From the IMG/VR virus record IMGVR_UViG_3300020596_000011, positions 1-64,000 of that record: a DNA stretch of 64,000 nucleotides. One strand, given 5' to 3'. The notes beneath the pieces are model-generated. The model made no database searches, was not told the DNA's origin, and worked only from the letters and a program-made list of their open reading frames with translations. Of the stretch, positions 1 through 64,000 are shown one piece after another. Source of the DNA: a virus. How positions within the stretch are numbered: the first letter of the stretch is position 1; the number at the start of each line of letters is the position of its first letter. Made by a program: the position numbers and the translations under genes.

Positions 1-1
1 C

Positions 2-391
2 CACATAGACCAAATTGTTCAAGAAAACCCCTACGCAGCAGTCAAATATTTAAAAGACCACCCACTCTTCAACGCAAACCACCTAGACCACATTGTTCAA
101 CAAGAACCCCGCGCAGCAGCCTTACATTTAAAAAACCACCCCCTCTTCAACGCAAGCCACATAGACCACATTGTTCAACAAGACCCCTCCAAAGCTGCCA
201 TATATTTAAACGACCACCCCCTTCTCAACGCAAGCCACATAGACCACATTGTTCAACAAGACCCCGGCGCAGCAGCCTTACATTTAAAAAACCACCCCCT
301 TCTCAACGCAAGCCACATAGACCACATTGTTCAACAAGACCCCTCCAAAGCTGCCATATATTTAAACGACCACCCCCTTTACGCAGAAGCT
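2..391 (+). repeat. Five 78-bp tandem coding repeats
   Basis: Five exact 78-bp periods start at 2, 80, 158, 236 and 314, each encoding one 26-residue unit. Units 3 and 5 are almost identical, as are units 2 and 4, so the array has a 156-bp higher-order period. The array probably continues to the left of the window. Confidence 0.9.
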
Positions 392-580
392 GTGAGACGA
401 GCTGAAGCTAAAAAAGTGGAAAAGTCCGCAGCAACAGCTCCGTTAACCAAATCTGAGAAAAACTTAAAGAGCGTCGTTCAAAAATTGAAACGCAAAGTGA
501 CCCCACTAACACCACCCAAAGCCCAACCTGCTAGGAAAAACCTTCTCAGTAGTGTAGCCTTAAAACTAAGAGGAAAATAA
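2..580 (+). CDS. 26-residue tandem-repeat protein, C-terminal part (5' end outside window)
   Basis: The open frame enters from the left edge and stops at 580. Residues 1-130 of the visible part are five consecutive 26-residue units of the pattern HIDHIVQQDPxxAAxxLxxH followed by PLLNAS. The units alternate: the second and fourth carry AAALHLKNH, the third and fifth SKAAIYLNDH. A basic, Lys/Pro-rich tail of about 60 residues follows. The regular amphipathic pattern suggests an alpha-helical solenoid. I do not recognise the family. A GTG at 392 could serve as an internal start, but the repeats upstream are in the same frame, so the gene is best read as one long protein. The next gene's ATG directly follows its stop codon, which points to co-transcription with virion genes and a possible structural role (inference). 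Confidence 0.8.
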   Translation, partial: HIDQIVQENPYAAVKYLKDHPLFNANHLDHIVQQEPRAAALHLKNHPLFNASHIDHIVQQDPSKAAIYLNDHPLLNASHIDHIVQQDPGAAALHLKNHPLLNASHIDHIVQQDPSKAAIYLNDHPLYAEAVRRAEAKKVEKSAATAPLTKSEKNLKSVVQKLKRKVTPLTPPKAQPARKNLLSSVALKLRGK

Positions 581-1009
581 ATGACAACCCAACCTAAAAT
601 TGATTACTCCCCGATTAACATGATGGCACCCCCAAACTTTTACGCCGAAGTGCCGGAGTTCAACATCACACAGAATCAAGCAACCACCCTCTGGGTACAA
701 GTGTCCCTCACGGACGCTCTTGGTACCCGTAGGCGAATACCCGCAGCGGGAGCCACATACAAGCTGAGGTTTCCGAGAGCCAGACAAGCGATCGTAGGGT
801 CAGCTACTCAAGGCGCCGACCAAACGTTCGACGTCACCGGAACCCTTCTTTCGGATGATCGTTCTATGGCATCGTTTGCGCTCACCGCAGACCAAACGAA
901 GCTCGTGTTTCCAGGAAACGTCCTTCTTGTTATCACGGAGGGTGTCAACGTGACCACAATCACTAAACCCCTCGTTCTGAAAAAACACTTTCCCTTGGGG
1001 CAATGTTAA
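581..1009 (+). CDS. Small beta-rich virion protein (hypothetical)
   Basis: This encodes 142 residues with no transmembrane segment or signal peptide. The pattern of alternating hydrophobic strands with a central 'SFALTADQT' turn and a closing 'KPLVLKKHF' strand suggests an immunoglobulin-like beta sandwich, loosely like the N-terminal domain of baseplate upper proteins (weak inference). The ATG immediately follows the stop of the repeat protein and has an AGAGG ribosome binding site inside that gene. The stop codon overlaps the next ATG (TAATG), so the two genes are probably translationally coupled. Its position between a solenoid protein and a neck-like gene, upstream of the capsid gene, suggests a head or neck component. 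Confidence 0.6.
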   Translation: MTTQPKIDYSPINMMAPPNFYAEVPEFNITQNQATTLWVQVSLTDALGTRRRIPAAGATYKLRFPRARQAIVGSATQGADQTFDVTGTLLSDDRSMASFALTADQTKLVFPGNVLLVITEGVNVTTITKPLVLKKHFPLGQC

Positions 1010-1857
1010 TGACAAACTGGCAAAAAGCACAACAATACCCCGTATTCGCAGAAGAGGATGGACAAGAAACAGCCGTTTCACGGTACCGTGCCTTCCCTAC
1101 GATAGAAGACTTACGCGCAGTGGCGCTGTTTGGATTTAGCGTCTACGCCAACCCTGCGGTCTTAGAGCAGATCACTGACGACTTCCTTTACAACGCCATT
1201 ACCTCTGCCATGAACGAAATAGAGATGAAGGAAGGCATTACGATTACCCCTACTGAATACACTGAGCCCTACGACCTATCGGAAGGCTCTGCGGACTACT
1301 TCAACCCCTTTAACGGCTACAAGCTTACAAAATGGCCCGCAACTCAACTACTCTCGCTGCAATACGTGTACCCGCATGCCACGTCGACAGACCCTACGCT
1401 GTCGTATGAAGTCCCCCCTCAGTGGATTTCGCTAAGAAGAAATAGAATTTCAGTTATACCCGGTAAAGGAAGCCCTGCTATCACTCAAGGAGGGAGTGGC
1501 TCTCTTGCTGCGGGTGTCATGGGCAGATCGTTCAGCGCAAGTATCTACCGACCGTCGGCTTTACGCATTCGGTACATTGCTGGTTTTGACCCCTGCAAAG
1601 TACCTGCCTTACTTGTCGACATGATTCTCACTCTAGCGACTATACGGCTTTTAACTGATATTACCCCCGTACTGTTCCCCTACAGCGGAGTAAGCAACAG
1701 TATCGACGGCGTGAGTCAATCCGCACAAACACCTATCTTTCAATTTCTGCAAACACGTATCACAATGCTTGAAAAGAAGTACGTGCAGCAAGCCGCAGCC
1801 TTAAAAGGCGCGTTTGGTCGATTAATGAAAATGTCAATTTTGACTTCCGGTGGGTAA
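1009..1857 (+). CDS. Putative neck / head-tail connector protein
   Basis: This encodes 282 residues. I chose ATG 1009, which overlaps the previous stop as TAATG, because GGGG at 997-1000 is then 8 bases away; ATG 1003 would be too close. The middle of the protein carries a strand-rich part ('YKLTKWPATQLLSLQYVY'). Near residues 195-215 there is a hydrophobic helix ('KVPALLVDMILTLATIRLL') of the kind found in head-tail connector proteins, where helices pack around the portal. Gene order (connector, then capsid) agrees. The family assignment is an inference from shape and context. A baseplate or other neck protein remains possible. Confidence 0.45.
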   Translation: MTNWQKAQQYPVFAEEDGQETAVSRYRAFPTIEDLRAVALFGFSVYANPAVLEQITDDFLYNAITSAMNEIEMKEGITITPTEYTEPYDLSEGSADYFNPFNGYKLTKWPATQLLSLQYVYPHATSTDPTLSYEVPPQWISLRRNRISVIPGKGSPAITQGGSGSLAAGVMGRSFSASIYRPSALRIRYIAGFDPCKVPALLVDMILTLATIRLLTDITPVLFPYSGVSNSIDGVSQSAQTPIFQFLQTRITMLEKKYVQQAAALKGAFGRLMKMSILTSGG

Positions 1858-1888
1858 CCTCTTAAACTCCCTATCATTTAAAAAAACC

Positions 1889-1916
1889 CTAAAGTTGTTT
1901 TCGCTTCCGACGAAGA
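1889..1916 (+). promoter_or_regulatory. Sigma-28-like promoter candidate
   Basis: CTAAAG at 1889-1894 is followed by GACGAAGA at 1909-1916, with exactly 15 bases between TAAA and the downstream octamer. This is the spacing of the other sites of this class in the window. The -10 part is one of the weaker matches (5 of 8 to GCCGATAA). It lies 39 bases upstream of the gene at 1955. Confidence 0.4.
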
Positions 1917-1954
1917 ACCTTGTAAGAGCCAATTAAGGCTGCAAGGAGAACACA

Positions 1955-2293
1955 ATGCAATTCCAAGAATCTATGTTTCGTAAAGTCACAAACAGTTTTT
2001 TATTTTTCCGTTCTACACCCCCTCAAGCACGCGTAGCCGTCAAAATTATCCTCGTAGACGAGGACAAAGAGCGTCGCTTGGCTTATGGTGAAAAGCTTAC
2101 GGCACAGGGTTTTGTTGTTCTGGCTGCCGCAACAATCTCTACGGTGGAAAAATACAGTCACCTTTATGAGGGTGCCACCTACCTTACGTCTATCGGCCCG
2201 AAGCCCGAAGACTTGATTAGTAGTTTAAGTTTTCTAAGTTCTTTTAGCCATCTACGGTTTTTTACTTTGAATACAACTAGCGAAAACTGCTAA
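1955..2293 (+). CDS. Receiver-domain-like fragment, hypothetical
   Basis: This encodes 112 residues, with AAGGAG 7 bases before the ATG. Residues 28-55 ('VKIILVDEDKERRLAYGEKL' then 'TAQGFVVLAA') look like the first strand, acidic pair and first helix of a two-component receiver domain. The remainder is short and contains no strand ending in a phospho-acceptor Asp, so the domain is truncated or highly diverged. The gene stands alone between the connector and capsid genes and has its own putative promoter, unlike the structural genes around it. A role in altering host signalling is only a guess. A fold resembling CheY by chance cannot be excluded. Confidence 0.5.
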   Translation: MQFQESMFRKVTNSFLFFRSTPPQARVAVKIILVDEDKERRLAYGEKLTAQGFVVLAAATISTVEKYSHLYEGATYLTSIGPKPEDLISSLSFLSSFSHLRFFTLNTTSENC

Positions 2294-2349
2294 TAAAATT
2301 TTTAACCTCCCGTTATGTCACCCCCTTCTCCAAACTTTAGCCAAAAGAC

Positions 2350-2379
2350 GTGTAAAATAGTAGAGACAGTGTTTTACAC
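2350..2379 (+). promoter_or_regulatory. Capsid-gene promoter region with inverted repeat
   Basis: TAAAATAG at 2353-2360 is a good -10 element with an upstream TG. It lies within a perfect 8-bp inverted repeat, GTGTAAAA (2350-2357) and TTTTACAC (2372-2379), with a 14-base gap. The repeat would span the -10 and start site, so it could be an operator or a 5' RNA hairpin. No convincing -35 is seen, although AAACTTTAG lies just upstream at 2332-2340. Confidence 0.45.
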
Positions 2380-2403
2380 TCTTCCTTAAACTTGGAGAAT
2401 ACA

Positions 2404-3942
2404 ATGATCCCTGGCGTAAACAACGACCTAATGAACCAAATCGTATCTGGCTTTGAGCGACTCAACAAATCTTTCACTGCCGCAGGTCACCAACCTATCA
2501 TGGCTGGTAAGACCGGTATGGCTGCATTCAGCGCATTGAACGTTGATCCAGTTATTTACAGCATCACTGCTGACAAAAAAATGTTTAAACTTACGGGCAA
2601 CATGCCGAACGAAAAGACTAATACTCTTGTTCATGAATGGCGCATGATGACCGCTTCTGGTTCAGTTGGCGCTGACCTCTTTTCTGTAGAACAGACAAAT
2701 TTCCTCGAAGACGCCGGTAAATATGAAGTTGTTGCTGAACCGCTAAAGCTTATCGGTACACAGCGCTCGGTTGGCTCAGTTGTAGAAATGGTAGCAGACG
2801 CTGGTGGTTATTCCGCTGGCTTCGAACCGTACAAACAAGCTGAAGTCGAAGCTTCTACACAAATTGCCAAGGCCGACGAACTCGCTGCCTACGAAGGCGC
2901 TGACTACTACATCGACGCTGCCGGTGAAATCGACGCTCAACTTCCTTTGAACGCTTTCAACGCTTTCGGTAACCTTAAGAATCCTAAAGCTATCCGCTCA
3001 TACCGCGGTCTTCAGTCCATCATCCGTAAGGGCGACCAGTCTACCTACGGTATCCCTGGCGACTTCATCGGTTTCGGAAACAACACTTCAGTCGTGTTTA
3101 ACAACGAGCAAGCTTCTCTTGACCAAACATCTTTGGACAAGGTTGGTCTCTCCTTGGCTAACAACGCTGCGGACGTTTCGAGTACAGAGGGTCACTTGAC
3201 TCCAGCTCAAGCTTCTGCTCTTCGTACTTCGCTCTTGGCTTTCCAACGCCTCGACATGTACGCTAAAGGAACTGTTACTGGACCTGTAGCTGACTTGGCA
3301 CGACCAGACGGCAGTATTGGCTTCATGACTGGTTCGGGGATGCTCGAACTGTGTGGCGCTCTTCTAAAGAATTCGATTGTTCAAATTCCAGTGCCTTCGC
3401 AACTTGGACAAGGACAGGCTCCTAACTCACCGGCTGCTCCTACTGTTTCTCAGACCGCCGGAAGCACCTACCTCGCCGCTGCTCAGACAGTAATGTTCGC
3501 AGTACAAGCTGTAAACATCTACGGTCGCTCTTACCCAATCTACACTGCGGTTATCACCGTTGGTGTTGCTGGTAACTCTATCAACCTCTCAATCCCCGCT
3601 GATGCTATGGTTGCCGAATACCACGTGTTTATGACCAATCCTGCCGGTCCTTCAACTGCTGACCGTGTTCGCTTCGTAGGACGCATTCAAGCTGCGCAAT
3701 CTGGCGCTACAGTGTTCAAATACATCGGCGCAATCCGTCCTGGATTCGAAACCGCAGTATTTATGCCAAAAGACGAAGCACGCGCTAAGTCTTTGTCACT
3801 AGGACCAATTCTTTCGAGAGTTGAAGTTAATCCTTTCGGTCTAAACAAGACAATTATGTGGTTTGCTATTAAAGCAATCAAAGTCGTTTTCCCACGCCGC
3901 TTCGCACTCGTTGACAACTGCGGGTTCACTAACCTCAAGTAA
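2404..3942 (+). CDS. Major capsid protein
   Basis: This encodes 512 residues. ATG 2404 is chosen because GGAG lies 6 bases upstream; the in-frame TTG at 2392 has no such site. Codon choice is strongly biased (GCT, GGT, AAC, GAC), as expected for a very highly expressed virion protein. The gene is monocistronic, with its own promoter and a strong terminator. N-terminal residues are followed by an acidic stretch ('TNFLEDAGKYEVVAEPLKL'), a central domain with 'YGIPGDFIGFGNNTSVVF', and an Ig-like insertion near residues 345-440 ('PAAPTVSQTAGSTYLAAAQT'). The C-terminal part ('ALVDNCGFTNLK') fits myoviral capsid proteins. The assignment rests on length, expression signs and position; no prohead protease was found in this window. 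Confidence 0.75.
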   Translation: MIPGVNNDLMNQIVSGFERLNKSFTAAGHQPIMAGKTGMAAFSALNVDPVIYSITADKKMFKLTGNMPNEKTNTLVHEWRMMTASGSVGADLFSVEQTNFLEDAGKYEVVAEPLKLIGTQRSVGSVVEMVADAGGYSAGFEPYKQAEVEASTQIAKADELAAYEGADYYIDAAGEIDAQLPLNAFNAFGNLKNPKAIRSYRGLQSIIRKGDQSTYGIPGDFIGFGNNTSVVFNNEQASLDQTSLDKVGLSLANNAADVSSTEGHLTPAQASALRTSLLAFQRLDMYAKGTVTGPVADLARPDGSIGFMTGSGMLELCGALLKNSIVQIPVPSQLGQGQAPNSPAAPTVSQTAGSTYLAAAQTVMFAVQAVNIYGRSYPIYTAVITVGVAGNSINLSIPADAMVAEYHVFMTNPAGPSTADRVRFVGRIQAAQSGATVFKYIGAIRPGFETAVFMPKDEARAKSLSLGPILSRVEVNPFGLNKTIMWFAIKAIKVVFPRRFALVDNCGFTNLK

Positions 3943-3967
3943 GAACTTCCTGTTCTACTGACCAAAG

Positions 3968-3995
3968 CCCAGCATCCTGCTGGGTTTTTCTTTTT
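3968..3995 (+). terminator. Rho-independent terminator after capsid gene
   Basis: A 7-bp stem, CCCAGCA (3968-3974) and TGCTGGG (3978-3984), with a 3-base loop is followed by TTTTTCTTTTT. This is a canonical strong terminator. Confidence 0.92.
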
Positions 3996-4004
3996 GAAAT
4001 AGTT

Positions 4005-4032
4005 CTAAAGTTTCAAAAAAATGCTACGATAC
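4005..4032 (+). promoter_or_regulatory. Sigma-28-like promoter for the homing endonuclease gene
   Basis: CTAAAGTTT starts at 4005 and TACGATAC lies at 4025-4032, with 15 bases between TAAA and the octamer. It follows the capsid terminator directly and lies about 20 bases before the GTG start at 4053. Confidence 0.6.
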
Positions 4033-4052
4033 CTCATGAAGCGAGGTGTTGC

Positions 4053-5579
4053 GTGAGTAAAAAAATAACCGCCGAGGAAACCGAAATACGTGCCCAAAGC
4101 TTAAACCCTAAGTTGTCTTTAGTAAGAGCAACCTACGTCGATACTCATACCCCTTGTGAATGGATTGAAGAGGGCTTCGGAGCTTTTATACGTTCACCCA
4201 AAAAAGTCGTATCCGGCAAACAGTGCCACCATCCTGCGTCCACGCAAGCGCGGAAAGAAACAACTAGTCTCAAACGCTACGGTACCAAAAATCCCCACCA
4301 AGCAAAAATAATCCAAGACAAGCAACAAAACACGGTACGCCAGAGGTATGGCGTGGTCAATGTAAGTGAGCTGGCATGGGTCAAAGCAAAAAAGCAGGAC
4401 ACCGCTCGTGCACGCTATAACTGTGAGCATACTCTGCAAGCACCGGAAGTACGCGCAAAGGGCGTCCAAACGTGCCTAGTAAAGTATGGAGCTACCAACT
4501 ACATGAAATGCCCTACCATGGTGCGGCGCATCAGTGCCAGCCTCCGTGCAAAACATGGCGTTGACTGGACACCACAACTGCCAGAGATGAAGCGTAAAAC
4601 GCAAGTAACAAATCTACTCAGGTACAAATTTAAATGCGCTTTACAGAACCCCGACGTCGCTGCCAAAGGGCACGCAACAAAATTGCGTAGAGGGTCGTAT
4701 TACAAGTCAGAAGCTGAACGCCAAATTTTAGCCTACTTACAGGAAACCATTGACCCATTAGCTCGGTCTACCCAAACGACATACGCCAATCGTCAGTTTC
4801 AGATTGACATTTTCGTTCCTTCCAAGAGCCTTTGTGTGGAATACAACGGGATGTTCTGGCACTCCGAGGGAAATAAGAACACCTACACCACGAAACACTT
4901 AGACAAGACCAGAGGCTGTAACGACCAAGGGCGGCGTCTCATACACATTTGGGAAACCGAGTGGACACGTAAGCAGAGCCAAGTCAAGTCTTACCTCAAC
5001 GCCGTGTGTGGCGTATTCGAGCGCCGCGTAGCGGCGCGAAAATGCACCATTGTTGAATTACTAGACCGCGACCTCGTCCAGCGGTTTTTAAATCAGAATC
5101 ATCTTTTAGGCTCTTGCGTATACACAACAGCGCTGGGTCTCGTGTTCAATGATGAACTCCTTGGAGTGGCTCTGCTGGGTCGCCACCACCGCTTAAATTC
5201 TACTAACGTCGCTAAACGATTTGCATTTCTTTCTGGGGTGCAGGTTATAGGGGGGATTAGCAAGTTAACCAAGCACTTGTTCTCATACACTCAATCGGAC
5301 CACCTCGTGACATGGGCGGAAATTCGACTAGGTGCAGAGGCATCGTATTCAGCCGCAGGGTGGGTGCCGCAAGCAACTTTACCGCCCGATTACTTTTATT
5401 GGAACGACAACAAAAAAATGGTAGTTTCCAAGCAGTCACGGAAAACCAATCACAAGGGGACAGGCTTGACCGAACGTCAGAAAGCACTCGAAGATGGGCT
5501 ACTACGGATATATGATTGTGGGAAAGTACGTTTTGTGATCCGACGCCCTCACGTAAAACCTCCCTGTTCTACAGACTGA
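4053..5579 (+). CDS. Free-standing homing endonuclease (Vsr-like nuclease with repeat DNA-binding region)
   Basis: This encodes 508 residues, GTG start with GAGGTG upstream. Residues 70-215 hold about six degenerate repeats of about 32 residues built on '[KR]RYGxxNxxQ' (KRYGTKNPHQ, QRYGVVNVSE, VKYGATNYMK, AKHGVDWTPQ), a DNA-binding module seen in phage homing nucleases. Residues 217-310 form a PD-(D/E)XK/Vsr-type core: 'SEAERQILAYL', then 'QIDIFVPSKSLCVEYNGMFW' and 'IHIWETEW'. Such enzymes cut an unoccupied allele and spread by repair. Placement just downstream of the capsid gene, between that gene's terminator and a separate terminator, with its own promoter, fits a mobile insertion. The C-terminal 190 residues have no motif I recognise. 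Confidence 0.8.
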   Translation: MSKKITAEETEIRAQSLNPKLSLVRATYVDTHTPCEWIEEGFGAFIRSPKKVVSGKQCHHPASTQARKETTSLKRYGTKNPHQAKIIQDKQQNTVRQRYGVVNVSELAWVKAKKQDTARARYNCEHTLQAPEVRAKGVQTCLVKYGATNYMKCPTMVRRISASLRAKHGVDWTPQLPEMKRKTQVTNLLRYKFKCALQNPDVAAKGHATKLRRGSYYKSEAERQILAYLQETIDPLARSTQTTYANRQFQIDIFVPSKSLCVEYNGMFWHSEGNKNTYTTKHLDKTRGCNDQGRRLIHIWETEWTRKQSQVKSYLNAVCGVFERRVAARKCTIVELLDRDLVQRFLNQNHLLGSCVYTTALGLVFNDELLGVALLGRHHRLNSTNVAKRFAFLSGVQVIGGISKLTKHLFSYTQSDHLVTWAEIRLGAEASYSAAGWVPQATLPPDYFYWNDNKKMVVSKQSRKTNHKGTGLTERQKALEDGLLRIYDCGKVRFVIRRPHVKPPCSTD

Positions 5580-5581
5580 AG

Positions 5582-5604
5582 CCACGCGTTACGCGGGGTC
5601 TTCT
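5582..5604 (+). terminator. Probable terminator after the homing endonuclease gene
   Basis: CCACGCG (5582-5588) pairs with CGCGGGG (5592-5598) with one mismatch and a 3-base loop. It is followed by the T-rich run TCTTCTTT. Confidence 0.65.
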
Positions 5605-5768
5605 TTAAATTTGCTTTAGAACCACCCCTTCCGCATTGGTAAACTGTAAGGGTTTTTTCGCCAGTAGTAGACATTCTTTCCTATACCTACCAAAACGTAC
5701 ACTTTCGCTCCTTGCATGCACCAATAGTAAGTTAAACAGAATTGCTTCTTTTTGATGCAAATGTTAAA

Positions 5769-5796
5769 CTCAAGTCTAGTGGTGAACCGCCGATAC
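5769..5796 (+). promoter_or_regulatory. Sigma-28-like promoter for the secreted-protein gene
   Basis: CTCAAGTC begins at 5769 and a perfect GCCGATAC lies at 5789-5796, with 15 bases between TCAA and the octamer. Only one base of the -35 differs from CTAAAGT. It lies 32 bases upstream of the ATG at 5828. Confidence 0.65.
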
Positions 5797-5827
5797 CACA
5801 CTAGCCGCAAACCCCCAAGGAGCCCCC

Positions 5828-6034
5828 ATGAAATTCATTATTGTACTTTGCCTCTGCATCTCTCAAATTGCCTTCGCACGTAACTCAGACAAAAATGTTC
5901 CTGATTCTGCTACGCCTACTACCCTATGCACAGCGAAAGTCAAATTGAAAAACAAAGAACTTGAAGTAAAGGGTTGTGTTAAAGACCCAGTGAAGCCCTC
6001 CACGGCTCCGGCAAAAGCGGACAAAACAAAATAA
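5828..6034 (+). CDS. Small secreted or periplasmic protein, hypothetical
   Basis: This encodes 68 residues, with AAGGAG before the ATG. An N-terminal signal peptide is clear: MKF, then a hydrophobic core 'IIVLCLCISQIAFA', with likely cleavage after AFA (residue 17). The mature part is about 50 residues, hydrophilic and Lys-rich, with two Cys (in 'TTLCTAKV' and 'VKGCVKD') that could form a disulphide, and it ends in a Pro/Ala/Lys tail. I recognise no family. Export to the periplasm or surface suggests modification of the infected cell envelope, such as exclusion of other phages (inference). It stands alone behind a good sigma-28-like site. Confidence 0.7.
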   Translation: MKFIIVLCLCISQIAFARNSDKNVPDSATPTTLCTAKVKLKNKELEVKGCVKDPVKPSTAPAKADKTK

Positions 6035-6154
6035 TCCTTGACCGTCGTGGAATTGATCGGTAGAGCTTTCCCTTTTGCGGAGCGACCCCAAGCCAAACTT
6101 TAGAGTGCCCTACACAATAGTCATTATGCATGAACCCCAACCCTTAGGAACGCC

Positions 6155-6655
6155 ATGACAGACGAGACACCAAGCCAAACTTTAGTCACGATGCCGAAGA
6201 TAGAGTTCAAACCGAAATATATCTCAGAGGACCTTTCTCCCAAGTACGAGACAAGCTTGTCAGCTTGTTTTGATCTGCGGGCGGACATCAGCCACTTCAT
6301 TGTCGTAGGGGACAGCCCAGCGGTCGTGGTCATACCGACAGGGGTTTACTTGTCACAAACAGAGGGCAAGCAGATGGCGCTGATGGCTGACTCCGTGCGC
6401 CTAAAACTCAGAATAGAAGAAAAATCCTCCTTGGCTGCCAAAGGGTGGGACGTTAAAGCCGGTGTGGTTGACGCAGACTACCCACAGGAGATAAAAGTGA
6501 TTCTGCGTCTCCCAGCAGGATCGGCTCTCAACACAGGGGACAGGATTGCCCAAGCGAGCTGGGAGATGGTCTTTGTGGCTTTGGGCGTCGAGACCCGAGA
6601 GGTTGAGCGCGTCGGTGGCTTTGGTTCTACTAGTGAACCATTAGGTAATACCTAA
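6155..6655 (+). CDS. dut: dUTP diphosphatase (dUTPase)
   Basis: This encodes 166 residues of the trimeric dUTPase family, which hydrolyses dUTP to dUMP and diphosphate, lowering uracil incorporation and supplying dUMP for dTTP. All five motifs are visible: I, ACFDLRA (37-43); II, EKSSLAAKG (89-97); III, GVVDADYPQE (103-112), holding the catalytic Asp; IV, GDRIAQ (128-133); V, RVGGFGST (152-159). Motif II has Lys where Arg is usual before the two Ser. Motif V lies at the C-terminus as expected. AGGAA precedes the start; Met13 is a possible alternative start. The gene sits alone between the accessory genes and the sheath gene. Confidence 0.93.
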   Translation: MTDETPSQTLVTMPKIEFKPKYISEDLSPKYETSLSACFDLRADISHFIVVGDSPAVVVIPTGVYLSQTEGKQMALMADSVRLKLRIEEKSSLAAKGWDVKAGVVDADYPQEIKVILRLPAGSALNTGDRIAQASWEMVFVALGVETREVERVGGFGSTSEPLGNT

Positions 6656-6665
6656 CTGTTGATTC

Positions 6666-6700
6666 AATCGACATATGCCTTTTGCTCTGTCGATTTTTCT
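6666..6700 (+). terminator. Possible terminator after dUTPase gene
   Basis: AATCGAC (6666-6672) pairs with GTCGATT (6689-6695) across a 16-base loop and is followed by TTTCT. The long loop makes this only a moderate candidate. Confidence 0.45.
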
Positions 6701-6736
6701 GCGTTTTGTCGACATAACGCCCGTACTCGACACTCT

Positions 6737-6765
6737 TGACCAAAACTAACCCGTATTATAATAGC
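6737..6765 (+). promoter_or_regulatory. Sigma-70-like promoter for the sheath gene
   Basis: TTGACC (6737-6742) and a consensus TATAAT (6758-6763) are separated by 15 bases. The -10 is followed by AG, as in TAAAATAG before the capsid and fibre genes. It is the best sigma-70-type match in the window and lies about 70 bases before the sheath start. Confidence 0.65.
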
Positions 6766-6834
6766 AGTTTTTTAGTTGGTAAAATCTACTTTGAACTGTC
6801 TTACTCCGTCAATTAAGCTTAGGAGCCTAACCCA

Positions 6835-9660
6835 ATGATACTATTCACATTACCAGATGGTAGCACTACCGTGATCCCATCCGTTGCCGGATTGATCAAG
6901 ATTGATAACTCGCTTATCAACATAGCCGCGTCACCAGCGAACATCTTGCTAGTCGGTGAGTCCACAGAAGGCGCACCCGTTCAAGCTTTGAATCTTCAAG
7001 GAAATTTCTATACTGATTTCGCGGAACTTAAGAACGTACAGAAATCAGGCCCCGTCGTTGACGCCGCTCGCCAAGCGTTTACAAACCAACCCTCGGTAAT
7101 CTTTTCACAATCTATTAACAGAGTTTATGTTGCCAAGACCAACCAGTCGACGTCAGCATCAAAGCTTATTGCTTTGCCTACAAATTACGGCAGAATCGCT
7201 TCCACCCGTTTTGGCGAATCCGGTAACCTCATAAAGAGCCAGATCGTCACTAGCCAGTCAGAAGTAAAGCCCAGCCAAACTCTCTCATGGCTTCCTGCTC
7301 CTGCCGTTTCTGCAAAACTTGCGGTTAACGGTGCGCATATCGGTACTTACGCACTCGACGTCACTTCGCTTACCGCAAGTGCTTTCCCGTTCATTACCAC
7401 TATCAATAGTAACCTCTCAGGTCTTGGCTCAATCACAAGTGGCTTCAAAGACATTATCTCTGGAACACCGACGCTTACAGTCACAGCCACTGACGACACA
7501 GTTGTTATCGTGAACTCTGCGACTTGGATCAACCAACCTGCGGTAAACGACACACTTGTTATTCCCGCAGGCTCGGTCATTGCGGGCGCCGCAGACGCAA
7601 ATGTAGGGTCTTACCTCATTACTGCATCGACAGGTGTCAGCGTATCAGCGCAAAAAATTGTTTCTACTAACGCGGGCTTTACAACCGTAGTTGGCTACAT
7701 CGCTCCCGTAAACGTCGCAGCCGCAGCCGTCACAGGTGCTCAAACCGCTTGGGCTACAGCCGACTTAATCTGCTTGGCTCCTCTTACGCTCGCCCTCACG
7801 GTAGCCGCAGACGCTGGTCAAGGTCTTTCCTTTGAACTCGCTGGCGTGAACGACAAACTCGGTACCAGCCTCGTAAAGCCTGCTTCTTGGAGCGCAGCTA
7901 TCTCCGCTTCTTCTGCGGCTACTGGTTCTATCTCCGCAGCCGCTTCGGGCTCCTCACTAACAGTAAGCCTTTCAGGCATCTCTTGGTCTACTCGACCAGC
8001 AGCCGGTGCGATTGCTATCATTGCCAAAGACAGCCCAATCGCAGGTGCCTCAGGCGCAAACGTAGGCGCTTGGCTCGTCGCAAGCTCAGGGCAGTCTTCA
8101 GTTGTTTTGACAAGTGTATACGCTCTTACAGGCGCAACAGTTGCTTCTACAGCTTTGATTGGAGATGCTTCCCCTGTCTTGTTCCAAGGCACTCAAGTCA
8201 GTAACTCCCTCGTAGCTGCCCTTCAAGCTTCTGCCTTTGAGCGCAAAGTTTCCTTGGTCGCTACTCGAGTAACCGACGGAGAATCCTTTCCTACAGACGC
8301 AATCGGTGGGCAAGTTGGATTGTCGGTCTCATTCTATGACTCCGCCGCTACTGCGTGTACGGTAGAAATCACGACAGCTAACAAACTTCTAATCACCCCG
8401 ACGGCAAGCCCCGCAATTGCTCCTATCAGTATTCCCTTGGGCAAGTATGCCACCCTGCGAGACCTAGCCCTCTACTTGAACACGGTGTCAGGCGTATCGG
8501 CTAAAGTAAATCCTGCGTGGAACGCTTTTCCTCCGTCGGTTCTTGACCAAGTAAGTGCCATCGGTTGTCTTTCGGAAAGCGTCCAACCATCTCACGCCGG
8601 TCGTATTAAAACCGACCACTACGCTTGGGTTACCTTTTTCGCTCAAAGCGCTTCTATTGTCTCTTTCATAGCTGGCGCAGCTCGCAAAGCTGGTCTACCA
8701 CTTGCAGAAGCGGCATCATCCTTCCTCGCAGGCGGCGCTGTCGGCGCAACTAGTAACGCAGATATCCAAGCAGGACTTGACGCGGGTATTAAAACCCCTG
8801 TTCGAATCGTTATTCCACTCTTCTCACGAGATGCGGCTAAAGATATCGAAGACGGCCTTACAGACCCATCGTCTACTTATTCAATTGAAAGTGTGCACGC
8901 AGCTACAGTAGGGCATGTAGCTACAGCTTCTACCCCTAAAGCAGGGCGCAGACGCTTTGCCAACCTTTCGTTCTACGGATCGTTTGCAGACAGCCTTGAC
9001 GCTGCTCGCACTCTCAACTACGAGCGCGCACAGATATCCTTTCAGCTTGTAAGAGCACTCGATGGAGAGGGTACAGTTCGCCGCTTCTTGCCTTGGATGT
9101 CCGCAGCTCAAATTGCAGCAGGACGTGGGCAAGCACCGATTGGAACCTCTATGCTTCGCAAGGGTTTCGCAATTACGGAAGCTGTACACCTTAAAGACAG
9201 CTCCATCTACTCAGATACCACGGTTTTAGACTTTGACACAGAAGACCAAGGACAGCTTTCAGAAGCGATTTCCGCAGGCTTGTTGGTGTTTGGGAACGTA
9301 CCAGGACAAGGGCTTCGATTGATATCCCCTGACCTTTCGACTCTTTCTCTGGTTAACAGCGGACAGAGTTGGGCACGTGAACGCATCAACGTTCAATACG
9401 CACTTGACCAGTACTACGACACTGTGAAATCCGTCTTGGAAAACTACATCGGCGAGCGTACCAGCGACGTCTCCCCAGCAGTTATCCAAACGTCAATTGA
9501 CAACGTTGCGGCTGCTTTCGTTCAACAAGGTATCCTCCTTAGCTTCAAGCCTTCGAAGGTTACATCCATCGGTAACGGCTACAACGCCCTTACACTGGTA
9601 ATTCCAGCCGAAGCAGTCGAGTTTATTGGCGTGACAGTAGAAGCGACTCGGTCGGTCTAA
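6835..9660 (+). CDS. Tail sheath protein
   Basis: This encodes 941 residues, with AGGAG 9 bases before the ATG. The product polymerises around the tail tube and contracts on infection. The N-terminal third holds 'YGRIASTRFGESGNLIKSQI' (about residues 122-141), typical of myoviral sheaths. The C-terminal 150 residues ('DQYYDTVKSVLENYIGERTS' and 'AVEFIGVTVEATRSV') match the conserved C-terminal sheath domain with its closing strand for the next subunit. The roughly 350 residues between are Ala/Ser/Thr-rich and beta-type, probably surface domains inserted in the core, making it longer than common sheaths of 400-700 residues. Like the capsid gene, it has its own promoter and favours abundant-protein codons. 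Confidence 0.9.
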   Translation: MILFTLPDGSTTVIPSVAGLIKIDNSLINIAASPANILLVGESTEGAPVQALNLQGNFYTDFAELKNVQKSGPVVDAARQAFTNQPSVIFSQSINRVYVAKTNQSTSASKLIALPTNYGRIASTRFGESGNLIKSQIVTSQSEVKPSQTLSWLPAPAVSAKLAVNGAHIGTYALDVTSLTASAFPFITTINSNLSGLGSITSGFKDIISGTPTLTVTATDDTVVIVNSATWINQPAVNDTLVIPAGSVIAGAADANVGSYLITASTGVSVSAQKIVSTNAGFTTVVGYIAPVNVAAAAVTGAQTAWATADLICLAPLTLALTVAADAGQGLSFELAGVNDKLGTSLVKPASWSAAISASSAATGSISAAASGSSLTVSLSGISWSTRPAAGAIAIIAKDSPIAGASGANVGAWLVASSGQSSVVLTSVYALTGATVASTALIGDASPVLFQGTQVSNSLVAALQASAFERKVSLVATRVTDGESFPTDAIGGQVGLSVSFYDSAATACTVEITTANKLLITPTASPAIAPISIPLGKYATLRDLALYLNTVSGVSAKVNPAWNAFPPSVLDQVSAIGCLSESVQPSHAGRIKTDHYAWVTFFAQSASIVSFIAGAARKAGLPLAEAASSFLAGGAVGATSNADIQAGLDAGIKTPVRIVIPLFSRDAAKDIEDGLTDPSSTYSIESVHAATVGHVATASTPKAGRRRFANLSFYGSFADSLDAARTLNYERAQISFQLVRALDGEGTVRRFLPWMSAAQIAAGRGQAPIGTSMLRKGFAITEAVHLKDSSIYSDTTVLDFDTEDQGQLSEAISAGLLVFGNVPGQGLRLISPDLSTLSLVNSGQSWARERINVQYALDQYYDTVKSVLENYIGERTSDVSPAVIQTSIDNVAAAFVQQGILLSFKPSKVTSIGNGYNALTLVIPAEAVEFIGVTVEATRSV

Positions 9661-9664
9661 AGCG

Positions 9665-9688
9665 AAGGGTGGGATGTTTCCCACCCTT
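9665..9688 (+). terminator. Hairpin between sheath and tube genes
   Basis: A perfect 10-bp stem, AAGGGTGGGA (9665-9674) and TCCCACCCTT (9679-9688), has a TGTT loop. It is followed by TAAAATATAAT rather than a clean T-run. It may be a partial terminator or an mRNA-processing/stability hairpin that sets the sheath-to-tube ratio. Confidence 0.6.
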
Positions 9689-9716
9689 TAAAATATAATT
9701 ACTTTAGGAGACAAAC

Positions 9717-10244
9717 ATGAGTTCGCAACTATCAAAAGGGTTAAACGGTTCCGACTGCATCATCAGGATTGGTGAGCGGACGTTAGCCTACGGTTCTTCC
9801 ATTTCGTTCAGTGAGGACTTCGCTAACCAAGTGATCGGTTCTCTAGGGTCAGGCGGCCCTTTGGCGCTCGAACCAACAGCATACTCCGGTGGCTCAGGGT
9901 CGTTCACGATCTCTAGGTACGCAGTTAAGGATGCTCCGGTCACAACTAAAGAGCGCCCTAAGCTGGGTACTGCATCCTCCGACGCTAAGGATAACTCGTT
10001 CTACAGCAAGAACGCATTCTCCCCAGCGCGCATACTCATGGACAGTACGTTTGACATCACAATCAATTACAAAACAGGATCAGGCACGCAAGTGGCTCAG
10101 TACAAGCTAGTTGACTGTCTTTTGACGGGTTTTGACATTTCTTTCAATCCCGGCGGAATCTCGTCAGAAAACGTGTCCTTCGAATGCCGCCTTGTCATTG
10201 ACTCTGCGGCTGAGCCTGAAAAAGAAGCAAATAACAACCACTAA
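9717..10244 (+). CDS. Tail tube-like protein 1
   Basis: This encodes 175 residues; TTAGGAG lies before the ATG. It follows the sheath gene directly, the usual place for the tube subunit. The N-terminus 'SDCIIRIGERTLAYGSSISF' gives two strands, and near the C-terminus 'FDISFNPGGISSENVSFECR' matches the layout of the next gene ('SISPGSLVNESFSFTG'). The two are therefore tandem paralogues with a tube-type beta-barrel layout. Which one builds the tube and which is a tube terminator or initiator cannot be told from sequence. Confidence 0.65.
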   Translation: MSSQLSKGLNGSDCIIRIGERTLAYGSSISFSEDFANQVIGSLGSGGPLALEPTAYSGGSGSFTISRYAVKDAPVTTKERPKLGTASSDAKDNSFYSKNAFSPARILMDSTFDITINYKTGSGTQVAQYKLVDCLLTGFDISFNPGGISSENVSFECRLVIDSAAEPEKEANNNH

Positions 10245-10253
10245 GGAATTGCC

Positions 10254-10898
10254 ATGAAAACCACACCTTCGTTCGTTTCAGGAGCCCGCATCCTGATTAA
10301 AGTCGGAAACAACACGGCGGTGTTTGGCGTTGCTACTAGCATCCGCACCTCGGCTACCGTCGTTAAGCCTAACGTACTAGGTCAGTACGACCCCGCATTC
10401 ATTCAAAAGCTTATGCAAGGTCCCGTACAGGGCTCCTTCACTATCTTAAAAGTGCTTAACAAAGCAGGACGCGACGCCCTCACTGCGCAAGCAAAGCTAG
10501 CAGCTTCCACAAGCGGTGCTGTAAACCCTCAGGACATTACGAATAACGCAAACAGTACCGTAAAAACCCCTCTTGTCAGTACGGCCCCCGTAACGCCAGC
10601 TAGTTTCACGACTATGACCAATGCAAACAACAGCCCTTTGACGGACATGTTTGTGAACCACATGGACCCCGCTAAGGTTCTTTTGTCGACCGCGGTCGAC
10701 ATTGACATCTATCACCGCTACCCGACAGACGACGGTAAGTTTCAGGACGCTCTTCTGTTCTCCGTGAAGAATTGCCGCCTTACAAGTCGCTCGACAAGCA
10801 TCTCTCCAGGCTCTCTAGTAAACGAGAGCTTCAGCTTTACTGGATTGCTTTTAGACGACGGTTCTGGTACTTTTGCCTTAGACAACTCTGGCTTTTAG
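10254..10898 (+). CDS. Tail tube-like protein 2 (paralogue of the preceding gene)
   Basis: This encodes 214 residues and starts 9 bases after the previous stop, with AAGGAA as ribosome binding site. Shared layout with the previous protein: 'GARILIKVGNNTAVFGVATS' at the N-terminus, a 'VDIDIYHRY' strand, and 'VKNCRLTSRSTSISPG' near the C-terminus. It has an extra Thr/Asn/Ala-rich segment of about 40 residues at positions 80-120. It is probably a virion tube component or a tube-associated protein. Confidence 0.6.
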   Translation: MKTTPSFVSGARILIKVGNNTAVFGVATSIRTSATVVKPNVLGQYDPAFIQKLMQGPVQGSFTILKVLNKAGRDALTAQAKLAASTSGAVNPQDITNNANSTVKTPLVSTAPVTPASFTTMTNANNSPLTDMFVNHMDPAKVLLSTAVDIDIYHRYPTDDGKFQDALLFSVKNCRLTSRSTSISPGSLVNESFSFTGLLLDDGSGTFALDNSGF

Positions 10899-10906
10899 AG
10901 GGAAAT

Positions 10907-11212
10907 ATGCTTTCAATCGTACCGGGCGGACATAACGGAAATAATAAAAATTCCGACAAAAACGTCCTTAAGGTGTGGCGTATAACCGTAGACAATGGTG
11001 ACGTTTACCTTGTAAAAGGTACCGAAGTGTATGTGGGCGACGAAGGCGAAAGCCTTGTAGTCTACAACCGCGAGACCATAGTCTTCTCTGAAAAGACACA
11101 CGTAAACGTCTCTATTGACGATAAAGAGTGGGTCACCAAAGAAGCCCGCCCTGTAAAAAAGCGAGCAGTTTCAAAAGTAAAAGCTCCAGCAAAAAAAAAG
11201 TCTAAAGTCTGA
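10907..11212 (+). CDS. Small basic-tailed protein, hypothetical
   Basis: This encodes 101 residues. ATG 10907 is chosen because GAGGG lies just upstream; the longer frame would overlap the tube-like gene. Residues 20-80 look like a small beta-barrel ('LKVWRITVDNGDVYLVKGTE' and 'LVVYNRETIVF'). The last 20 residues are very Lys/Ala-rich (VKKRAVSKVKAPAKKK), like tails that bind nucleic acid or acidic surfaces. It lies 8 bases after the tube-like gene, so it belongs to that operon, and the operon's terminator follows. The function is unknown. Confidence 0.6.
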   Translation: MLSIVPGGHNGNNKNSDKNVLKVWRITVDNGDVYLVKGTEVYVGDEGESLVVYNRETIVFSEKTHVNVSIDDKEWVTKEARPVKKRAVSKVKAPAKKKSKV

Positions 11213-11253
11213 CCGAAAATGTGCGATAGCTACGTAGACCCCTTTTCATTCAG

Positions 11254-11283
11254 CCCTTCTGCAAAGAAGGGTTTTTTCTTTTT
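11254..11283 (+). terminator. Rho-independent terminator of the tube operon
   Basis: CCCTTCT (11254-11260) and AGAAGGG (11265-11271) form a 7-bp stem with a GCAA tetraloop, followed by TTTTTTCTTTTT. Confidence 0.92.
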
Positions 11284-11290
11284 AAAAGTG

Positions 11291-11318
11291 CTAAAGTCTA
11301 ACCAAAGGAGTCCGACAT
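11291..11318 (+). promoter_or_regulatory. Sigma-28-like promoter for the small-gene/ankyrin-like cassette
   Basis: CTAAAGTC at 11291 and TCCGACAT at 11311-11318 have 15 bases between TAAA and the octamer. It directly follows a terminator. Transcription would begin just before the GGAGGG of the gene starting at 11338, which argues against the upstream ATG at 11317. Confidence 0.55.
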
Positions 11319-11337
11319 GTTTCTCGGAGGGAAAATC

Positions 11338-11535
11338 ATGGAAAAAGAATACGGGGTTGTCCGGTCGGACGAGAACCTTACCGAAGACGCAGCCAAGATG
11401 TACCTGCATGAGGCGAAAGCGCTTTTTCAACGATCCAGCCCTGGCTATAGACTAGTCCGCTTAGGGAACTACCCTGCGTACCAAGACAAGGGACGCTACA
11501 TGTTCCCTGTTGTCGAAATACTAGGCGTCAAGTAA
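11338..11535 (+). CDS. Small hypothetical protein
   Basis: This encodes 65 residues. ATG 11338 is preceded by GGAGGG at good spacing; an in-frame ATG at 11317 would lie inside the predicted promoter. The protein is soluble, with 'DENLTEDAAKMYLHEAKALF' giving an amphipathic helix and a strand-rich C-terminus ('YMFPVVEILGVK'). There is no known family. Its stop (TAA) adjoins the GTG of the first ankyrin-like gene, so this is the first gene of the 11.3-12.6 kb cassette. Confidence 0.6.
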   Translation: MEKEYGVVRSDENLTEDAAKMYLHEAKALFQRSSPGYRLVRLGNYPAYQDKGRYMFPVVEILGVK

Positions 11536-11817
11536 GTGGACTGGCTTGAAGGGTTTGCCGCCGCGTCAGAGGGCAACGTCGAGAAAGTCCGTGAATTCGT
11601 AACGACTTGCTCAGTGAAAGAAAAAGCTGCTTTAGGTACCTATTTTCTTCATGCCGCAGAAGAAGGTCATTTAGAGGTGGTACACTACCTTTTGGAGTTC
11701 GTGGAGCACGACGACGTTGAGATCGCCCTGAAGTGGGCTGTAGACAAAGACCGTCGTGCCGTAGTACATTTTTTGATACCCCTGGTAGACCCAAGTTTCA
11801 TCAGGCAGTACATTTGA
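11536..11817 (+). CDS. Diverged ankyrin-like protein 1
   Basis: This encodes 93 residues from a GTG start immediately after the previous stop. Two ankyrin-type helix pairs are visible: 'FLHAAEEGHLEVVHYLLEF' and the degenerate 'ALKWAVDKDRRAVVHFLIPL'. The N-terminal cap 'LEGFAAASEGNVEKVREFV' resembles that of the big arrays (FxxAxxSGDLDTVKRLV), and the protein ends FIRQYI, matching the arrays' VVRQFI. It is therefore a diverged member of the same family placed among the tail genes. Ankyrin repeats bind proteins; the partner is unknown. Confidence 0.75.
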   Translation: MDWLEGFAAASEGNVEKVREFVTTCSVKEKAALGTYFLHAAEEGHLEVVHYLLEFVEHDDVEIALKWAVDKDRRAVVHFLIPLVDPSFIRQYI

Positions 11818-11828
11818 AGGAGGGTGCG

Positions 11829-12143
11829 GTGATACTGTCACACACCGTGTTAGACGCAACAGTTTTTGAAGTACTTTTCTCAGTGGTGTTGCGGGGTGAG
11901 TTGGAGTGCGTAAAGAATTTGTACGCCACGCCCTCTGCAAACATATTGCTGGCCGCGCCCACTCTGTTTGCGCACGCCGCTGAAAAGGGACATGCGGACA
12001 TCGTGGAATTTTTAGTAAATTTTGTTCACGACCAAGAAGACATCCAGTTTGCGTTTAGACTAGCCTACACACAACAGCGCCAAAGCGTAGTTGACGTGCT
12101 GATACCTTTGGTAGACCCCCACACCTTAAGACAATACATTTGA
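11829..12143 (+). CDS. Diverged ankyrin-like protein 2
   Basis: This encodes 104 residues. GTG 11829 is chosen because GAAGGAGGG (11816-11824) precedes it; the frame also stays open further upstream inside the previous gene. It contains 'LFAHAAEKGHADIVEFLVNF', a good ankyrin repeat, and a second degenerate one with 'AYTQQRQSVVDVLIPLVDP'. It ends TLRQYI. The N-terminal 25 residues are hydrophobic and do not match the standard cap. It overlaps nothing and is spaced 11 bases from its neighbours, consistent with one operon. Confidence 0.7.
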   Translation: MILSHTVLDATVFEVLFSVVLRGELECVKNLYATPSANILLAAPTLFAHAAEKGHADIVEFLVNFVHDQEDIQFAFRLAYTQQRQSVVDVLIPLVDPHTLRQYI

Positions 12144-12155
12144 GAGGTTGCAGCG

Positions 12156-12437
12156 ATGGTTGATTGGTGCGTAGTACACGATGCAGTGTCAGAAGGAAAT
12201 TTAGATTTCATCATTGCGCATATAAACTCCGTGCAGGGCATGGCTTCAGAAGTTCATTGGGTAACAGTACAGGCTGCAAGCCGCGGTCAACTAGAAATCC
12301 TCAAATACACCACTCCTTGGGCGCAACCCATGACTTTGCACGCAGCGCTTATTCGCGCACTTAACTACGACCACCAAAATATCGTTGATTTTTTGATTCC
12401 CTTTTTGCAACCTGAACTTGTTCGACAATACATTTAA
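12156..12437 (+). CDS. Diverged ankyrin-like protein 3
   Basis: This encodes 93 residues, ATG with GAGAGG upstream. Cap: 'VHDAVSEGNLDFIIAHINS'. Repeats are degenerate: 'VTVQAASRGQLEILKYTTPW' and 'ALIRALNYDHQNIVDFLIPF'. It ends LVRQYI. It has the same length as the first diverged gene and may derive from duplication of it, but identity is low, so the duplication is old compared with the near-identical arrays elsewhere. Confidence 0.7.
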   Translation: MVDWCVVHDAVSEGNLDFIIAHINSVQGMASEVHWVTVQAASRGQLEILKYTTPWAQPMTLHAALIRALNYDHQNIVDFLIPFLQPELVRQYI

Positions 12438-12448
12438 AGGACACCGTT

Positions 12449-12628
12449 ATGAATTCCGCTAAAGAATGGTCTGACTACTACCGACAAGCTCTTGAGACAG
12501 TCCAAAAGGATTTGGCCGCTTCCCTTAAAGAGGGGGAAAACTTTACCCAACGGCGCGCTTACGTGCTGGGCTACATCGAAGGCGCTTTAAAAATGGTCAC
12601 CGTAGAAGTGGACCGTGAGCACAAATGA
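12449..12628 (+). CDS. Small helical protein, hypothetical
   Basis: This encodes 59 residues, ATG with AAAGGA upstream, 11 bases after the third ankyrin-like gene. The sequence is mostly amphipathic helix: 'KEWSDYYRQALETVQKDLAA' and 'RRAYVLGYIEGALKMVTVEV'. There is no known family. Its close spacing to the upstream genes and a proper ribosome binding site support it as a real gene despite its size. Confidence 0.55.
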   Translation: MNSAKEWSDYYRQALETVQKDLAASLKEGENFTQRRAYVLGYIEGALKMVTVEVDREHK

Positions 12629-12752
12629 CAATAGACTTAGCCGAGTTGAAAGAAGTTGATAACCGGCTGACGCTGCGTTTTTGATAATTGTATTTTTGTT
12701 TCCGTTATGGCACCATGTGTTTAGTTTTCAAACCCCATTTACAGGACTATGT

Positions 12753-13352
12753 ATGCAAATTGTATTAGACGTAAAAAGTACAGACCTCGACAAAGAAGTG
12801 ACGGAGATCTTGAGTTGCTTGTCGCCGGAACAAAAATCTGAGATGGCATATCAGTTAGTCAATTTAAACTTAAATTCTGTATCGTCCGAACTAAAGGTTT
12901 CTGCGGTCCGTGAAAAAATAATAGCGGAATACGCCGAAAAAGATAAGCACATCCGGTGGAACGATGTAAAAAATGAGTGGGAGGTCAAAAACCGATATTA
13001 CGATTACTCTGCGGTTGGCTGGGAGGAACGCGAAGCGCTAGCAAAAGAGACATCCGCCAAGCTTGGCGTGAACAAGTTTTTTAGATCAGACGTGCTGTCG
13101 GCCTTACTAACAGACGCAAAAGCACATTGCGCAACGGCAGTAAAAGAAAGCCCTGAAATGCAAGAAGCGATTGCGCTTGCCATTTCGGCAATAAAAGAAG
13201 AGATCCCAGCCTTGGTGAAACAAGCTATGGTTTTGCAGTTTGCACAACAACTTGAAACATGTATGGCAACAATCAGAGGGAGCCACACGGCGCACTCTTC
13301 CCTTCACGACCAGTTGGTGGTAAGACTACAGAATAAAATAGGATCATTCTAA
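12753..13352 (+). CDS. Hypothetical helical protein
   Basis: This encodes 199 residues from ATG 12753, preceded by CAGGA; the frame is open upstream, but earlier starts lack a binding site. It is almost entirely alpha-helical, with 'PEQKSEMAYQLVNLNLNSVS' at the N-terminus, a short aromatic motif 'KNRYYDYSAVGWEEREALA', and a long C-terminal helix. There is no transmembrane segment. I recognise no family. It lies between the ankyrin-like cassette and two tiny membrane proteins and may belong to the same accessory insertion. Confidence 0.6.
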   Translation: MQIVLDVKSTDLDKEVTEILSCLSPEQKSEMAYQLVNLNLNSVSSELKVSAVREKIIAEYAEKDKHIRWNDVKNEWEVKNRYYDYSAVGWEEREALAKETSAKLGVNKFFRSDVLSALLTDAKAHCATAVKESPEMQEAIALAISAIKEEIPALVKQAMVLQFAQQLETCMATIRGSHTAHSSLHDQLVVRLQNKIGSF

Positions 13353-13354
13353 CT

Positions 13355-13483
13355 ATGCGTAATTTTTGGATTCTCGTGATGATTGCTCTGATTCCCATTC
13401 TCGCCGTCGGTATAGGCGAACTTTTAGGCGTGTGGAATGCCATTGATTGCATCGCACCACCAACAATTGGATGTGAGGAATGA
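13355..13483 (+). CDS. Tiny membrane protein A
   Basis: This encodes 42 residues: MRNFW, then a 20-residue hydrophobic segment (ILVMIALIPILAVGIGELLG) and a short tail with two Cys, in 'IDCIAPP' and at 'GCEE'. It starts 2 bases after the upstream stop with AGGAT before the ATG, and its stop overlaps the next start as ATGA. One transmembrane helix is clear. A role in lysis (holin- or pinholin-like) or membrane modification is possible, but nothing in the sequence proves it. Confidence 0.5.
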   Translation: MRNFWILVMIALIPILAVGIGELLGVWNAIDCIAPPTIGCEE

Positions 13484-13584
13484 TTTATTTTTGGGCATTA
13501 CTTTGTTATTTTTCTGTGACTTTCCTGTTAGCCCTGTTCATCGGGCATTTCATCCATGCTGGACAAAGCGATAACCGGCCCTAA
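13480..13584 (+). CDS. Tiny membrane protein B
   Basis: This encodes 34 residues and overlaps the previous gene by four bases (ATGA). Residues 2-24 form one transmembrane helix (MIYFWALLCYFSVTFLLALF), followed by a short hydrophilic tail. The GAGG binding site lies in the end of protein A, implying coupled translation and a matched ratio. Paired tiny membrane proteins occur in phage lysis cassettes, but no endolysin is nearby. Confidence 0.45.
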   Translation: MIYFWALLCYFSVTFLLALFIGHFIHAGQSDNRP

Positions 13585-13601
13585 AACTCGTATTTTAAAA
13601 T

Positions 13602-13649
13602 GTAAGAAGACTTGAGCTTGTGGATATTTCTTTTCCTCAAGTCTCTTAC
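13602..13649 (+). promoter_or_regulatory. Large 5' stem-loop before tube-like gene 3
   Basis: GTAAGAAGACTTGAG (13602-13616) pairs with CTCAAGTCTCTTAC (13636-13649): 14 base pairs with a single bulged A and a 19-base loop. It ends 3 bases before the GAGG ribosome binding site. A -10-like TAAAAT lies at 13596-13601. It may control translation or stabilise the mRNA. Confidence 0.6.
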
Positions 13650-13666
13650 ACAGAGGTATGCGCAAC

Positions 13667-14269
13667 ATGACAACCCCCGATGGCAAAACTGCTAAGCCCA
13701 AAGCCGCACAAGTTCTCATAGGCGACAATGCGCTCATCGTGGGCGAAAGAGCCAAAAAGCGAATAAGTACCCCCTACGCCAAGCTCCCAGAAGCCTACGC
13801 AGGCGGCAGAGCCATCATCTCTGTAGCCGACGCCACGGTTGCCTTTGTGCAATCAGCCTCTTGGTCAGTATCTGTGGACATGGAAGAGGTCAAAACTGTA
13901 GATTCGATCCTACCGTGGGAAATCGCAATCAACCAAGTGCGGGTAAGAGCCAACCTGTCACAGTTTGTCGACCCCGCCAGTAGCCCTGACTCGCAACTCC
14001 TATTCTCAAACGTACAAGCTTTACTGCACCAACCGCTCGTGTTTATTGAGTTCTTTGACAAACTCGGAACTAAAATGTTTACATCAAAGGGTATGTTCGA
14101 ATCTATAAGCGGCAGTATCGGAAACGCGTCGCTCGCTACACTCACGGCATCTTTTATAGGGATCGGTTGGGCAACTAACACGGTGCAGTCATTTACCCCC
14201 TACGCCGACGACAACCTTTTGGGTCGGGTGCAAGGTGCTTTGAACTCTATTAAAAAGATCGGTTTCTAA
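13667..14269 (+). CDS. Tail tube-like structural protein 3
   Basis: This encodes 200 residues. ATG 13667 is preferred because GAGG is about 10 bases upstream; ATG 13658 would be only one base from it. The middle ('ASWSVSVDMEEVKTVDSILP') and the strands that follow ('FIEFFDKLGTKMFTSKGMFE', 'GSIGNASLATLTASFIGIGW') resemble tail tube proteins, with the charged loop and repeated strand pattern of a tube barrel. It lies just before the small genes preceding the tape measure, also a usual place for a tube gene. It may be the real tube subunit, with the two at 9.7-10.9 kb as accessory paralogues. Confidence 0.55.
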   Translation: MTTPDGKTAKPKAAQVLIGDNALIVGERAKKRISTPYAKLPEAYAGGRAIISVADATVAFVQSASWSVSVDMEEVKTVDSILPWEIAINQVRVRANLSQFVDPASSPDSQLLFSNVQALLHQPLVFIEFFDKLGTKMFTSKGMFESISGSIGNASLATLTASFIGIGWATNTVQSFTPYADDNLLGRVQGALNSIKKIGF

Positions 14270-14321
14270 TTCCCTCCTCTTGTGCTACCCTTTACTCATA
14301 ATTTGCGTTTAATCACACTGC

Positions 14322-14750
14322 ATGAATTGCGAACCTATGACAACGTACATCGAACCTTTTCTAGAAGAACGTATGGAAAAAGCCAAGGCCAAAGCAAAGC
14401 GTATAGCGCATGGTAAGGTCGAATCGGAATCAGATTTAGAACAGGTTTTTCGAGCCAGCCTGTCCAGACGCTACAATATCCCTGTCTTCGACACATATTT
14501 CGACGACAAAACCTTAGACGAAATCGCCTACGAGGTATTCCTACACAAAGAGCTAGACCGAAAAGAATCGGGTGGTACAGACGAGGACGCTCAAAAAGAA
14601 CTGACACAAGTCTCGAACGAAGACCGTGAGGACTTGTTTAGCGACCTAGTTGAAGATTCTGAGTTTGCTCAACGGTGGGCTGAAGCGTCAGAACCACCTC
14701 CCCCAACGGAAATAGACGAACTACACTACGAGCAAGGAGAATCACAATGA
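14322..14750 (+). CDS. Putative tail assembly chaperone 1
   Basis: This encodes 142 residues, strongly acidic, with no obvious beta structure and an unstructured Glu/Pro-rich C-terminus. It lies between a tube-like gene and the tape measure gene, the standard position of tail assembly chaperones, which coat the tape measure protein during tube assembly. Its stop overlaps the next start (ATGA). I see no canonical slippery heptamer, so a programmed frameshift product is not supported. The start is uncertain: ATG 14322 has no good binding site and ATG 14337 is also possible. Assignment by position only. Confidence 0.5.
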   Translation: MNCEPMTTYIEPFLEERMEKAKAKAKRIAHGKVESESDLEQVFRASLSRRYNIPVFDTYFDDKTLDEIAYEVFLHKELDRKESGGTDEDAQKELTQVSNEDREDLFSDLVEDSEFAQRWAEASEPPPPTEIDELHYEQGESQ

Positions 14751-15214
14751 GTAACGAAATTAAGTATTTAGATATTGACGTCGTCGGCGAAAACACTGGA
14801 ACCGTCTACACGGGCACCCTCGAAGTCCGACCTTTCATGACCTCTAGAGGAAAAGTTGAGTACACTCGTCTTTTGAACCGAGAGACTAAGGGTTTAGTGA
14901 GGGATGTACGACCAAACCTGGAGCAGTTTCGACGGTTACTAGAAGCACTCGCTGAGAAAGACCAACCCTTTTCGAAGGAGCAAGTCGACCTCGTTGTCAA
15001 CGTAGCTGCGCAGACATTTGGTATCTCTGACCCTGTTGTCGAAGAGATCTCTATTATCGCAGAACTAACTGTGCTGGTAGAAAAGGGACCCTCATGGTGG
15101 AAACCATTTGACCTTATTGACGAAAGTCCCTATGTAGAGATTAAAAAGCAACTTTTAAGCTTGCAAAACCCCACAAAAGAACAACCCGAAGAAGCGCCAA
15201 AAGCCGCCGAATAA
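14747..15214 (+). CDS. Putative tail assembly chaperone 2
   Basis: This encodes 155 residues, ATG with CAAGGAG upstream, overlapping the previous gene by 4 bases. Layout: N-terminal strands ('IKYLDIDVVGENTGTVYTGT'), then helices ('LEQFRRLLEALAEKDQPFSK') and a Pro/Glu-rich tail. A beta start followed by a helical core is common in small proteins just upstream of tape measure genes. The 30-base gap to the tape measure start suggests one operon. Confidence 0.5.
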   Translation: MSNEIKYLDIDVVGENTGTVYTGTLEVRPFMTSRGKVEYTRLLNRETKGLVRDVRPNLEQFRRLLEALAEKDQPFSKEQVDLVVNVAAQTFGISDPVVEEISIIAELTVLVEKGPSWWKPFDLIDESPYVEIKKQLLSLQNPTKEQPEEAPKAAE

Positions 15215-15244
15215 AATCTCTTAATACAGTATAGGGGATAACGC

Positions 15245-18200
15245 GTGGCAAGCTTTGAGTTTAAGGGTTTAAAAGACCTTTTAGCAGACATCCAGAAGAT
15301 GAAAGCGGAGATATCCTCTGCCACGGGGGACGTAAAGAACCTTGCCGGTGCCTTTCAAGCGTTCAACCAAGGCTCCTCTCAACTATCTGTTAATAAACAG
15401 CTAGTTGAACTGCGCCAACAGATGACCGCTGTGCACGAGACAACCATCAAAAGTCAAATGCAGACGGGTGGTGTGTCGGGCTTCTCGCAAGGGCTCCAAA
15501 CGCTCGTTAAATCGCGCAAAGCGGCACAAGAGGGAAACCTCTACACGGCTAACTTTGGTGGTACCCAACCAGCAGGACCGCCACCCCCTACTACAGAAGC
15601 TCCTGCTCAAGGGATGGGTCAAGCACCAAAAGGTCAAGCACGCCCTACTACAGAAGCTCCTGCTCAAAGGATGGGTCAAGCACGCCCTACTACAGAAGCT
15701 CCTGCTCAAAGGATGGGTCAAGCACGCCCTACTACAGAAGCTCCTGCTCAAGGGATGGGTCAAGCACGCCCTACTACAGAAGCTCCTGCTCAAAGGATGG
15801 GTCAAGCACCAAAAGGTCAAGCACTCCCTTTCATGAGCGATTCCGCGCGTTCTTCCGCAGCTATACTAGGGTCTTTAGGTGGTACGCGAGGCGGAGGTCT
15901 AACGGACGTCATTCAAGCCCAAAAGTTTGCATCCGCTTTTGAGCAAAACAAAGAAGCCCGTTCAAAGATTATGACTAATCTTGCCGGACAGGACAGCCTA
16001 GTTGCCAAAGACCTTGTCAAAGCAATGCAGCAAAACGAAAAAACCGTTCAAACTCTGACCAAAGCCATGACGAAACTAGAGGCAGGTATTGTCAAAGCGG
16101 AAGCAGGCGGAGACGTCGCAAAAGCGGACGCTTTGCGCCGACGCTTAGGTGCCGTATCAGGTAAAGTACTTGACGAAGGCGAAAAAGCTGAAGACCTCAT
16201 GCGATATGGCGGCGGCATGGGTGGTGGCGGTGGACCAGGAGGACGCCTTGGTAAAGCTCGTGAGTTCGTGGAAAACAACCGAAACGCGTTGCAAGCAGGG
16301 GGTATGCTCGTTGGTGCAGCCGCGCACGGATACATTACATATAGTGAAATAGGCGAACAGATAGAGCGCCGCAATATCAACTCCCCTTACGCCGCAATGC
16401 AAGCCCGTGCGCAATCGGAAATGGCTGGCGTCAACAGAGAAATGCTGCTCGGCGACCCTACTAACGGACGGTCCTTGTTGCTCGGTGCGGGCGACGTTAT
16501 GTTCCCTACTTCAGACGCTAGAACGACTGGTCTCGGGCTTACGGGAAGAAAAACTAGCGAAACTAATGCAAGACAGACAGCAACTCAAGAACTCGCAGCA
16601 TCTAAAGCAGAGCTGGCTACCGAGATTACAAAGATTGGGTTCGGGCTAGTCGCAGCAGTCGGAGCAGCGGCGGTGACCGTAGTCACCGGTGGTGGTGCCG
16701 CACTCATAGCAGGCGGGATTGCAGCGGGGGGATTGAGCGCGGCAGCTCAAGGGCTCAGCGGTCTAAGTAATAACACATACGGTCAATCGCAAGGTGGCTT
16801 TGTTGGGTTGCTCTCAAAGCTCCCTGGCTTGGACTTTTTAAAAGAAAGTAAGAGCGTTGGCTTAGAGAAGAATGTATTCCAAGCGCAACAAGAAGCACAG
16901 GTTCAATCGCGCATAGACCAAATGCGCAATGACTCGTTAGAGACCCGAGAAGCTCAACGCTTCATGTCAGGATTTAGTCAAGTCCGTGCTGCCGCCGATG
17001 TAAAGCGAATGGCGATCGGTCACCTCGGTGCCTACGCTCGTTCCGGTCTCGAAGGGATGGACGTCCCTTCCGCCGCAGGCGATCTTATTTCTGCAGGTTT
17101 AGACGCAGAGTATGTAAATAACAACGTCAAAGTTAAGGGGCGCCAAGCCGCACTTGATAGCCTAAACGTCACGGCGTCCGAGTTTGGTGGAGCCCAGAAC
17201 ACGCTGTCAGGCTCTATGCTAAACAACAGAGCAGCTACAGGGCAAGAAACTTCGCAGTTCTTACGACTATCCCGCGCCGGTCTCGGCTCCATGGAACAAC
17301 TTTCAGGAAACCTTCTAGGCTTGGGACAAGTTGCAAACACTGGCAACGCCGACAAGCAACTCCGAGAGGTGTTAACCGACGCAGTATCCCTTGGGTTTAC
17401 TAAGTCGCCCATGTCGCAGAAATTTGTTCAAAGTGTTGTAGACCTATCGGGAAGCTTGCGCACCTCGTCGACAGAAACCATTTCCACGGCGATGCGCAAC
17501 GCAGCCTCACTCTTAGGCGTAGGTGGGCAAGCAGATATTCGCTCCTTACAAGGAGCAAAAGAGGGATTGGGTGCCTACGCTGCGGTCACAAATCAAACCA
17601 CTGGTATGGGTGGTGTACTCAGAGCAGACGCGCTCATGCGGAGCGGAATAACGCTCGCTAAAGGCGGTGGTATCTTAAACGGTATGAATGATTTACAAAT
17701 TCAAGCCGCAATTAAGCAAATCGAAAACAAAAAAATTACGGACACCGAGACTGAGACCCTATCTCGGTCTATGGGTCTAAACCTCGACGACAAAAATAAC
17801 ATTACTGGCGACACGAAAGACGTCCTCGGTAAACTGAAGGGTTTTTCGTCGACCGTAAAGGCACCGACAGAAGCGGTGATCAAAGCGATGTTCAAGACCG
17901 AGGGTATGGACTACGACGCGTTGAAATCTAAAGTATTATCCAAAAATAAAAAAGAAGGGCGAGACGCTTACGCTAACTTAGTCTCCCTCATTCAGGGTAC
18001 GATTCCGGGTTTAGACACGGCGGATAAGGCAGGTACTTACGCAGCTCAAGTAACTGGTTATCAGGACACAAGTAAGAGAGGGTCACTTGCTGAACAAATC
18101 AGACAAGGTGACGCAGCTCAACGCGGTGACGTTTTTTACTCGGCACGTACAAAATTTATCAACCAGCTCACGTCGGAAGCCAACAACGCTACTACGGGGG

Positions 18201-18487
18201 ACTTGAGGAAAGACCAAGTCGAGCAATATTTTGCCTCTGGACCCGATGCCCGCCTGAGGTTCTCGGACAAAGAAGGTAAGACCCGTATTGCAACAAGCCC
18301 AACTGACTATGAAAATCAGAAAAAGCAGTTTGGTGGCGCGGCGCAGCTTCAAGACGTCTTGGCGCAAAAGCAAGCGGAGAGTGCTCAAGCTGAAGGTAAG
18401 TACGTTTTTGCCACTCTTGACAATATTGGCCCAAACGCCAAAGCTGTGCTACAGTCAGTATTTAGCGGCGTTCCTGATAAACGGTAA
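15245..18487 (+). CDS. Tail tape measure protein
   Basis: This encodes 1080 residues, GTG start with GGGGA upstream. The protein sets tail length and leaves the tube at infection; at about 1.5 angstroms per residue it predicts a tail near 160 nm (inference). Visible parts: helical N-terminus (1-110); five copies of a 14-residue Pro/Ala/Gln repeat (about 114-193); coiled-coil helices (about 230-310) ending in a Gly-rich linker; and a hydrophobic Ala/Gly-rich segment (about 460-505, 'GFGLVAAVGAAAVTVVTGGG') able to cross a membrane. The rest is mostly helical. I see no lysozyme or peptidase domain. Confidence 0.88.
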   Translation: MASFEFKGLKDLLADIQKMKAEISSATGDVKNLAGAFQAFNQGSSQLSVNKQLVELRQQMTAVHETTIKSQMQTGGVSGFSQGLQTLVKSRKAAQEGNLYTANFGGTQPAGPPPPTTEAPAQGMGQAPKGQARPTTEAPAQRMGQARPTTEAPAQRMGQARPTTEAPAQGMGQARPTTEAPAQRMGQAPKGQALPFMSDSARSSAAILGSLGGTRGGGLTDVIQAQKFASAFEQNKEARSKIMTNLAGQDSLVAKDLVKAMQQNEKTVQTLTKAMTKLEAGIVKAEAGGDVAKADALRRRLGAVSGKVLDEGEKAEDLMRYGGGMGGGGGPGGRLGKAREFVENNRNALQAGGMLVGAAAHGYITYSEIGEQIERRNINSPYAAMQARAQSEMAGVNREMLLGDPTNGRSLLLGAGDVMFPTSDARTTGLGLTGRKTSETNARQTATQELAASKAELATEITKIGFGLVAAVGAAAVTVVTGGGAALIAGGIAAGGLSAAAQGLSGLSNNTYGQSQGGFVGLLSKLPGLDFLKESKSVGLEKNVFQAQQEAQVQSRIDQMRNDSLETREAQRFMSGFSQVRAAADVKRMAIGHLGAYARSGLEGMDVPSAAGDLISAGLDAEYVNNNVKVKGRQAALDSLNVTASEFGGAQNTLSGSMLNNRAATGQETSQFLRLSRAGLGSMEQLSGNLLGLGQVANTGNADKQLREVLTDAVSLGFTKSPMSQKFVQSVVDLSGSLRTSSTETISTAMRNAASLLGVGGQADIRSLQGAKEGLGAYAAVTNQTTGMGGVLRADALMRSGITLAKGGGILNGMNDLQIQAAIKQIENKKITDTETETLSRSMGLNLDDKNNITGDTKDVLGKLKGFSSTVKAPTEAVIKAMFKTEGMDYDALKSKVLSKNKKEGRDAYANLVSLIQGTIPGLDTADKAGTYAAQVTGYQDTSKRGSLAEQIRQGDAAQRGDVFYSARTKFINQLTSEANNATTGDLRKDQVEQYFASGPDARLRFSDKEGKTRIATSPTDYENQKKQFGGAAQLQDVLAQKQAESAQAEGKYVFATLDNIGPNAKAVLQSVFSGVPDKR
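15585..15824 (+). repeat. 42-bp tandem repeats in the tape measure gene
   Basis: Five copies of a 42-bp unit encode [RP]PTTEAPAQ[RG]MGQA. The first and last copies are followed by PKGQA, which suggests internal duplication of an originally single unit. The copies are almost identical in DNA. Confidence 0.9.
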
Positions 18488-18498
18488 AAGGATCTTTT

Positions 18499-20496
18499 AT
18501 GGTGAGTACAACACAAGCTTCGATGCGCTGGCGTTTAGTGGCCTACCAAAACCAAAATCCCTATCCTTCTCGCGACGACAATGATAGCTCAGTTTTTCCT
18601 ATTATCGTCGAGCAAGGGGTAGTTTCGATCTCTATCACGCGCGCTAAAAATAACCCAGAAGGTATTGCAAACGTCACTCTTGTAGGGCCTTTAAATGCCG
18701 CTATATTTCACGGCAATTGGGTAATTATTCGGTCTAAAGTCGGAGAGTTTACGAAAGACCCGCGCAACGGCGGAACCAGTGGTTTAGCACCGTCGGCAAG
18801 TTCAATTAAAAAGGCTTCGACAAACGGTGGTGTTACACCCAACCCACTCTACGTCGAGGGGTTACCTCGGTTTATCGGACAGATTGACTCAGTTCAATCG
18901 ACGTATCAAGTTGACCCAGCTACGGGTCTTGTATCTAGATCACACGCCGTGCGCATTCGCGAGTGGTCGCATGTGTTTCGCCAGACGATTAAATTTGACT
19001 TGTTTGACCTCTCCCAACAAGTTGCCACGACGCCCTTTGCGTCTATTCAATCCGCATCATCCGTGCTTCAAAGCGGGTCTATCAGCCCTGACCCGACGGC
19101 ATCTCTGCAAGCAATCGCAAAATCCGTTACAAACCCTTTTGAGTATGTAGCGATCGCCTTGGCAATGGTGTCGGGTATCAGTAAAAACGCGGCAGAACGT
19201 GTTACCTCTGCCAACTCAGAAATTCAAAAGGCTTTAAACGCGGCTACGTTTTATTCAAACATTGCAACAAAAATGCCATCTATTCCTAAGGCACTTCTGA
19301 CAGATATGGGCTTAGGGACAAAAGCCGATCCCGATCGCCCATTTGCTGCTGACGAAAGCTTTGCCTTAATACTGCTGGGTAATCAAAGACCAGGAATAGG
19401 TTCGAGCACCGCTGGATCACTTCTCTCTAACCCTGTTGCCCTACCAGTAGAACCGAGGACTAAAGAATCACAGGTAGGGCCGCAAGGTACTTTTGATGGT
19501 GTCTTCACTTCCGAAGACGAGATCGTCAACAGTTTTAAAATTCCCCAAGACCGGCCAGTCATGTACGGCTCCCTTGCTGATTTCTCTCAAGAATTCGACC
19601 TGTGGGATCTGATAAGCGCAAGAATAGACGCAGATGTGAATGAAATCTTTACCGACATCTGGTACCATCAAGACGAAGATGTAGTCATTGGACGCCCTGT
19701 ACTTGTTATGCGAGACAAGCCGTTTCTTTTAGACCAAATCAGAGAGAACATAGGCGACTTGTCAAAACAATGGTCGTCTTACGACGACCTTCCAAAAGTC
19801 TACATTCCTTCGGACCTCATACAAGGTATCACAACAAATAGTACGTTCATCGGCGCACCGAACTACACACGCGTAAACGTCAAAGACCCCCTTCTAAGAA
19901 CCGACTCCTCGGTAATCGCACAGGCTCAAGTAGCGGGACGCGCAACCAACTTTGCAGCTCAGTCACGCTACGGTGGTATTTTTTTCTCAGTAGACAGTGC
20001 TTACTTTGCACAGGTCGGGTCAAAGTTACCAGAGAGCTACGAGTTTAATGGTGTGGAGTGGTACACAGACCTTAGCAAGCTAATGCAAGGGTGGTACGGT
20101 ACACGTATCTATTTTCCAAGTGGGCAGATCATGCTCAAAGACAACAACATCCCTATCATGGTGGGGTGCAATATCGTTTTTAGCGTCGGCAAGGACGTCA
20201 CCTACGTAGCACACGTGGACAGTGTATCGTTCTCACACCAAATTAGTCCTCGAGGTGATAGGTCGTCCGCCACAACGATAAGCTTTTCGTACCTAGCAGG
20301 TTACGAAGATGGGAAAGCTTTTGTTCTGGGCGCAGAGACAGTCCAGGATTTATTCGTCAGCTCGAAAGCGGAAGTACCTAGCCTCTATTCAAGCTCGCTC
20401 GGAAAACTCGGAAACTTAATAGGTGGTGAGACCATCCGCACAGCGCAGAAAGCCGTTGCGGCACTAAGAAAACTCGAAAAAGCGTTGTTAGGATAA
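18499..20496 (+). CDS. Baseplate hub protein
   Basis: This encodes 665 residues, ATG with AAAAGGA upstream. After the N-terminal strands, 'FIGQIDSVQSTYQVD' and 'HAVRIREWSHVFRQTIKFDL' (about residues 120-170) are typical of phage hub proteins (gp27/late-control-D type). These form the ring to which tube and spike attach. The C-terminal region holds strand-rich motifs ('MVGCNIVFSVGKDVTYVAHV') fitting the second hub barrel. Gene order tape measure, hub, spike is conserved in contractile systems and supports the call. Confidence 0.72.
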   Translation: MVSTTQASMRWRLVAYQNQNPYPSRDDNDSSVFPIIVEQGVVSISITRAKNNPEGIANVTLVGPLNAAIFHGNWVIIRSKVGEFTKDPRNGGTSGLAPSASSIKKASTNGGVTPNPLYVEGLPRFIGQIDSVQSTYQVDPATGLVSRSHAVRIREWSHVFRQTIKFDLFDLSQQVATTPFASIQSASSVLQSGSISPDPTASLQAIAKSVTNPFEYVAIALAMVSGISKNAAERVTSANSEIQKALNAATFYSNIATKMPSIPKALLTDMGLGTKADPDRPFAADESFALILLGNQRPGIGSSTAGSLLSNPVALPVEPRTKESQVGPQGTFDGVFTSEDEIVNSFKIPQDRPVMYGSLADFSQEFDLWDLISARIDADVNEIFTDIWYHQDEDVVIGRPVLVMRDKPFLLDQIRENIGDLSKQWSSYDDLPKVYIPSDLIQGITTNSTFIGAPNYTRVNVKDPLLRTDSSVIAQAQVAGRATNFAAQSRYGGIFFSVDSAYFAQVGSKLPESYEFNGVEWYTDLSKLMQGWYGTRIYFPSGQIMLKDNNIPIMVGCNIVFSVGKDVTYVAHVDSVSFSHQISPRGDRSSATTISFSYLAGYEDGKAFVLGAETVQDLFVSSKAEVPSLYSSSLGKLGNLIGGETIRTAQKAVAALRKLEKALLG

Positions 20497-20500
20497 CTCT

Positions 20501-21562
20501 ATGCGTTTCCAATCCAGCCCGACCACTTTACCCATGATTACAGTCCCTGTAGATGGGGAGATCATAGAAGCTTATCCACCCTCGGACGTGTTTCAGTATT
20601 ACACCTACGACGTTCTGATTCAAATACCCCAAGGTACAAAGACAATAGTCTCTAACGCAGTCACGTCGACTATGTTCGGCGGACCTTTTGACTATTTGCA
20701 AATGCGCCGCAGGTCGTCGTCGGACTCTGCTCCTAGCGCGCCCGGGTTACCAACGGAAGATTTAACAGTCGGTGATCGTGTTATCGTCATGTTCATCCAA
20801 GGAGACATGAGAAAGCCGTTAATCATTGGTGGGATGCCACACCCTAGAATGGCTACTGACCTCCCTACTGAGACAGACGCTCCTCAAGCACGCCTCTCGT
20901 ATCTCGGAATGACCTTTGACGTAGACCCTGACGGCGCGTTCGCAATCACACACAGAGGCAACCCCTCTAACGCAGACTTAGCGTTGGCTGTTCCGCCCGT
21001 GAATATTCCGACAAAGCTATCATTCTTACAGATGCTAGATGATGGGTCCATTGCTCTTGGAGACGCGTTTAAACAAAAAATCACCATGACAGCGAGCAAG
21101 GACATTACGTTTGGAAACCCTTTGTCTACTATTAAGATAGGGCTTACCACACCGGATATCACGCTTGATGCATCAACGAAGATCAATGCGACGGCAAAAC
21201 TCGCTGTAAGTTTAGCGTCGGGCTCAAACACATTAAAACTCGACACCGTAGGGCGGTCGATTGAAATGTCTTCTACCGGTACGTTTGCCGTATCTGCTAT
21301 TCAAAGTGCAAAAGTTTCGGCGCCGCTCGGTATTTCCCTCGAAGCCGGTATAGCGAAATTGGTAATGAAAAACGGACAGGTAGCGCTAGGTACACCGGCA
21401 GGTGAGATTTTTGCCATGTTCGGGGAACTACTACAAGAAATCATCACGGCGGCTCCTACTTTTTGTGCCACAGCGGTAGGCCCAGGCGTACTGGCTCCAG
21501 GGCTGTTAGCGAAAGCTCTAGAATTGAACATTAAAATTGCGCTGATCAAAGGAAGCCTGTAA
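20501..21562 (+). CDS. Baseplate spike protein (gpV/gp5-like)
   Basis: This encodes 353 residues, starting 4 bases after the hub stop. Residues 85-115 ('LTVGDRVIVMFIQGDMRKPL' then 'IIGGMPHP') form the end of an OB-fold, typical of gpV/VgrG-type spikes. The following 150 residues are short strand repeats ('TMTASKDITFGNP', 'ITLDASTKINATAK', 'SIEMSSTGTFAVS') that fit a trimeric beta-helix needle. The C-terminus is hydrophobic and helical, unlike a metal-tipped spike. It pierces the outer membrane ahead of the tube. The stop overlaps the next start (TAATG). Confidence 0.78.
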   Translation: MRFQSSPTTLPMITVPVDGEIIEAYPPSDVFQYYTYDVLIQIPQGTKTIVSNAVTSTMFGGPFDYLQMRRRSSSDSAPSAPGLPTEDLTVGDRVIVMFIQGDMRKPLIIGGMPHPRMATDLPTETDAPQARLSYLGMTFDVDPDGAFAITHRGNPSNADLALAVPPVNIPTKLSFLQMLDDGSIALGDAFKQKITMTASKDITFGNPLSTIKIGLTTPDITLDASTKINATAKLAVSLASGSNTLKLDTVGRSIEMSSTGTFAVSAIQSAKVSAPLGISLEAGIAKLVMKNGQVALGTPAGEIFAMFGELLQEIITAAPTFCATAVGPGVLAPGLLAKALELNIKIALIKGSL

Positions 21563-22128
21563 TGCCTTTTGACCCGCTTTCAAAATGGAAGAGTAGCTTC
21601 AAGACCATGGTGGTACCGACCATGGGCGTCGATGGCCCTATAAAAATGGGCATGTGGCTTAACTCACACATTAGCAACAAGCCGATGTTAGACGCCGCCA
21701 CAGTCTCGTCCCCGTCGTTCTCATGCGTGTGGCAACCGGCTATATTTATCGCACAGATGTTAGCAATTCCCCCGTCACTTAGCCCTATCCCGTTTGCCCT
21801 TAAACTTGGGCAGGCTTGGGCGTCCGCCACTCAAGCGAGCGTACTCATGGTGCCGGCTGGCGCTTTTGTTGGGGCTCCTACACCGCCGACACTCTTCTCA
21901 GCACCACCCGTGGCTCTCTTTAACCCCGCAACTATCGCATCGGGTACCGCATTGATCATTGCTAAAGTGTCGACAGCACCTCCCGCAACTGAATCCGATA
22001 AGTCGGCTATTATAGAAGCACTTTACCAAGCGACAACTCAGCTTGGGGTTATGCTTACTGGGCTTAATTCAATTCCTCCGCCCGCAGGGCCACTCCCTTT
22101 AATCGTCCCACTTTGCCCTTTAAAATAA
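21562..22128 (+). CDS. Baseplate-associated protein, hypothetical
   Basis: This encodes 188 residues, coupled to the spike gene by TAATG. It is rich in Pro, Ala and Met, with long hydrophobic stretches ('VWQPAIFIAQMLAIPPSLSP', 'GTALIIAKVSTAPPA') but no clean transmembrane helix. 'PTMGVDGPIKMGMWLNSH' at the N-terminus and repeated Pro turns might form a PAAR-like cone that caps the spike, since the spike's own C-terminus lacks a tip, but key PAAR residues cannot be verified by eye. It sits between spike and wedge genes, so a baseplate role is likely. Confidence 0.45.
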   Translation: MPFDPLSKWKSSFKTMVVPTMGVDGPIKMGMWLNSHISNKPMLDAATVSSPSFSCVWQPAIFIAQMLAIPPSLSPIPFALKLGQAWASATQASVLMVPAGAFVGAPTPPTLFSAPPVALFNPATIASGTALIIAKVSTAPPATESDKSAIIEALYQATTQLGVMLTGLNSIPPPAGPLPLIVPLCPLK

Positions 22129-22143
22129 CGTAGAGGTGTATAA

Positions 22144-23223
22144 ATGGCGGTTTTCGACGTATCAAAGCTCGTACAAGCAGGAATGGACGCTTTTAAAAAC
22201 AAAGGGCGTGGCGAAGAGGGCGTTATCGACATGTCGTATGCCGAGATCTTCGACGACTTACGATCCGACCTGTTCGATTCGAAGACGCAAAAAGCGTTTT
22301 ACACAGTCAAAGCCAAGAACTGGCACCAAACCTACCCCTACAGGTTCGTGATTCGACTCGGCGGCGCTCAGTTTATTTACGCGCTACCTATTCCCCCAAG
22401 TTCTTATAATGTCTCGACTATCATTCCCTCCAGAGCTACCGCAACTTTGGGCGGCGTGGTCGAAGAATCCAGCGAAGTCGTATTCTTCAACATCTCCATG
22501 CAGGGTACCTTTGGGCAAGCTATTTCTAAACAGCGAGGTGAGACCCCTGCGGGTCGCTCTGACGAGTTTAGAAAAGTCTTTACAAGCGGCGGTCTCCTAG
22601 GTTCTGCTTTATCGACTTTGGCAAACACCGCAGGAAACCTCATTAAAGCCGCAACGTTGCAACTAAACCTGCTCGAACTTTTAGGGAATGCGCAACTTCC
22701 GTACTCCTCGTCGTTCGTGAACGCGGATACCGCACCGTCAGAGGGCCTTATAGGCGACGTAATTAGCTCCGTGTCAAACATATTCAATCCCCCTGGAGCC
22801 AGTGATCCCACTAAGCTCACCACCACCGGCGGTAACGGATTTACCGAAGTACACGCCTTTCAAAACTTTTTGCTCGCGTATCAAAAACTCGCTGCTAAAA
22901 GCCCAGGAGACTACAGCCTGCACTTTCAAAATATAAAAGATAATTGCGAATGGCGATGTATTCTTGCTTCTCCCCCGACGTTTTCAAAAAACGCTCAGCG
23001 ACCGTTTATCTACGACTACGCACTCACTTTGTCCGCGTGGAATCTCCGACAGCTCGACGAGGTAGTTCCGCCCATTGACCGTTTCGGTCCAGGAGGCGAC
23101 CTTTCCGACATAACATCCGCTTCTGCTACCGGCGCTTTTACCAAAATGGCTAACCTTGGTGCCACAGTATCCAAAGCACTGAAAAACCCCGCGTCTCTCC
23201 TGAAGATTAGGAGCATCGGCTAA
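22144..23223 (+). CDS. Baseplate structural protein
   Basis: This encodes 359 residues, ATG with AGAGGTG upstream. Residues 55-120 include 'FVIRLGGAQFIYALPIPPSS' and 'ATATLGGVVEESSEVVFFNI', a pattern seen in phage baseplate proteins lying between hub and wedge. It is followed by a helical, Ala-rich middle and a conserved-looking 'YSLHFQNIKDNCEWRCILAS' strand region. Its stop overlaps the start of the gp25-type gene (TAATG), so both are made together. The exact homologue is not certain. Confidence 0.55.
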   Translation: MAVFDVSKLVQAGMDAFKNKGRGEEGVIDMSYAEIFDDLRSDLFDSKTQKAFYTVKAKNWHQTYPYRFVIRLGGAQFIYALPIPPSSYNVSTIIPSRATATLGGVVEESSEVVFFNISMQGTFGQAISKQRGETPAGRSDEFRKVFTSGGLLGSALSTLANTAGNLIKAATLQLNLLELLGNAQLPYSSSFVNADTAPSEGLIGDVISSVSNIFNPPGASDPTKLTTTGGNGFTEVHAFQNFLLAYQKLAAKSPGDYSLHFQNIKDNCEWRCILASPPTFSKNAQRPFIYDYALTLSAWNLRQLDEVVPPIDRFGPGGDLSDITSASATGAFTKMANLGATVSKALKNPASLLKIRSIG

Positions 23224-24770
23224 TGGCATTCTCAAACGTCTTTCAAATCATCAAAGACCTTACTCTATACCTTGGGCGTCAAGCGGGACTTCCGCCTACG
23301 TTTGACCTGCTGCCGCAAATAGCCCAAAACCGCTGGCCTTGGTTTTGTGCTCAGTGGCAACCTACTCTAAAGAGACAAATCTTCGCCGTCGCTGCGGGGG
23401 ACGAGCAACTTACTGTGCTCGCAAACCGATTGCAGCGTGACGTGGCAACGTACAATCTGGGAGCTACTGCCTACAACCCTTTTGCTTCATCGACAAGGTT
23501 TGCTGAGTACCAACCCCTTCTAGCCTCTATTTCACTTACGGACATTCAACCAGACGTGAATGAACAGCTAACGGTAAACCTTGAGCTGCAACGTATCGGT
23601 AAGTTCACGCTGGATACGTTTCTGTTAATGCGTTCTGCTCTTAAAAAACAAAACACAATCGCCACACAAGAAATAGGGTTGGGGGACGCAGACGCAAATA
23701 GAGTGACAGGCTTACCCACGGTATTGTCCCAAAGATCCGCACGCACGGACGACTACTATCAGCTCCAGTCGTTGTTTGAAATCGAAGAAACGCTCGACCA
23801 AATCATTTACGACTTTAAGCGCACGTCCGTGCAAAAGAGCCCTAATTTACTAGCTGCGGCAAACGCAAATATTACGGGTGGGTCCGCCGTAAGAATTAGA
23901 GAATCTTGGCGAACCTTTGTGGGGGTGCCCTTTTACCAATCTTTAGAAGTGATGGCTCAGCGTTATATGGGTTCCACCAATTTGTGGTACGAACTGGTTA
24001 CCGTAAACAACTTACAGGCACCTTATGTAGATGAATCGGGTATTAAATATCTTTTAAAAGCACCCGGCGCTGGCTTGAGCCTGCGTATTTCTTCAGATGC
24101 AATGACGCGAGTAAGGGTAGGTGCAAAGGTTCGTATTGGTTCTTTGACCAAACAAGCAGAAACACGGTTTATAGATAGAGTTGTCGAAAACTTAGATACC
24201 ACTATTACTCTTTATCTTTCGGGCGAACCTACCCTCGCATCTTTCAAAACCACTGAACAAGCATATGTACGCGCGTTTGCGCCGGACACCGTAAACTCCG
24301 ATTCGTTTATTAAGATTCCTCTAGACGTAGGGTCAGGCACTCAAAGCTTACCTGCACCGAAAGCCGATGTGTTAAAGCGGCTCGACAACGCATTAAGGGC
24401 GTTTGGGGTAGACGCGCTCAGGGCAGAAAACACAGGCGACCTTCTTATCGACAGCGGTGACTTTGCGCTCTCGTATGGAATTGCGAACGTGAGACAGAGT
24501 GTCCTTCAGGTACTAAGAACAAACCCTGGCGAACTTCCGTTTCACCCAAGGTTTGGTTTACCGGTAGAACCGGGAGACACTTGGACAGCATCGGTAGATG
24601 AAGGGCTTATTATTGCAGAACTTATACAGAACTCTATTCGCGCTGACGGTAGGTATTCATTCGTTATTGTGAGAAGCATTGTGACTACCGGATCTTCTGT
24701 GTCCATAGACCTGTTAGTGGGTGTACCTGGAGCTGACACTGCTATTCCATTAAGTTTTGTTTCAAATTAA
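23223..24770 (+). CDS. Baseplate wedge protein: LysM/gp53-like domain fused to gp25-like domain
   Basis: This encodes 515 residues. Residues 226-270 ('ESWRTFVGVPFYQSLEVMAQ' and 'NLWYELVTVNNLQAPYV') have the LysM-like pattern of gp53/XkdP wedge proteins. The C-terminal 130 residues ('LRTNPGELPFHPRFGLPVEP', then 'IIAELIQNSIRADGRYSFVI') match the gp25/W family found in every contractile baseplate, where it links the wedge to the first sheath ring. The N-terminal 200 residues have no motif I recognise. Its stop overlaps by two bases the stop of the convergent ankyrin gene, the last gene of the left array. Confidence 0.78.
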   Translation: MAFSNVFQIIKDLTLYLGRQAGLPPTFDLLPQIAQNRWPWFCAQWQPTLKRQIFAVAAGDEQLTVLANRLQRDVATYNLGATAYNPFASSTRFAEYQPLLASISLTDIQPDVNEQLTVNLELQRIGKFTLDTFLLMRSALKKQNTIATQEIGLGDADANRVTGLPTVLSQRSARTDDYYQLQSLFEIEETLDQIIYDFKRTSVQKSPNLLAAANANITGGSAVRIRESWRTFVGVPFYQSLEVMAQRYMGSTNLWYELVTVNNLQAPYVDESGIKYLLKAPGAGLSLRISSDAMTRVRVGAKVRIGSLTKQAETRFIDRVVENLDTTITLYLSGEPTLASFKTTEQAYVRAFAPDTVNSDSFIKIPLDVGSGTQSLPAPKADVLKRLDNALRAFGVDALRAENTGDLLIDSGDFALSYGIANVRQSVLQVLRTNPGELPFHPRFGLPVEPGDTWTASVDEGLIIAELIQNSIRADGRYSFVIVRSIVTTGSSVSIDLLVGVPGADTAIPLSFVSN

Positions 24771-25141
24771 ATAAGTTGTCTTACAACTTTAGGGTCAGAG
24801 TGCGGTATTAAAAACTGTACTATTTCGAAGTGACCATTCTCAGCAGCCCAGCGCAAAGCCTCAGAATAGTGAGCTTTAGGGTCGGAATGCGGTAGCAAAA
24901 ACTTAACTATTTCTAAGTGACCATTACCGGCAGCTACGCGAAAAGCCTGAGAACCATAAGCTTTAGGGTTAGCGTGCGGTAGTAAAAACTGCATTACTTC
25001 TAAATGACCGTTCAAAGCAGCCAAGCGCAAAGCCTCAGAATCTGAGCCTTTAGGGTCAACGAGCCTTGTTTCCACCAATCGCTTTACTGTCTCTAAATCG
25101 CCACTTTCGACTGCGTCCCAAAATTCATCTTGATAATTCAT
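24767..25141 (-). CDS. Ankyrin protein L9 (3 repeats)
   Basis: Last gene of the left array: 124 residues, with cap MNYQDEFWDAVESGDLETVK, three 29-residue ankyrin units and the end PKVVRQLI. This is the only array member ending QLI rather than QFI or EFI. ATG 25141 is used; a GTG two codons earlier is part of the GAGGTG binding site. Its stop overlaps the gp25-type gene's stop on the other strand, so the array begins with no spare DNA at this junction. Confidence 0.9.
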   Translation of the reverse strand: MNYQDEFWDAVESGDLETVKRLVETRLVDPKGSDSEALRLAALNGHLEVMQFLLPHANPKAYGSQAFRVAAGNGHLEIVKFLLPHSDPKAHYSEALRWAAENGHFEIVQFLIPHSDPKVVRQLI

Positions 25142-25148
25142 ACGCACC

Positions 25149-25958
25149 TCAGATAAATTGTCTTACCACTTCAGGGTCGGAGTACGGGAGTAAAAACTGT
25201 ACTACTTCTAAGTGCCCGTTCTCAGCAGCCGAGCGAAAAGCCTCAGAATCTTGAGCTTTAGGGTCGGAGTACGGTAGTAAAAACTGTACTACGTCTAAGT
25301 GCCCGTTCTCAGCAGCCGAGCGAAAAGCCTGAGAGCTATAAATTTTAGGGTCGGAATGCGGAAGTAAAAACTTAACTACTTCTACATGACCATTCTTAGC
25401 AGCCCAACGCAATGCCGCAGATTCGTAAACTTTAGGAGCGGAGTATGGTAGTAAAAACTTAACCATTTCTAAGTGACCGTAAGCCGCAGCCGAGCGAAAA
25501 GCCTCAGATTCACACGCTTGTGGGTCGGAGTACGGGAGTAAAAACTGTACTACGTCTAAATGACCATTCTTAGCAGCCCAGCGAAAAGCCTGAGAACTAT
25601 AAACTTCAGGGTCGGAATGCGGAAGTAAAAACTTAACTACTTTTAAGTGACCATTCTCAGCAGCCGAGCGAAAAGCCTGAGAATTGTAAGCTTTGGGGTC
25701 GGAATGCGGAAGTAAAAACTTAACTACTTTTAAGTGACCATTCTCAGCAGCCGAGCGAAAAGCCTGAGAATTGTAAGCTTTGGGGTCGGAATAAGGGAGC
25801 AAAAACTTAACTATTTCTAAGTGCGCTTTGTCAGCAGCCAAGCGAAAAGCCTCGGAATGGGTAGCTTTATCGTTAACTAGACCTGTTTCCACCAATCGCT
25901 TTACCGTATCTAGATCACTACGTCTGACTGCGTCCCAAAATTCAGCTCGATAATCCAT
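25149..25958 (-). CDS. Ankyrin protein L8 (8 repeats)
   Basis: The longest ankyrin protein here: 269 residues with eight 29-residue units between the cap (MDYRAEFWDAVRRSDLDTVK) and the end PEVVRQFI. Units two and three are identical in protein and in DNA. Each unit keeps the ankyrin core AAxxGHLxVVxFLLP but is four residues shorter than the usual 33, with SQAFR or SEAFR in place of the usual TPLH. The cytoplasmic partner is unknown. TGA overlaps the GAGGTG of the next gene. Confidence 0.92.
   Translation of the reverse strand: MDYRAEFWDAVRRSDLDTVKRLVETGLVNDKATHSEAFRLAADKAHLEIVKFLLPYSDPKAYNSQAFRSAAENGHLKVVKFLLPHSDPKAYNSQAFRSAAENGHLKVVKFLLPHSDPEVYSSQAFRWAAKNGHLDVVQFLLPYSDPQACESEAFRSAAAYGHLEMVKFLLPYSAPKVYESAALRWAAKNGHVEVVKFLLPHSDPKIYSSQAFRSAAENGHLDVVQFLLPYSDPKAQDSEAFRSAAENGHLEVVQFLLPYSDPEVVRQFI
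25621..25794 (-). repeat. Tandem 87-bp duplication inside ankyrin gene L8
   Basis: Positions 25621-25707 and 25708-25794 are two copies of one 87-bp unit, identical except at the last few bases. This is a very recent expansion of one repeat unit. Confidence 0.9.
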
Positions 25959-25965
25959 AATCACC

Positions 25966-26427
25966 TCAGATAAATTGTCTTACCACTTCAGGGTCGGAAT
26001 GCGGTATTAAAAACTTAACTATTTCTAAGTGACCTTTACTAGCAGCCCAGCGAAGAGCCTGAGAACCTAGGACTGTAGGGTCGGAGTACGGTAGTAAAAA
26101 CTTAACCATTTCTAAGTGACCGTTCAAAGCAGCAAAGCAAAAAGCCTCAGATTCACACGCTCGAGGGTCGGAGTATGGTAGCAAAAACTTAACTATTTCT
26201 AAGTCCCCATTCTCAGCAGCCCAGCAAAAAGCTTGAGAGCCCTTAGCTTCAGGGTCGGAAAGCGGGAACAAAAACTTAACTATTTCTAAGTGCCCGTTCA
26301 AAGCAGCAAAGCGAAAAGCCTGAGAATCATAAACTTTAGGGTCAACTAGACCTGCTTCCAGCAATCGTTGCACTGTATCTAAATCGCCACTTTTGGCTGC
26401 TTGTAAAAATTCAGCTTGATAATTCAT
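25966..26427 (-). CDS. Ankyrin protein L7 (4 repeats)
   Basis: This encodes 153 residues: cap MNYQAEFLQAAKSGDLDTVQ followed by RLLEAGLVD, four units and PEVVRQFI. The cap is of the 'LQAAKSG' type, otherwise mostly found in the right-hand array, suggesting exchange between arrays. One unit has 'FLFPLSDPEAKGS' in place of the usual FLLPYSD. ATG 26427 lies 3 bases after GAGGTG. Confidence 0.9.
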   Translation of the reverse strand: MNYQAEFLQAAKSGDLDTVQRLLEAGLVDPKVYDSQAFRFAALNGHLEIVKFLFPLSDPEAKGSQAFCWAAENGDLEIVKFLLPYSDPRACESEAFCFAALNGHLEMVKFLLPYSDPTVLGSQALRWAASKGHLEIVKFLIPHSDPEVVRQFI

Positions 26428-26434
26428 GGTCACC

Positions 26435-26809
26435 TCAGATAAATCGTCTTACAACTTCAGGGTCGGTATGGGGTAGTAAAAGCTTAACTACTTCTAAGTG
26501 ACCATGCTTAGCCGCCCAACGAAAAGCCTCAGAATTTTTAGCTTTAGGGTTAGAGTGCGGAAGTAAAAGCTTAACTATTTCTAAATGACCGTTCGCAGCG
26601 GCCCAACGCAAAGCCTGAGAATCTAGGGCTGTAGGGTCAGAGTGCGGAAGTAAAAACTTAACCATTTCTAAGTGACCGTTCAAAGCGGCAAAGCAAAAAG
26701 CCTCAGAATCTGAGCCTTGAGGGTTGACTAAACATGTTTCCACCAATCGCTTTACTGTATCTAAATCCCCACTTTCGACTGCGTCCCAAAATTCAGCTCG
26801 ATAATTCAT
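26435..26809 (-). CDS. Ankyrin protein L6 (3 repeats)
   Basis: This encodes 124 residues: cap MNYRAEFWDAVESGDLDTVK, three units, and the end PEVVRRFI, a one-residue variant of VVRQFI. The ribosome binding site here is GAGGTTG instead of GAGGTG, the same variant seen before gene L3. Confidence 0.9.
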   Translation of the reverse strand: MNYRAEFWDAVESGDLDTVKRLVETCLVNPQGSDSEAFCFAALNGHLEMVKFLLPHSDPTALDSQALRWAAANGHLEIVKLLLPHSNPKAKNSEAFRWAAKHGHLEVVKLLLPHTDPEVVRRFI

Positions 26810-26816
26810 GGCAACC

Positions 26817-27380
26817 TCAGATAAATTGTCTTACCACTTCAGGGTCGGTATGGGGTAGCAAAAACTTAACTATTTCTAAGTGCCCATTCTCAGCAGCAAA
26901 GCAAAAAGCCTCAGAATATTTAGCTTTAGGGTCGGAGTGCGGGAGTAAAAACTTAACTATTTCTAAGTGACCCTTCCAGGCAGCCCAGCAAAAAGCCCGA
27001 GAATCTAGGGCTGTAGGGTCGGAGTGCGGGAGTAAAAACTTAACCATTTCTAAATGACCGTTCAAAGCAGCCAAGCGCAAAGCCTCAGAATCTGAGCCTT
27101 TAGGGTCGGAGTGCGGGAGTAAAAACTTAACTACGTTTAAATGACCATTCTCAGCAGCCCAGCAAAAAGCCTGAGAATCTAGGACCGTAGGGTCGGAGTA
27201 CGGGAGTAAAAACTGTACTACGTCTAAGTGCCCGTTCAAAGCAGCCCAGCGAAAAGCCTGAAAATCATAAACTTCAGGGTCAACTAAACCTGCTTCCACC
27301 AATCGTTGCACTGTATCTAAATCGCCACTTTTGACTGCGTCCCAAAATTCAGCGTCACAAAATGCAGCTTGATACTTCAT
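26817..27380 (-). CDS. Ankyrin protein L5 (5 repeats, extended cap)
   Basis: This encodes 187 residues with five units and the end PEVVRQFI. The cap reads MKYQAAFCDAEFWDAVKSGD, five residues longer than the others because the AF/EF segment is duplicated. Two units carry FC instead of FR, giving extra Cys, as in some other members. Confidence 0.9.
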   Translation of the reverse strand: MKYQAAFCDAEFWDAVKSGDLDTVQRLVEAGLVDPEVYDFQAFRWAALNGHLDVVQFLLPYSDPTVLDSQAFCWAAENGHLNVVKFLLPHSDPKGSDSEALRLAALNGHLEMVKFLLPHSDPTALDSRAFCWAAWKGHLEIVKFLLPHSDPKAKYSEAFCFAAENGHLEIVKFLLPHTDPEVVRQFI

Positions 27381-27387
27381 GGTCACC

Positions 27388-28110
27388 TCAGATAAATTGT
27401 CTTACCACTTCAGGGTCGGTATGGGGTAGCAAAAACTTAACTATTTCTAAGTGACCCTTCGCAGCAGCCGAGCGAAAAGCATCAGAATCTGAGCCTTTAG
27501 GGTCGGAGTAGGGTAGCAAAAACTTAACTACTTCTAAACGCCCGCTACGGGCAGCCGAGCGCAAAGCATCAGATTCACACGCCCGAGGGTCGGAGTACGG
27601 TACTAAAAACTGTACTACGTCTAAATGACCATTCTCAGCAGCCCAGCGCAAAGCCTCCGAATCGTAAGCTTTGGGGTCGGAGTAAGGTACTAAAAACTGT
27701 ACTATTTCTAAGTGCCCATTCTCAGCAGCCAAGCGAAAAGCCGCGGAACCTTGAGCTTTAGGGTCGGAATGCGGTAGCAAAAACTTAACTACTTCTAAGC
27801 GACCGCACCCCGCAGCACGGCGAAAAGCCTGAGAATCGTAAGCTGTAGGGTCGGAATGTGGTAGTAAAACCTGTACTATTTCTAAATAACCATGGGAAGC
27901 AGCCCAACGCAATGCCTGAGATTCTTGCGCTGTAGGGTCGGAATGCGGTAGTAAAAACTGTACTATTTCTAAATAACCATGGGAAGCCGCCGACCGCAAA
28001 GCCTCGGAATGGGTAGCTTTATCGTTAACTAAACATGTTTCCACCAATCGCTTTACTGTGTCTAGATCGCCACTTCTGACTGCTTGTAAAAAACCATGCT
28101 GATAATCCAT
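27388..28110 (-). CDS. Ankyrin protein L4 (7 repeats)
   Basis: This encodes 240 residues with seven units. Several units have variable helix-turn residues (AASHGYLEIVQ, AAGCGRLEVVK, AARSGRLEVVK), and the positions just before the SxAF motif differ in every unit. Variation at such positions while the core stays fixed is what is expected where repeats face a binding partner. It ends PEVVRQFI. Confidence 0.9.
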   Translation of the reverse strand: MDYQHGFLQAVRSGDLDTVKRLVETCLVNDKATHSEALRSAASHGYLEIVQFLLPHSDPTAQESQALRWAASHGYLEIVQVLLPHSDPTAYDSQAFRRAAGCGRLEVVKFLLPHSDPKAQGSAAFRLAAENGHLEIVQFLVPYSDPKAYDSEALRWAAENGHLDVVQFLVPYSDPRACESDALRSAARSGRLEVVKFLLPYSDPKGSDSDAFRSAAAKGHLEIVKFLLPHTDPEVVRQFI

Positions 28111-28117
28111 GCGCACC

Positions 28118-28579
28118 TCAGATAAATTGTCTTACCACTTCAGGGTCGGTATGGGGTAGCAAAAACTTAACTATTTCTAAGTCCCCATTCTCCGCAGCAA
28201 AGCGAAAAGCCTGAGAACCTTTAGCTTTAGGGTCAGAGTATGGTCGCAAAAACTTAACTACTTCTAAATGACCATTACCGGCAGCAAAGCGAAAAGCCTG
28301 AGAATTGTTAGCTTTAGGGTCAGAGTATGGTAGCAAAAACTTAACTACTTCTAAATGACCATTACCGGCAGCACGTCGAAAAGCCTCAAAATTGTAAGCT
28401 TCAGGGTCGGAATGCGGTAGTAAAAACTTAACCATTTCTAAGTGACCGTGCAAAGCGGCAAAGCACAAAGCCTGAGAATGGTGAGCTTTATCGTTAACTA
28501 AACATGTTTCCACCAATCGCTTTACTGTGTCTAAATCGCCACTTTCGACTGCGTGCCAAAATTCATCTTGATAATCCAT
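28118..28579 (-). CDS. Ankyrin protein L3 (4 repeats)
   Basis: This encodes 153 residues: cap MDYQDEFWHAVESGDLDTVK, four units and PEVVRQFI. Units two and three are close copies (AAGNGHLEVVKFLLPYSD and AAGNGHLEVVKFLRPYSD), differing by an Arg in the normally Leu-Leu position. The binding site for the next gene overlaps its stop. Confidence 0.9.
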   Translation of the reverse strand: MDYQDEFWHAVESGDLDTVKRLVETCLVNDKAHHSQALCFAALHGHLEMVKFLLPHSDPEAYNFEAFRRAAGNGHLEVVKFLLPYSDPKANNSQAFRFAAGNGHLEVVKFLRPYSDPKAKGSQAFRFAAENGDLEIVKFLLPHTDPEVVRQFI

Positions 28580-28586
28580 GGCAACC

Positions 28587-29048
28587 TCAGATAAATTGTC
28601 TTACCGCTTTAGGGTCAGAGTACGGTAGTAAAAACTTAACTACTTCTAAATACCCGTTCAAAGCAGCCCAGCGAAAAGCCTCCGAATCGTAAGCTTTGGG
28701 GTCGGAGTATGGTAGTAAAAACTTAACTACTTCTAAATGACCATTCTCAGCAGCAAAGCGAAAAGCCTGAGAATTGTTAGCTTTAGGGTCGGAGTATGGT
28801 AGTAAAAACTTAACTACTTCTAAATGACCATTCTCAGCAGCACGGCGAAAAGCCTGAGAACCATAAACTTTAGGGTCGGAGTAAGGTATTAAAAACTGTA
28901 CTACTTCTAAGTGCCCGTTCAAAGCAGCAAAGCGCAAAGCCTCAGAATTGTTAGCTGTAGGGTCAACGAGCCTTGTTTCCACCAATCGCTTTACTGTATC
29001 TAAATCGCCACTTTCGACTGTGTACCAAAATTCGTCTTGATAATTCAT
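28587..29048 (-). CDS. Ankyrin protein L2 (4 repeats)
   Basis: This encodes 153 residues: cap MNYQDEFWYTVESGDLDTVK, four units and the end PKAVRQFI. Three of the four units contain AAENGHLEVVKFLLPYSD or nearly so, another sign of recent duplication. ATG 29048 is used. Confidence 0.9.
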   Translation of the reverse strand: MNYQDEFWYTVESGDLDTVKRLVETRLVDPTANNSEALRFAALNGHLEVVQFLIPYSDPKVYGSQAFRRAAENGHLEVVKFLLPYSDPKANNSQAFRFAAENGHLEVVKFLLPYSDPKAYDSEAFRWAALNGYLEVVKFLLPYSDPKAVRQFI

Positions 29049-29055
29049 GGTCACC

Positions 29056-29604
29056 TCAGATAAATTGTCTTACCGCTTTAGGGTCAGAGTGCGGAAGTAA
29101 AAATTTAACTACTTCTAAATGACCATTTTCAGCAGCAAAGCGAAAAGCCTCAGAATCTTGAGCTTTAGGGTCGGAGTAAGGTACTAAAAACTTAACTACT
29201 TCTAAATACCCGTTCAAAGCAGCCCAACGAAAAGCCTGAAAACTATAAGCTTTAGGGTCGGAGTATGGTAGTAAAAACTTAACTACTTCTAAATGACCAT
29301 GAGCAGCGGCCCAACGCAAAGCCCCAGAATAGTGAGCTTCAGGGTCGGAGTACGGTAGTAAAAACTTAACTACTTCTAAGTGCCCGTTCTCAGCAGCCCA
29401 ACGAAAAGCCTGAGAGCCCTCAGCTTTAGGGTCAAAGTAAGGTACTAAAAACTGTACTATTTCTAAGTGCCCATTCTCAGCAGCCCTCTGAAACGCGCGA
29501 AATTCATCTACAATGTGGTCAACTAAACCTGCTTCCACCAATCGCTTTACCGTAGCCAAATCGCCACTTTCGACTGCTTGTGAAAAATCAGCTTGATAAT
29601 CCAT
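29056..29604 (-). CDS. Ankyrin protein L1 (5 repeats, first gene of left array)
   Basis: This encodes 182 residues: cap MDYQADFSQAVESGDLATVK, five units, end PKAVRQFI. The first unit is irregular (HIVDEFRAFQRAAENGHLEI). Its binding site is AAAGGTTG, different from the GAGGTG or GAGGTTG of internal genes, as expected for a first gene with no preceding array member. No sigma-28-like site is visible in the 33-base gap to the membrane protein gene upstream, so the array may be read from a promoter in front of that gene. Confidence 0.9.
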   Translation of the reverse strand: MDYQADFSQAVESGDLATVKRLVEAGLVDHIVDEFRAFQRAAENGHLEIVQFLVPYFDPKAEGSQAFRWAAENGHLEVVKFLLPYSDPEAHYSGALRWAAAHGHLEVVKFLLPYSDPKAYSFQAFRWAALNGYLEVVKFLVPYSDPKAQDSEAFRFAAENGHLEVVKFLLPHSDPKAVRQFI

Positions 29605-29637
29605 AAATCTACAACCTTTCGACTTCTTTTTCCACGC

Positions 29638-30069
29638 TCATCTCGTCTCCAAGTAAATCAATCTACCAAGAATTACGACTACGGGCGCAAGCCAAAGCAG
29701 CAACTGAAGCACGGAATCCGGGCGTAACGCCTCTGTAAACAAATCCCAAAAACCAATGGACTGGAGCCCGAGGGACACCAAAAAAGAAACGGCGATGAGG
29801 CAAGGTATCCAAAATAGTTTGTTATCTTTTTTCACCACCTTTTCCGAAAACCGCTGCGCAACTACAATTGTTTTGTTTTCCCAGCCTACCACCTCCGCGC
29901 ACCAAAATATTTCTCCGTCCCAACACACGTGCGTTCGCTTAGTGCCATCGACTAGTTTTAAGAATTCCGGTGGTTCATCAGACCATCGCACCTGAAGCGT
30001 GTTACCTACGCGCCGGTAGACGCCCTTACCTTCGCCAAATCCTATCCAGCTATTTACAAACTCACTCAT
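29638..30069 (-). CDS. Membrane protein, hypothetical
   Basis: This encodes 143 residues. ATG 30069 is preferred over 30096 because purine-rich AGAGAGTGAAG precedes it. The N-terminal 85 residues are soluble with many Trp and strands ('RRVGNTLQVRWSDEPPEFLK', 'VCWDGEIFWCAEVVGWENK'). Two transmembrane helices follow: about 88-108 ('WIPCLIAVSFLVSLGLQSI') and about 122-140 ('LLLWLAPVVVILGRLIYL'). I recognise no family. It lies directly upstream of the left ankyrin array on the same strand and could be co-expressed with it. A membrane partner for the ankyrin proteins is a testable guess. Confidence 0.6.
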   Translation of the reverse strand: MSEFVNSWIGFGEGKGVYRRVGNTLQVRWSDEPPEFLKLVDGTKRTHVCWDGEIFWCAEVVGWENKTIVVAQRFSEKVVKKDNKLFWIPCLIAVSFLVSLGLQSIGFWDLFTEALRPDSVLQLLLWLAPVVVILGRLIYLETR

Positions 30070-30117
30070 CTTCACTCTCTTTCGGTATCCGCTCATCTTG
30101 AATGAATTCGGTGCAAT

Positions 30118-31338
30118 TCATTTTTCGCATTTCCCGCTACTCAGCGGGATTTTAAAATCAAGACTAAAGTCGCTCGTCGTTGCGGTTAACATTTCTTTCT
30201 GACAAATCGCCCTTGAAATCTCAACTATTCGATTTGCCAACTTCCATGCGAGTAAGGGGGGAACAGCATTTCCAATTGCTTTGTATGATGAAGAGGCGCT
30301 TGTGACCCCTACGAATTCAAAGTCATCAGGGAATGTTTGTAGTCGCGCACATTCACGCACAGTGAGTCGTCGTTGCTGAAATTTTGTCTCTTCCAATTTG
30401 TTGTTAATTCCACCATTTTGAGCGGACAAACGACGAAATTCAATGTTTCCATGATGTTCACTTCTTATTGTTGGAGCAGGCCTATCAATTCTGACTTCAA
30501 TTTGACCTTGAGAACCATTGTCTAAATATCTACATTTAGAAAAGTGCTGTTGAGATTGATCATCCGATTGATTAGGTTCATCTAGTCCACTGAATGCATA
30601 TTTTGTCGTCGGGACTATTCCTTGATTTCCAAGGTGGGACTTATCGGGAAAAAACGATGGCAATTGTTTTAAAAACACCGCTCTTTCGAAATTTTTTGCG
30701 ATATCATCGATTCTTACGCCGATTACAATCAGCCTTTCCCGTTTCTGTGGGATACCATATTCGGCACAATTGACCAGTTGCCACTGGACTGAATAGCCCA
30801 AGTCTTTCAGTCGATTCTTCAAGTCTGAAAAGACGGTACCATTCTCTGCCGAAAGGAGACCTTTCACATTCTCAGCAATTATAAATCTTGGCTGGAGCTG
30901 CTCAATTGCTTTTAACATATATATATAGAGTGACCCCCTAGACACTTTGCTTGAAGTGTTTATTAGTCCTGTGTGACTACGATGAGATAACGTGCCTCTT
31001 CTTGCCCCAGCAAAACTGAAATCTTGGCAAGGAAATCCTCCCGATACAAGGAATGGCCGCTCGAAAGACTTTAGCACTTGAGACTCAACTATCTCTACAA
31101 TACTTTGCGACTCGTACTGCCCTAGCCTACTCCTTTTATTAAAGTATGCCTTATGAATATCCATAGCTGAAGTACAAATATCATTGATAAATACCGTTTC
31201 TATCCCCGTGGATTCAAGCCATATTTTTCTTGTTTTTCCGGTTCTCTTTAAATCCAGATAGCTACTAAACGTCTCAAATCCGCCCTCGATCCCCAGATCC
31301 ATTCCACCACAGCCTGAAAAAAAAGAAAAATGTCTCAT
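30118..31338 (-). CDS. DNA (cytosine-5) methyltransferase
   Basis: This encodes 406 residues. ATG 31338 is used because GGAGG lies 6 bases upstream; an earlier ATG at 31365 overlaps the previous gene. All core motifs of a C5 methylase are present: I, FFSGCGGMDLG (6-16); IV with the catalytic Cys, GFPCQDFS (101-108); VI, AENV (155-158); VIII, QKRER (198-202); the variable target region about 205-320; IX, 'RRLTVRECARLQTFPDDF'; X, GNAVPP (356-361). It transfers methyl from AdoMet to cytosine; the target site cannot be read from sequence. No restriction partner is nearby, so it likely protects phage DNA. The gene looks more AT-rich than the virion genes. Confidence 0.93.
   Translation of the reverse strand: MRHFSFFSGCGGMDLGIEGGFETFSSYLDLKRTGKTRKIWLESTGIETVFINDICTSAMDIHKAYFNKRSRLGQYESQSIVEIVESQVLKSFERPFLVSGGFPCQDFSFAGARRGTLSHRSHTGLINTSSKVSRGSLYIYMLKAIEQLQPRFIIAENVKGLLSAENGTVFSDLKNRLKDLGYSVQWQLVNCAEYGIPQKRERLIVIGVRIDDIAKNFERAVFLKQLPSFFPDKSHLGNQGIVPTTKYAFSGLDEPNQSDDQSQQHFSKCRYLDNGSQGQIEVRIDRPAPTIRSEHHGNIEFRRLSAQNGGINNKLEETKFQQRRLTVRECARLQTFPDDFEFVGVTSASSSYKAIGNAVPPLLAWKLANRIVEISRAICQKEMLTATTSDFSLDFKIPLSSGKCEK
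30132..30153 (+). terminator. Hairpin in the 3' end of the methyltransferase gene
   Basis: TCCCGCT (30132-30138) and AGCGGGA (30143-30149) form a 7-bp stem with a 4-base loop. On the plus strand it is followed by TTTTA, so it would stop plus-strand read-through. It lies within the last codons of the minus-strand gene. Confidence 0.5.
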
Positions 31339-31357
31339 TGTGCCTCCATTTGTTTCT

Positions 31358-31708
31358 TTAGTCATTATCTTCCACCCAGATTTCTTTCGTTAGCCTATTA
31401 CCGCTTTCATCGAGTGCTTCAGGCGCATCAAGGTCTATTCTATTGCACCAATAAAAGCTAGCCAAGTTTAAGTAACAATAATACGTTATCCTTCTCATAT
31501 TCGGCTTCGCGGGTTGATCGATAGCATCCACTAGAGAGCACGGGTAATCCATGCTGGGCCGCGACATGCGGTGACCTGAGGGCCATTCTTGAAAATATAC
31601 GACACCATTTTCGCGACGATAATGCCAGACCCATCCAAAAGTATCTCTAAAGCTCTGCATATTATACGGCTTCACTCGCTCTGCAAATTGGCTCCAAGTT
31701 TCTTTCAT
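31358..31708 (-). CDS. Hypothetical protein upstream of the methyltransferase
   Basis: This encodes 116 residues, ATG with GAGAGGTG upstream. It is Trp/Tyr-rich ('FRDTFGWVWHYRRENGVVYF', then 'QEWPSGHRMSRPS') with an acidic C-terminus (EIWVEDND). There is no transmembrane segment and no family I recognise. Its end overlaps one possible start of the methyltransferase gene, so the two are likely co-transcribed. Confidence 0.6.
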   Translation of the reverse strand: MKETWSQFAERVKPYNMQSFRDTFGWVWHYRRENGVVYFQEWPSGHRMSRPSMDYPCSLVDAIDQPAKPNMRRITYYCYLNLASFYWCNRIDLDAPEALDESGNRLTKEIWVEDND

Positions 31709-31765
31709 CCTACACCTCTCATATGTTGTACAACGTCAGGTCACGCCTACCGTAGCAAAATTAAA

Positions 31766-31936
31766 CTATTTTGGGATTCTTCTTGCTTTCGCCACAGCCC
31801 ACGTGACGCAGTGAGCTTCGGTGTGGAACATAGCGTCAGACACTTGTTGCCCGTCTTTGAACAAGCGCACAGTATAGCAGTCGAATCCATGCAATCGAAC
31901 CGCTTCAATCAAATAACAAAATCCTGGAAAATTCAT
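31766..31936 (-). CDS. Small hypothetical protein
   Basis: This encodes 56 residues starting at ATG 31936, with AGGGGA six bases upstream. Sequence features: 'NFPGFCYLIEAVRLHGFDCY' at the start, four Cys in all, and a basic C-terminus (AVAKARRIPK). The pattern strand-helix-strand-helix is compact and the gene has a strong sigma-28-like site 67 bases upstream, so it is probably real though short. The function is unknown. Confidence 0.6.
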   Translation of the reverse strand: MNFPGFCYLIEAVRLHGFDCYTVRLFKDGQQVSDAMFHTEAHCVTWAVAKARRIPK

Positions 31937-32002
31937 AAAATCCCCTATTGTGTGCCAGAGACGCGGATGGGCATTTGTGGCCCGCGCCTGCCCTTAACCA
32001 AT

Positions 32003-32030
32003 GTATCGCCAGCCGACACCAAAACTTTAG
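32003..32030 (-). promoter_or_regulatory. Sigma-28-like promoter for the minus-strand genes at 30.1-31.9 kb
   Basis: Read on the minus strand: CTAAAGTTT at 32030-32022 and GGCGATAC at 32010-32003, with 15 bases between TAAA and the octamer. It lies between the divergent small gene (31936) and the baseplate gene (32108). Confidence 0.65.
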
Positions 32031-32051
32031 CCTCATTGTAGCTTTTTTGCA

Positions 32052-32059
32052 CAAAATAG
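32052..32059 (+). promoter_or_regulatory. Late-type -10 candidate before the baseplate gene
   Basis: CAAAATAG at 32052-32059 resembles the TAAAATAG found before the capsid and fibre genes. No clear -35 is seen. An alternative -10, TATAAAAT, lies about 20 bases further downstream. Confidence 0.35.
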
Positions 32060-32107
32060 GCTACTCTTTACTCAATTATAAAATTAACCCATCAGGGGGA
32101 AATCAAC

Positions 32108-35100
32108 GTGGCTGCACCAATTTCTGTTAAGTCCAAAGACCAACTTCTAGGCGACATGGTTCGTACTATCAGCAATCAGACTGATATTACAGACTTTAAG
32201 GCAGGAGGCGGCCTTGTCTCTCTTATGGAAGCTATTGCCACTCGGCAGTTTCAGTTCCAAACAGAGATTCTAAAGATCATCGAAACTTCAGACGTAGACA
32301 ACCTCGTCGGCTCACGGCTAGACGACCTTGCGGCTTCGATCCTCTTACCCAACAGTACGGGAGGTGTCGGGCGCAAACCCGCTCTTCCCGCATCAGGGTC
32401 GGTCACTATTGGGTCAAACTTTAAAAAAGTAGCAACTCGCTTCTACCAAGGTAAACCTCCCGCATTTGCTGGCAGCACAATCTTGTACCTTCAAGACGCA
32501 TCAGCATTCTCTAACCCCTCGTCTTCTCCTAAAGTCTACTTGGGACGCAACACGCTGGACAACTTTGAAGGCCCGATTCAATACACTGCTTTAACGAATA
32601 ACGGGTCGTTCTGGACACTTACGCTCTCGTCTCCTTTGACGAAGAACCATTCGTACAGCGACGAGATTGTTTTAGCCCAAGGTGGTAACCGAATCGTACC
32701 TGCCAGTACGTCTGTAATAATACAGGCAAAAGACGGACAAGCCCAAATTAATTTCACAACAACCACGTCCGTGTCCTTGTTTGATGGCGAAGCCGAAACA
32801 AGTGCCTCCGTTGGTTGCGCCTTATCAGGAACGATCGGCAACGCCGCTACAAATGCTATTAATTCTTTTGTCACGGTTCCTTTCACGGGTGCCACTGTCG
32901 CGAACTCGACAGCGTTTGTCGACGGAAGAGACACAGAATCAGACGCAGACCTCCGCCAACGAATCAAAGACTACCCCGCTACCCTATCCCGTGGAACAGA
33001 AGCTTCTATACGCGCAGCCCTTGACGGCCTTGTTGACCCTGTTTCGAACAAAGCGATAACCTCGGCGTCCCTGATCCGCCCTACTACCTCTGGGGACCCT
33101 ACCACTATTTATATCGATGATGGCTCGGGACTAGAGCCGACCTTTGGCTATCAGGACTACGAGTTGCTCTTAGCAAAAGCTTCTGGTCAAGAACAAAGCT
33201 TTCGTACAGCCCAAGTACCGGTTACGCCGGTGCTAGTTACAGGTAGTGTCACGGCACCCTTTGACTTGAGTGCGGCTTCCACAATAACCATTCTTGTAGA
33301 TGGCGTCACTATTGCCCTCCAGGTCAACACCGCCAATTACTCAGACATTCGTGCCGCCACTGCGTATGAAGTTGTCCGTGACCTTAACACTCAAAGCGCT
33401 CTTTTAGCTTGGCGCACGGTGAACAGTGGCAAGCAAGTCACTGTATTCGATGCCAATAACGATGCCGAAGAGATCGAGGTCACCTCGGGTGTGCTTCAGC
33501 AAGCTTTGGGCCTTCCGACAATCACAACACGTAATATTTATCTTTACGTCAACGGTGTTTTAAATTCCTTCAAAGGCAAGACAGCAGCCGTAACGACCGA
33601 CACTTACCCGTGGGTTGGTATGACAAATCCTATTAACTCCTGCCAAGTGTTCATTGACCAAGTGACGACCCCCGTAACTTTTTCAATCACCGACGCCGAC
33701 TTCTCCCCTAACACAGTGGCGAATGCTACACTTACCCAGTGGGCTGCGGTCTTAAGAAAGAAAATCCCTGGTGTCTCTATTGTAGTGGTAGAGAACAGAC
33801 TGCTCATTGCCTCAAACCTTTTACGCTCACCTGATTCGCGTATCCAGGTGGCGGGCGGTCTCGTCGGGTCAGGCAAAATGTTTGCCGTAGCACAATCAAG
33901 CACCGGTGCCACTCGCGATTATGAGTTTAACCGCTTTACGGGCGACATCCGCTTTGTCGACAAGGTCCCTACAAGTAGCGTCGTTGAGATTGCTTCTACC
34001 AAGACACGAGCGTTTGTCTCTTCGCAAGTGGCTTCGACTGGTACGTTCGACTTGACCCCAAGTTCTCAATTCGGTGTGGGACAGATGTTGGTTGTCACTG
34101 ACTCCGCAACTACCATTCGCGCCATGGGTATAGCCACTTCTTTAACCGCCACCAATCTTTCAAACAATCTGTGTCGACTGACGGATGCTTCAGCCTCGCT
34201 TTTCGCTAACGTACAAGCGGGCGACTACATGTACTTCGTTAACAATGTTCTTGCTAACGCTACACTAGCTCGCACATCCGACGGTCTCTATTTAGTACGC
34301 GCACAGACCGCAACGACAATAACCGTCGAAGCGTCTGACGCGCAGATTACGGCTTTCACCGTGGGTGGTATCGTTTACTCTACTGGTATGATTCAAGCTT
34401 TCTCTTGTGAAAAGGCTCCCGAAATTGCGGTGATTAAGTCCTCAGTTACGGGACAGACGTCTATTGCGCAGCTTGCAAAAGCCCTTAACGACCAAGCCAT
34501 CGCCTTTGCAGTCGACACTGTCGGCGGACAACAGCTTCGGTTGCGGACAAGAGCTTTCAGCCCAACGTCGACGGTATCCGTTGTAGGTTTAGTCGGACCC
34601 CTTGCGTCTGTCTTTACCCTAACAGTAGCTGAACCTATCACCCTCCAGAGCCATGTAGGGTTCTCGTCTTCACCTTTCTCGGACATGGGGCTTCCGGTTG
34701 TCACTAGCGTAATAACCGATAGGGCGACGGCTTTTTTAAAGATTACTCCTGACCTCACAGACGTGACAACCAACACGGAACCCTTTGACGTCAACCCCAA
34801 CCCCGTCATAGTGCAAGACGCTTTGGTTACGAGTTACCCCTTAGGCTTTGGAGAACTTTTCTTGGCAGGGAAAGCGGGCGGTCAGCGCTTTCGTACATAC
34901 AATACTACGGGCACAGCACCTTTTACAGGTTTTGCTCGAGGCTCCGGTGGTGTACGCTTTCCTCAAACTCAGAACACTTCAGCAGGCGCAAACTACTACT
35001 CAAACTACGGCTTAAGACTTGAAGATCTCCCTATTACAAACGTAGACAAATTTGTGGCAACGTTTGACCTCAACACCACAGACAAAACAGTCTCTTTGCC

Positions 35101-38100
35101 ACTCTATAAATCTGCGCAGATTGCGTCTATCCCTGTTTCCCCCGTCGGCGGCCTTGGTGACGTATGTCAAGTGACGTTCAAAGACCCAGACGACCTCCTA
35201 ACGCTCGCAAGTCCTAATACAGGGCGCCCGTTCTTTGACGCTTTTAGCGCCTACTCTTCTTTCAACTTTAACGACTTCCGCGTCCTCTCAAAATCTGTTG
35301 GTGTATACCTCCCCGCAGGGCTCTTAAGCACGGTAGGCTTTGCTATCCGCTCTAAGACGTTTGGTGGACATAACCGCATTCGTTTTGCTACAAACCTTCC
35401 CACTTCGGCAAACCAAAGCACTATTCAAGTCTCGCACTCCAATTCGTATAACGGAGATGTAAACACTTCGTTAGTAGTCTCCATGGCATCTGACGCGCAA
35501 GTACCGAATGCCCTTGTCGCCTCGGGTAACGTACAGCTAAAGTCGCTCAGCTTGGTCAACAGCGTCAGGACAATGGTGCTTTCGACAGAGACCGTTGCGT
35601 CCCCTGCCTTTACGCAACTCGGAACCTATACTTTCAACACCGCGACCGCAGGAACAAACCAAAATGGTTCATTCCTAAAAATCGTAAACAACCAAAAAAG
35701 TCCTTCGAGCCCTATCGTTGTCACCGACGTACCCGGCCTTCCTTGGACTGTCGAGGTGCAGTTGAACGGAACCACTCCCTCCCTTGCAACAACCCAAGCC
35801 TTGTCGTCCATTTTTGTGAATTTTCCTGCCACAACTGGAACGGGTACCCTTGCGTTGCAACCAAGCGACCCTTCGTACAATCCTGGCTCGCAAGCGTTTT
35901 CCGTTATCCCAACGGCAACCGGAAGCCTACAGTTTCAAGGCATCTTACCGAACACTTTGCAAAATGGTTGGACAATTATCATTACGTCTACAGGAGCACC
36001 CACCGTAGGTACTCCGACGTTTACAGGTAGCCCGACCGCTTGGACACTAGACCTTAAAAATAACACGCTTGACCAAACTGCTTTGCAGGCTTTAATTAAT
36101 GGTAATCCGTCTTTTTCATCTAAAATTCAAATCTTTGGGACGGGTACTATCTCCCCTGCGCAAGTCCCCTCGCCGGTAACTTTAACAATGATAGCTGGGC
36201 TCGACCCGTACAATCTAAAACAAGTATTAAACGGAACTGACCTCTCCAACGGAGCCTTTGACACAGCGGCTTTTCAAGTGGGCAACATCCTCAATATTGG
36301 CGGACCCGTAACTTCAGGCAACCTAATCCCTGTTGGGTCGTTTCCCATTACAGCCAAGAGCAGTGGGCAGTTGACTATTAAAGTACCTAACTACACAGGG
36401 CTGTACGCATCAGGTACATTCACAAACATGAGCGCATCCGGCTTTCCGATTAGTTCCTTTCCACTCCTCAGCAAAACATGGGCAGAGTACGCCACAGCCG
36501 TAAACGACTATCAACCAGCCAGTTTGCTTGCAGCAGCAGAAGCGCTGGGAGCAACGTCTACTGTGTTCACCGACCCGACGTATATCACTACCCCTAACAC
36601 TGGCTCGCTGCCTGCAACTGTGACCACGGTAGCTCAATCGCTAAACTTCCACTCTTTTGAGTGTAACCTCGCGGGCTACGCATCGATCATTAGCTACAAT
36701 GTTGCGACCAACGCTGTGCAACTGCTATCACAGACACTCAACCCGCTGTTCCCAAGTGCCGCACAAGCGCCTTCAAGTCTGTATTCGGCAATCAATGAGG
36801 CAGTTTTTATCGTCCCATCTAACAACGCAACTTTAGCGCGGTGGGCTTCTTTTTCTGCCGCTTCTACGCTTCCACTTTTTGCTACGGTTGACCGCCTTCC
36901 TAACGATAGCGCCATTCAACTTTCCTCTCAGGGCGTTGGATCACAGAGTGCTGTGCAAGCTCAGGCAACCTACGCCAACCAGTTTTCTGAAACCATCCTG
37001 ACTACAGCGTCAAAAGACAACGATGCTACTACTGTAACGGTACTAGCAACGCAAGCGGAAGCTCTCGGACGCCATGAGATTGTCCAAGTGACAAACAGCA
37101 TGGCAACCGACTCAACACGTCCTTACGCTACAGCGGCTACTATCACTACCGCGTTCAACCCAGCAGACGATCGCCCGTGGTTTACAGCTATCTCAAGAGT
37201 ATACGTCGACAACGACGCTGTAACGACTACGGCACCAACCCTCGTCCTTTTAAGAGCAGGGCAAGCGGTAAACGGCACCGAAGCAGGCGAACCGCTGCAA
37301 ACAAGCGACCAAATTACTACAACGTCACTCTCAAATGGGCGCGTACGGTTTTCACTCACGGGTGCAGGCATTCTTGCTGCCCGCGTGGGTGACATGCTTT
37401 ACGTCCCGCCGTCCAGAGGTGCTTACACTTCTCCTTTTGCTGCGGACGTTGTCTGCGCTTCGCCGACTGAATTCACTTATACACCTACTGGTAATAAAGT
37501 GGTCTCAGGTGCTGCATTAGGTGGTATGATTCCTTACCTAGGCTACCCTGTAGTCCAAGTGGAATCCGCAACAAGCGTTATTGTGCTGGCACCCCGAATG
37601 GTTACTTTTGCAAGTGTATCTCTTACCTCTGGTCAACGAAGGGCTGCACTTTTCCTACCAAGCCCTTGGGCAGAAAAGAACATTAGGACGTCTGTTCATG
37701 AAGGCGCTGGCAGGGCTCAAGGCTTAAACGCTCTCACCGGCGCAAACTGTTACGCACTTCTGCGCAAAATCCAAGGCAACTTTTTCTCTCTTACACTTTC
37801 AAACACCTCGACAAGCACCAGCTCTGCTCCTGTGTTCGCAAACGATAATCTCGTTCTTCAAAACATGGGTGTTAGCACCGACGACAAAATTGTACTTGGG
37901 CCGGTGTTCCTAGAAGCCAACAGAGGCGACTGGACTTTAGTTTCCCACGACGACAAGAACACTATGATCATTCACCGAGACCTTGGCGGTGCCGAGGAAA
38001 CTCTTGACGCAGCCGTTCTTTGGTGGGGTGTCAAAGTAAACGGTGGAACCGTAGGGCAACCTTTCTATCAAAGACCGGTTCGCATACTGGACGCCGATTC

Positions 38101-38914
38101 AGTACGTATTGGTTCGAAACTCAGAATAGCCGCTAATGCGGGATTCGGAAGCCTTGCTTACGTAGGCTCTTGGGCCGTGTCGGATATCGGTTACTGGTTG
38201 CCTTCAGGTGCCACAGACGACCGCCAGCTTGCACCTTTTACAACTATTTCTTTAAACTCCCCTGTAACGACAGCTACCACCACCACGGTCATACCCGCAG
38301 GTATCTCTTTCCAAGAGGCTACGGCTACATCGGTCTTTCGCATGGTCGCTGGCTTTTCACCAAGCCCTGTTGATACCACAAAAGCTGATCTCTTCTTAGT
38401 CCCGTCGCGTCGCGTAGAGCGCATGAAACCTGACCTGAACACGACAATAATTGGGATTGGTAAATTAGGGTTTGCGACCGAGCCACAGACAGGGGTCGAC
38501 GGCTATAAAGTGTTTTCTGGTCTCGTACAAGAAGCGCATAAAACCATAGACGGCTTTCCGCCGTCTCCTACGCAATATCCAGGTATCAAAGCAGCGGGAA
38601 CAAGCGTGTCTATCTTACCACCCCTCTTGAAATCGCTTGCAATGACGCTTAAGATAAGGACGAGGGACGGTATCTCTATTAACGTTGTTGCGGACATCGT
38701 AAGGTCTTCGGTTTCTTCTTATGTACTAGACCAAGCCGTGGGACAAGCAATCGTTATATCCAGTATCGTCAGCCTTGTTTCTGACATCGCAGGGGTTGCA
38801 TCTGTAGAGGTAACGGCAACAACTCCTACTGCGGTCGATGGTTACATCCCATTGGCCGATTCCGAAAAAGCAGTAGTCTTGAACTCACAAACCGACATCG
38901 GAATAGAAGGCTGA
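32108..38914 (+). CDS. Giant baseplate J-type wedge protein
   Basis: This encodes 2268 residues, GTG start with AGGGGGA upstream. The N-terminal 400 residues match the baseplate J (gp47/gp6) plan: helices at 10-75, then strands and 'VDGRDTESDADLRQRIKDYP' with 'ATLSRGTEASIRAA' (271-304), the family's signature. Family members are usually 300-700 residues. Here the extra 1500 residues are Thr/Ser/Ala-rich beta domains, probably several surface-exposed modules that decorate the wedge. The last 150 residues are again J-like ('LAMTLKIRTRDGISINVVAD'), so the extra part looks like an insertion within the J fold. It joins neighbouring wedges and triggers sheath contraction. Confidence 0.8.
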   Translation: MAAPISVKSKDQLLGDMVRTISNQTDITDFKAGGGLVSLMEAIATRQFQFQTEILKIIETSDVDNLVGSRLDDLAASILLPNSTGGVGRKPALPASGSVTIGSNFKKVATRFYQGKPPAFAGSTILYLQDASAFSNPSSSPKVYLGRNTLDNFEGPIQYTALTNNGSFWTLTLSSPLTKNHSYSDEIVLAQGGNRIVPASTSVIIQAKDGQAQINFTTTTSVSLFDGEAETSASVGCALSGTIGNAATNAINSFVTVPFTGATVANSTAFVDGRDTESDADLRQRIKDYPATLSRGTEASIRAALDGLVDPVSNKAITSASLIRPTTSGDPTTIYIDDGSGLEPTFGYQDYELLLAKASGQEQSFRTAQVPVTPVLVTGSVTAPFDLSAASTITILVDGVTIALQVNTANYSDIRAATAYEVVRDLNTQSALLAWRTVNSGKQVTVFDANNDAEEIEVTSGVLQQALGLPTITTRNIYLYVNGVLNSFKGKTAAVTTDTYPWVGMTNPINSCQVFIDQVTTPVTFSITDADFSPNTVANATLTQWAAVLRKKIPGVSIVVVENRLLIASNLLRSPDSRIQVAGGLVGSGKMFAVAQSSTGATRDYEFNRFTGDIRFVDKVPTSSVVEIASTKTRAFVSSQVASTGTFDLTPSSQFGVGQMLVVTDSATTIRAMGIATSLTATNLSNNLCRLTDASASLFANVQAGDYMYFVNNVLANATLARTSDGLYLVRAQTATTITVEASDAQITAFTVGGIVYSTGMIQAFSCEKAPEIAVIKSSVTGQTSIAQLAKALNDQAIAFAVDTVGGQQLRLRTRAFSPTSTVSVVGLVGPLASVFTLTVAEPITLQSHVGFSSSPFSDMGLPVVTSVITDRATAFLKITPDLTDVTTNTEPFDVNPNPVIVQDALVTSYPLGFGELFLAGKAGGQRFRTYNTTGTAPFTGFARGSGGVRFPQTQNTSAGANYYSNYGLRLEDLPITNVDKFVATFDLNTTDKTVSLPLYKSAQIASIPVSPVGGLGDVCQVTFKDPDDLLTLASPNTGRPFFDAFSAYSSFNFNDFRVLSKSVGVYLPAGLLSTVGFAIRSKTFGGHNRIRFATNLPTSANQSTIQVSHSNSYNGDVNTSLVVSMASDAQVPNALVASGNVQLKSLSLVNSVRTMVLSTETVASPAFTQLGTYTFNTATAGTNQNGSFLKIVNNQKSPSSPIVVTDVPGLPWTVEVQLNGTTPSLATTQALSSIFVNFPATTGTGTLALQPSDPSYNPGSQAFSVIPTATGSLQFQGILPNTLQNGWTIIITSTGAPTVGTPTFTGSPTAWTLDLKNNTLDQTALQALINGNPSFSSKIQIFGTGTISPAQVPSPVTLTMIAGLDPYNLKQVLNGTDLSNGAFDTAAFQVGNILNIGGPVTSGNLIPVGSFPITAKSSGQLTIKVPNYTGLYASGTFTNMSASGFPISSFPLLSKTWAEYATAVNDYQPASLLAAAEALGATSTVFTDPTYITTPNTGSLPATVTTVAQSLNFHSFECNLAGYASIISYNVATNAVQLLSQTLNPLFPSAAQAPSSLYSAINEAVFIVPSNNATLARWASFSAASTLPLFATVDRLPNDSAIQLSSQGVGSQSAVQAQATYANQFSETILTTASKDNDATTVTVLATQAEALGRHEIVQVTNSMATDSTRPYATAATITTAFNPADDRPWFTAISRVYVDNDAVTTTAPTLVLLRAGQAVNGTEAGEPLQTSDQITTTSLSNGRVRFSLTGAGILAARVGDMLYVPPSRGAYTSPFAADVVCASPTEFTYTPTGNKVVSGAALGGMIPYLGYPVVQVESATSVIVLAPRMVTFASVSLTSGQRRAALFLPSPWAEKNIRTSVHEGAGRAQGLNALTGANCYALLRKIQGNFFSLTLSNTSTSTSSAPVFANDNLVLQNMGVSTDDKIVLGPVFLEANRGDWTLVSHDDKNTMIIHRDLGGAEETLDAAVLWWGVKVNGGTVGQPFYQRPVRILDADSVRIGSKLRIAANAGFGSLAYVGSWAVSDIGYWLPSGATDDRQLAPFTTISLNSPVTTATTTTVIPAGISFQEATATSVFRMVAGFSPSPVDTTKADLFLVPSRRVERMKPDLNTTIIGIGKLGFATEPQTGVDGYKVFSGLVQEAHKTIDGFPPSPTQYPGIKAAGTSVSILPPLLKSLAMTLKIRTRDGISINVVADIVRSSVSSYVLDQAVGQAIVISSIVSLVSDIAGVASVEVTATTPTAVDGYIPLADSEKAVVLNSQTDIGIEG

Positions 38915-38919
38915 ACCAA

Positions 38920-39141
38920 ATGGCATTGGAAAAAAAGACAGCAGACGGTAGCTTAGAATTCCTAGTGTCAGACTGGGCACAGAACATCTCGCTGAATAGC
39001 CCTTCAATCGCAGCTTTGAACACTTTTCACAAGCAGACAGAACGCATAGCCGACCTGCAAAAGCAAGCGGCACTCACCCCTGGTGAAACTGTAGAACTTA
39101 CACTTCTTCTCAAAAATAAATGGAACATCGCGAATGACTAA
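38920..39141 (+). CDS. Small baseplate-operon protein, hypothetical
   Basis: This encodes 73 residues, 5 bases after the giant wedge gene and overlapping the next by 8 bases. 'AALNTFHKQTERIADLQKQA' gives a helix with heptad character. It lies in a compact operon between two baseplate proteins, so it may be an assembly factor. There is no family I recognise. Confidence 0.6.
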   Translation: MALEKKTADGSLEFLVSDWAQNISLNSPSIAALNTFHKQTERIADLQKQAALTPGETVELTLLLKNKWNIAND

Positions 39142-41986
39142 GCCATACGTCAGGCAGTTCTTACCCGCTTCCTACAAGACACCGCAAGCTAAAACCCTTG
39201 CGGCTATTCTAAATGCAATAGAAGCTAACGAAGAGTACCTTGAGCAATTCCTTATTGCTTATCAAAACAATTTATTCGAGAGCCGTGCAGACTTCTCCCA
39301 CTTTCTAAAACTTCTTTCGGCCCAAGGGGTAACTCTCCCTTCTGGGTCAGGTCTGAGCTTCCAGTCGTTTAGGCTTATAGCACCCCTTGTAGCCCACCTC
39401 CCGAAGCAGATCAATTCAACGGCGTCAGCGCTTATTGAAACGTTTTTTGGCCTAGGTCTTACGCACCCAAGTGTAATCTCAGGACGCGCAGAAAACTACA
39501 GTTTGCAGACGGGGGACGACCTCGTTGTAGAAACAGACGCAGGCACGGTAACAGTCGCAGTAGATGCGTCTGTGTTTTCAGACCCACGGAATGTTTCCGC
39601 TGCGGAACTTGCAGCGTACCTGACAGGTGCCCAAAATCTCTTTTTGTGTGACGCTTACGTCAACCGTAACGACGGTAAAACTTATATACGCTTGCTTTCA
39701 AAAGGGTCTGGGCAGGGCGACTGGATCGCTGTGAAAGGCGGGACGCTCCAAAACAGCCTGCTGTTTCCTCCCGTAGTGGATACCGCGAACACGTTTCAGA
39801 CCCAGTTTCGGCTCGTCAAATCTGTACCGTATACGGACGTTTTACGGGTTGAGTGGGCAGACCCTGACAACGTTAGATTTGAGCGCATAAACCTTACCAC
39901 GTCTACTTTTAATATAGGGTTACACGGGCTTGCTAACAACACGACAGTGACCTTTACCTCAGATGGTACCCTCCCCGCACCCCTCGCATTAAACACGACG
40001 TATCACGTAATAAATTCAACAGACAACGCTTTTCGCATCAGTGCCACGAGCGGCGGTCCATTTATAACCTTGACGGACAAAGGGAGTGCTGACTTTCACT
40101 ACGTCAAGCGTGTGCTTCCTACGAACTCCGCCACAGACCCCCAACTCTACAAGCTTCAAACAGGGGACATTGTAAGTATCCGCGGACTTTTTGACGTGGG
40201 TGTTTCCGGTGTACTGAGCGTGCAAGTCGTGGACGACCAAGGAAACGACGTTGTTGACTTTACGACAGGTTTACCTGTAGTTATCGACATTAACTATAAC
40301 GCCGGAAACTACTCTGTCCTTAACGGCTCACGGGACGTAAGCAACGTTGGGCGCGACTACTTTTACATTCAAGTACGCGGCCTTGAACTACAAGGCTTAC
40401 CGCCTTCCACGGGTACATTGGTCCAACTTGGACCTAAAGATGTTGTCTTTACAAGACCGTTTCAGCATCGGGTGTACGCTCAAGATGAATACGTTACAAT
40501 TTCCGAAACAGAGGCTGCTACCCTTACAGTAACCGTGCCTGCGGTGCCACCGATTGTAAAACGTTTTTTACAAGGGTCTATGAACATTGCTGGCACCGAC
40601 AATCTTGTTAGCGGGTTTTCTCGGACAACTATGGACGTTACAGGGACAACTCCCATTTCCAACGGTAGTTCCGTTTACCTTTCATCTAACCAAGTAGACG
40701 CTGACTTCGTCGGGAAACCGCTAAAAATGGTTACTCAGGTCGGACCGACATACATAATCGATGATGCCGATTTAGCCTTCGACGTGCTACCGTTTACCAC
40801 ATCTACACCTATTGGCGTGAACGACCCCTTTGAGGTCACGCTGGATAGTGACTTAATTGGCGTAACGTTTACCTACCGGCACGGGTTTAAAGTGGGACAA
40901 GCGGTGTCAATTAATGGCGCTACTGCAAACTTCGGCTACTCCGTCAACGGTGAATGGATTGTCGTAGAAGTTCCTTCGGAATATAAGCTAGTTTTCAAAC
41001 AGCACACAGCCGTATACGCAGGGCGAGTCGTCCCCTTGGCTTTACAAACTGCCTCGGTGATAAACGTGACAGGTCGAGCAGACCACGCCGACGTCGCAAT
41101 CGTATTCCCTTCTCCCGCAGCACTTGCTCCGTTAGGGGTAGAAGTCGGTAAAGCCGTCAAATTATCGGTCACAGGCTCTGAAGTTGTGATCGCTCCTGTT
41201 GCTTGGGCTGCGCTTGTACGGGTCCCACTAATCGTGACAGAAGTGTCTGGCAGCACTGTGTATGCTCGTTCGAACGTATCTTATCCCTTTGCTCTCACGG
41301 TAGCCACCGGAGTAAAGTTCAGAATTCCAAAAACAAATTTTGGAAACGCCTTTGCCAGACATTTTTTGAATTTAACACCCTCACCAGTTAAATTAAATCT
41401 CTTAGACGGTTACAACTATGACCGTCTCATCAGAGGGCTGTTTGTCCAGGTGTTAGGCTACCCAGCCGCTGCGGTGACGAACGCCAACTGGCAGGGTCCC
41501 TTCATCTACGATCCTTTTGGCGAAACAGGGATACGCTATCAAGTGGGACAACCTTTTGGTACGCTATCCTCCCCTATCGTAATTGGCTCAAATAACACGA
41601 CAATTTCGCTCACGTCGTCGGGCACGCTGTTTAGTGATTCAGGCTACCTTGTTCTTTCCTACGGTGGATTAGACGCCGAAGGTCCAATCCGATATACTTC
41701 CGTAACTACAGGTAGTTCTCTGACCACTATTGAGCTTGACCCCAGTTACACGTTTTCCGGATCGCACGCCCTCCAAGCACAAGTGCGAGAAGTTGTTAGC
41801 CTAGAGCCACACCAACCTCTCGACAACGGGCAAGACTTTACTACTTACCTCACTTCGGCGGCTCCGACACGAGAAGCTCTTTTTACTTATCTAAAACAAA
41901 TCTTAAGCGTAAGCGTATTTGTAGAGCAAGACTTGAGACTTCCTCAAGTCTTGTGGCAAGATGCTGGTATACCAGTCTACGACTGA
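39134..41986 (+). CDS. Baseplate/tail protein, second wedge component
   Basis: This encodes 950 residues. The N-terminus ('YVRQFLPASYKTPQAKTLAA') and helix-rich first 60 residues are of the kind seen in proteins that follow baseplate J genes (gpI/gp7-like position). A long beta-rich region follows, with 'VHLPKQ'-like turns, repeated 'FNIGLHGLANNTTVTFTSDG' and 'PLALNTTYHVINS' strands like phage fibre-support modules, and a C-terminal helix ('EALFTYLKQILSVSVFVEQD'). It likely connects the wedge to the fibre encoded next. Assignment by order and architecture. Confidence 0.6.
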   Translation: MTKPYVRQFLPASYKTPQAKTLAAILNAIEANEEYLEQFLIAYQNNLFESRADFSHFLKLLSAQGVTLPSGSGLSFQSFRLIAPLVAHLPKQINSTASALIETFFGLGLTHPSVISGRAENYSLQTGDDLVVETDAGTVTVAVDASVFSDPRNVSAAELAAYLTGAQNLFLCDAYVNRNDGKTYIRLLSKGSGQGDWIAVKGGTLQNSLLFPPVVDTANTFQTQFRLVKSVPYTDVLRVEWADPDNVRFERINLTTSTFNIGLHGLANNTTVTFTSDGTLPAPLALNTTYHVINSTDNAFRISATSGGPFITLTDKGSADFHYVKRVLPTNSATDPQLYKLQTGDIVSIRGLFDVGVSGVLSVQVVDDQGNDVVDFTTGLPVVIDINYNAGNYSVLNGSRDVSNVGRDYFYIQVRGLELQGLPPSTGTLVQLGPKDVVFTRPFQHRVYAQDEYVTISETEAATLTVTVPAVPPIVKRFLQGSMNIAGTDNLVSGFSRTTMDVTGTTPISNGSSVYLSSNQVDADFVGKPLKMVTQVGPTYIIDDADLAFDVLPFTTSTPIGVNDPFEVTLDSDLIGVTFTYRHGFKVGQAVSINGATANFGYSVNGEWIVVEVPSEYKLVFKQHTAVYAGRVVPLALQTASVINVTGRADHADVAIVFPSPAALAPLGVEVGKAVKLSVTGSEVVIAPVAWAALVRVPLIVTEVSGSTVYARSNVSYPFALTVATGVKFRIPKTNFGNAFARHFLNLTPSPVKLNLLDGYNYDRLIRGLFVQVLGYPAAAVTNANWQGPFIYDPFGETGIRYQVGQPFGTLSSPIVIGSNNTTISLTSSGTLFSDSGYLVLSYGGLDAEGPIRYTSVTTGSSLTTIELDPSYTFSGSHALQAQVREVVSLEPHQPLDNGQDFTTYLTSAAPTREALFTYLKQILSVSVFVEQDLRLPQVLWQDAGIPVYD

Positions 41987-41997
41987 GCCCTGCGGCC

Positions 41998-42005
41998 TAA
42001 AATAG
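41998..42005 (+). promoter_or_regulatory. Late-type -10 candidate before the fibre gene
   Basis: TAAAATAG at 41998-42005 is identical to the capsid -10 and lies 22 bases before the fibre start. No -35 match is clear. Confidence 0.4.
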
Positions 42006-42027
42006 ACATAAGAACAGCGGAGACACC

Positions 42028-44613
42028 ATGGCGAATCTTTCAAGCGTAAACTGGATACCGAGTCAGCGAGTAGACGTCAGTGACATGCGGGCTATTGAGT
42101 CCTACGTCGCTAGTGACCTTCGCGCCCTTGTCAACATGATCACTGGCCCTAGCGAACCCTTCGTGGTTAGAGGCTTTGAGGTTATCGCAGCAGGGAACGC
42201 CCAGATCTCTCTTTCCCTCGCTAATGCTATGGTTTTTACGCCCGCAGGCGGTGTAGGGTCTTTCTACCTAGGTACCGCAGCTCAAGCCGACCTCGTTGTC
42301 CCCTTGGTAAAAGGCGCAACTAACTATATCCAACTCGTATTCAAACGCGAATCTCAAACCTCAGTTACTCGCGGTATCTGGGATCAGACTTCTCCCACAG
42401 GCGACTCCCCAGCGGGAACCCAATTTACTGCGTCTGTGAAAATCCAAAACGTAATGGTCCCCGACGAAGTCAGCCTCGTCTCACAAGCAGGTCGCATCGA
42501 AGGCGCGGCGTCAATTGCAATTGTAGACGTTGCTTCAGACGGAACAGTCTCAAACTTTAGAGACGACCGCACTCTTTTGTTTCGTCAAGGTCGACCAACC
42601 GATCCCACGTACCAATTCCCCTGGGCAACCACAAGACAAGAGCCAGTTCAAAGTACAACACTCGCTTCAAACCTTGCCGACACCAACACAGCGTCTGTCT
42701 ATTACGCACGAGACGCAGCTACTGGTAAAGTTGTCAACGACAAAGGGATTACTAACCTTAAAGATTTCTTTGACGCCCTTATGACTTCGCTAGGCGAGAT
42801 CAGAGGCTCGTCGGTATGGTACGCAGGTTCCGGTTCCTCTGTTTATTTGAACAACCTTAACTTGAACACAGCGTACATGGATTCCGAAGCAGGGCACCAC
42901 TGGGAGCCTAAAGCTAATGCGTTCATTCAATGGTCGAAGCCCGACGCAGCTACCGGTGTACCTGACTTTAAACTCCGGGCTTCCGCCACTGACACCATCT
43001 CTTGGGGTCTCAACTACGGAAACGTAAGGTGGGAACTCGGCGGCGCTTACACTTCAGACGTGTCGACTAACGGCTCACTAAGCCGCAGGTCTTTTAGCGG
43101 AACCGCTGCGGATAACTTATTCGTTTCAGGGGTAATTGCTAGCGGCTTAAACGTTTACCTTGCGCTTGAAAGAGACACCACTCCCGCAGGCGCATCAACC
43201 AATACTGTGACGTGGTCGCCATCTGTTCTCCCGTCGTTTTCAGCAGCCGCTCTTTGGGACGTAGCTTACACGGTCTCGGGTATCAAAGGCGACTTTACCG
43301 GTATCGCTATTGGTGACTGGGTAAAAAAGGCAACAGACGGGCAGTGGGCTTACTACAAAGTACGCCGCTTACTCGTTGATAACGGAACATCTTCGGGTGT
43401 GCAGGTAGGAGCCACGGGCTCTTCCGCAAGCCCTACGATTATCGCAGGCGACGATGGCGCAGTAGCAAACAACAACGTGGTTGCCCTAGAGCTTGACCGC
43501 TCCCTTGTCCCTGCTGGGACAGTAGTCCAACAGCTTTTTTGGTTTCGTTCTAAATATGCGAGCGGTGACGTCATTGTGGAAACACTTGCTCAACGCAACC
43601 AAGCCATTCCACCTTACCGGTCTACGTCGTACTACTGGCTAGGCTACGCCTACGACAACGCCGGTACTTTCACAGGCCGCTACTTCTCCCTTCGCAATTA
43701 CGGCACCATGTCCCCAGGTGAAGAAGTACAGTCGCTCGATGATTCGGACCAAGCGATTGACTACACCGCAGGCAACTCCGAGTTTGCGATTGACTTCCCA
43801 AATAATATTGCTTATAGCGCCTCGACGCTTACCGGCACTTCATTTCTCGCAAACATTGCAAGACGCCTTACCAACAACCTTATCCCGAATGCTGGCGGCG
43901 CAGCCAACAAAGCCTCAATCAATTATCAAATTGTCGCAGGGGGATCTCTTGGTATCAGTGTAGGTCAAGAGCTGTGGGTAAACCTACAGGATTCTTACTC
44001 TGCTAGCGTAATCACGTTGATAGCCGGAGTCGTGACAGCCACAGCGAACACGTACGAAGTGCGTTCAGCCACAGCAGCACCCATTAGAAGCCTAACCAAC
44101 CGCAACGTGTTTTGCTTAGGCCGTGTCACAACGGACGGTTATTTTCAGTTTATTGACGGCACGAAGGTCGCTTCTTCGGGCTTGTTCGACAGAAGCCCAA
44201 GGCTTATAAACAACGTGCTTGTAGGCGGTAACGCAGTTGTCCCCTTGACGGCTACAAACACCCTGACGCTTGGATCGGCTACAGGGGTGACTAGGCTCTC
44301 GGGCGGCCAAATTATTAAAAGACGGTTCACGAACACACTTAGCACTCAACTCACCCTTGCGGACTATCTCATATCCGTAGACACAAACACTATCGCAGCA
44401 GTGGGGATTACCACGATTCTCCCCAACACGTCGACATTGGTTGCGGGTCAGGTATTTTGTATAAAAGACTCTACTGGAAAAGCGGACCTATACCCAATCG
44501 ACGTTGTCGGTTTTGCGGGCGAGCTTATCGATGGCGAGGCTTTTCAGTCCATTAATTCTAATTATGAACAAATGACTGTCGTGTGGACTGGAAGTTATTA
44601 CGAAATAGTTTAA
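42028..44613 (+). CDS. Tail fibre / receptor-binding structural protein
   Basis: This encodes 861 residues, ATG with CGGAG upstream. The N-terminus ('SSVNWIPSQRVDVSDMRAIE') looks like a baseplate-attachment domain. The middle is made of beta modules rich in Ser, Thr, Gly and aromatic residues. The C-terminus ('KDSTGKADLYPIDVVGFAGE', then 'YEQMTVVWTGSYYEIV') is a short beta-domain often found at the end of phage surface proteins, where trimerisation or receptor contact occurs. It is the last virion gene before the right ankyrin array. No chaperone gene follows. Confidence 0.65.
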   Translation: MANLSSVNWIPSQRVDVSDMRAIESYVASDLRALVNMITGPSEPFVVRGFEVIAAGNAQISLSLANAMVFTPAGGVGSFYLGTAAQADLVVPLVKGATNYIQLVFKRESQTSVTRGIWDQTSPTGDSPAGTQFTASVKIQNVMVPDEVSLVSQAGRIEGAASIAIVDVASDGTVSNFRDDRTLLFRQGRPTDPTYQFPWATTRQEPVQSTTLASNLADTNTASVYYARDAATGKVVNDKGITNLKDFFDALMTSLGEIRGSSVWYAGSGSSVYLNNLNLNTAYMDSEAGHHWEPKANAFIQWSKPDAATGVPDFKLRASATDTISWGLNYGNVRWELGGAYTSDVSTNGSLSRRSFSGTAADNLFVSGVIASGLNVYLALERDTTPAGASTNTVTWSPSVLPSFSAAALWDVAYTVSGIKGDFTGIAIGDWVKKATDGQWAYYKVRRLLVDNGTSSGVQVGATGSSASPTIIAGDDGAVANNNVVALELDRSLVPAGTVVQQLFWFRSKYASGDVIVETLAQRNQAIPPYRSTSYYWLGYAYDNAGTFTGRYFSLRNYGTMSPGEEVQSLDDSDQAIDYTAGNSEFAIDFPNNIAYSASTLTGTSFLANIARRLTNNLIPNAGGAANKASINYQIVAGGSLGISVGQELWVNLQDSYSASVITLIAGVVTATANTYEVRSATAAPIRSLTNRNVFCLGRVTTDGYFQFIDGTKVASSGLFDRSPRLINNVLVGGNAVVPLTATNTLTLGSATGVTRLSGGQIIKRRFTNTLSTQLTLADYLISVDTNTIAAVGITTILPNTSTLVAGQVFCIKDSTGKADLYPIDVVGFAGELIDGEAFQSINSNYEQMTVVWTGSYYEIV

Positions 44614-44637
44614 AGTCGTGTAGGGTTGTTCCGATAG
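44610..44637 (+). promoter_or_regulatory. Sigma-28-like promoter for the right ankyrin array
   Basis: TTAAAGTC starts at 44610 and overlaps the fibre stop codon. TCCGATAG lies at 44630-44637, with 15 bases between TAAA and the octamer. It is 17 bases from the first ankyrin start. Confidence 0.65.
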
Positions 44638-44653
44638 TACATTTGAGGTGCGC

Positions 44654-45376
44654 ATGGATTATCAATATGTATTTTTACTAGCCGCCAAAAATGGCGATTT
44701 AGGCACAGTAAAGCGATTGGTGGAAGCAGGTCTAGTTGACCCTAAAGATAGTGATGCTCTCTTGTTGCGCTTGGCTGCCAGTAACGGTCACTTAGAAGTA
44801 GTTAAGTTTTTACTCCCGCACTCCGACCCTAAAGCTAACGCTACTGAGGCTTTTCGCCGTGCTGCGGCTTACGGTCATTTAGAAGTAGTTAAGTTTTTGC
44901 TACCGCACTCCAACACTAAAGTTCAAAATTCTCAGGCTTTTCGCTTTGCTGCGGCTCACGGTCATTTAGAAGTAGTTAAGTTTTTACTACCGTACTCTGA
45001 CCCTAAAGCTAACTATTCTGAGGCTTTTCGCTTGGCTGCGGCTCACGGTCGTTTAGAAGTAGTACAGTTTTTGCTACCCTACTCTGACCCTAAAGCTAAC
45101 GCTTCTACGGCTTTGCGTTGGGCTGCTAAGAATGGTCGTTTAGAAGTAGTACAGTTTTTGCAACCACACTCCGACCCTAAAGCTCAAAATTCTGAGGCTT
45201 TTCGTTGGGCGGCTTCGTACGGTTACCTAGGCGTAGTTAAGTTTTTACTACCGTACTCCGACCCTAAAGCTGACAATTCTCAGGCTTTTCGCTCGGCTGC
45301 TGCGAAGGGGCACTTAGAAATAGTTAAGTTTTTGCTACCCCATACCGACCCTGAAGTGGTAAGACAATTTATCTGA
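44654..45376 (+). CDS. Ankyrin protein R1 (7 repeats)
   Basis: First gene of the right array: 240 residues, cap MDYQYVFLLAAKNGDLGTVK then RLVEAGLVD, seven 29-residue units and the end PEVVRQFI. The first unit has an altered start (KDSDALLLRLAASNGHLEVV). Others differ mainly in the residues before SxAF and in the AAxxG loop. ATG 44654 lies 3 bases after GAGGTG. It has the same number of units as L4 in the left array. Confidence 0.92.
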   Translation: MDYQYVFLLAAKNGDLGTVKRLVEAGLVDPKDSDALLLRLAASNGHLEVVKFLLPHSDPKANATEAFRRAAAYGHLEVVKFLLPHSNTKVQNSQAFRFAAAHGHLEVVKFLLPYSDPKANYSEAFRLAAAHGRLEVVQFLLPYSDPKANASTALRWAAKNGRLEVVQFLQPHSDPKAQNSEAFRWAASYGYLGVVKFLLPYSDPKADNSQAFRSAAAKGHLEIVKFLLPHTDPEVVRQFI

Positions 45377-45384
45377 GGTGAAAC

Positions 45385-45969
45385 ATGGAATACTTATTAG
45401 CGCTTGCTCTCGCTCCGATACTGTTCGCGGGTGGGTTTGCAGTCGTTATGGCGTGGCTGGGTAAGTTTGAAACGCCAGCGCGAGGAAAGGGAAGGCCCAA
45501 AAGCAGCCTGGGGGATTACCCAAACATATCTGTGCGCGCAGCTATGCGAGGTGCCTTAGATACGGTAAAGCGATTTGTGGGAACATATCGATTTGACCTA
45601 AGGTCCGATAACGGTTCCGCTTTTCGTATGGCTGCTGACAAAGGTCATTTAGAAATAGTTAAGTTTTTACTACCATACTCCGACCCTCCAGCCCTAGATC
45701 ATGCTTTTCGCATGGCTGCCTGGACCGGTCATTTAGAAATAGTTAAGTTTTTACTACCACATTCCGACCCTGAAGCTCACTATTCTGAGGCTTTTTGTTG
45801 GGCTGCTGAGAATGGTCACTTAGAAATAGTTAAGCTTTTGCTACCGTACTCTGACCCTAAAGCTCAAGATTCTCAGGCTTTTCGCTTTGCTGCTGAAAAT
45901 GGTCACTTAGAAGTAGTTAAGTTTTTACTACCGCACTCCGACCCTGAAGTGGTAAGAGAATTTATCTGA
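45385..45969 (+). CDS. Membrane-anchored ankyrin protein R2 (4 repeats)
   Basis: This encodes 194 residues. It is unlike all others in that residues 3-25 form a transmembrane helix (LLALALAPILFAGGFAVVMA), followed by a basic linker rich in Lys, Arg and Gly (GKFETPARGKGRPKSS). The ankyrin cap then resumes ('RAAMRGALDTVKRFVGTYRF') with four units, one of only 28 residues. The end is PEVVREFI. Positive charges after the helix put the repeats on the cytoplasmic side. A block of about 170 bases is nearly identical to gene R5. Confidence 0.9.
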   Translation: MEYLLALALAPILFAGGFAVVMAWLGKFETPARGKGRPKSSLGDYPNISVRAAMRGALDTVKRFVGTYRFDLRSDNGSAFRMAADKGHLEIVKFLLPYSDPPALDHAFRMAAWTGHLEIVKFLLPHSDPEAHYSEAFCWAAENGHLEIVKLLLPYSDPKAQDSQAFRFAAENGHLEVVKFLLPHSDPEVVREFI

Positions 45970-45976
45970 GGTGTAT

Positions 45977-46438
45977 ATGTATTATCGAGATGTATTTTTG
46001 CGAGCAGCCAACAGTGGCGATTTAGGTACAGTAAAGCTGTCGGTGGAAGCAGGTCTAGTTGACGTGAAGGCTCATGCTTCTGAGGCGTTGCGTTGGGCTG
46101 CTGAAAATGGTCATTTAGAAGTAGTTAAGTTTTTGCTACCATACGCCGACCCACAAGCGTGTGAATCTGAGGCTTTTCGTTGGGCTGCTGCGCATGGTCA
46201 TTTAGAAGTAGTTAAGTTTTTGCTACTTTACTCCGACCCTACAGCTAATAATTCTCAGGCTTTTCGCTTTGCTGCGGCTCACGGTCACTTAGAGATAGTT
46301 AAGTTTTTGTTACCGTATGCCGACCCTAAAGCTAACGCTTCTGAGGCTTTTCGTTGGGCTGCTAAGAATGGTCATTTAGAAACAGCTAAGTTTTTACTTC
46401 CGCACTCTGACCCTATAGTCGTAAGACAATTTATCTGA
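45977..46438 (+). CDS. Ankyrin protein R3 (4 repeats)
   Basis: This encodes 153 residues: cap MYYRDVFLRAANSGDLGTVK with LSVEAGLVD (Ser replacing the usual Arg), four units, end PIVVRQFI. One unit reads FLLLYSDP instead of FLLPYSDP. ATG 45977 follows GAGGTG. Confidence 0.9.
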   Translation: MYYRDVFLRAANSGDLGTVKLSVEAGLVDVKAHASEALRWAAENGHLEVVKFLLPYADPQACESEAFRWAAAHGHLEVVKFLLLYSDPTANNSQAFRFAAAHGHLEIVKFLLPYADPKANASEAFRWAAKNGHLETAKFLLPHSDPIVVRQFI

Positions 46439-46445
46439 GGTGCAT

Positions 46446-46994
46446 ATGGATCATCAAGCTGAATTTTTGATAGCCGCCAAAAGTGGCGATTTAGACACAG
46501 TAAAGCGATTGCTGGAAGCAGGTCTAGTTGACCCTAAAGCTAGCGAGGCTCTCTCGTTGCGCTGCGCTGCTGTGTACGGTCACTTAGAAGTAGTTAAGGT
46601 TTTACTCCCGCACTCCGACCCTAAAGCTAACGCTACTGAGGCTTTTCGCGCGGCTACTTTGTACGACCAGTTAGAAATAGTTAAGTTTTTACTACCATAC
46701 GTCGACCCTACAGAGCAAGAATCTCGGGCATTGCGTTGGGCTGCTTCCCATGGTTATTTAGAAATAGTTAAGTTTTTACTACCGCACGCTAACCCTAAAG
46801 CTAAAGATTCTCAGGCTTTTTGCTCGGCTGCCAGTCACGGTCATTTAGAAGTAGTTAAGTTTTTGCTACCATACTCCGACCCGAAAGCGCAAGAATCGGG
46901 GGCTTTTCGCTCGGCTGCTGAGCAGGGGCATTTAGAAGTAATGCAGTTTTTACTACCGCATTCCGACCCTAAAATTGTAAGGCAATTTATCTGA
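46446..46994 (+). CDS. Ankyrin protein R4 (5 repeats)
   Basis: This encodes 182 residues: cap MDHQAEFLIAAKSGDLDTVK, five units and PKIVRQFI. The third unit begins PTEQESRALRWAASHGYLEI, and 'AATLYDQLEIVKFLLPYVDP' breaks the GH of the usual ENGHLE loop, so some units are diverging while others remain close copies. Confidence 0.9.
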   Translation: MDHQAEFLIAAKSGDLDTVKRLLEAGLVDPKASEALSLRCAAVYGHLEVVKVLLPHSDPKANATEAFRAATLYDQLEIVKFLLPYVDPTEQESRALRWAASHGYLEIVKFLLPHANPKAKDSQAFCSAASHGHLEVVKFLLPYSDPKAQESGAFRSAAEQGHLEVMQFLLPHSDPKIVRQFI

Positions 46995-47001
46995 GGTGCG
47001 T

Positions 47002-47460
47002 ATGGATTATCAAGATGAATTTTTACAAGCAGTCCAAAGTGACGATTTAGATACAGTAAAGCAATTGGTGGAAGCAGGTCTAGTTGACCCGCAAATTTAC
47101 GGCCCTGAGGCTTTTCGTTGGGCTGCTTGGTACGGTCATTTAGAAGTAGTTAAATTTTTACTTCAGCACTCCGACCCTACAGCCCTAGATCATGCTTTTC
47201 GCATGGCTGCCTGGACCGGTCATTTAGAAATAGTTAAGTTTTTACTACCGCATTCCGACCCCAAAGCTCACTATTCTGAGGCTTTTCGTTGGGCTGCTGA
47301 GAATGGTCACTTAGAAATAGTTAAGCTTTTGCTACCGTGCTCTGACCCTAAAGCGCAAGAATCGGGGGCTTTTTGCTTGGCTGCCCGTAACGGTCACTTA
47401 GAAATAGTTAAGTTTTTACTACCGCATTCCGACCCTGAAGTGGTAAGACAATTTATCTGA
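47002..47460 (+). CDS. Ankyrin protein R5 (4 repeats)
   Basis: This encodes 152 residues: cap MDYQDEFLQAVQSDDLDTVK, four units (one of 28 residues, PTALDHAFRMAAWTGHLEIV), end PEVVRQFI. It shares the 28-residue unit and neighbouring DNA with gene R2, evidence of recent gene conversion or segmental copying within the array. Confidence 0.9.
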   Translation: MDYQDEFLQAVQSDDLDTVKQLVEAGLVDPQIYGPEAFRWAAWYGHLEVVKFLLQHSDPTALDHAFRMAAWTGHLEIVKFLLPHSDPKAHYSEAFRWAAENGHLEIVKLLLPCSDPKAQESGAFCLAARNGHLEIVKFLLPHSDPEVVRQFI

Positions 47461-47467
47461 GGTGCAC

Positions 47468-47929
47468 ATGGATTATCAAGATGAATTTTTACAAGCAGTC
47501 CAAAGTGGCGATTTAGATACAGTAAAGCAATTGGTGGAAGCAGGTCTAGTTGACCACACGCTCGATGGATTTGGCGCTTTTCGCGTGGCTGCTTCGTATG
47601 GGTATTTAGAAACAGCTAAGTTTTTACTGCCATTTTCTGATCCTAAAGCTAAAGAATCTGCTCCTATTCGCTTGGCGGCTTCGTACGGTTACCTAGACGT
47701 AGTTAAGTTTTTACTACCGCATTCCGACCCTACAGCTAACAATTCTCAGGCTTTTCGCTTTGCTGCGGCTCACGGCCATTTAGAAATAGTTAAGTTTTTA
47801 CTACCGCACTCCGACCCTAAAGCTAACTATTCTGATGCTTTTCGCTTGGCTGCTTTGAACGGTCATTTAGAAGTAGTTAAGTTTTTACTACCCCATACCG
47901 ACCCTAAAGTTGTAAGACAATTTATCTGA
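47468..47929 (+). CDS. Ankyrin protein R6 (4 repeats)
   Basis: This encodes 153 residues: cap MDYQDEFLQAVQSGDLDTVK, almost identical to that of R5, then a diverged first unit (HTLDGFGAFRVAASYGYLET), three regular units and PKVVRQFI. The diverged first unit recalls that of L1 (HIVDEFRAFQRAAENG), linking the two arrays. Confidence 0.9.
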   Translation: MDYQDEFLQAVQSGDLDTVKQLVEAGLVDHTLDGFGAFRVAASYGYLETAKFLLPFSDPKAKESAPIRLAASYGYLDVVKFLLPHSDPTANNSQAFRFAAAHGHLEIVKFLLPHSDPKANYSDAFRLAALNGHLEVVKFLLPHTDPKVVRQFI

Positions 47930-47936
47930 GGTGCAT

Positions 47937-48398
47937 ATGAATTATCAAGCTGAATTTTTACAAGCCGCCAAAAGTGGCGATTTAGGCACAGTAAAGCGAT
48001 TGGTGGAAGCAGGTCTAGGTGACCCCAAGCTTCACGAATCTCACGCTTTTCGCCGTGCTGCGGCTCACGGTCATTTAGAAGTAGTTAAGTTTTTACTACC
48101 TTACTCTGACCCTAAAGTTTACGAATCTGCGGCATTGCGTTGGGCTGCTGCGAACGGGTATTTAGAAGTAATGCGGTTTTTAATACTTTACTCCGACCCT
48201 GAAGCTAACAATTCTCAGGCTTTGCGTTGGGCCGCTGCGAACGGTCATTTAGAAATAGTTAAGCTTTTACTACCCCATACCGACCCTAAAGTTTACGGAT
48301 CTGCGGCATTGCGTTGGGCTGCTGCGAACGGGTACTTAGAAGTAGTTAAGTTTTTACTACCTTACTCCGACCCTAAAGTTGTAAGACAATTTATCTGA
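47937..48398 (+). CDS. Ankyrin protein R7 (4 repeats)
   Basis: This encodes 153 residues: cap MNYQAEFLQAAKSGDLGTVK with RLVEAGLGD, four units, end PKVVRQFI. Units two and four are near copies (SAALRWAAANGYLEV). One unit has 'FLILYSD' in place of FLLPYSD. Confidence 0.9.
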   Translation: MNYQAEFLQAAKSGDLGTVKRLVEAGLGDPKLHESHAFRRAAAHGHLEVVKFLLPYSDPKVYESAALRWAAANGYLEVMRFLILYSDPEANNSQALRWAAANGHLEIVKLLLPHTDPKVYGSAALRWAAANGYLEVVKFLLPYSDPKVVRQFI

Positions 48399-48405
48399 GG
48401 TGCAC

Positions 48406-48780
48406 ATGGATTATCAAGCTGAATTTTTACAAGCAGTCAAAAGTGGCGATTTAGATACAGTACGGCGGTTGGTGGAAACATATCGATTTGACCCAGGGTC
48501 CGATAACTGTTACGCTTTTCGCTTGGCTGCTGACAAAGCGCACTTAGCAATAGTTAAGTTTTTGCTCCCTTATTCCGACCCCAAAGCTTACAATTCTGAG
48601 GCTTTTCGTTGGGCTGCTGACAAAGGTCATTTAGAAATAGTTAAGTTTTTACTACCATACTCCGACCCTAAAGCTTACGGCTCTGATGCTTTTCGCTTGG
48701 CTGCTTTGAACGGTCATTTAGAAGTAGTTAAGTTTTTACTACCCCATACCGACCCTAAAGTTGTAAGACAATTCATTTGA
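48406..48780 (+). CDS. Ankyrin protein R8 (3 repeats, last of right array)
   Basis: This encodes 124 residues: cap MDYQAEFLQAVKSGDLDTVR, with the unusual RLVETYRFDPGSDNCYAF shared with R2 (TYRFDLRSDNGSAF), three units, and the end PKVVRQFI. No ankyrin gene follows; a sigma-28-like site for the next gene begins shortly after the stop. Confidence 0.9.
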   Translation: MDYQAEFLQAVKSGDLDTVRRLVETYRFDPGSDNCYAFRLAADKAHLAIVKFLLPYSDPKAYNSEAFRWAADKGHLEIVKFLLPYSDPKAYGSDAFRLAALNGHLEVVKFLLPHTDPKVVRQFI

Positions 48781-48788
48781 TGCTATTG

Positions 48789-48816
48789 AACAAGAAGGAC
48801 AAGATTATGCCGATAG
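48789..48816 (+). promoter_or_regulatory. Sigma-28-like promoter candidate
   Basis: A perfect GCCGATAG at 48809-48816 is preceded, at the same 15-base distance, by ACAA, a poor match to TAAA. It lies 42 bases before the gene at 48858. Confidence 0.4.
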
Positions 48817-48857
48817 ATAGGCATCTAAGTTAAATAAACACTCCAAGGAAACTTCAC

Positions 48858-49364
48858 ATGACAAACGTAATTAATCTAAGCTCTCGTAGAAAACCCGCGT
48901 TAACAAAAACGGATGCAAGAGACTACAACGGAATGCTTTCAGCCGAAAAGCCAGCACCGACAACAATTGAACGTATCCTTCTCTCAGAATTCATGCTCAC
49001 CGACCTAGACACCGCTGTGGTAACCCCCGCCCAAATTGTCACGGTTCAAACAGCGATAGCAACAGCTTTTAACTGCGGGGGTGTGTTCATGGCGCTCAAC
49101 AACACTGGCCCAACAATTGAATTAATCTGTATCCCCGTAACCAAAAACCGCAAGGGGGAGTGGCGACCTTTCTCTTTTCTTGCGTTTTTTACAAAAAAAC
49201 ACACAAAAACAGACGTCTTTGGTGCGAGATATACGCTTAAACAGCTCACCGACCTTGTGGGACGCTTTACAAAACTGCCGCTGACTGTCACAATAAAGGT
49301 AATCAGGAAACCCTCTCAGACCTTGTGGAGCGAATTTCAGAATGGCAGGAAAATCAAACAATAA
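48858..49364 (+). CDS. Hypothetical protein before the terminase genes
   Basis: This encodes 168 residues, ATG with AAGGAAA upstream. The N-terminus is basic and disordered ('NLSSRRKPALTKTDARDYNG'). Residues 55-150 have alternating strands and helices ('TVQTAIATAFNCGGVFMALN', 'PFSFLAFFTKKHTKTDVFGA', 'YTLKQLTDLVGRFTKLPLTV'). I recognise no family. Its end overlaps the small terminase gene by 23 bases. Confidence 0.6.
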   Translation: MTNVINLSSRRKPALTKTDARDYNGMLSAEKPAPTTIERILLSEFMLTDLDTAVVTPAQIVTVQTAIATAFNCGGVFMALNNTGPTIELICIPVTKNRKGEWRPFSFLAFFTKKHTKTDVFGARYTLKQLTDLVGRFTKLPLTVTIKVIRKPSQTLWSEFQNGRKIKQ

Positions 49365-50055
49365 CCTCCCGAGGCCCTCTGCGGAGCTAGCCGATGCGCT
49401 CTCCGAATCTGTAGAAAACCATTTCATTTCTGAAGAAGAGGCAAACTCTTGCCGCGCCTACCTTACATTAAACAAAGATCCTAACAAGTGCTATTTCGGT
49501 ATCGACAAAGAAGCCAACTTATTTCAAGCCTTTGTCCTCGGTAGGTCTTTTCATCAATTAGCCCGCTCTTGTTCCGTCCCTGTGCAGATGATTGTTTTAA
49601 CCGCTATCAAGCACAAATGGGACCTAAAAGCTCGCTTGCTTCAAAACGCAGGCGATTCCGCTGTAGTCCAACACGCAACAAAAGACCTCGCTAACAAGAT
49701 TCTAGAGATAAACCTGATTGGTATGGAACGCGAGCTTACTGATATCTACACTGGAAAGAAAGACGCTAGAGACAGTATCTTTATGTCAAAAACTCCCCAA
49801 GAGATGCAGAAAATGTTACAGATTGTCATGCAAGCCAATGATATTAAAAACGCCCTAGCAGGCGGTACGTCCGCTAATGCGCCTACCATCAACATCACAA
49901 ACCAAAATGCCCAAGTGGCACCTCAAAATAGTCCTCAAGTCTTAGTAACAGACGCCGAGACCTTAGACGCCTTACCGGAGCCGTCAAAACTAGATCAATT
50001 AAAAATGATCCGTGACTCAGAAACACTTCCCATTTCCAAAAAGGATGCGCCATGA
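49342..50055 (+). CDS. Putative terminase small subunit
   Basis: This encodes 237 residues. Residues 70-100 ('AFVLGRSFHQLARSCSVPVQ' then 'MIVLTAIKHKW') form a helix-turn-helix of the type small terminases use to bind the packaging site. Helices follow, with an Asn/Gln/Pro-rich linker and a charged C-terminus. It is two genes upstream of the large subunit and overlaps the next gene by ATGA. The DNA-binding role is inferred from the motif and order. Confidence 0.6.
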   Translation: MAGKSNNNLPRPSAELADALSESVENHFISEEEANSCRAYLTLNKDPNKCYFGIDKEANLFQAFVLGRSFHQLARSCSVPVQMIVLTAIKHKWDLKARLLQNAGDSAVVQHATKDLANKILEINLIGMERELTDIYTGKKDARDSIFMSKTPQEMQKMLQIVMQANDIKNALAGGTSANAPTINITNQNAQVAPQNSPQVLVTDAETLDALPEPSKLDQLKMIRDSETLPISKKDAP

Positions 50056-50945
50056 AATTTACTAAGAAGAACTTTAACGTCCCAGACAACTACAACCTCA
50101 ACTTCGACAAAGAATCAAAGAAGTGGCGCTTGCGCATTAAGCGCGAAGGGAAGTGGGAGACGGCAGGACGCTTTGCAACAGAAGAACTCGCTGTTTCGTT
50201 TGCCAACCAGTCGTCAAAGTTCAATGCACAAGTCAAGGCCGATAAAGTAGAAAAGACAGCAAAGCCCGCTGCACCGAAGCGCGTTACAGAGGTTCCTCAA
50301 GAAAAAGCTCCAAAGGTCTCTACGTTGGAGAAAGTACGTGCCGCTGCCCGAGGGAAGAAGATAAAACAAGTAGACCCAGAACCTACTCCCCCATCCAAGC
50401 TTAACGACGAAAGCCTAGAAGAGGTTGTAATAATTACCGATACGCTTCCTCTAACACTACCCTCCTCGATGCTAGCGGGAGTACCTGTCTCGCTGGGGAA
50501 CACGCAAAACAACTTACAGCTTTTGAAAATGCAAAGTCGAATTGCCGACCTACAGAAAACGGTAACCGCCTTTTCTGATGCGAGCAGACAAGACAAGGCG
50601 CAGGCGGAAGTAGCTGTACAAAGCTTAGAGATTCTTAAGAAAGACGTGAAGGCTGCGCTTCAGGACGTTAGTCGTGTGCGCGACAGTCTGCGCAAGATTA
50701 TAGACGATAAGCTTGAACCTCAGCAGAAAGACATCATCGCATTGTTTGGTCAGCTTAGTCAGGTAGATTCGGCGGTATCTCTTTATTCCCACGAAAACCA
50801 CCTCGGTGCAGTAAAACAACAAGCGACCGCCGCAGCTACGGCAAAGAGAGTGGACAAAGTGGGACGATTTCTCATATTACTGCTCATGCTTCAAGTCGTC
50901 GGTGTAATCATAGCGGTTCTTCTACAGACAGGTGTGTTGGAATAA
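50052..50945 (+). CDS. Coiled-coil protein with C-terminal membrane anchor
   Basis: This encodes 297 residues. Residues 1-60 look like a small domain ('YNLNFDKESKKWRLRIKREG', resembling an AP2/integrase-like beta-sheet DNA-binding module). A Lys/Pro/Ala-rich linker follows. Residues 155-255 form a long coiled coil ('RIADLQKTVTAFSDASRQDK', 'VQSLEILKKDVKAALQDVSR'). One transmembrane helix ends the protein ('FLILLLMLQVVGVIIAVLLQ'). A membrane anchor in the terminase operon is unusual; it could tether packaging or assembly to the inner membrane (inference). Confidence 0.65.
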   Translation: MKFTKKNFNVPDNYNLNFDKESKKWRLRIKREGKWETAGRFATEELAVSFANQSSKFNAQVKADKVEKTAKPAAPKRVTEVPQEKAPKVSTLEKVRAAARGKKIKQVDPEPTPPSKLNDESLEEVVIITDTLPLTLPSSMLAGVPVSLGNTQNNLQLLKMQSRIADLQKTVTAFSDASRQDKAQAEVAVQSLEILKKDVKAALQDVSRVRDSLRKIIDDKLEPQQKDIIALFGQLSQVDSAVSLYSHENHLGAVKQQATAAATAKRVDKVGRFLILLLMLQVVGVIIAVLLQTGVLE

Positions 50946-50948
50946 CGC

Positions 50949-53411
50949 ATGCCTAAGCAAGTGGTGAACATCTCCGAACTCCGTAGGAAACTCTTCTTTG
51001 AAGTGTGCGACACTCAAGAGGAGCTTCAGTCGTGGCTTCAAACGTTTTTAAACCTAGACTTCCCTGACTGCACGGTAGACGAAGAGAGCACGTCCAATCC
51101 CATGCAATTTGTCTGGGAGTGCTACAACTTCATGAGAACAAACAAGGGACCTCCTGAGCACGTGGTAGCCGCAGGTAGAGGGTTGAGCAAAACATTAGGC
51201 GCTTCCGCTGTAGAGTTCTTGGGACTTGTGCACTTCAGGCGCCAAGAAGTTCACTTCAGTGCGCTGAAAGCGCAAAGTAAACTTGCATTAAAGTATCTTC
51301 ACAAGTTCTGTAGGATTCCCGAACTTGTCGGGCATTTTGAGTCTAAATCCGCATTCGAAATTACACTAGTAAAGCTTCCACCAAACAAGTTTACGAGTAA
51401 ACCCGATGCGTTTATCGCCGTGGTTGCGGCCACAATAGAGGCAACTAATGGATATCGCTCAAATTGTATTGCGGCGACGCAGCAAATACTGGCGTTGCCC
51501 CCTCTATCTAGTCAACGAAAAGTACAAAAAACAGCAGGAAAGTGGCACAGGTATAGCGCCGAAGGGATTTGGAAAAAATTTCAGAAAGGGGAGGTGATCG
51601 AAGTTGCCACAATCAATGAAAATACCCTTCACATTGAAGCAAAGCCTGTTCTTTACGCGTCACGAAAAGTAAATCTAGAGCAAGTAAAAGTTACAACGGA
51701 AAGCGGGCATTCGTTTTGCGTCACGAACGACCACCCGATCGCTACCTCAATTAACGACAATCACACAATCACTTACACCGCACTGAATAAGTTGAGTTTG
51801 GGTGACCCAATTTTATTAAAAAACTTATCACCAGACGCAATAACAAGTGGACGTCTTTTAAATACTTTAACGTATGAAAAAATAACTGAAATTGCTCCCT
51901 ACAGCGTAGCACCAAGTGCCCGCGCCCGATGGGTATACGACTTCCATGTTCAAGATAATCATAATTTTTTCTGCGTTCGCGGACTAGTCCACAATTGTAA
52001 TGTTGGAGACGAAATTGACCTTACAAATCGGGATGTTATATCTGAAGCCAGCCTCATGGGGATTCCAACATCCGACGAGCACTCGTTTGACCCCCTGACA
52101 ATCTATCTCTCGTCTCGCAAAACCAACGACGGTCCCCTACAAGACCGCATGGACGAGGCCGAAAAATCACCCGAAGATATTCGAGTGCATAAGATATCTT
52201 GGGTGGATTGGATGCAGAAGTGTGAACCAACGACACACGGTGCATTCGGTCCGACCGTATTTATTAACAGAGAAAATTTGCAAGTGCACTGGGACGCCCT
52301 ACCCAAGTCAGTTAGCACTGTGGATCAAACCCAATTCATGGAGCGTAAGGTCTATGAGGGGTGCCGGACATGCCCAGCCCTCTTAGTGTGTCAAGGCCGT
52401 GCACCCAATCAAACGTCCACATCTAAATACTTGAAGTCCATTCAATTTGTGGGACGTGAACTCAAAAAAATAACCGACGTAAATAAGATCATCGGGCAAA
52501 TTCTTAATTATAAACCTGAAAGCTCTGGCATCGTCTTCAACACTTTCGCACGTCACAGACACGTAGGCGATCTTAGACAAGCCTATACATTTATAACCGC
52601 GCAAGACTGGCAAGGTGACGTTCTTCCGACCAAGCAAGACCTTTACAGCGTTGCCAAGCGGGACGGTTGGAAATGTCTCGTAGGTATCGACTGGGGAACC
52701 AGAGACCCTGCGATAGCCCTTACGGCGCTCTATCACGCAGGAGCTAAGCGCGTCCTGTTTTTGAGCCTTATGTACGCAACGGGGTTTGCCAACCACCTAT
52801 GGGCGCAATACTACCTAGACAACGACGCCACGCTTTATCCACCCGACCTTATAGCACCTGATATGGCAGACGCCTCCTCTGCGTCTTACTTTTCTAAGTC
52901 CGATTTTCGTGTAAAGTCTAAAAAGCCGCAACGGATTGAGACAGGCGTGTCACAGATTAACGGCTTGATGTTCAACCCAGCGGATCAGTCATGCAACCTG
53001 ATGGTTCTGGACACCCCAGACCTTCAGTACATGATCGAAGCGTTTTCCAAGTGGCGCTATAAGACAGATGGGCAGGGGCGCTTCGTTATAAACTCGTTCG
53101 ATACCGACGGTGAATTCAGCCATGGACTGGATAGTTGTCGTTATTTATTAGACGCTTACGTCAAAACACCGGTTGCTATCACTTCCGGTCTGAGTACCAC
53201 ACCACCCCCGCCACAGCCGGAGCAAGCTTCTCAGATTCCGACCGTAGGTTCCACAGTGCAGAAGCACCTGATAGCCAGTGGCGTACACCCTTCGGCGTTT
53301 GACCAAGCCGCTCTTTTCAACCAGCTTAAAAACAGTGGGTTACAGCACCTCGTCCAAGAATACACCCTCCCAGAGCCTCAAAAGAAGAAGGGCCGTTTCA
53401 AGATTTACTAG
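50949..53411 (+). CDS. Terminase large subunit interrupted by a mini-intein
   Basis: This encodes 820 residues, of which 173-349 are an intein, leaving 643 after splicing. ATPase domain: Walker A variant AAGRGLSKT (74-82); Walker B NVGDEID (351-357), split from the preceding strand (AFIAVVAATIEATNGYRS) by the intein. The RNase H-like nuclease starts with GIDWGTRDPAIA (579-590) holding the first catalytic Asp (581), followed by 'IAPDMADASSASYF' and 'LDSCRYLLDAY' for the other acidic residues. Cys425, 472, 475 and 481 could bind zinc. The enzyme packages DNA into the prohead through the portal and cuts it. Function needs intein removal, as Walker B is displaced. Confidence 0.93.
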   Translation: MPKQVVNISELRRKLFFEVCDTQEELQSWLQTFLNLDFPDCTVDEESTSNPMQFVWECYNFMRTNKGPPEHVVAAGRGLSKTLGASAVEFLGLVHFRRQEVHFSALKAQSKLALKYLHKFCRIPELVGHFESKSAFEITLVKLPPNKFTSKPDAFIAVVAATIEATNGYRSNCIAATQQILALPPLSSQRKVQKTAGKWHRYSAEGIWKKFQKGEVIEVATINENTLHIEAKPVLYASRKVNLEQVKVTTESGHSFCVTNDHPIATSINDNHTITYTALNKLSLGDPILLKNLSPDAITSGRLLNTLTYEKITEIAPYSVAPSARARWVYDFHVQDNHNFFCVRGLVHNCNVGDEIDLTNRDVISEASLMGIPTSDEHSFDPLTIYLSSRKTNDGPLQDRMDEAEKSPEDIRVHKISWVDWMQKCEPTTHGAFGPTVFINRENLQVHWDALPKSVSTVDQTQFMERKVYEGCRTCPALLVCQGRAPNQTSTSKYLKSIQFVGRELKKITDVNKIIGQILNYKPESSGIVFNTFARHRHVGDLRQAYTFITAQDWQGDVLPTKQDLYSVAKRDGWKCLVGIDWGTRDPAIALTALYHAGAKRVLFLSLMYATGFANHLWAQYYLDNDATLYPPDLIAPDMADASSASYFSKSDFRVKSKKPQRIETGVSQINGLMFNPADQSCNLMVLDTPDLQYMIEAFSKWRYKTDGQGRFVINSFDTDGEFSHGLDSCRYLLDAYVKTPVAITSGLSTTPPPPQPEQASQIPTVGSTVQKHLIASGVHPSAFDQAALFNQLKNSGLQHLVQEYTLPEPQKKKGRFKIY
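51465..51995 (+). other. Mini-intein coding region in the large terminase gene
   Basis: The intein is 177 residues and starts at Cys173 (CIAATQQI). Block B: 'TESGHSFCVTNDHPIAT' (250-266), with the Thr-x-x-His pattern. Blocks F and G: 'VYDFHVQDNHNFFCVRGLVH' ending in Asn349, with Cys350 as the +1 nucleophile. No homing endonuclease domain (LAGLIDADG or HNH) fits in the space between blocks, so it is a mini-intein. It is more AT-rich than the exteins. The insertion lies directly before the Walker B Asp-Glu, a typical conserved-site location. Confidence 0.92.
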
Positions 53412-53425
53412 ACTACCTTGAAACT

Positions 53426-53453
53426 TTGCCCGCTATCCCTTAAACTTTAAAAT
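53426..53453 (+). promoter_or_regulatory. Sigma-70-like promoter before gene 53478
   Basis: TTGCCC (53426-53431) and TAAAAT (53448-53453) are separated by 16 bases. It lies 24 bases before the start, and CGGAGG sits between. Confidence 0.45.
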
Positions 53454-53477
53454 GCGAACTACACGGAGGAAACCTAC

Positions 53478-54458
53478 ATGACCGCCTCAATTACTTTTAA
53501 CGCAACGTCCATCCTTTCCGAAGGGTCGTCTTCAGACCCTGTACGCCTCAGCTCACCCCTAGCGGTGGCTTTTACTGGCTCAGCTTCGCAGATGCGCCCG
53601 ATAGATATGATCCTACGCCCATCTCAAAGCGCTAGCTTGATTGACGGCGTGCAACCCATTACCTACTCGTCGATCACGAATTGGACGGTCTCAGTGCCGA
53701 GGGCACTTGAGCCTTCGACCGTAAGACTGACCGCCGATTCCGCGGTCTTTAGAACAAAGCGAGCTTTGGCACTTTCAAATACCACACTGATTTCTATCGT
53801 CAGGCAGTCCACTTCAGTTGTACGCGTACTCGCAGTGAGCGGTACGTTCGATACCACATCTGTGGTGATCGGTGACACGTTTCTCGTAGAGAAGACTACA
53901 GACGCTTTTACAAGCCCTTTTGCAGATGCAAACCAAGGGCTCAGCCTTACGATTGTAAACAAAACGGGTACAAGCTTGGACGTCTACGACAACGGTGTGC
54001 TAGTCCCTGACAGCAACATCGACCTTAACGGCGTGTTTAACACAGCTATGAAAGTGCTCGCACCTGGAGCAGCGGCTCAAGATATGCTCTACGTTTACTC
54101 CACCACCCCACTGTTTTCAAATCAAGGTCGGTTTCTAATCGCAACGGCTTCAGACGACTACGTCGAGTACGCAAGCGCAGAATCCGTTCTGGACTCTTTC
54201 ACATCTATCCCCGCTGGCGGGATTGTGGTTGCGAGAGATGCCGCGCAGTATGTGTTCTTGACCGCTTCGGGCTCCGTGGAAGTGCTCACAGGTAACCAAC
54301 AGCTCGGCTCGGGTACCAAAATTACAAGTATCTCGGGCGCAAACGCCGTGGCTCTGCTTACGGTAAGCAGCCCAGTGTTGGTTGTACACAACCCGTCACT
54401 TGTAGACCAGATTCGAATTGTCGCACATGTTGCCTCTTCCCCAGCGTCGGAGTGCTAG
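53478..54458 (+). CDS. Structural protein between terminase and portal
   Basis: This encodes 326 residues, ATG with CGGAGG upstream. It is almost all beta with many Ser, Thr, Ala and Val ('NWTVSVPRALEPSTVRLTAD', 'VLTGNQQLGSGTKITSISGA'), no Trp-rich or catalytic motif, and ends in Cys. Composition matches the sheath's and wedge's beta domains, so a virion surface or decoration protein is likely. It has its own promoter. The stop is 3 bases before the portal start. I recognise no family. Confidence 0.55.
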   Translation: MTASITFNATSILSEGSSSDPVRLSSPLAVAFTGSASQMRPIDMILRPSQSASLIDGVQPITYSSITNWTVSVPRALEPSTVRLTADSAVFRTKRALALSNTTLISIVRQSTSVVRVLAVSGTFDTTSVVIGDTFLVEKTTDAFTSPFADANQGLSLTIVNKTGTSLDVYDNGVLVPDSNIDLNGVFNTAMKVLAPGAAAQDMLYVYSTTPLFSNQGRFLIATASDDYVEYASAESVLDSFTSIPAGGIVVARDAAQYVFLTASGSVEVLTGNQQLGSGTKITSISGANAVALLTVSSPVLVVHNPSLVDQIRIVAHVASSPASEC

Positions 54459-54461
54459 AAA

Positions 54462-56429
54462 ATGTCAGATGAAAAAAAGAAGTACGGTAAGGTTACAATT
54501 GGGAGTGCGAGCGTGCAAGGAAGCGAGCCGTTCACCCTAAATAACTATGTGGAAGGTATGTCCAAAAGCATGCCGTCGGAAGACAGGCAAGGTAAGACGT
54601 CTGAAGCGGCGCCGCAAAATAAATCAAAAACGTTGTTCAACTCTCCGTATACTTTACTCGGTGCCTCCCAAGGATGGATTGACAAAGCTCGCGATCGTCT
54701 GACGGACGACCAACTGCGAGACATTGCGGTTATTGACCCGTACGTATCCGCTATCCGTAAGACACGAGTTGCTCAAGTATCCCCCTTAGCCGGTCGAGCA
54801 GTATCACGCTTTGACAAAGGGATTCGCATAGTAGAGAAAAAGCCATCAGTAAGAAAAGATTTTGAGAACGACGAGGAGTACGAGCAAGCGAAAGAGACCG
54901 CGGAAAAAGAAAAAGACAGCCTCGTGTCTTTTTTGCTCAACTGTGGGACTACGGATAAACGCGCACTCGAAGACCTGTACGATGGTGTCGATAAAACCTT
55001 TATGCACTGCTCGTTAAAGTCATATTTTCAAGCTCAGGTAGATAATCTTCTTACATTTGGTCGCTACGGGCGCCAATCGCTTCGAGACGAGGAAGGTGCG
55101 CTCATTGCCTTTCGACCTGTCCCTGTGGAGACTATACGCGTAGCAGACCCTGAGCAGAAAGCTTGGTTATCGTATTTCGATAATCAGGAGCGTGTGTATT
55201 TTTCGAAAGAGGTCGAGGACTACAATTCGCTACCTGAAGACGCGCGCCCAATAGCCTACTATCAAGTCCTTGACGGGCAACCTCGCCGGTTCTTTACGGA
55301 CGAAGACTTAAAAATATTTCAATACCAGCAGCAGGCATATGTCAATCTTCTAGGGTATGCGAAAAGCCCAATTGAAGAAGCCATTACCGTCATTTTTTTG
55401 CACCACAGCTCTCTTCAGCAGCTTCGGAACATGCTCGTGAAGGGCCTTCTGACCAAAGGCATGATCGCCCTCAAATCGATGAACCCTGAAATCGAAGTGC
55501 CCGACGAAGTCGTCACGCAGTTTAAACAGGAACTGACCAACTTTTCTTCCGGTACATCGAACAATACGGCTGTACCCATTATTGCGGGACCCATAGAAGT
55601 TCAATGGGTACCTCTTGCGCCTTCGTTGAAAGATTCCGCTTGGCAAGAAATTGAAATGCTGATCATTCGCTGTATTCACAGTGCGTTCCAGATCAGCCCA
55701 GCAGAAACTGGTCAAGGAGCACTCGGTGATCCAGGCGGCGGGATAAACAGTTCTGAGAAGGATAACGACCTTATCGCTGGCGAAGAACGGGGACTAAAGC
55801 TTATAGTCGACATTCTTCAAGAAGACTTAAACTCAATTATCTTTGAGATGATGCCTGCGGCTGCGTCTAAGTATGAAGTGCAGATCTACGGCGTAGGTAA
55901 CGAGTCACAAGAGGGCATGTTGCAGCGGGCTCAGGCGGAAATGAACTTAACCGCAACTTATAATTCGCTGCTAAGCATGAGTGAGAAGAACGAGACGCTG
56001 TCCTACGGCGGAGACGTGCCTCTCAATCCTCAGTGGCATCAGTTAATTAAGCCTACTATGCGCGTCGGTAAATTTCTGGAAATCTTTATGGGAGAAGAGG
56101 GAGCTGGAAACAATCCACTGTACGATTTCTTTTTTGACGAAGGCTTAAACCAGCGGATTGACGCTATGAAAGCGAAAAGTCTCAGCGCGCAAACCGCATC
56201 AAATGCGGCACAAATCGCTCAAGCAGAGCAGTCGGTTCAACAATCCCAACAACCACCTCAGCCGGAACAACCTGAGAATCCCCCACAGGGTGCGCAAGAA
56301 GCTTCAGGCAAAGAAGAAGAAGTCCAGAAATCGCTTCGGGACGAGTATAGAGAAAATTTACACAAGAGCTTTGTGTCAGAGTGGGTAAGAGCACATGAAG
56401 AAGACCCGCTAGAAGAACTAGGAAATTAG
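54462..56429 (+). CDS. Portal protein
   Basis: This encodes 655 residues, ATG with CGGAG upstream. The portal is the 12-mer ring through which DNA enters. Supporting features: 'IAVIDPYVSAIRKTRVAQVS' (about 85-105), typical of portals; a strand domain with 'GALIAFRPVPVETIRVADPE'; a central 'LNLLGYAKSP'-like clamp ('VNLLGYAKSPIEEAITVIFL'); a long helix ('FKQELTNFSSGTSNNTAVPI' nearby); and a Gln/Pro-rich C-terminal tail (about 575-625). The position after the terminase supports it. The gene overlaps by 4 bases a convergent minus-strand gene. Confidence 0.82.
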   Translation: MSDEKKKYGKVTIGSASVQGSEPFTLNNYVEGMSKSMPSEDRQGKTSEAAPQNKSKTLFNSPYTLLGASQGWIDKARDRLTDDQLRDIAVIDPYVSAIRKTRVAQVSPLAGRAVSRFDKGIRIVEKKPSVRKDFENDEEYEQAKETAEKEKDSLVSFLLNCGTTDKRALEDLYDGVDKTFMHCSLKSYFQAQVDNLLTFGRYGRQSLRDEEGALIAFRPVPVETIRVADPEQKAWLSYFDNQERVYFSKEVEDYNSLPEDARPIAYYQVLDGQPRRFFTDEDLKIFQYQQQAYVNLLGYAKSPIEEAITVIFLHHSSLQQLRNMLVKGLLTKGMIALKSMNPEIEVPDEVVTQFKQELTNFSSGTSNNTAVPIIAGPIEVQWVPLAPSLKDSAWQEIEMLIIRCIHSAFQISPAETGQGALGDPGGGINSSEKDNDLIAGEERGLKLIVDILQEDLNSIIFEMMPAAASKYEVQIYGVGNESQEGMLQRAQAEMNLTATYNSLLSMSEKNETLSYGGDVPLNPQWHQLIKPTMRVGKFLEIFMGEEGAGNNPLYDFFFDEGLNQRIDAMKAKSLSAQTASNAAQIAQAEQSVQQSQQPPQPEQPENPPQGAQEASGKEEEVQKSLRDEYRENLHKSFVSEWVRAHEEDPLEELGN

Positions 56430-56647
56430 ACCAACTGCTGCACGTCAGCGTCTTTCAGTCTTTCCAGAAGCTTGTCCCGCCATTTTTCTGCATGCGCAAT
56501 CTCTACTTCATTTTGGCCGTACTTGATTGCAGAGCGCAAATCAAGCTCTAAGAAGTCGTAGACTGCGCTAGCCAAAGCCGACCCCTTCAGTGCGTACCGC
56601 AACTCTTCTTGGTCTGCCGGTAAATCATAACTCAGTGTCGCTTTCAT
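56426..56647 (-). CDS. Small conserved phage-type protein, hypothetical
   Basis: This encodes 73 residues from ATG 56647; the longer frame lacks a binding site. The start 'MKATLSYDLPADQEELRYAL' followed by 'KGSALASAVYDFLELDLRSA' matches a type of small protein common in many phages (MKATLxFxLPxDxExxxxAx), with a short strand then two helices. The function is not known. Its stop overlaps the portal stop on the opposite strand. Confidence 0.7.
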   Translation of the reverse strand: MKATLSYDLPADQEELRYALKGSALASAVYDFLELDLRSAIKYGQNEVEIAHAEKWRDKLLERLKDADVQQLV

Positions 56648-56673
56648 TTCGCAACCTTTGTGCTTTACGTTAA

Positions 56674-56925
56674 TCAACCAACGATGTCGCGGTCCCATGT
56701 GTTTGCTTGGACTGTCTGCGCCCAGTACTCGCAGCTATCTTCGTCAATTTCACATCGCTGCTCCATCCCACTTACGTAGCGGACAGCCGCCACTCTTTGA
56801 ACGTGAAAGTCTGAATCAACAGCTACGTTTAAGCCTTGGTATGTAGGTACGCGGTCTCTGTTCGTCTTGAACCCCAGCGCGCGCATAAGTTTTCTAAAGA
56901 AACGTGAAACAGTACTTGTCAGCAT
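56674..56925 (-). CDS. Small hypothetical protein
   Basis: This encodes 83 residues from ATG 56925, preceded by AAAGGAG. The N-terminus is basic ('TSTVSRFFRKLMRALGFKTN') and the C-terminus acidic with two Cys. There is no known family. It is the first gene of a two-gene minus-strand unit inserted between the portal and the next plus-strand gene, and has a sigma-28-like site 30 bases upstream. Confidence 0.6.
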   Translation of the reverse strand: MLTSTVSRFFRKLMRALGFKTNRDRVPTYQGLNVAVDSDFHVQRVAAVRYVSGMEQRCEIDEDSCEYWAQTVQANTWDRDIVG

Positions 56926-56954
56926 AAATTCTCCTTTAATGCATACTACAATGG

Positions 56955-56982
56955 TTCTCGGACAGATCCAACCGGACTTTAG
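56955..56982 (-). promoter_or_regulatory. Sigma-28-like promoter with overlapping inverted repeat
   Basis: Read on the minus strand: CTAAAGTC from 56982 and TCCGAGAA at 56962-56955, with 15 bases between TAAA and the octamer. TAGCAC (56980-56985) and GTGCTA (56994-56999) form an inverted repeat with an 8-base gap that overlaps the -35, a possible operator. Confidence 0.6.
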
Positions 56983-57059
56983 CACTTTTTTACGTGCTAG
57001 ATTTCTTTTAGGAAATCGTGTACTATTTAAAGACTTCAAACCCCTAGAAAGGATACGAT

Positions 57060-57356
57060 ATGACCGATTTCTTCGATTCCCTTAATAATGAACCGTCGCA
57101 AGAAGACCTACAGGCCGCTATCCCTCTAGCGCTGGCGCAACTAGTCAATGAAAACAACCTTGTAAAACAAGAACTCTTCCGTCAAGCGCAAGAGCTACAG
57201 CAGCTTAGAGTACACGCCGCCCTGTCACTCTTCCTCGTAGAAAAAACAATTGGCGCAGAAAGGTACGCGGAGATCGTCGTGCTCTTTAATGAAGCCGTGA
57301 GCGTCAAGCTTAACACTCAAGCAGAAACCCTTGCGGACAGTCAGGAAACCGTGTGA
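57060..57356 (+). CDS. Small helical protein, hypothetical
   Basis: This encodes 98 residues, ATG with AAAGGA upstream. It is mostly a single long coiled coil ('ALAQLVNENNLVKQELFRQA', 'QELQQLRVHAALSLFLVEKT'). It overlaps the next gene by 4 bases (GTGTGA). A good -10 (TACTAT with upstream TG) lies about 40 bases before the start. It could be a scaffold or accessory factor of head assembly by position. Confidence 0.6.
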   Translation: MTDFFDSLNNEPSQEDLQAAIPLALAQLVNENNLVKQELFRQAQELQQLRVHAALSLFLVEKTIGAERYAEIVVLFNEAVSVKLNTQAETLADSQETV

Positions 57357-58093
57357 AAAGCCGCTTTCAAGAAGTCTGCCCGCGCAGGCTGAAAAACCTA
57401 CCTACCGACGGACCCTGCCCCCTTGCACTCCGCTCTATTGAGGCATGGCAAAACGGTGAGAGAGACGAAACAAAACTCGCATGTCCTTTCTTTACAATGT
57501 CAAGCCAGTACTCTAATTGTTTCTTCTCTCAACTCGACGATCAAAACGGGCATGCCATCGAATCTGACAGAGAGATCGCTAAGACTCTAGGGCTCACTGA
57601 CAAAGAAGTGAAAACTGCGACTGCTGAAGCGATAACGAAGATTAAAGCCGCAGCAGACGAAGGCAATGAAGACGTAAAGCTCTTGCTTGAGTCTTTAGCA
57701 GATGTGAACGCACTGCCCGCAGAAGCCGACATCTACGCTGGTGAAAACTGGTTGTTCGAGGGTGTCGAGCATCTGATCGACGAGCTTACGTACCGTGGAC
57801 AAATAGAGACGTTACTCAATCAAGGGCGCTTGAAGGCACCTGTCGCTGAAGCCCTGCTGAAGAGGGGTCCTGGTAGACCCTCGGCGGCTATTCAACCTCC
57901 AAAGGGTACGAGCGGAACCGGTGCTGTACACCACAGTGGAAAAATTCAACTGTTTGCGTTGTCTAGTAACTGGAACAAAGTAGTAAAAAAATTCCAAGAA
58001 GGCCCTACGCCGATACGTATGGCTACCAACTCGTTAGTATCGCGGGAACGTAAGCTCAGTAAGAAGGACATGGAAGATGAAGAAAAATCTTAA
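57353..58093 (+). CDS. Protein with Cys-rich N-terminus and sigma-region-4-like helix-turn-helix
   Basis: This encodes 246 residues, GTG start. Cys at positions 9, 22, 44 and 56 (CPRRL, PCPLA, ACPF, NCFF) suggest a metal site. Residues 71-95 ('SDREIAKTLGLTDKEVKTAT') match the helix-turn-helix of sigma region 4 and LuxR-type regulators. The C-terminal part is Gly/Pro then basic. It is in the head operon and overlaps the next gene by 17 bases. A regulatory role (late transcription factor) is possible but unproven. It could be a DNA-binding virion-associated protein. Confidence 0.55.
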   Translation: MKSRFQEVCPRRLKNLPTDGPCPLALRSIEAWQNGERDETKLACPFFTMSSQYSNCFFSQLDDQNGHAIESDREIAKTLGLTDKEVKTATAEAITKIKAAADEGNEDVKLLLESLADVNALPAEADIYAGENWLFEGVEHLIDELTYRGQIETLLNQGRLKAPVAEALLKRGPGRPSAAIQPPKGTSGTGAVHHSGKIQLFALSSNWNKVVKKFQEGPTPIRMATNSLVSRERKLSKKDMEDEEKS

Positions 58094-59204
58094 GCCAAAA
58101 CTTAGAGCTATAAAACCTCTCCTGAGGCAAGTGCTTTTTCTTAAGCGCTTAGAAGCAGAGATGAACGCGGCCTACGACATGATCTCTAGCAAGCTTGTCG
58201 ACGATATCATGAAGCAGGTTGCGCTTGTAGAACCCCTAGCCAAGTCAGACGACGACCTTCCAGAGAACTTTTCAAGAAAGATTCCCCGCTTCGAGGTGGA
58301 TCTTTCATCTATTAGCAAGCTCATAGAAAAATACACGGACGCTTTGCGCTACACGATTCTCGGTAAAGCCGCAGGGAAAGAAGCCGAAGACGCTGTAACA
58401 GAGCTTAGGCTGAAGACTAAGATTCCCGCAGGTGGGGTGGTGCAAGGCTACCTTTCAGCCCTAGACGCGCACGCTGCATACATGAACGGGGTCCTTGAGA
58501 AAGAAGGGTCTATCTCGGGACGCTTTACCAAAAAAGCGCTTGACTTTATTAAAGAAAAAACCGGCCTATTGGTAGATGCCAAAGTGCTCGAACTGAGGTC
58601 AAGGACCCTATCGACTTTGCAAGATTCTCTTAAAGAGATTGATATGCAGAATGATGCCGCTGTGCGTGAATACGTACTGGCTGAAAATACGCTTAAGGGA
58701 AACATCTCGTCGATTAAAGCTAAACAAGCACTCGTGAAAGAAGCTATCCAAGACGTGTTCGAAAAACGCACACCGGTCTACCTCGTCAAGCAGCGTCTCA
58801 AGGACGTTACCCAAGAGTACGGGACCAATTGGACACGTGTCGTGCGCACGGAAATGGGTCTCGCTTCCGGTGCCGCTTCACAGCAAGCCATAGCGGATAT
58901 TGCAGGGCACGAAGATCCCGTAGTCGCTATTGTTGTTACAAAAGACGACAGGTTGTCACCTGAGTGCCGTGACTGGTCGTTAAACGAAGACGGGTCGTAC
59001 AAATATTTCAAAATGAGTGCGTTGAAACCCGCAGGATACAACCTTGGGCGAAAGAAAGCGGAGTGGAAAAATAGCGTACCAAGTCGACACTTCAACTGCC
59101 GCTGCCATATCGCGTACGTCCCTGCCGGTTTCAAACTTGACCTGTATGGTTCGCTGATCCCACTCACAGACACCGAGGAACTGAAACTTGAAAACAACTC
59201 TTAA
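58077..59204 (+). CDS. Phage head morphogenesis protein (Mu gpF/SPP1 gp7-like)
   Basis: This encodes 375 residues. The N-terminal 250 residues are helical. The C-terminal domain has 'TNWTRVVRTEMGLASGAASQ' then 'DDRLSPECRDWS' and 'SRHFNCRCHIAYVPAGF', the conserved Cys/His pattern of the minor head protein family that follows portal genes in many phages. It is expected inside or near the portal vertex. It overlaps the upstream gene by 17 bases. Confidence 0.8.
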   Translation: MKKNLKPKLRAIKPLLRQVLFLKRLEAEMNAAYDMISSKLVDDIMKQVALVEPLAKSDDDLPENFSRKIPRFEVDLSSISKLIEKYTDALRYTILGKAAGKEAEDAVTELRLKTKIPAGGVVQGYLSALDAHAAYMNGVLEKEGSISGRFTKKALDFIKEKTGLLVDAKVLELRSRTLSTLQDSLKEIDMQNDAAVREYVLAENTLKGNISSIKAKQALVKEAIQDVFEKRTPVYLVKQRLKDVTQEYGTNWTRVVRTEMGLASGAASQQAIADIAGHEDPVVAIVVTKDDRLSPECRDWSLNEDGSYKYFKMSALKPAGYNLGRKKAEWKNSVPSRHFNCRCHIAYVPAGFKLDLYGSLIPLTDTEELKLENNS

Positions 59205-59679
59205 TGATCTCGTGCAACGGAATGCAACCTCCACCACATTTCTTTGGACAATACCTAAGCGGACGCTTCGACGAAGAATTCGCGTGGCTTTTTACGTGTA
59301 CGTTACCGGCCCTATACGGACAGTGCGGGTTGCCGCCGCGCATGTTTTCCAAAACCTCTGGCTGTTAAAGCACGTTTGGAGGTTCCGCCCTTGGGACGCG
59401 GCGTACAAGTACGCGCTCCTCTACGACATCTACGACAAAATGGTCATAGATTTTGAACGTGGAAACGATATGGTAGACAGCTCAAAAAGTATCAAGAGCC
59501 TTAAGATTTGCAGAGAAGCATGTAAGCGGCTGAGGGATCCTGTAGATACATACGTAGACGTGACAGAAAAAGCAAAGCTTTTTAGTGACCGCTACGTTAT
59601 ATGTTCTGCGGACGATACTAAAGGTCCGAGAGAAACGCTAGCTAACGAAATAAAGCGCAACGGCAACTGGTGGTGGTGA
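59188..59679 (+). CDS. Conserved phage-type hypothetical protein (start uncertain)
   Basis: The longest frame gives 163 residues from TTG 59188, overlapping the head gene. A GTG at 59284 would give 131 residues. 'WRFRPWDAAYKYALLYDIYD' and the helices around it resemble small proteins of other phages ('RPWDYxYxLD'). The C-terminus is 'NEIKRNGNWWW'. It ends the plus-strand head operon. An overlapping TAATG-coupled frame (59204-59368, 54 residues) covers its N-terminus, so the exact start needs evidence. The function is unknown. Confidence 0.55.
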   Translation: MKTTLNDLVQRNATSTTFLWTIPKRTLRRRIRVAFYVYVTGPIRTVRVAAAHVFQNLWLLKHVWRFRPWDAAYKYALLYDIYDKMVIDFERGNDMVDSSKSIKSLKICREACKRLRDPVDTYVDVTEKAKLFSDRYVICSADDTKGPRETLANEIKRNGNWWW

Positions 59680-59704
59680 GTTAAAGGTCTGCGCGGTCAG
59701 GTAC

Positions 59705-59914
59705 TTATCGTACACTTTTGTTTTTATCTCGTATAATAGACACTTCCACACGGTGCATGACGGTACTCACTACCAGCATCAACCCTAGAGTCATTAAAAA
59801 CGGCGCGACGTCCCGCTCCATGTTGTCGGTAAACTTCAAAAGTAGAACTGTTGCCACAGCAAACGACAGGAATTGTAGCCCAACTAATGAATATAACAAG
59901 TAATATTTTTTCAT
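59705..59914 (-). CDS. Small membrane protein, hypothetical
   Basis: This encodes 69 residues, ATG with AAGAGG upstream. Two transmembrane helices: 'LLYSLVGLQFLSFAVATVLL' (about 6-26) and 'VAPFLMTLGLMLVVSTVMHR' (about 36-55), then a basic tail, so both ends face the cytoplasm. It has a good sigma-28-like promoter. It could be a holin or superinfection factor, but no neighbouring lysis gene supports this. Confidence 0.6.
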   Translation of the reverse strand: MKKYYLLYSLVGLQFLSFAVATVLLLKFTDNMERDVAPFLMTLGLMLVVSTVMHRVEVSIIRDKNKSVR

Positions 59915-59941
59915 CTCATACCTCTTAAGTTTCTAAATTGT

Positions 59942-59969
59942 GTATCGTCAGGGTCTGTAAAAACTTTAA
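59942..59969 (-). promoter_or_regulatory. Sigma-28-like promoter for the membrane protein gene
   Basis: Read on the minus strand: TTAAAGTTT from 59969 and GACGATAC at 59949-59942, with 15 bases between TAAA and the octamer. It lies 28 bases before the start at 59914. A second CTAAAGTTTAG is at 60021-60013 without a matching -10. Confidence 0.65.
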
Positions 59970-60028
59970 CACTATTTTGGAACAAGTCAAAAATAAAAGA
60001 CTTGACGGCGCTAAACTTTAGTTAATTT

Positions 60029-60535
60029 TCATTGTCTTTGCTTCAGGAACGCGTCCACCATGTCAAACCAATAGTTGAGAAGCTGTAGGTGAGAAGGCAA
60101 GGTCGGGCTCATTACAGACGTATCGTCTTGCGTGTGGTCGAGGTTGTTGTAGGCGTGTCCGCACTCATGCCAAAGCAAAACTTTTCTTGTCTCGTAGCTT
60201 GCGGATTCCCAAAAAGCGCGTTTTAAATAAATAGTTCCAGACCCTACAAGCGATTTTCCGTTTAGTGTTCGGTAAGAGGCAAGTCCCACAGTTTCGGGAC
60301 TTGATGTAGGTAGGTTGGCAAAGTTGTCGACTACTAAGATCTGCTTGACGACACCCGCTACATATACAGGATTATGCTTGTTCATATCCAAAAACTCGTT
60401 GAGCAGTTCTCTGATTTCAGGATGATTTTCAGGAACCTGTGCGGGTCTTGGAGCGTCTAAAAAGAGTGTGACGGAGGGCTCTTCGCCTCCACACGCTGTG
60501 AGAAAGACGGCTAGAACTAGCAGTAGTATTTTCAT
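60029..60535 (-). CDS. Lipoprotein with metzincin-like metalloprotease motifs
   Basis: This encodes 168 residues. The signal 'MKILLLVLAVFLTAC' has a lipobox with Cys15, so the protein should be lipid-anchored in the envelope. Residues 123-127 (HECGH) give a zinc-binding HExxH, with another His at 134, and 'TSVMSP' (139-144) resembles the Met-turn of metzincins. The third His lies one residue beyond the usual HExxHxxGxxH spacing, and the Gly is absent, so activity is uncertain. Substrate unknown. It is an unusual phage cargo that may act on the host surface during infection (inference). Confidence 0.65.
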   Translation of the reverse strand: MKILLLVLAVFLTACGGEEPSVTLFLDAPRPAQVPENHPEIRELLNEFLDMNKHNPVYVAGVVKQILVVDNFANLPTSSPETVGLASYRTLNGKSLVGSGTIYLKRAFWESASYETRKVLLWHECGHAYNNLDHTQDDTSVMSPTLPSHLQLLNYWFDMVDAFLKQRQ

Positions 60536-60568
60536 TCTGTTTCCCGTGAGATGTCTAAGTTTTGAAAC

Positions 60569-60895
60569 TTATTGTTTTGGTGAGCCGTTTGCGCTAAAGC
60601 GCTTAATCGTTTTACCTAAAGAGCCTGCGGCACTTAGCTCTAGCTGCATGCCATCCGAAGGTGCTTCGTCGTAGAACGCCCAAAGCTCGTCACAGGTATC
60701 TAGAAAGCTCATGCCCGCCACCATACCTAGAATCCGTTCTTCTGGGTTGGTGTCGTCGAGCGCTTGGGGAAGGTAGGCGTGAGGAGCATAGGGCGCGTAG
60801 CCTTGGAGTACTGCTTCGCGACAATACATCAAGGCATTTTTTACATTTCTGTAGGGGTCAGCGGCAAAGGGCGAACATATAAACACACGTTTCAT
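60569..60895 (-). CDS. Nucleoside 2-deoxyribosyltransferase-like protein (DUF4406/DUF7768 type)
   Basis: This encodes 108 residues. The layout MKRVFICSPFAAD ... YCREAVLQGYAPYAPHAYLP ... CDELWAF ... SDGMQLELSAAGSLGKTI is that of a small Rossmann-like family related to nucleoside deoxyribosyltransferases. The family is common in phages and in defence-related gene clusters; its substrate is not established. It overlaps the methyltransferase gene upstream by 4 bases (ATGA), so it is in the same minus-strand operon. Confidence 0.8.
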   Translation of the reverse strand: MKRVFICSPFAADPYRNVKNALMYCREAVLQGYAPYAPHAYLPQALDDTNPEERILGMVAGMSFLDTCDELWAFYDEAPSDGMQLELSAAGSLGKTIKRFSANGSPKQ

Positions 60896-61683
60896 GTTGA
60901 GATTCCCATTAAGTATTCGAAGGCTTTTTCTGCTTGCATTGGAACCACTGCGTTACCGAGTCGCTTAATTCTGTCCATCCGAGAGGGAACCCCATAAATA
61001 CCTCTGCCCATAGTGGGCTTAACAATGCGCCCGTTGGCACTGATGAATTCGTGATTTGCTGATATTTTGAATTTCGTCCAAGGGGTAAATTCACAAATGC
61101 AGTCAGCGCTAGGCTGTTCCTTCGGTACTCTGACGGATGAGCGCCGTCTCTGTAATCCCTGGCTGCTAACGTCGGATATACTGTAAGCCAGGCAGAACCA
61201 ACGTTCCCGCTTGTGTGGTGCTCCGACTTCTTGAGCGGATAGCATACACCAGCGACTATCATACCCTGCCTTGGTAAGTTCTTCGAGCACTCGATCCATT
61301 CCCCGTGTTCTGATTGCTGGGACGTTTTCAAGGAATATGAACGCGGGCTTGATCTCTTCGGCCAAGCGCATGATCTCGAAAAATAATCCACTTCGCTTTC
61401 CGTCCAAGATTCCTGCGCCTTTTCCAGCGACGGAGATATCCTGGCAGGGGAACCCTGCGACAATGATGTCAATGACGGTGTCGAAGTGTTTTCCGGTGAG
61501 TGTAGAGATGTCGTCCCAAATCGGTGCTGCTTTGATGCTTTGATCACCCATTCGTGATAAGAGTACAGACTGAGCGTGTCGGTCTTGTTCACAGTAAGCA
61601 ATTGTGTTGATGTATTCTCTAAGCGCAAGGGTGTTTCCGCCGATGCCGCTAAATAAATCCAAGCCATTTAATTTTTCCTTCAT
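60892..61683 (-). CDS. DNA (cytosine-5) methyltransferase, short form
   Basis: This encodes 263 residues, ATG with AAGGAAAAA. Motif I LDLFSGIGG (8-16); IV GFPCQDIS (77-84) with the catalytic Cys80; VI FLENV (117-121); VIII QEVGAPHKRERW (151-162); X RLGNAVVP near the C-terminus. The target recognition region is only about 60 residues, so the enzyme is shorter than bacterial members but complete in motifs. It is a solitary methylase, probably protecting phage DNA. A long alternative frame on the same strand is a shadow. Confidence 0.93.
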   Translation of the reverse strand: MKEKLNGLDLFSGIGGNTLALREYINTIAYCEQDRHAQSVLLSRMGDQSIKAAPIWDDISTLTGKHFDTVIDIIVAGFPCQDISVAGKGAGILDGKRSGLFFEIMRLAEEIKPAFIFLENVPAIRTRGMDRVLEELTKAGYDSRWCMLSAQEVGAPHKRERWFCLAYSISDVSSQGLQRRRSSVRVPKEQPSADCICEFTPWTKFKISANHEFISANGRIVKPTMGRGIYGVPSRMDRIKRLGNAVVPMQAEKAFEYLMGIST

Positions 61684-61695
61684 GCCGCGACCTCT

Positions 61696-62226
61696 TTACA
61701 ACCGAACAATTCCTACACTCGAAAACGCTTCTTTAAACTTTTCACTTTCGTCTACAGAACCCGCAACATAGATAATGGCATTCCCATGGGAAGGCGAGGC
61801 ATGCGCTCCGTGTTGGGAATCAAACCGAATTCTCTTAGCAGGAATACAGAACGAAAACTCAGCCATGCTGGGTACGCCCTTCCCTTGTGAGTTTTGGAAA
61901 GCTTCCAAGCTAAAGGCTAAAAAGATAGCGTGCTTTAGGTGCCCCGATGCTTTGTAGCGCATGAGCTTTTGCCAGAACAAAGACATGTTCGACTTGTTGC
62001 CCGTTTTTCCGCCGGGGGGATTGAGAAAGATAGAGCAGTCGATAGGCCATTCTGTCGTCAATCCGCCTTGTTCTTGATTGATAATCGTAGTGGCACCCAC
62101 TCTAGCGTTGCCAAAAACGTCAGAGGCAGGGTCGAGGTCTATTGTCCCTAGCACCAGTTTCGCCTTTTCAACAATCAAAGTAGGGGTGTACCAAAGGTCA
62201 GTAGCAGAGCTGTGTAAGATGTTCAT
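61696..62226 (-). CDS. Phage N6-adenine DNA methyltransferase (Dam-like)
   Basis: This encodes 176 residues. The N-terminus 'DLWYTPTLIVEKA', then 'IDLDPASDVFGNARVGATTI' and the catalytic 'FLNPPGGKTG' (67-76) are the pattern of the phage Dam-type family (PF05869), where NPP-x replaces the DPPY motif of other adenine methylases. It methylates adenine in DNA; the specificity cannot be read off. It is located with the C5 methylase in one operon and overlaps the upstream gene by ATGA. Confidence 0.88.
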   Translation of the reverse strand: MNILHSSATDLWYTPTLIVEKAKLVLGTIDLDPASDVFGNARVGATTIINQEQGGLTTEWPIDCSIFLNPPGGKTGNKSNMSLFWQKLMRYKASGHLKHAIFLAFSLEAFQNSQGKGVPSMAEFSFCIPAKRIRFDSQHGAHASPSHGNAIIYVAGSVDESEKFKEAFSSVGIVRL

Positions 62227-62525
62227 TCAACCGCGCCCACATCGCCCACGCGCAGCTCGTTTTCACAAGGACCCATGACAGTGTATTCAGCCGATCCAAC
62301 CTTGGAAACCAAGCTTCGAAACGGAATCTCTTCACCAAGCTCAGTAAGGACAACAAAACGACTCTCGGAGATCGACACAACCACTCCTCGCAGCGACCGT
62401 AGTACGTTCTTCCCTGTGCTCATTGAAAGAAGCAAAGTGTCCCCTTGCTCAAAGTATTCTGGATGGCTCGGGTCTTGTAAAAAATTTACAGCGTTTCCCT
62501 TAAGTAGTTCAGGCGTCGAGTTCAT
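62223..62525 (-). CDS. Hypothetical protein in the methylase operon
   Basis: This encodes 100 residues. It is beta-type, with 'YFEQGDTLLLSMSTGKNVLR' and 'SRFVVLTELGEEIPFRSLVS' giving a small barrel of SH3-like or Tudor-like look. There is no catalytic motif. It overlaps the adenine methylase gene by 4 bases and the upstream gene by 17. No family I recognise. Confidence 0.6.
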   Translation of the reverse strand: MNSTPELLKGNAVNFLQDPSHPEYFEQGDTLLLSMSTGKNVLRSLRGVVVSISESRFVVLTELGEEIPFRSLVSKVGSAEYTVMGPCENELRVGDVGAVE

Positions 62526-63210
62526 TCAATTCTCCACTATCAATTCGTAGTTTTAGCTCTTCCATGGCGTTATCTTTTAACACTTTCTCTGCTACTATTT
62601 CAGTAACTTCACTGTAGGCATCGGTCAGCAACACGGCAGACTTTAGTCTCCATCTTAAAAAATCTATTTTCTTTAGGAATCTTTTAAAGTCTTCTGGTAC
62701 ATGGTGCGTATTCATAGTCGCGTCTTTAAGATACAGGTCTTGCCACCTCGACGGGATCTCAACAACGTCTAGATTTCCGCCAGTCATGTCTAACCAGTCG
62801 AGCGCAAGAATGACCTCTATTTTTTCTTCTGCCGCTAGCTTAAGCAGGAGGCAGTCACATATTGCTACTTGCTTCTCTTTAGAAAGAGCACTGTAGGCCG
62901 CGTTTTCAATCATTAGCGGGTTCGCCCACACCTCGACAAGCACCGCGTCTAGCACTTCTCTAGGCGCTTCGGTGGAATCTAGCTTTTTTTCTACTGCCAT
63001 TTCGCATTCGTCGTAAAGCTGGAGTACCCGATAGTCTTGCTTGCAGCACAGCGAGATGTACTCAAACGTTTTATCAGCTAGTACGTCCATGCTCCAGCGT
63101 TCGTGCTGCTCCTCGATCTCCCACTTAACGTAGAGGTCTAGAAGGTCGTAGCCTCTTTGCGACCTTGGGGAAAGCTTTACGTACTTGGGGTGCTTGAATA
63201 TTCGTGCCAT
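62509..63210 (-). CDS. Hypothetical helical protein
   Basis: This encodes 233 residues, ATG preceded by AAAGGA. Mostly alpha-helical and acidic, with a Cys-containing motif 'EYISLCCKQDYRVLQLYDEC' and a second region 'LLLKLAAEEKIEVILALDWL'. There is no signal or membrane segment. It is the first gene of the operon leading to the two methylases and the deoxyribosyltransferase-like gene. The function is unknown. Confidence 0.6.
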   Translation of the reverse strand: MARIFKHPKYVKLSPRSQRGYDLLDLYVKWEIEEQHERWSMDVLADKTFEYISLCCKQDYRVLQLYDECEMAVEKKLDSTEAPREVLDAVLVEVWANPLMIENAAYSALSKEKQVAICDCLLLKLAAEEKIEVILALDWLDMTGGNLDVVEIPSRWQDLYLKDATMNTHHVPEDFKRFLKKIDFLRWRLKSAVLLTDAYSEVTEIVAEKVLKDNAMEELKLRIDSGELNELDA

Positions 63211-63244
63211 GGTAATCCTTTTTCAAACGTCGAGAACTTGAATG

Positions 63245-63282
63245 TCTTCGGTAACAGTGCGGTAGACTTTAGAAGGTCTACC
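63245..63282 (-). promoter_or_regulatory. Hairpin and possible sigma-28-like promoter before the methylase operon
   Basis: A perfect 7-bp inverted repeat, GGTAGAC (63261-63267) and GTCTACC (63276-63282), covers the stop of the protease gene. Its loop contains CTAAAG on the minus strand, and ACCGAAGA (63252-63245) lies at the standard 15-base distance from TAAA. No T-run follows the hairpin, so it is a weak terminator but a possible regulated promoter. Confidence 0.4.
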
Positions 63283-64000
63283 TCAGAAGGAGCTGAATAT
63301 TAAGCTCAAGCCCCCCCGTCGACCAGCCGCCCACGTGGATGCCGACCAATCGCCCAGCACCGTCAAAAACGGGCGCGCCGCTGGAACCGCCCGCAGCGGC
63401 AGCGTCGGTTATCATCGCATTGCTCCAATAGACGCCCCCTCCTGAGTAGCTCTCGTCCGTCACTGATCCGGCGGCGAATTGCACATCGTTGGTCAAGTCT
63501 AGCGGAAAAGATGCTGTGACAGTCAAATCCCCTAATTTCGGAGCGTAGTCTTTAGATTCGCTGAACCCCTGCAACGCAAGTCCCGCAGTGTTCCAAGCGA
63601 TTCCCGAAATTCGTGTAACGTCGCGCGAGCCATCTTGAAAAGCCGTACCACCCGCGCCTACAAGAGTTGGGCCGGAGTAGTAGAGCATGTTGGTGCAACC
63701 GGAGGTTACATGATGTGCTGTAAGGATTCGCCCGTCGTGTAGTTTTGTCCCTGTGCCTCGCGTCGCATTTGAAACACATTGCAAGTCAAGAATTGACGCG
63801 CGGTTTGGGATAATAGCCTGTAAGATAGAGACCAACGCTGCTGTATAAGATTGACCGTCCTTTCCTGTAATACCTGTATTTCCTGTTTGACCGTCCTTTC
63901 CTGTAATACCTGTATTTCCTGTAATACCTGTATTTCCTGTTTGACCGGCCTTGCCGCTCTCTCCAGATGGCCCTGGCCTACCGTCCTTACCGTCTGATCC
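63278..64000 (-). CDS. Collagen-like repeat protein with trypsin-like protease domain (5' end outside window)
   Basis: The frame is open from the right edge to the stop at 63278 (240 codons). The first visible part is collagen-like Gly-X-Y: GSDGKDGRPGPSGESGKAG, then repeats of GQTGNTGIT and GKD. After 'GQSYTAALVSILQ' comes a domain of about 185 residues resembling chymotrypsin-fold proteases: 'DGRILTAHHV' with the expected His, and 'AAGGSSGAPVFDGAGRLVGI' with the nucleophilic Ser. The usual Asp motif (DIAL) reads AGLAL, so the catalytic Asp is not obvious and the domain may be inactive or use another acid. Collagen-like stalks are common in phage fibres, so a virion appendage carrying a protease-like tip is likely (inference). 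Confidence 0.8.
   Translation of the reverse strand, partial: GSDGKDGRPGPSGESGKAGQTGNTGITGNTGITGKDGQTGNTGITGKDGQSYTAALVSILQAIIPNRASILDLQCVSNATRGTGTKLHDGRILTAHHVTSGCTNMLYYSGPTLVGAGGTAFQDGSRDVTRISGIAWNTAGLALQGFSESKDYAPKLGDLTVTASFPLDLTNDVQFAAGSVTDESYSGGGVYWSNAMITDAAAAGGSSGAPVFDGAGRLVGIHVGGWSTGGLELNIQLLLR
63846..64000 (-). repeat. Gly-X-Y coding repeats
   Basis: Seen on the minus strand, 9-bp triplet-of-codons units GGA-AAT-ACA, GGT-ATT-ACA, GGA-AAG-GAC and GGT-CAA-ACA recur in near-identical order, giving a DNA-level repeat of 36 bases. The array continues past the window edge. Confidence 0.85.

Follow-up and report, generated by a model that had tools for sequence, protein, structure and literature searches.

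Two divergent arrays of short ankyrin-repeat genes in a tailed phage: a candidate family of diversifying protein binders

Ankyrin genes are already known from phages, namely phage WO and the ankyphages. Multiple ankyrin genes have been described in phage WO (PMC9203015), and the ankyrins of sponge- and coral-associated phages have been assigned a eukaryote-directed role (PMC11309003, PMC9203015). The T-even phages offer a different kind of parallel in their internal proteins, a diverse set that shares a constant tag and includes inhibitors of host restriction enzymes (PMC3012670). Large ankyrin families likewise occur in big DNA viruses such as mimivirus, other giant viruses and poxviruses. 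Some poxvirus ankyrin proteins link their targets to the ubiquitin machinery.

The window examined here is the whole stretch of 64,000 nucleotides at positions 1 to 64,000 of the uncultivated virus record IMGVR_UViG_3300020596_000011. Like WO and the ankyphages, it carries ankyrin-repeat genes in a tailed-phage genome, but the proteins of those phages are only about 30% identical to the ones here, the role proposed for them is eukaryote-directed, and the literature searched on them describes no array of short near-identical cassettes. In the sources searched, no ankyrin array of such size and type was found. The giant-virus and poxvirus families differ in belonging to viruses of eukaryotes, in their units of 30-33 residues and in the F-box ends of some members, and no shared ancestry with them is claimed. 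The two arrays comprise the following genes.

24767-25147, minus strand: array 1, last in the string, three units; probable start ATG at 25141
25149-25964, minus strand: array 1, eight units, of which units 2 and 3 are protein-identical; probable start ATG at 25958
25966-26433, minus strand: array 1, four units
26435-26809, minus strand: array 1, three units
26817-27386, minus strand: array 1, five units; N-terminal cap with a five-residue insertion
27388-28116, minus strand: array 1, seven units
28118-28579, minus strand: array 1, four units
28587-29054, minus strand: array 1, four units
29056-29604, minus strand: array 1, first in the string, five units; protein modelled
44648-45376, plus strand: array 2, seven units; probable start ATG at 44654
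45385-45969, plus strand: array 2, putative N-terminal hydrophobic anchor, one cap-like and four further units (one of 28 residues)
45971-46438, plus strand: array 2, four units
46440-46994, plus strand: array 2, five units
46996-47460, plus strand: array 2, four units, one of 28 residues
47462-47929, plus strand: array 2, four units
47931-48398, plus strand: array 2, four units
48400-48780, plus strand: array 2, last, three units

The first-pass annotation had reported 17 genes, nine on the minus strand (24767-29604) and eight on the plus strand (44648-48780), with about 78 shortened repeat units, and this inventory holds: all 17 ORFs are intact, their 2962 codons contain no internal stop or frameshift, and 78 units can be counted backwards from the C-terminal tail (76 of exactly 29 residues and two of 28). 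Each gene has three to eight units and an N-terminal half-repeat cap (17 of 17). The same annotation took one member to be membrane-anchored, which is reasonable as far as the sequence goes, the protein of 45385-45969 opening with the hydrophobic stretch LLALALAPILFAGGFAVVMAWLG; such an N-terminus is absent from the other 19 members of a family that proves larger than first counted. The 17 array genes stand, but the total has to be raised to 20 by three divergent ORFs.

11536-11817, plus strand: divergent small ankyrin-like member, tail SFIRQYI; Pfam Ank_2 E = 9e-8
11829-12143, plus strand: divergent small ankyrin-like member, tail HTLRQYI
12156-12437, plus strand: divergent small ankyrin-like member, tail ELVRQYI; assigned on the basis of its tail, position and alignment

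This trio is counted with the family because it has the same fold as the array members and, like them, a C-terminal tail of the form R-Q-[FY]-I; the trio's tails are conserved in their amino acids but are encoded by differing codons. Against the curated PF12796 cut-off of 27.3 bits, the first ORF scores 33 bits and the second 23 bits, under the cut-off, and the third has no Pfam match of its own. Two array members reach 104-155 bits and the putatively anchored one 90 bits, and array members match Ank_2 with E as low as 7e-46.

Each unit is an ankyrin repeat of 29 residues in which a four-residue deletion in the hairpin region has removed the beta-hairpin finger. It is thus not the 33-residue unit with a finger, and the model is without the strand; the shorter unit is a variant of the ankyrin repeat and not grounds for exclusion. 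Structure prediction, one of the checks proposed in the first-pass annotation, yielded ankyrin-type folds. The AlphaFold2 model of the 29056-29604 protein is a predicted ankyrin-type helical solenoid (pLDDT 89), and stacked antiparallel helix pairs are seen in models mb82b57b7fea0 and mffb15449a010 (pLDDT 89-90). The best PDB matches of the AlphaFold2 model are designed ankyrin proteins; of the viral proteins, it most closely resembles ankyrins of mimivirus and pithovirus.

A second contig, IMGVR_UViG_3300020057_000001 (160,071 bp), represents the same phage in circularly permuted form, with both arrays unchanged. The two contigs are identical where compared (100% in the arrays) except at the second contig's ends, which fall inside gene 25149-25964 at its two protein-identical units, and in the tape-measure tandem repeat. 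An assembly artefact, which the first-pass annotation had named among the things that would undo its account, is disfavoured by this agreement throughout both arrays, between contigs that may share reads and may not be independent.

The majority of the genes terminate in ...VRQFI-TGAGGTGnnnATG, where the stop codon overlaps the following Shine-Dalgarno sequence, and stop, Shine-Dalgarno and start signals are conserved at nearly every junction. Since the listed GTG starts form part of this Shine-Dalgarno GAGGTG, the real starts are probably the ATG codons 6 nt 3' of them. Scans for promoters and terminators gave no matches above chance level.

How the units vary was resolved by a per-position diversity analysis of the kind the first-pass annotation had suggested. 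Purifying selection acts on the framework (dN/dS about 0.28), whereas five variable positions (3, 4, 6, 10 and 13), all in helix 1, exceed the synonymous rate. When each array in turn was used to pick the five columns and the other to test them, dN/dS was 1.89 and 1.61; with contact positions preset from designed ankyrin proteins it was just 1.05-1.29. The five-residue combination is distinct in 71 of 76 units, and the variable positions show no significant tendency to group on a single helix face (p = 0.17). For 66 of the 76 units the closest unit lies in another gene, and for 21 in the other array. Exact runs of up to 92 nt are common to different genes, for example a 70-nt run, identical to part of gene 45385-45969, that contains the 28-residue unit of gene 46996-47460, and such runs point to recombination as read from the sequence. 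No diversity-generating retroelement was noticed among the protein families matched. It is important to note that rapid divergence between repeat copies is widespread in repeat proteins (PMC5120217), so fast divergence alone is not proof of an arms race. The combination of a conserved frame with variable helix-1 positions nevertheless supports a binder family diversifying by gain, loss and recombination of units. The earlier picture of a multigene, for the most part soluble family with a fixed core and a variable surface stands, and its proposal of protein binders is consistent with these patterns. With modest confidence, we read the arrays as coding for related small binders of ankyrin type that are produced within the infected bacterium.

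The genomic neighbourhood bears on this reading and on its main competitor. Array 1 and a cytosine methyltransferase gene lie head-to-tail in one minus-strand string, whose genes outside the array are listed as context only.

29638-30096, minus strand: 152-residue protein with hydrophobic segments and without a match in Pfam or PHROG; lies 33 nt upstream of array 1
30118-31365, minus strand: C5-cytosine DNA methyltransferase (Pfam PF00145, E = 1.6e-56)
31358-31708, minus strand: 116-residue ORF heading the string, without family match

Array 2 begins 34 nt past a tail-fibre-like gene. A second expanded family of helical repeats (L027) is also present in this phage. Apart from the phage itself, queries with the major capsid, the terminase and a baseplate-region gene retrieved a single 15-kb fragment, at 31%, and the phage is too isolated for an analysis of gain and loss.

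All three ankyrin clusters are surrounded by structural genes, as would be expected if the proteins were virion-associated, either packaged or attached and delivered with the DNA like the T4 internal proteins, or serving as assembly chaperones for large tail and fibre proteins. A comparable setting is found in G237 (IMGVR_UViG_3300037264_007062), a fragment of an unrelated, uncultivated T4-like contractile phage, where about ten ankyrin paralogs, whose ends stay constant, also stand in clusters among virion genes. The N-termini of these paralogs, M[IL]KF[EQ]QYL.E, resemble MKTYQEFIAE, the targeting peptide of T4, and one G237 protein that is not an ankyrin starts with MKSFQQYLFE. However, the N-termini here are unlike those of G237, whose units moreover have 30 residues with the usual GADIHA loop and whose tail is FGLFxDD. 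The N-terminal motif of the present family is found in no non-ankyrin ORF of this phage, which speaks against a virion role and lends no support to a T4-type capsid targeting tag; array 1 lies on the strand opposite to the neighbouring structural genes, and a chaperone would not need 20 differing copies. We consider a virion role unlikely. T4 IPI-IPIII may still be a working parallel, as diverse phage proteins with one constant tag, but they are not ankyrins, and they are packaged, with an N-terminal tag that is cleaved. Together with the multiple genes of WO (PMC9203015), the ten or so copies in G237 also qualify the earlier statement that phage ankyrins usually come one or a few per genome.

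The closest relatives found for the units are bacterial. Clusters of 29-residue ankyrins like those of the phage occur in Tahibacter aquaticus (NZ_SNZH01000004.1) and Rhodanobacteraceae MAG-228 (JAEUPP010000020.1), with 29-residue spacing in 89-95%, 21 of 29 consensus residues, the same variable positions, a tandem arrangement, and a variable body with a constant C-terminal end. They are unlike the phage's in being chromosomal, in encoding longer proteins, and in having a separate C-terminal region that ends R-R-x-S-L. In Tahibacter they adjoin PD-Lambda-2_B, with a CBASS-type phospholipase nearby, and those of MAG-228 adjoin the candidates PDC-S73 and PDC-S02; part of the bacterial copies sit among ordinary genes. 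Close matches of the 29-residue type were found in 2 of 234 genomes of the relatives' family and 2 of 369 of the class (one with longer frames), and two 29-residue profiles matched no further viral contig. This setting, with defence genes alongside, argues against effectors that the bacterial host would export to an animal or protist cell, the role given to sponge and coral phage ankyrins (PMC11309003, PMC9203015). The closest viral structures are indeed ankyrins of amoeba giant viruses, but that likeness is of the general ankyrin fold, and 19 of 20 members have no hydrophobic N-terminus; export to eukaryotes is quite improbable.

The constant ends invite a further idea, which we regard as a long shot: an adaptor repertoire, whose variable bodies would recognise many host proteins while the RQ[FY]I tail docks on one shared machine (a protease, a chaperonin or a virion component), the bacterial relatives with their different constant end being a matching host-side repertoire. 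By analogy, this would parallel the poxvirus ankyrins, with one machine aimed at many targets. A largely non-adaptive expansion, in which recombination copies repeats and the phage tolerates them, could draw on the way units pass from gene to gene and from array to array, on the generally accelerated divergence of repeat copies (PMC5120217) and on the L027 family, but is no less doubtful given 20 of 20 intact ORFs, a framework dN/dS of about 0.28, start signals retained at nearly all junctions and a trio tail kept as protein despite differing codons.

Returning to the family of binders, for which we infer binding, a cytoplasmic location and a defence target, each protein consists of an N-terminal cap, several finger-less ankyrin units and a constant cap helix at the C-terminus. 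Specificity would come mostly from inner-helix positions 3, 4, 6, 10 and 13, together with the number and order of units. Because most stop codons overlap the next Shine-Dalgarno sequence, the genes may act as self-contained cassettes, exchangeable without damage to expression, so that duplication, loss and recombination would spare their neighbours. Diversification would proceed by tandem duplication, by swapping of units across genes and arrays, and by selection favouring altered residues at the binding positions. The likeliest use would be to bind several host proteins and neutralise or sequester them, with host anti-phage defences as the leading candidates. That target, taken alone, is a tentative proposal, circumstantially favoured by the methyltransferase gene string and by the defence neighbours of some bacterial relatives.

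If the members do bind different host proteins, the arrays would be a natural counterpart, within one phage, of designed ankyrin binder libraries, and every member could serve as bait for phage-relevant host factors, including unknown defence systems. Together with G237, this phage suggests that multigene ankyrin families, familiar from poxviruses and giant viruses, had a parallel origin in tailed phages.

Three clusters of ankyrin genes lie in the phage genome, all of them inside the structural region:

24767-29604 (minus strand): array 1, nine ankyrin genes
44648-48780 (plus strand): array 2, eight ankyrin genes
11536-11817 (plus strand): first small, divergent ankyrin-like ORF of a trio
11829-12143 (plus strand): second ORF of the trio
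12156-12437 (plus strand): third ORF of the trio

The 17 array ORFs are intact, and the roughly 78 repeats ascribed to them by the first-pass annotation were borne out, 78 units being counted back from the constant R-Q-[FY]-I tail, in addition to 17 N-terminal caps. The genome search also matched 11.5-12.4 kb, a region that seemed broken at first; when read through, it holds three short intact ORFs, each with an R-Q-Y-I terminus, and the AlphaFold2 model of the first contains helix pairs and a terminal cap helix, as in array members. The tail of the trio is kept as protein while its codons diverge, which points to selection at the protein level. Since tail and fold are shared with the arrays, and the tail is absent from every other ORF of the phage, the family comprises 20 genes.

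Judged from its major head protein, baseplate J protein and terminase, the virus is a tailed bacteriophage, and one with almost no relatives; the terminase matches Myxococcus phage Mx1 at 29%, and the capsid one 15-kb contig at 31%. The full IMG/VR record has 147,886 bases. A second contig, IMGVR_UViG_3300020057_000001, runs to 160,071 bases and represents the same phage with its break point inside the ankyrin gene 25149-25964; it matches 100% except at the contig ends and in one tape-measure repeat, and supplies about 12 kb absent from the shorter record. The tandem repeat at 15585-15809, in the probable tape-measure gene, differs between the contigs through assembly or strain. The terminase large subunit gene (50949-53411) looks, on reading the sequence, to carry an intein-type insertion. 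Several DNA methyltransferases are encoded, and at 60892-62226 (minus strand) a second cytosine methyltransferase and a weak Dam-like match adjoin each other. A large chaperonin (Cpn60/GroEL) homologue lies at L012:5184-7874 (minus strand). Paralogous ORFs with repeated KYG-type motifs (window 4053-5579 and L009:6869-8599), several similar ones of which also occur in the distant phage fragment L167, are possibly mobile endonucleases. A second expanded solenoid family is found on the longer contig, outside the window's own (locus L027, 122100-134500), as three giant tandem paralogs of 833-1578 aa (locus coordinates):

29-2536: first giant paralog
2593-7329: second giant paralog
7399-9900: third giant paralog

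They carry many copies of another helical repeat, roughly 26 residues long (HPLLNASHIDHIVQEAPHIAAEYLKD), and neither of the two checked against Pfam matched. An N-terminal stretch like these repeats occurs in a 496-aa protein (L010:6040-7530, minus strand; 90040-91530 of the window's record), which has no Pfam match and whose motif set YRGV, SWS, EEE recalls ADP-ribosyltransferases.

Aligned to PDB ankyrins, the 29-residue unit is a canonical repeat minus about four residues of the beta-hairpin region. The model of an array member (pLDDT 89, pTM 0.82) consists of helices only, helix 1 spanning roughly positions 3-13 and helix 2 positions 17-26, and its top PDB matches are designed ankyrin proteins. 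Per-column counts show change concentrated at five helix-1 positions (3, 4, 6, 10 and 13) and little variation in helix 2 and the AA..GH core; the 76 full-length units hold 71 distinct five-residue combinations. Framework dN/dS is 0.28. When the five most variable columns were picked on one array and dN/dS computed on the other, either array gave the identical five columns, with values of 1.89 and 1.61; positions pre-set from designed ankyrin proteins gave just 1.05-1.29, and grouping of the variable positions on one helix face was not significant (p = 0.17). Because repeats within proteins diverge fast in general (PMC5120217), the excess change is suggestive of diversifying selection on the five positions, not proof of it, and a non-adaptive expansion remains as an alternative.

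The nearest unit mostly lies in another gene (in the opposite array for 21 of 76), and identical stretches as long as 92 nt recur in different genes; units thus appear to be exchanged via recombination. At nearly all junctions a ribosome-binding site and start directly follow the stop codon (TGAGGTGnnnATG). With this layout the listed GTG starts fall within the Shine-Dalgarno, so translation probably begins at the ATGs. Cassettes of this kind would allow genes to be gained or lost without harm to their neighbours. Array 1 extends a minus-strand string that opens with a 116-aa ORF and runs on through a cytosine methyltransferase to a 152-aa protein containing hydrophobic segments, and a tail-fibre-like gene ends 34 nt before array 2; promoter scans were uninformative.

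When 84,980 species genomes were scanned for the repeat pattern, the best matches (53-55%) came from Rhodanobacteraceae MAG-228 and Tahibacter aquaticus. The 29-residue spacing accounts for 95% and 89% of their spacings, respectively, versus 6% in other bacterial loci, and their repeats share 21 of 29 consensus identities and the same variable positions with the phage unit. In the tree, the two are joined firmly (100/97); their grouping with the phage, away from viral repeats of the 30-residue type, is moderately supported (89/72). Among 234 genomes of that bacterial family no others had such repeats, which makes for a sporadic distribution. One Tahibacter copy adjoins PD-Lambda-2_B, with a CBASS-type phospholipase a few kb away, and one MAG-228 cluster adjoins the candidates PDC-S73 and PDC-S02; other copies sit amid ordinary genes.

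Ankyrin proteins in phages are already known, and genes of the 30-residue type occur on other viral contigs. No second array of 20 genes with finger-less units and the constant tail was found in the phage collection or the open-access papers that were searched. At least 13 tandem, slightly overlapping ankyrin genes are present in an archaeal genome bin (Candidatus Micrarchaeota JAKAWW010000001.1, 714221-730787). The uncultivated T4-like phage fragment IMGVR_UViG_3300037264_007062 has about 10 ankyrin paralogs amid virion genes, with N-termini like the T4 capsid targeting sequence (MKTYQEFIAE in IPII and IPIII of the T4 record). T-even internal proteins, which are described as varied defence inhibitors with a conserved targeting sequence in front (PMC3012670), may work in a way that parallels the present family. 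Anti-defence genes can also be amplified by phages under pressure (PMC13096335). Association with the virion, and delivery with the particle, remains a rival reading; a test for a capsid-targeting tag was negative in the array phage. A role as eukaryote-directed effectors likewise remains; the top viral structural matches of the model are amoeba giant-virus ankyrins, and phage WO has several ankyrin proteins (PMC9203015).

The best reading, to which we lean, is that the arrays encode a diversified family of intracellular binders. As a tentative and unproven proposal in its own right, host defence would be the leading candidate for what these binders target.
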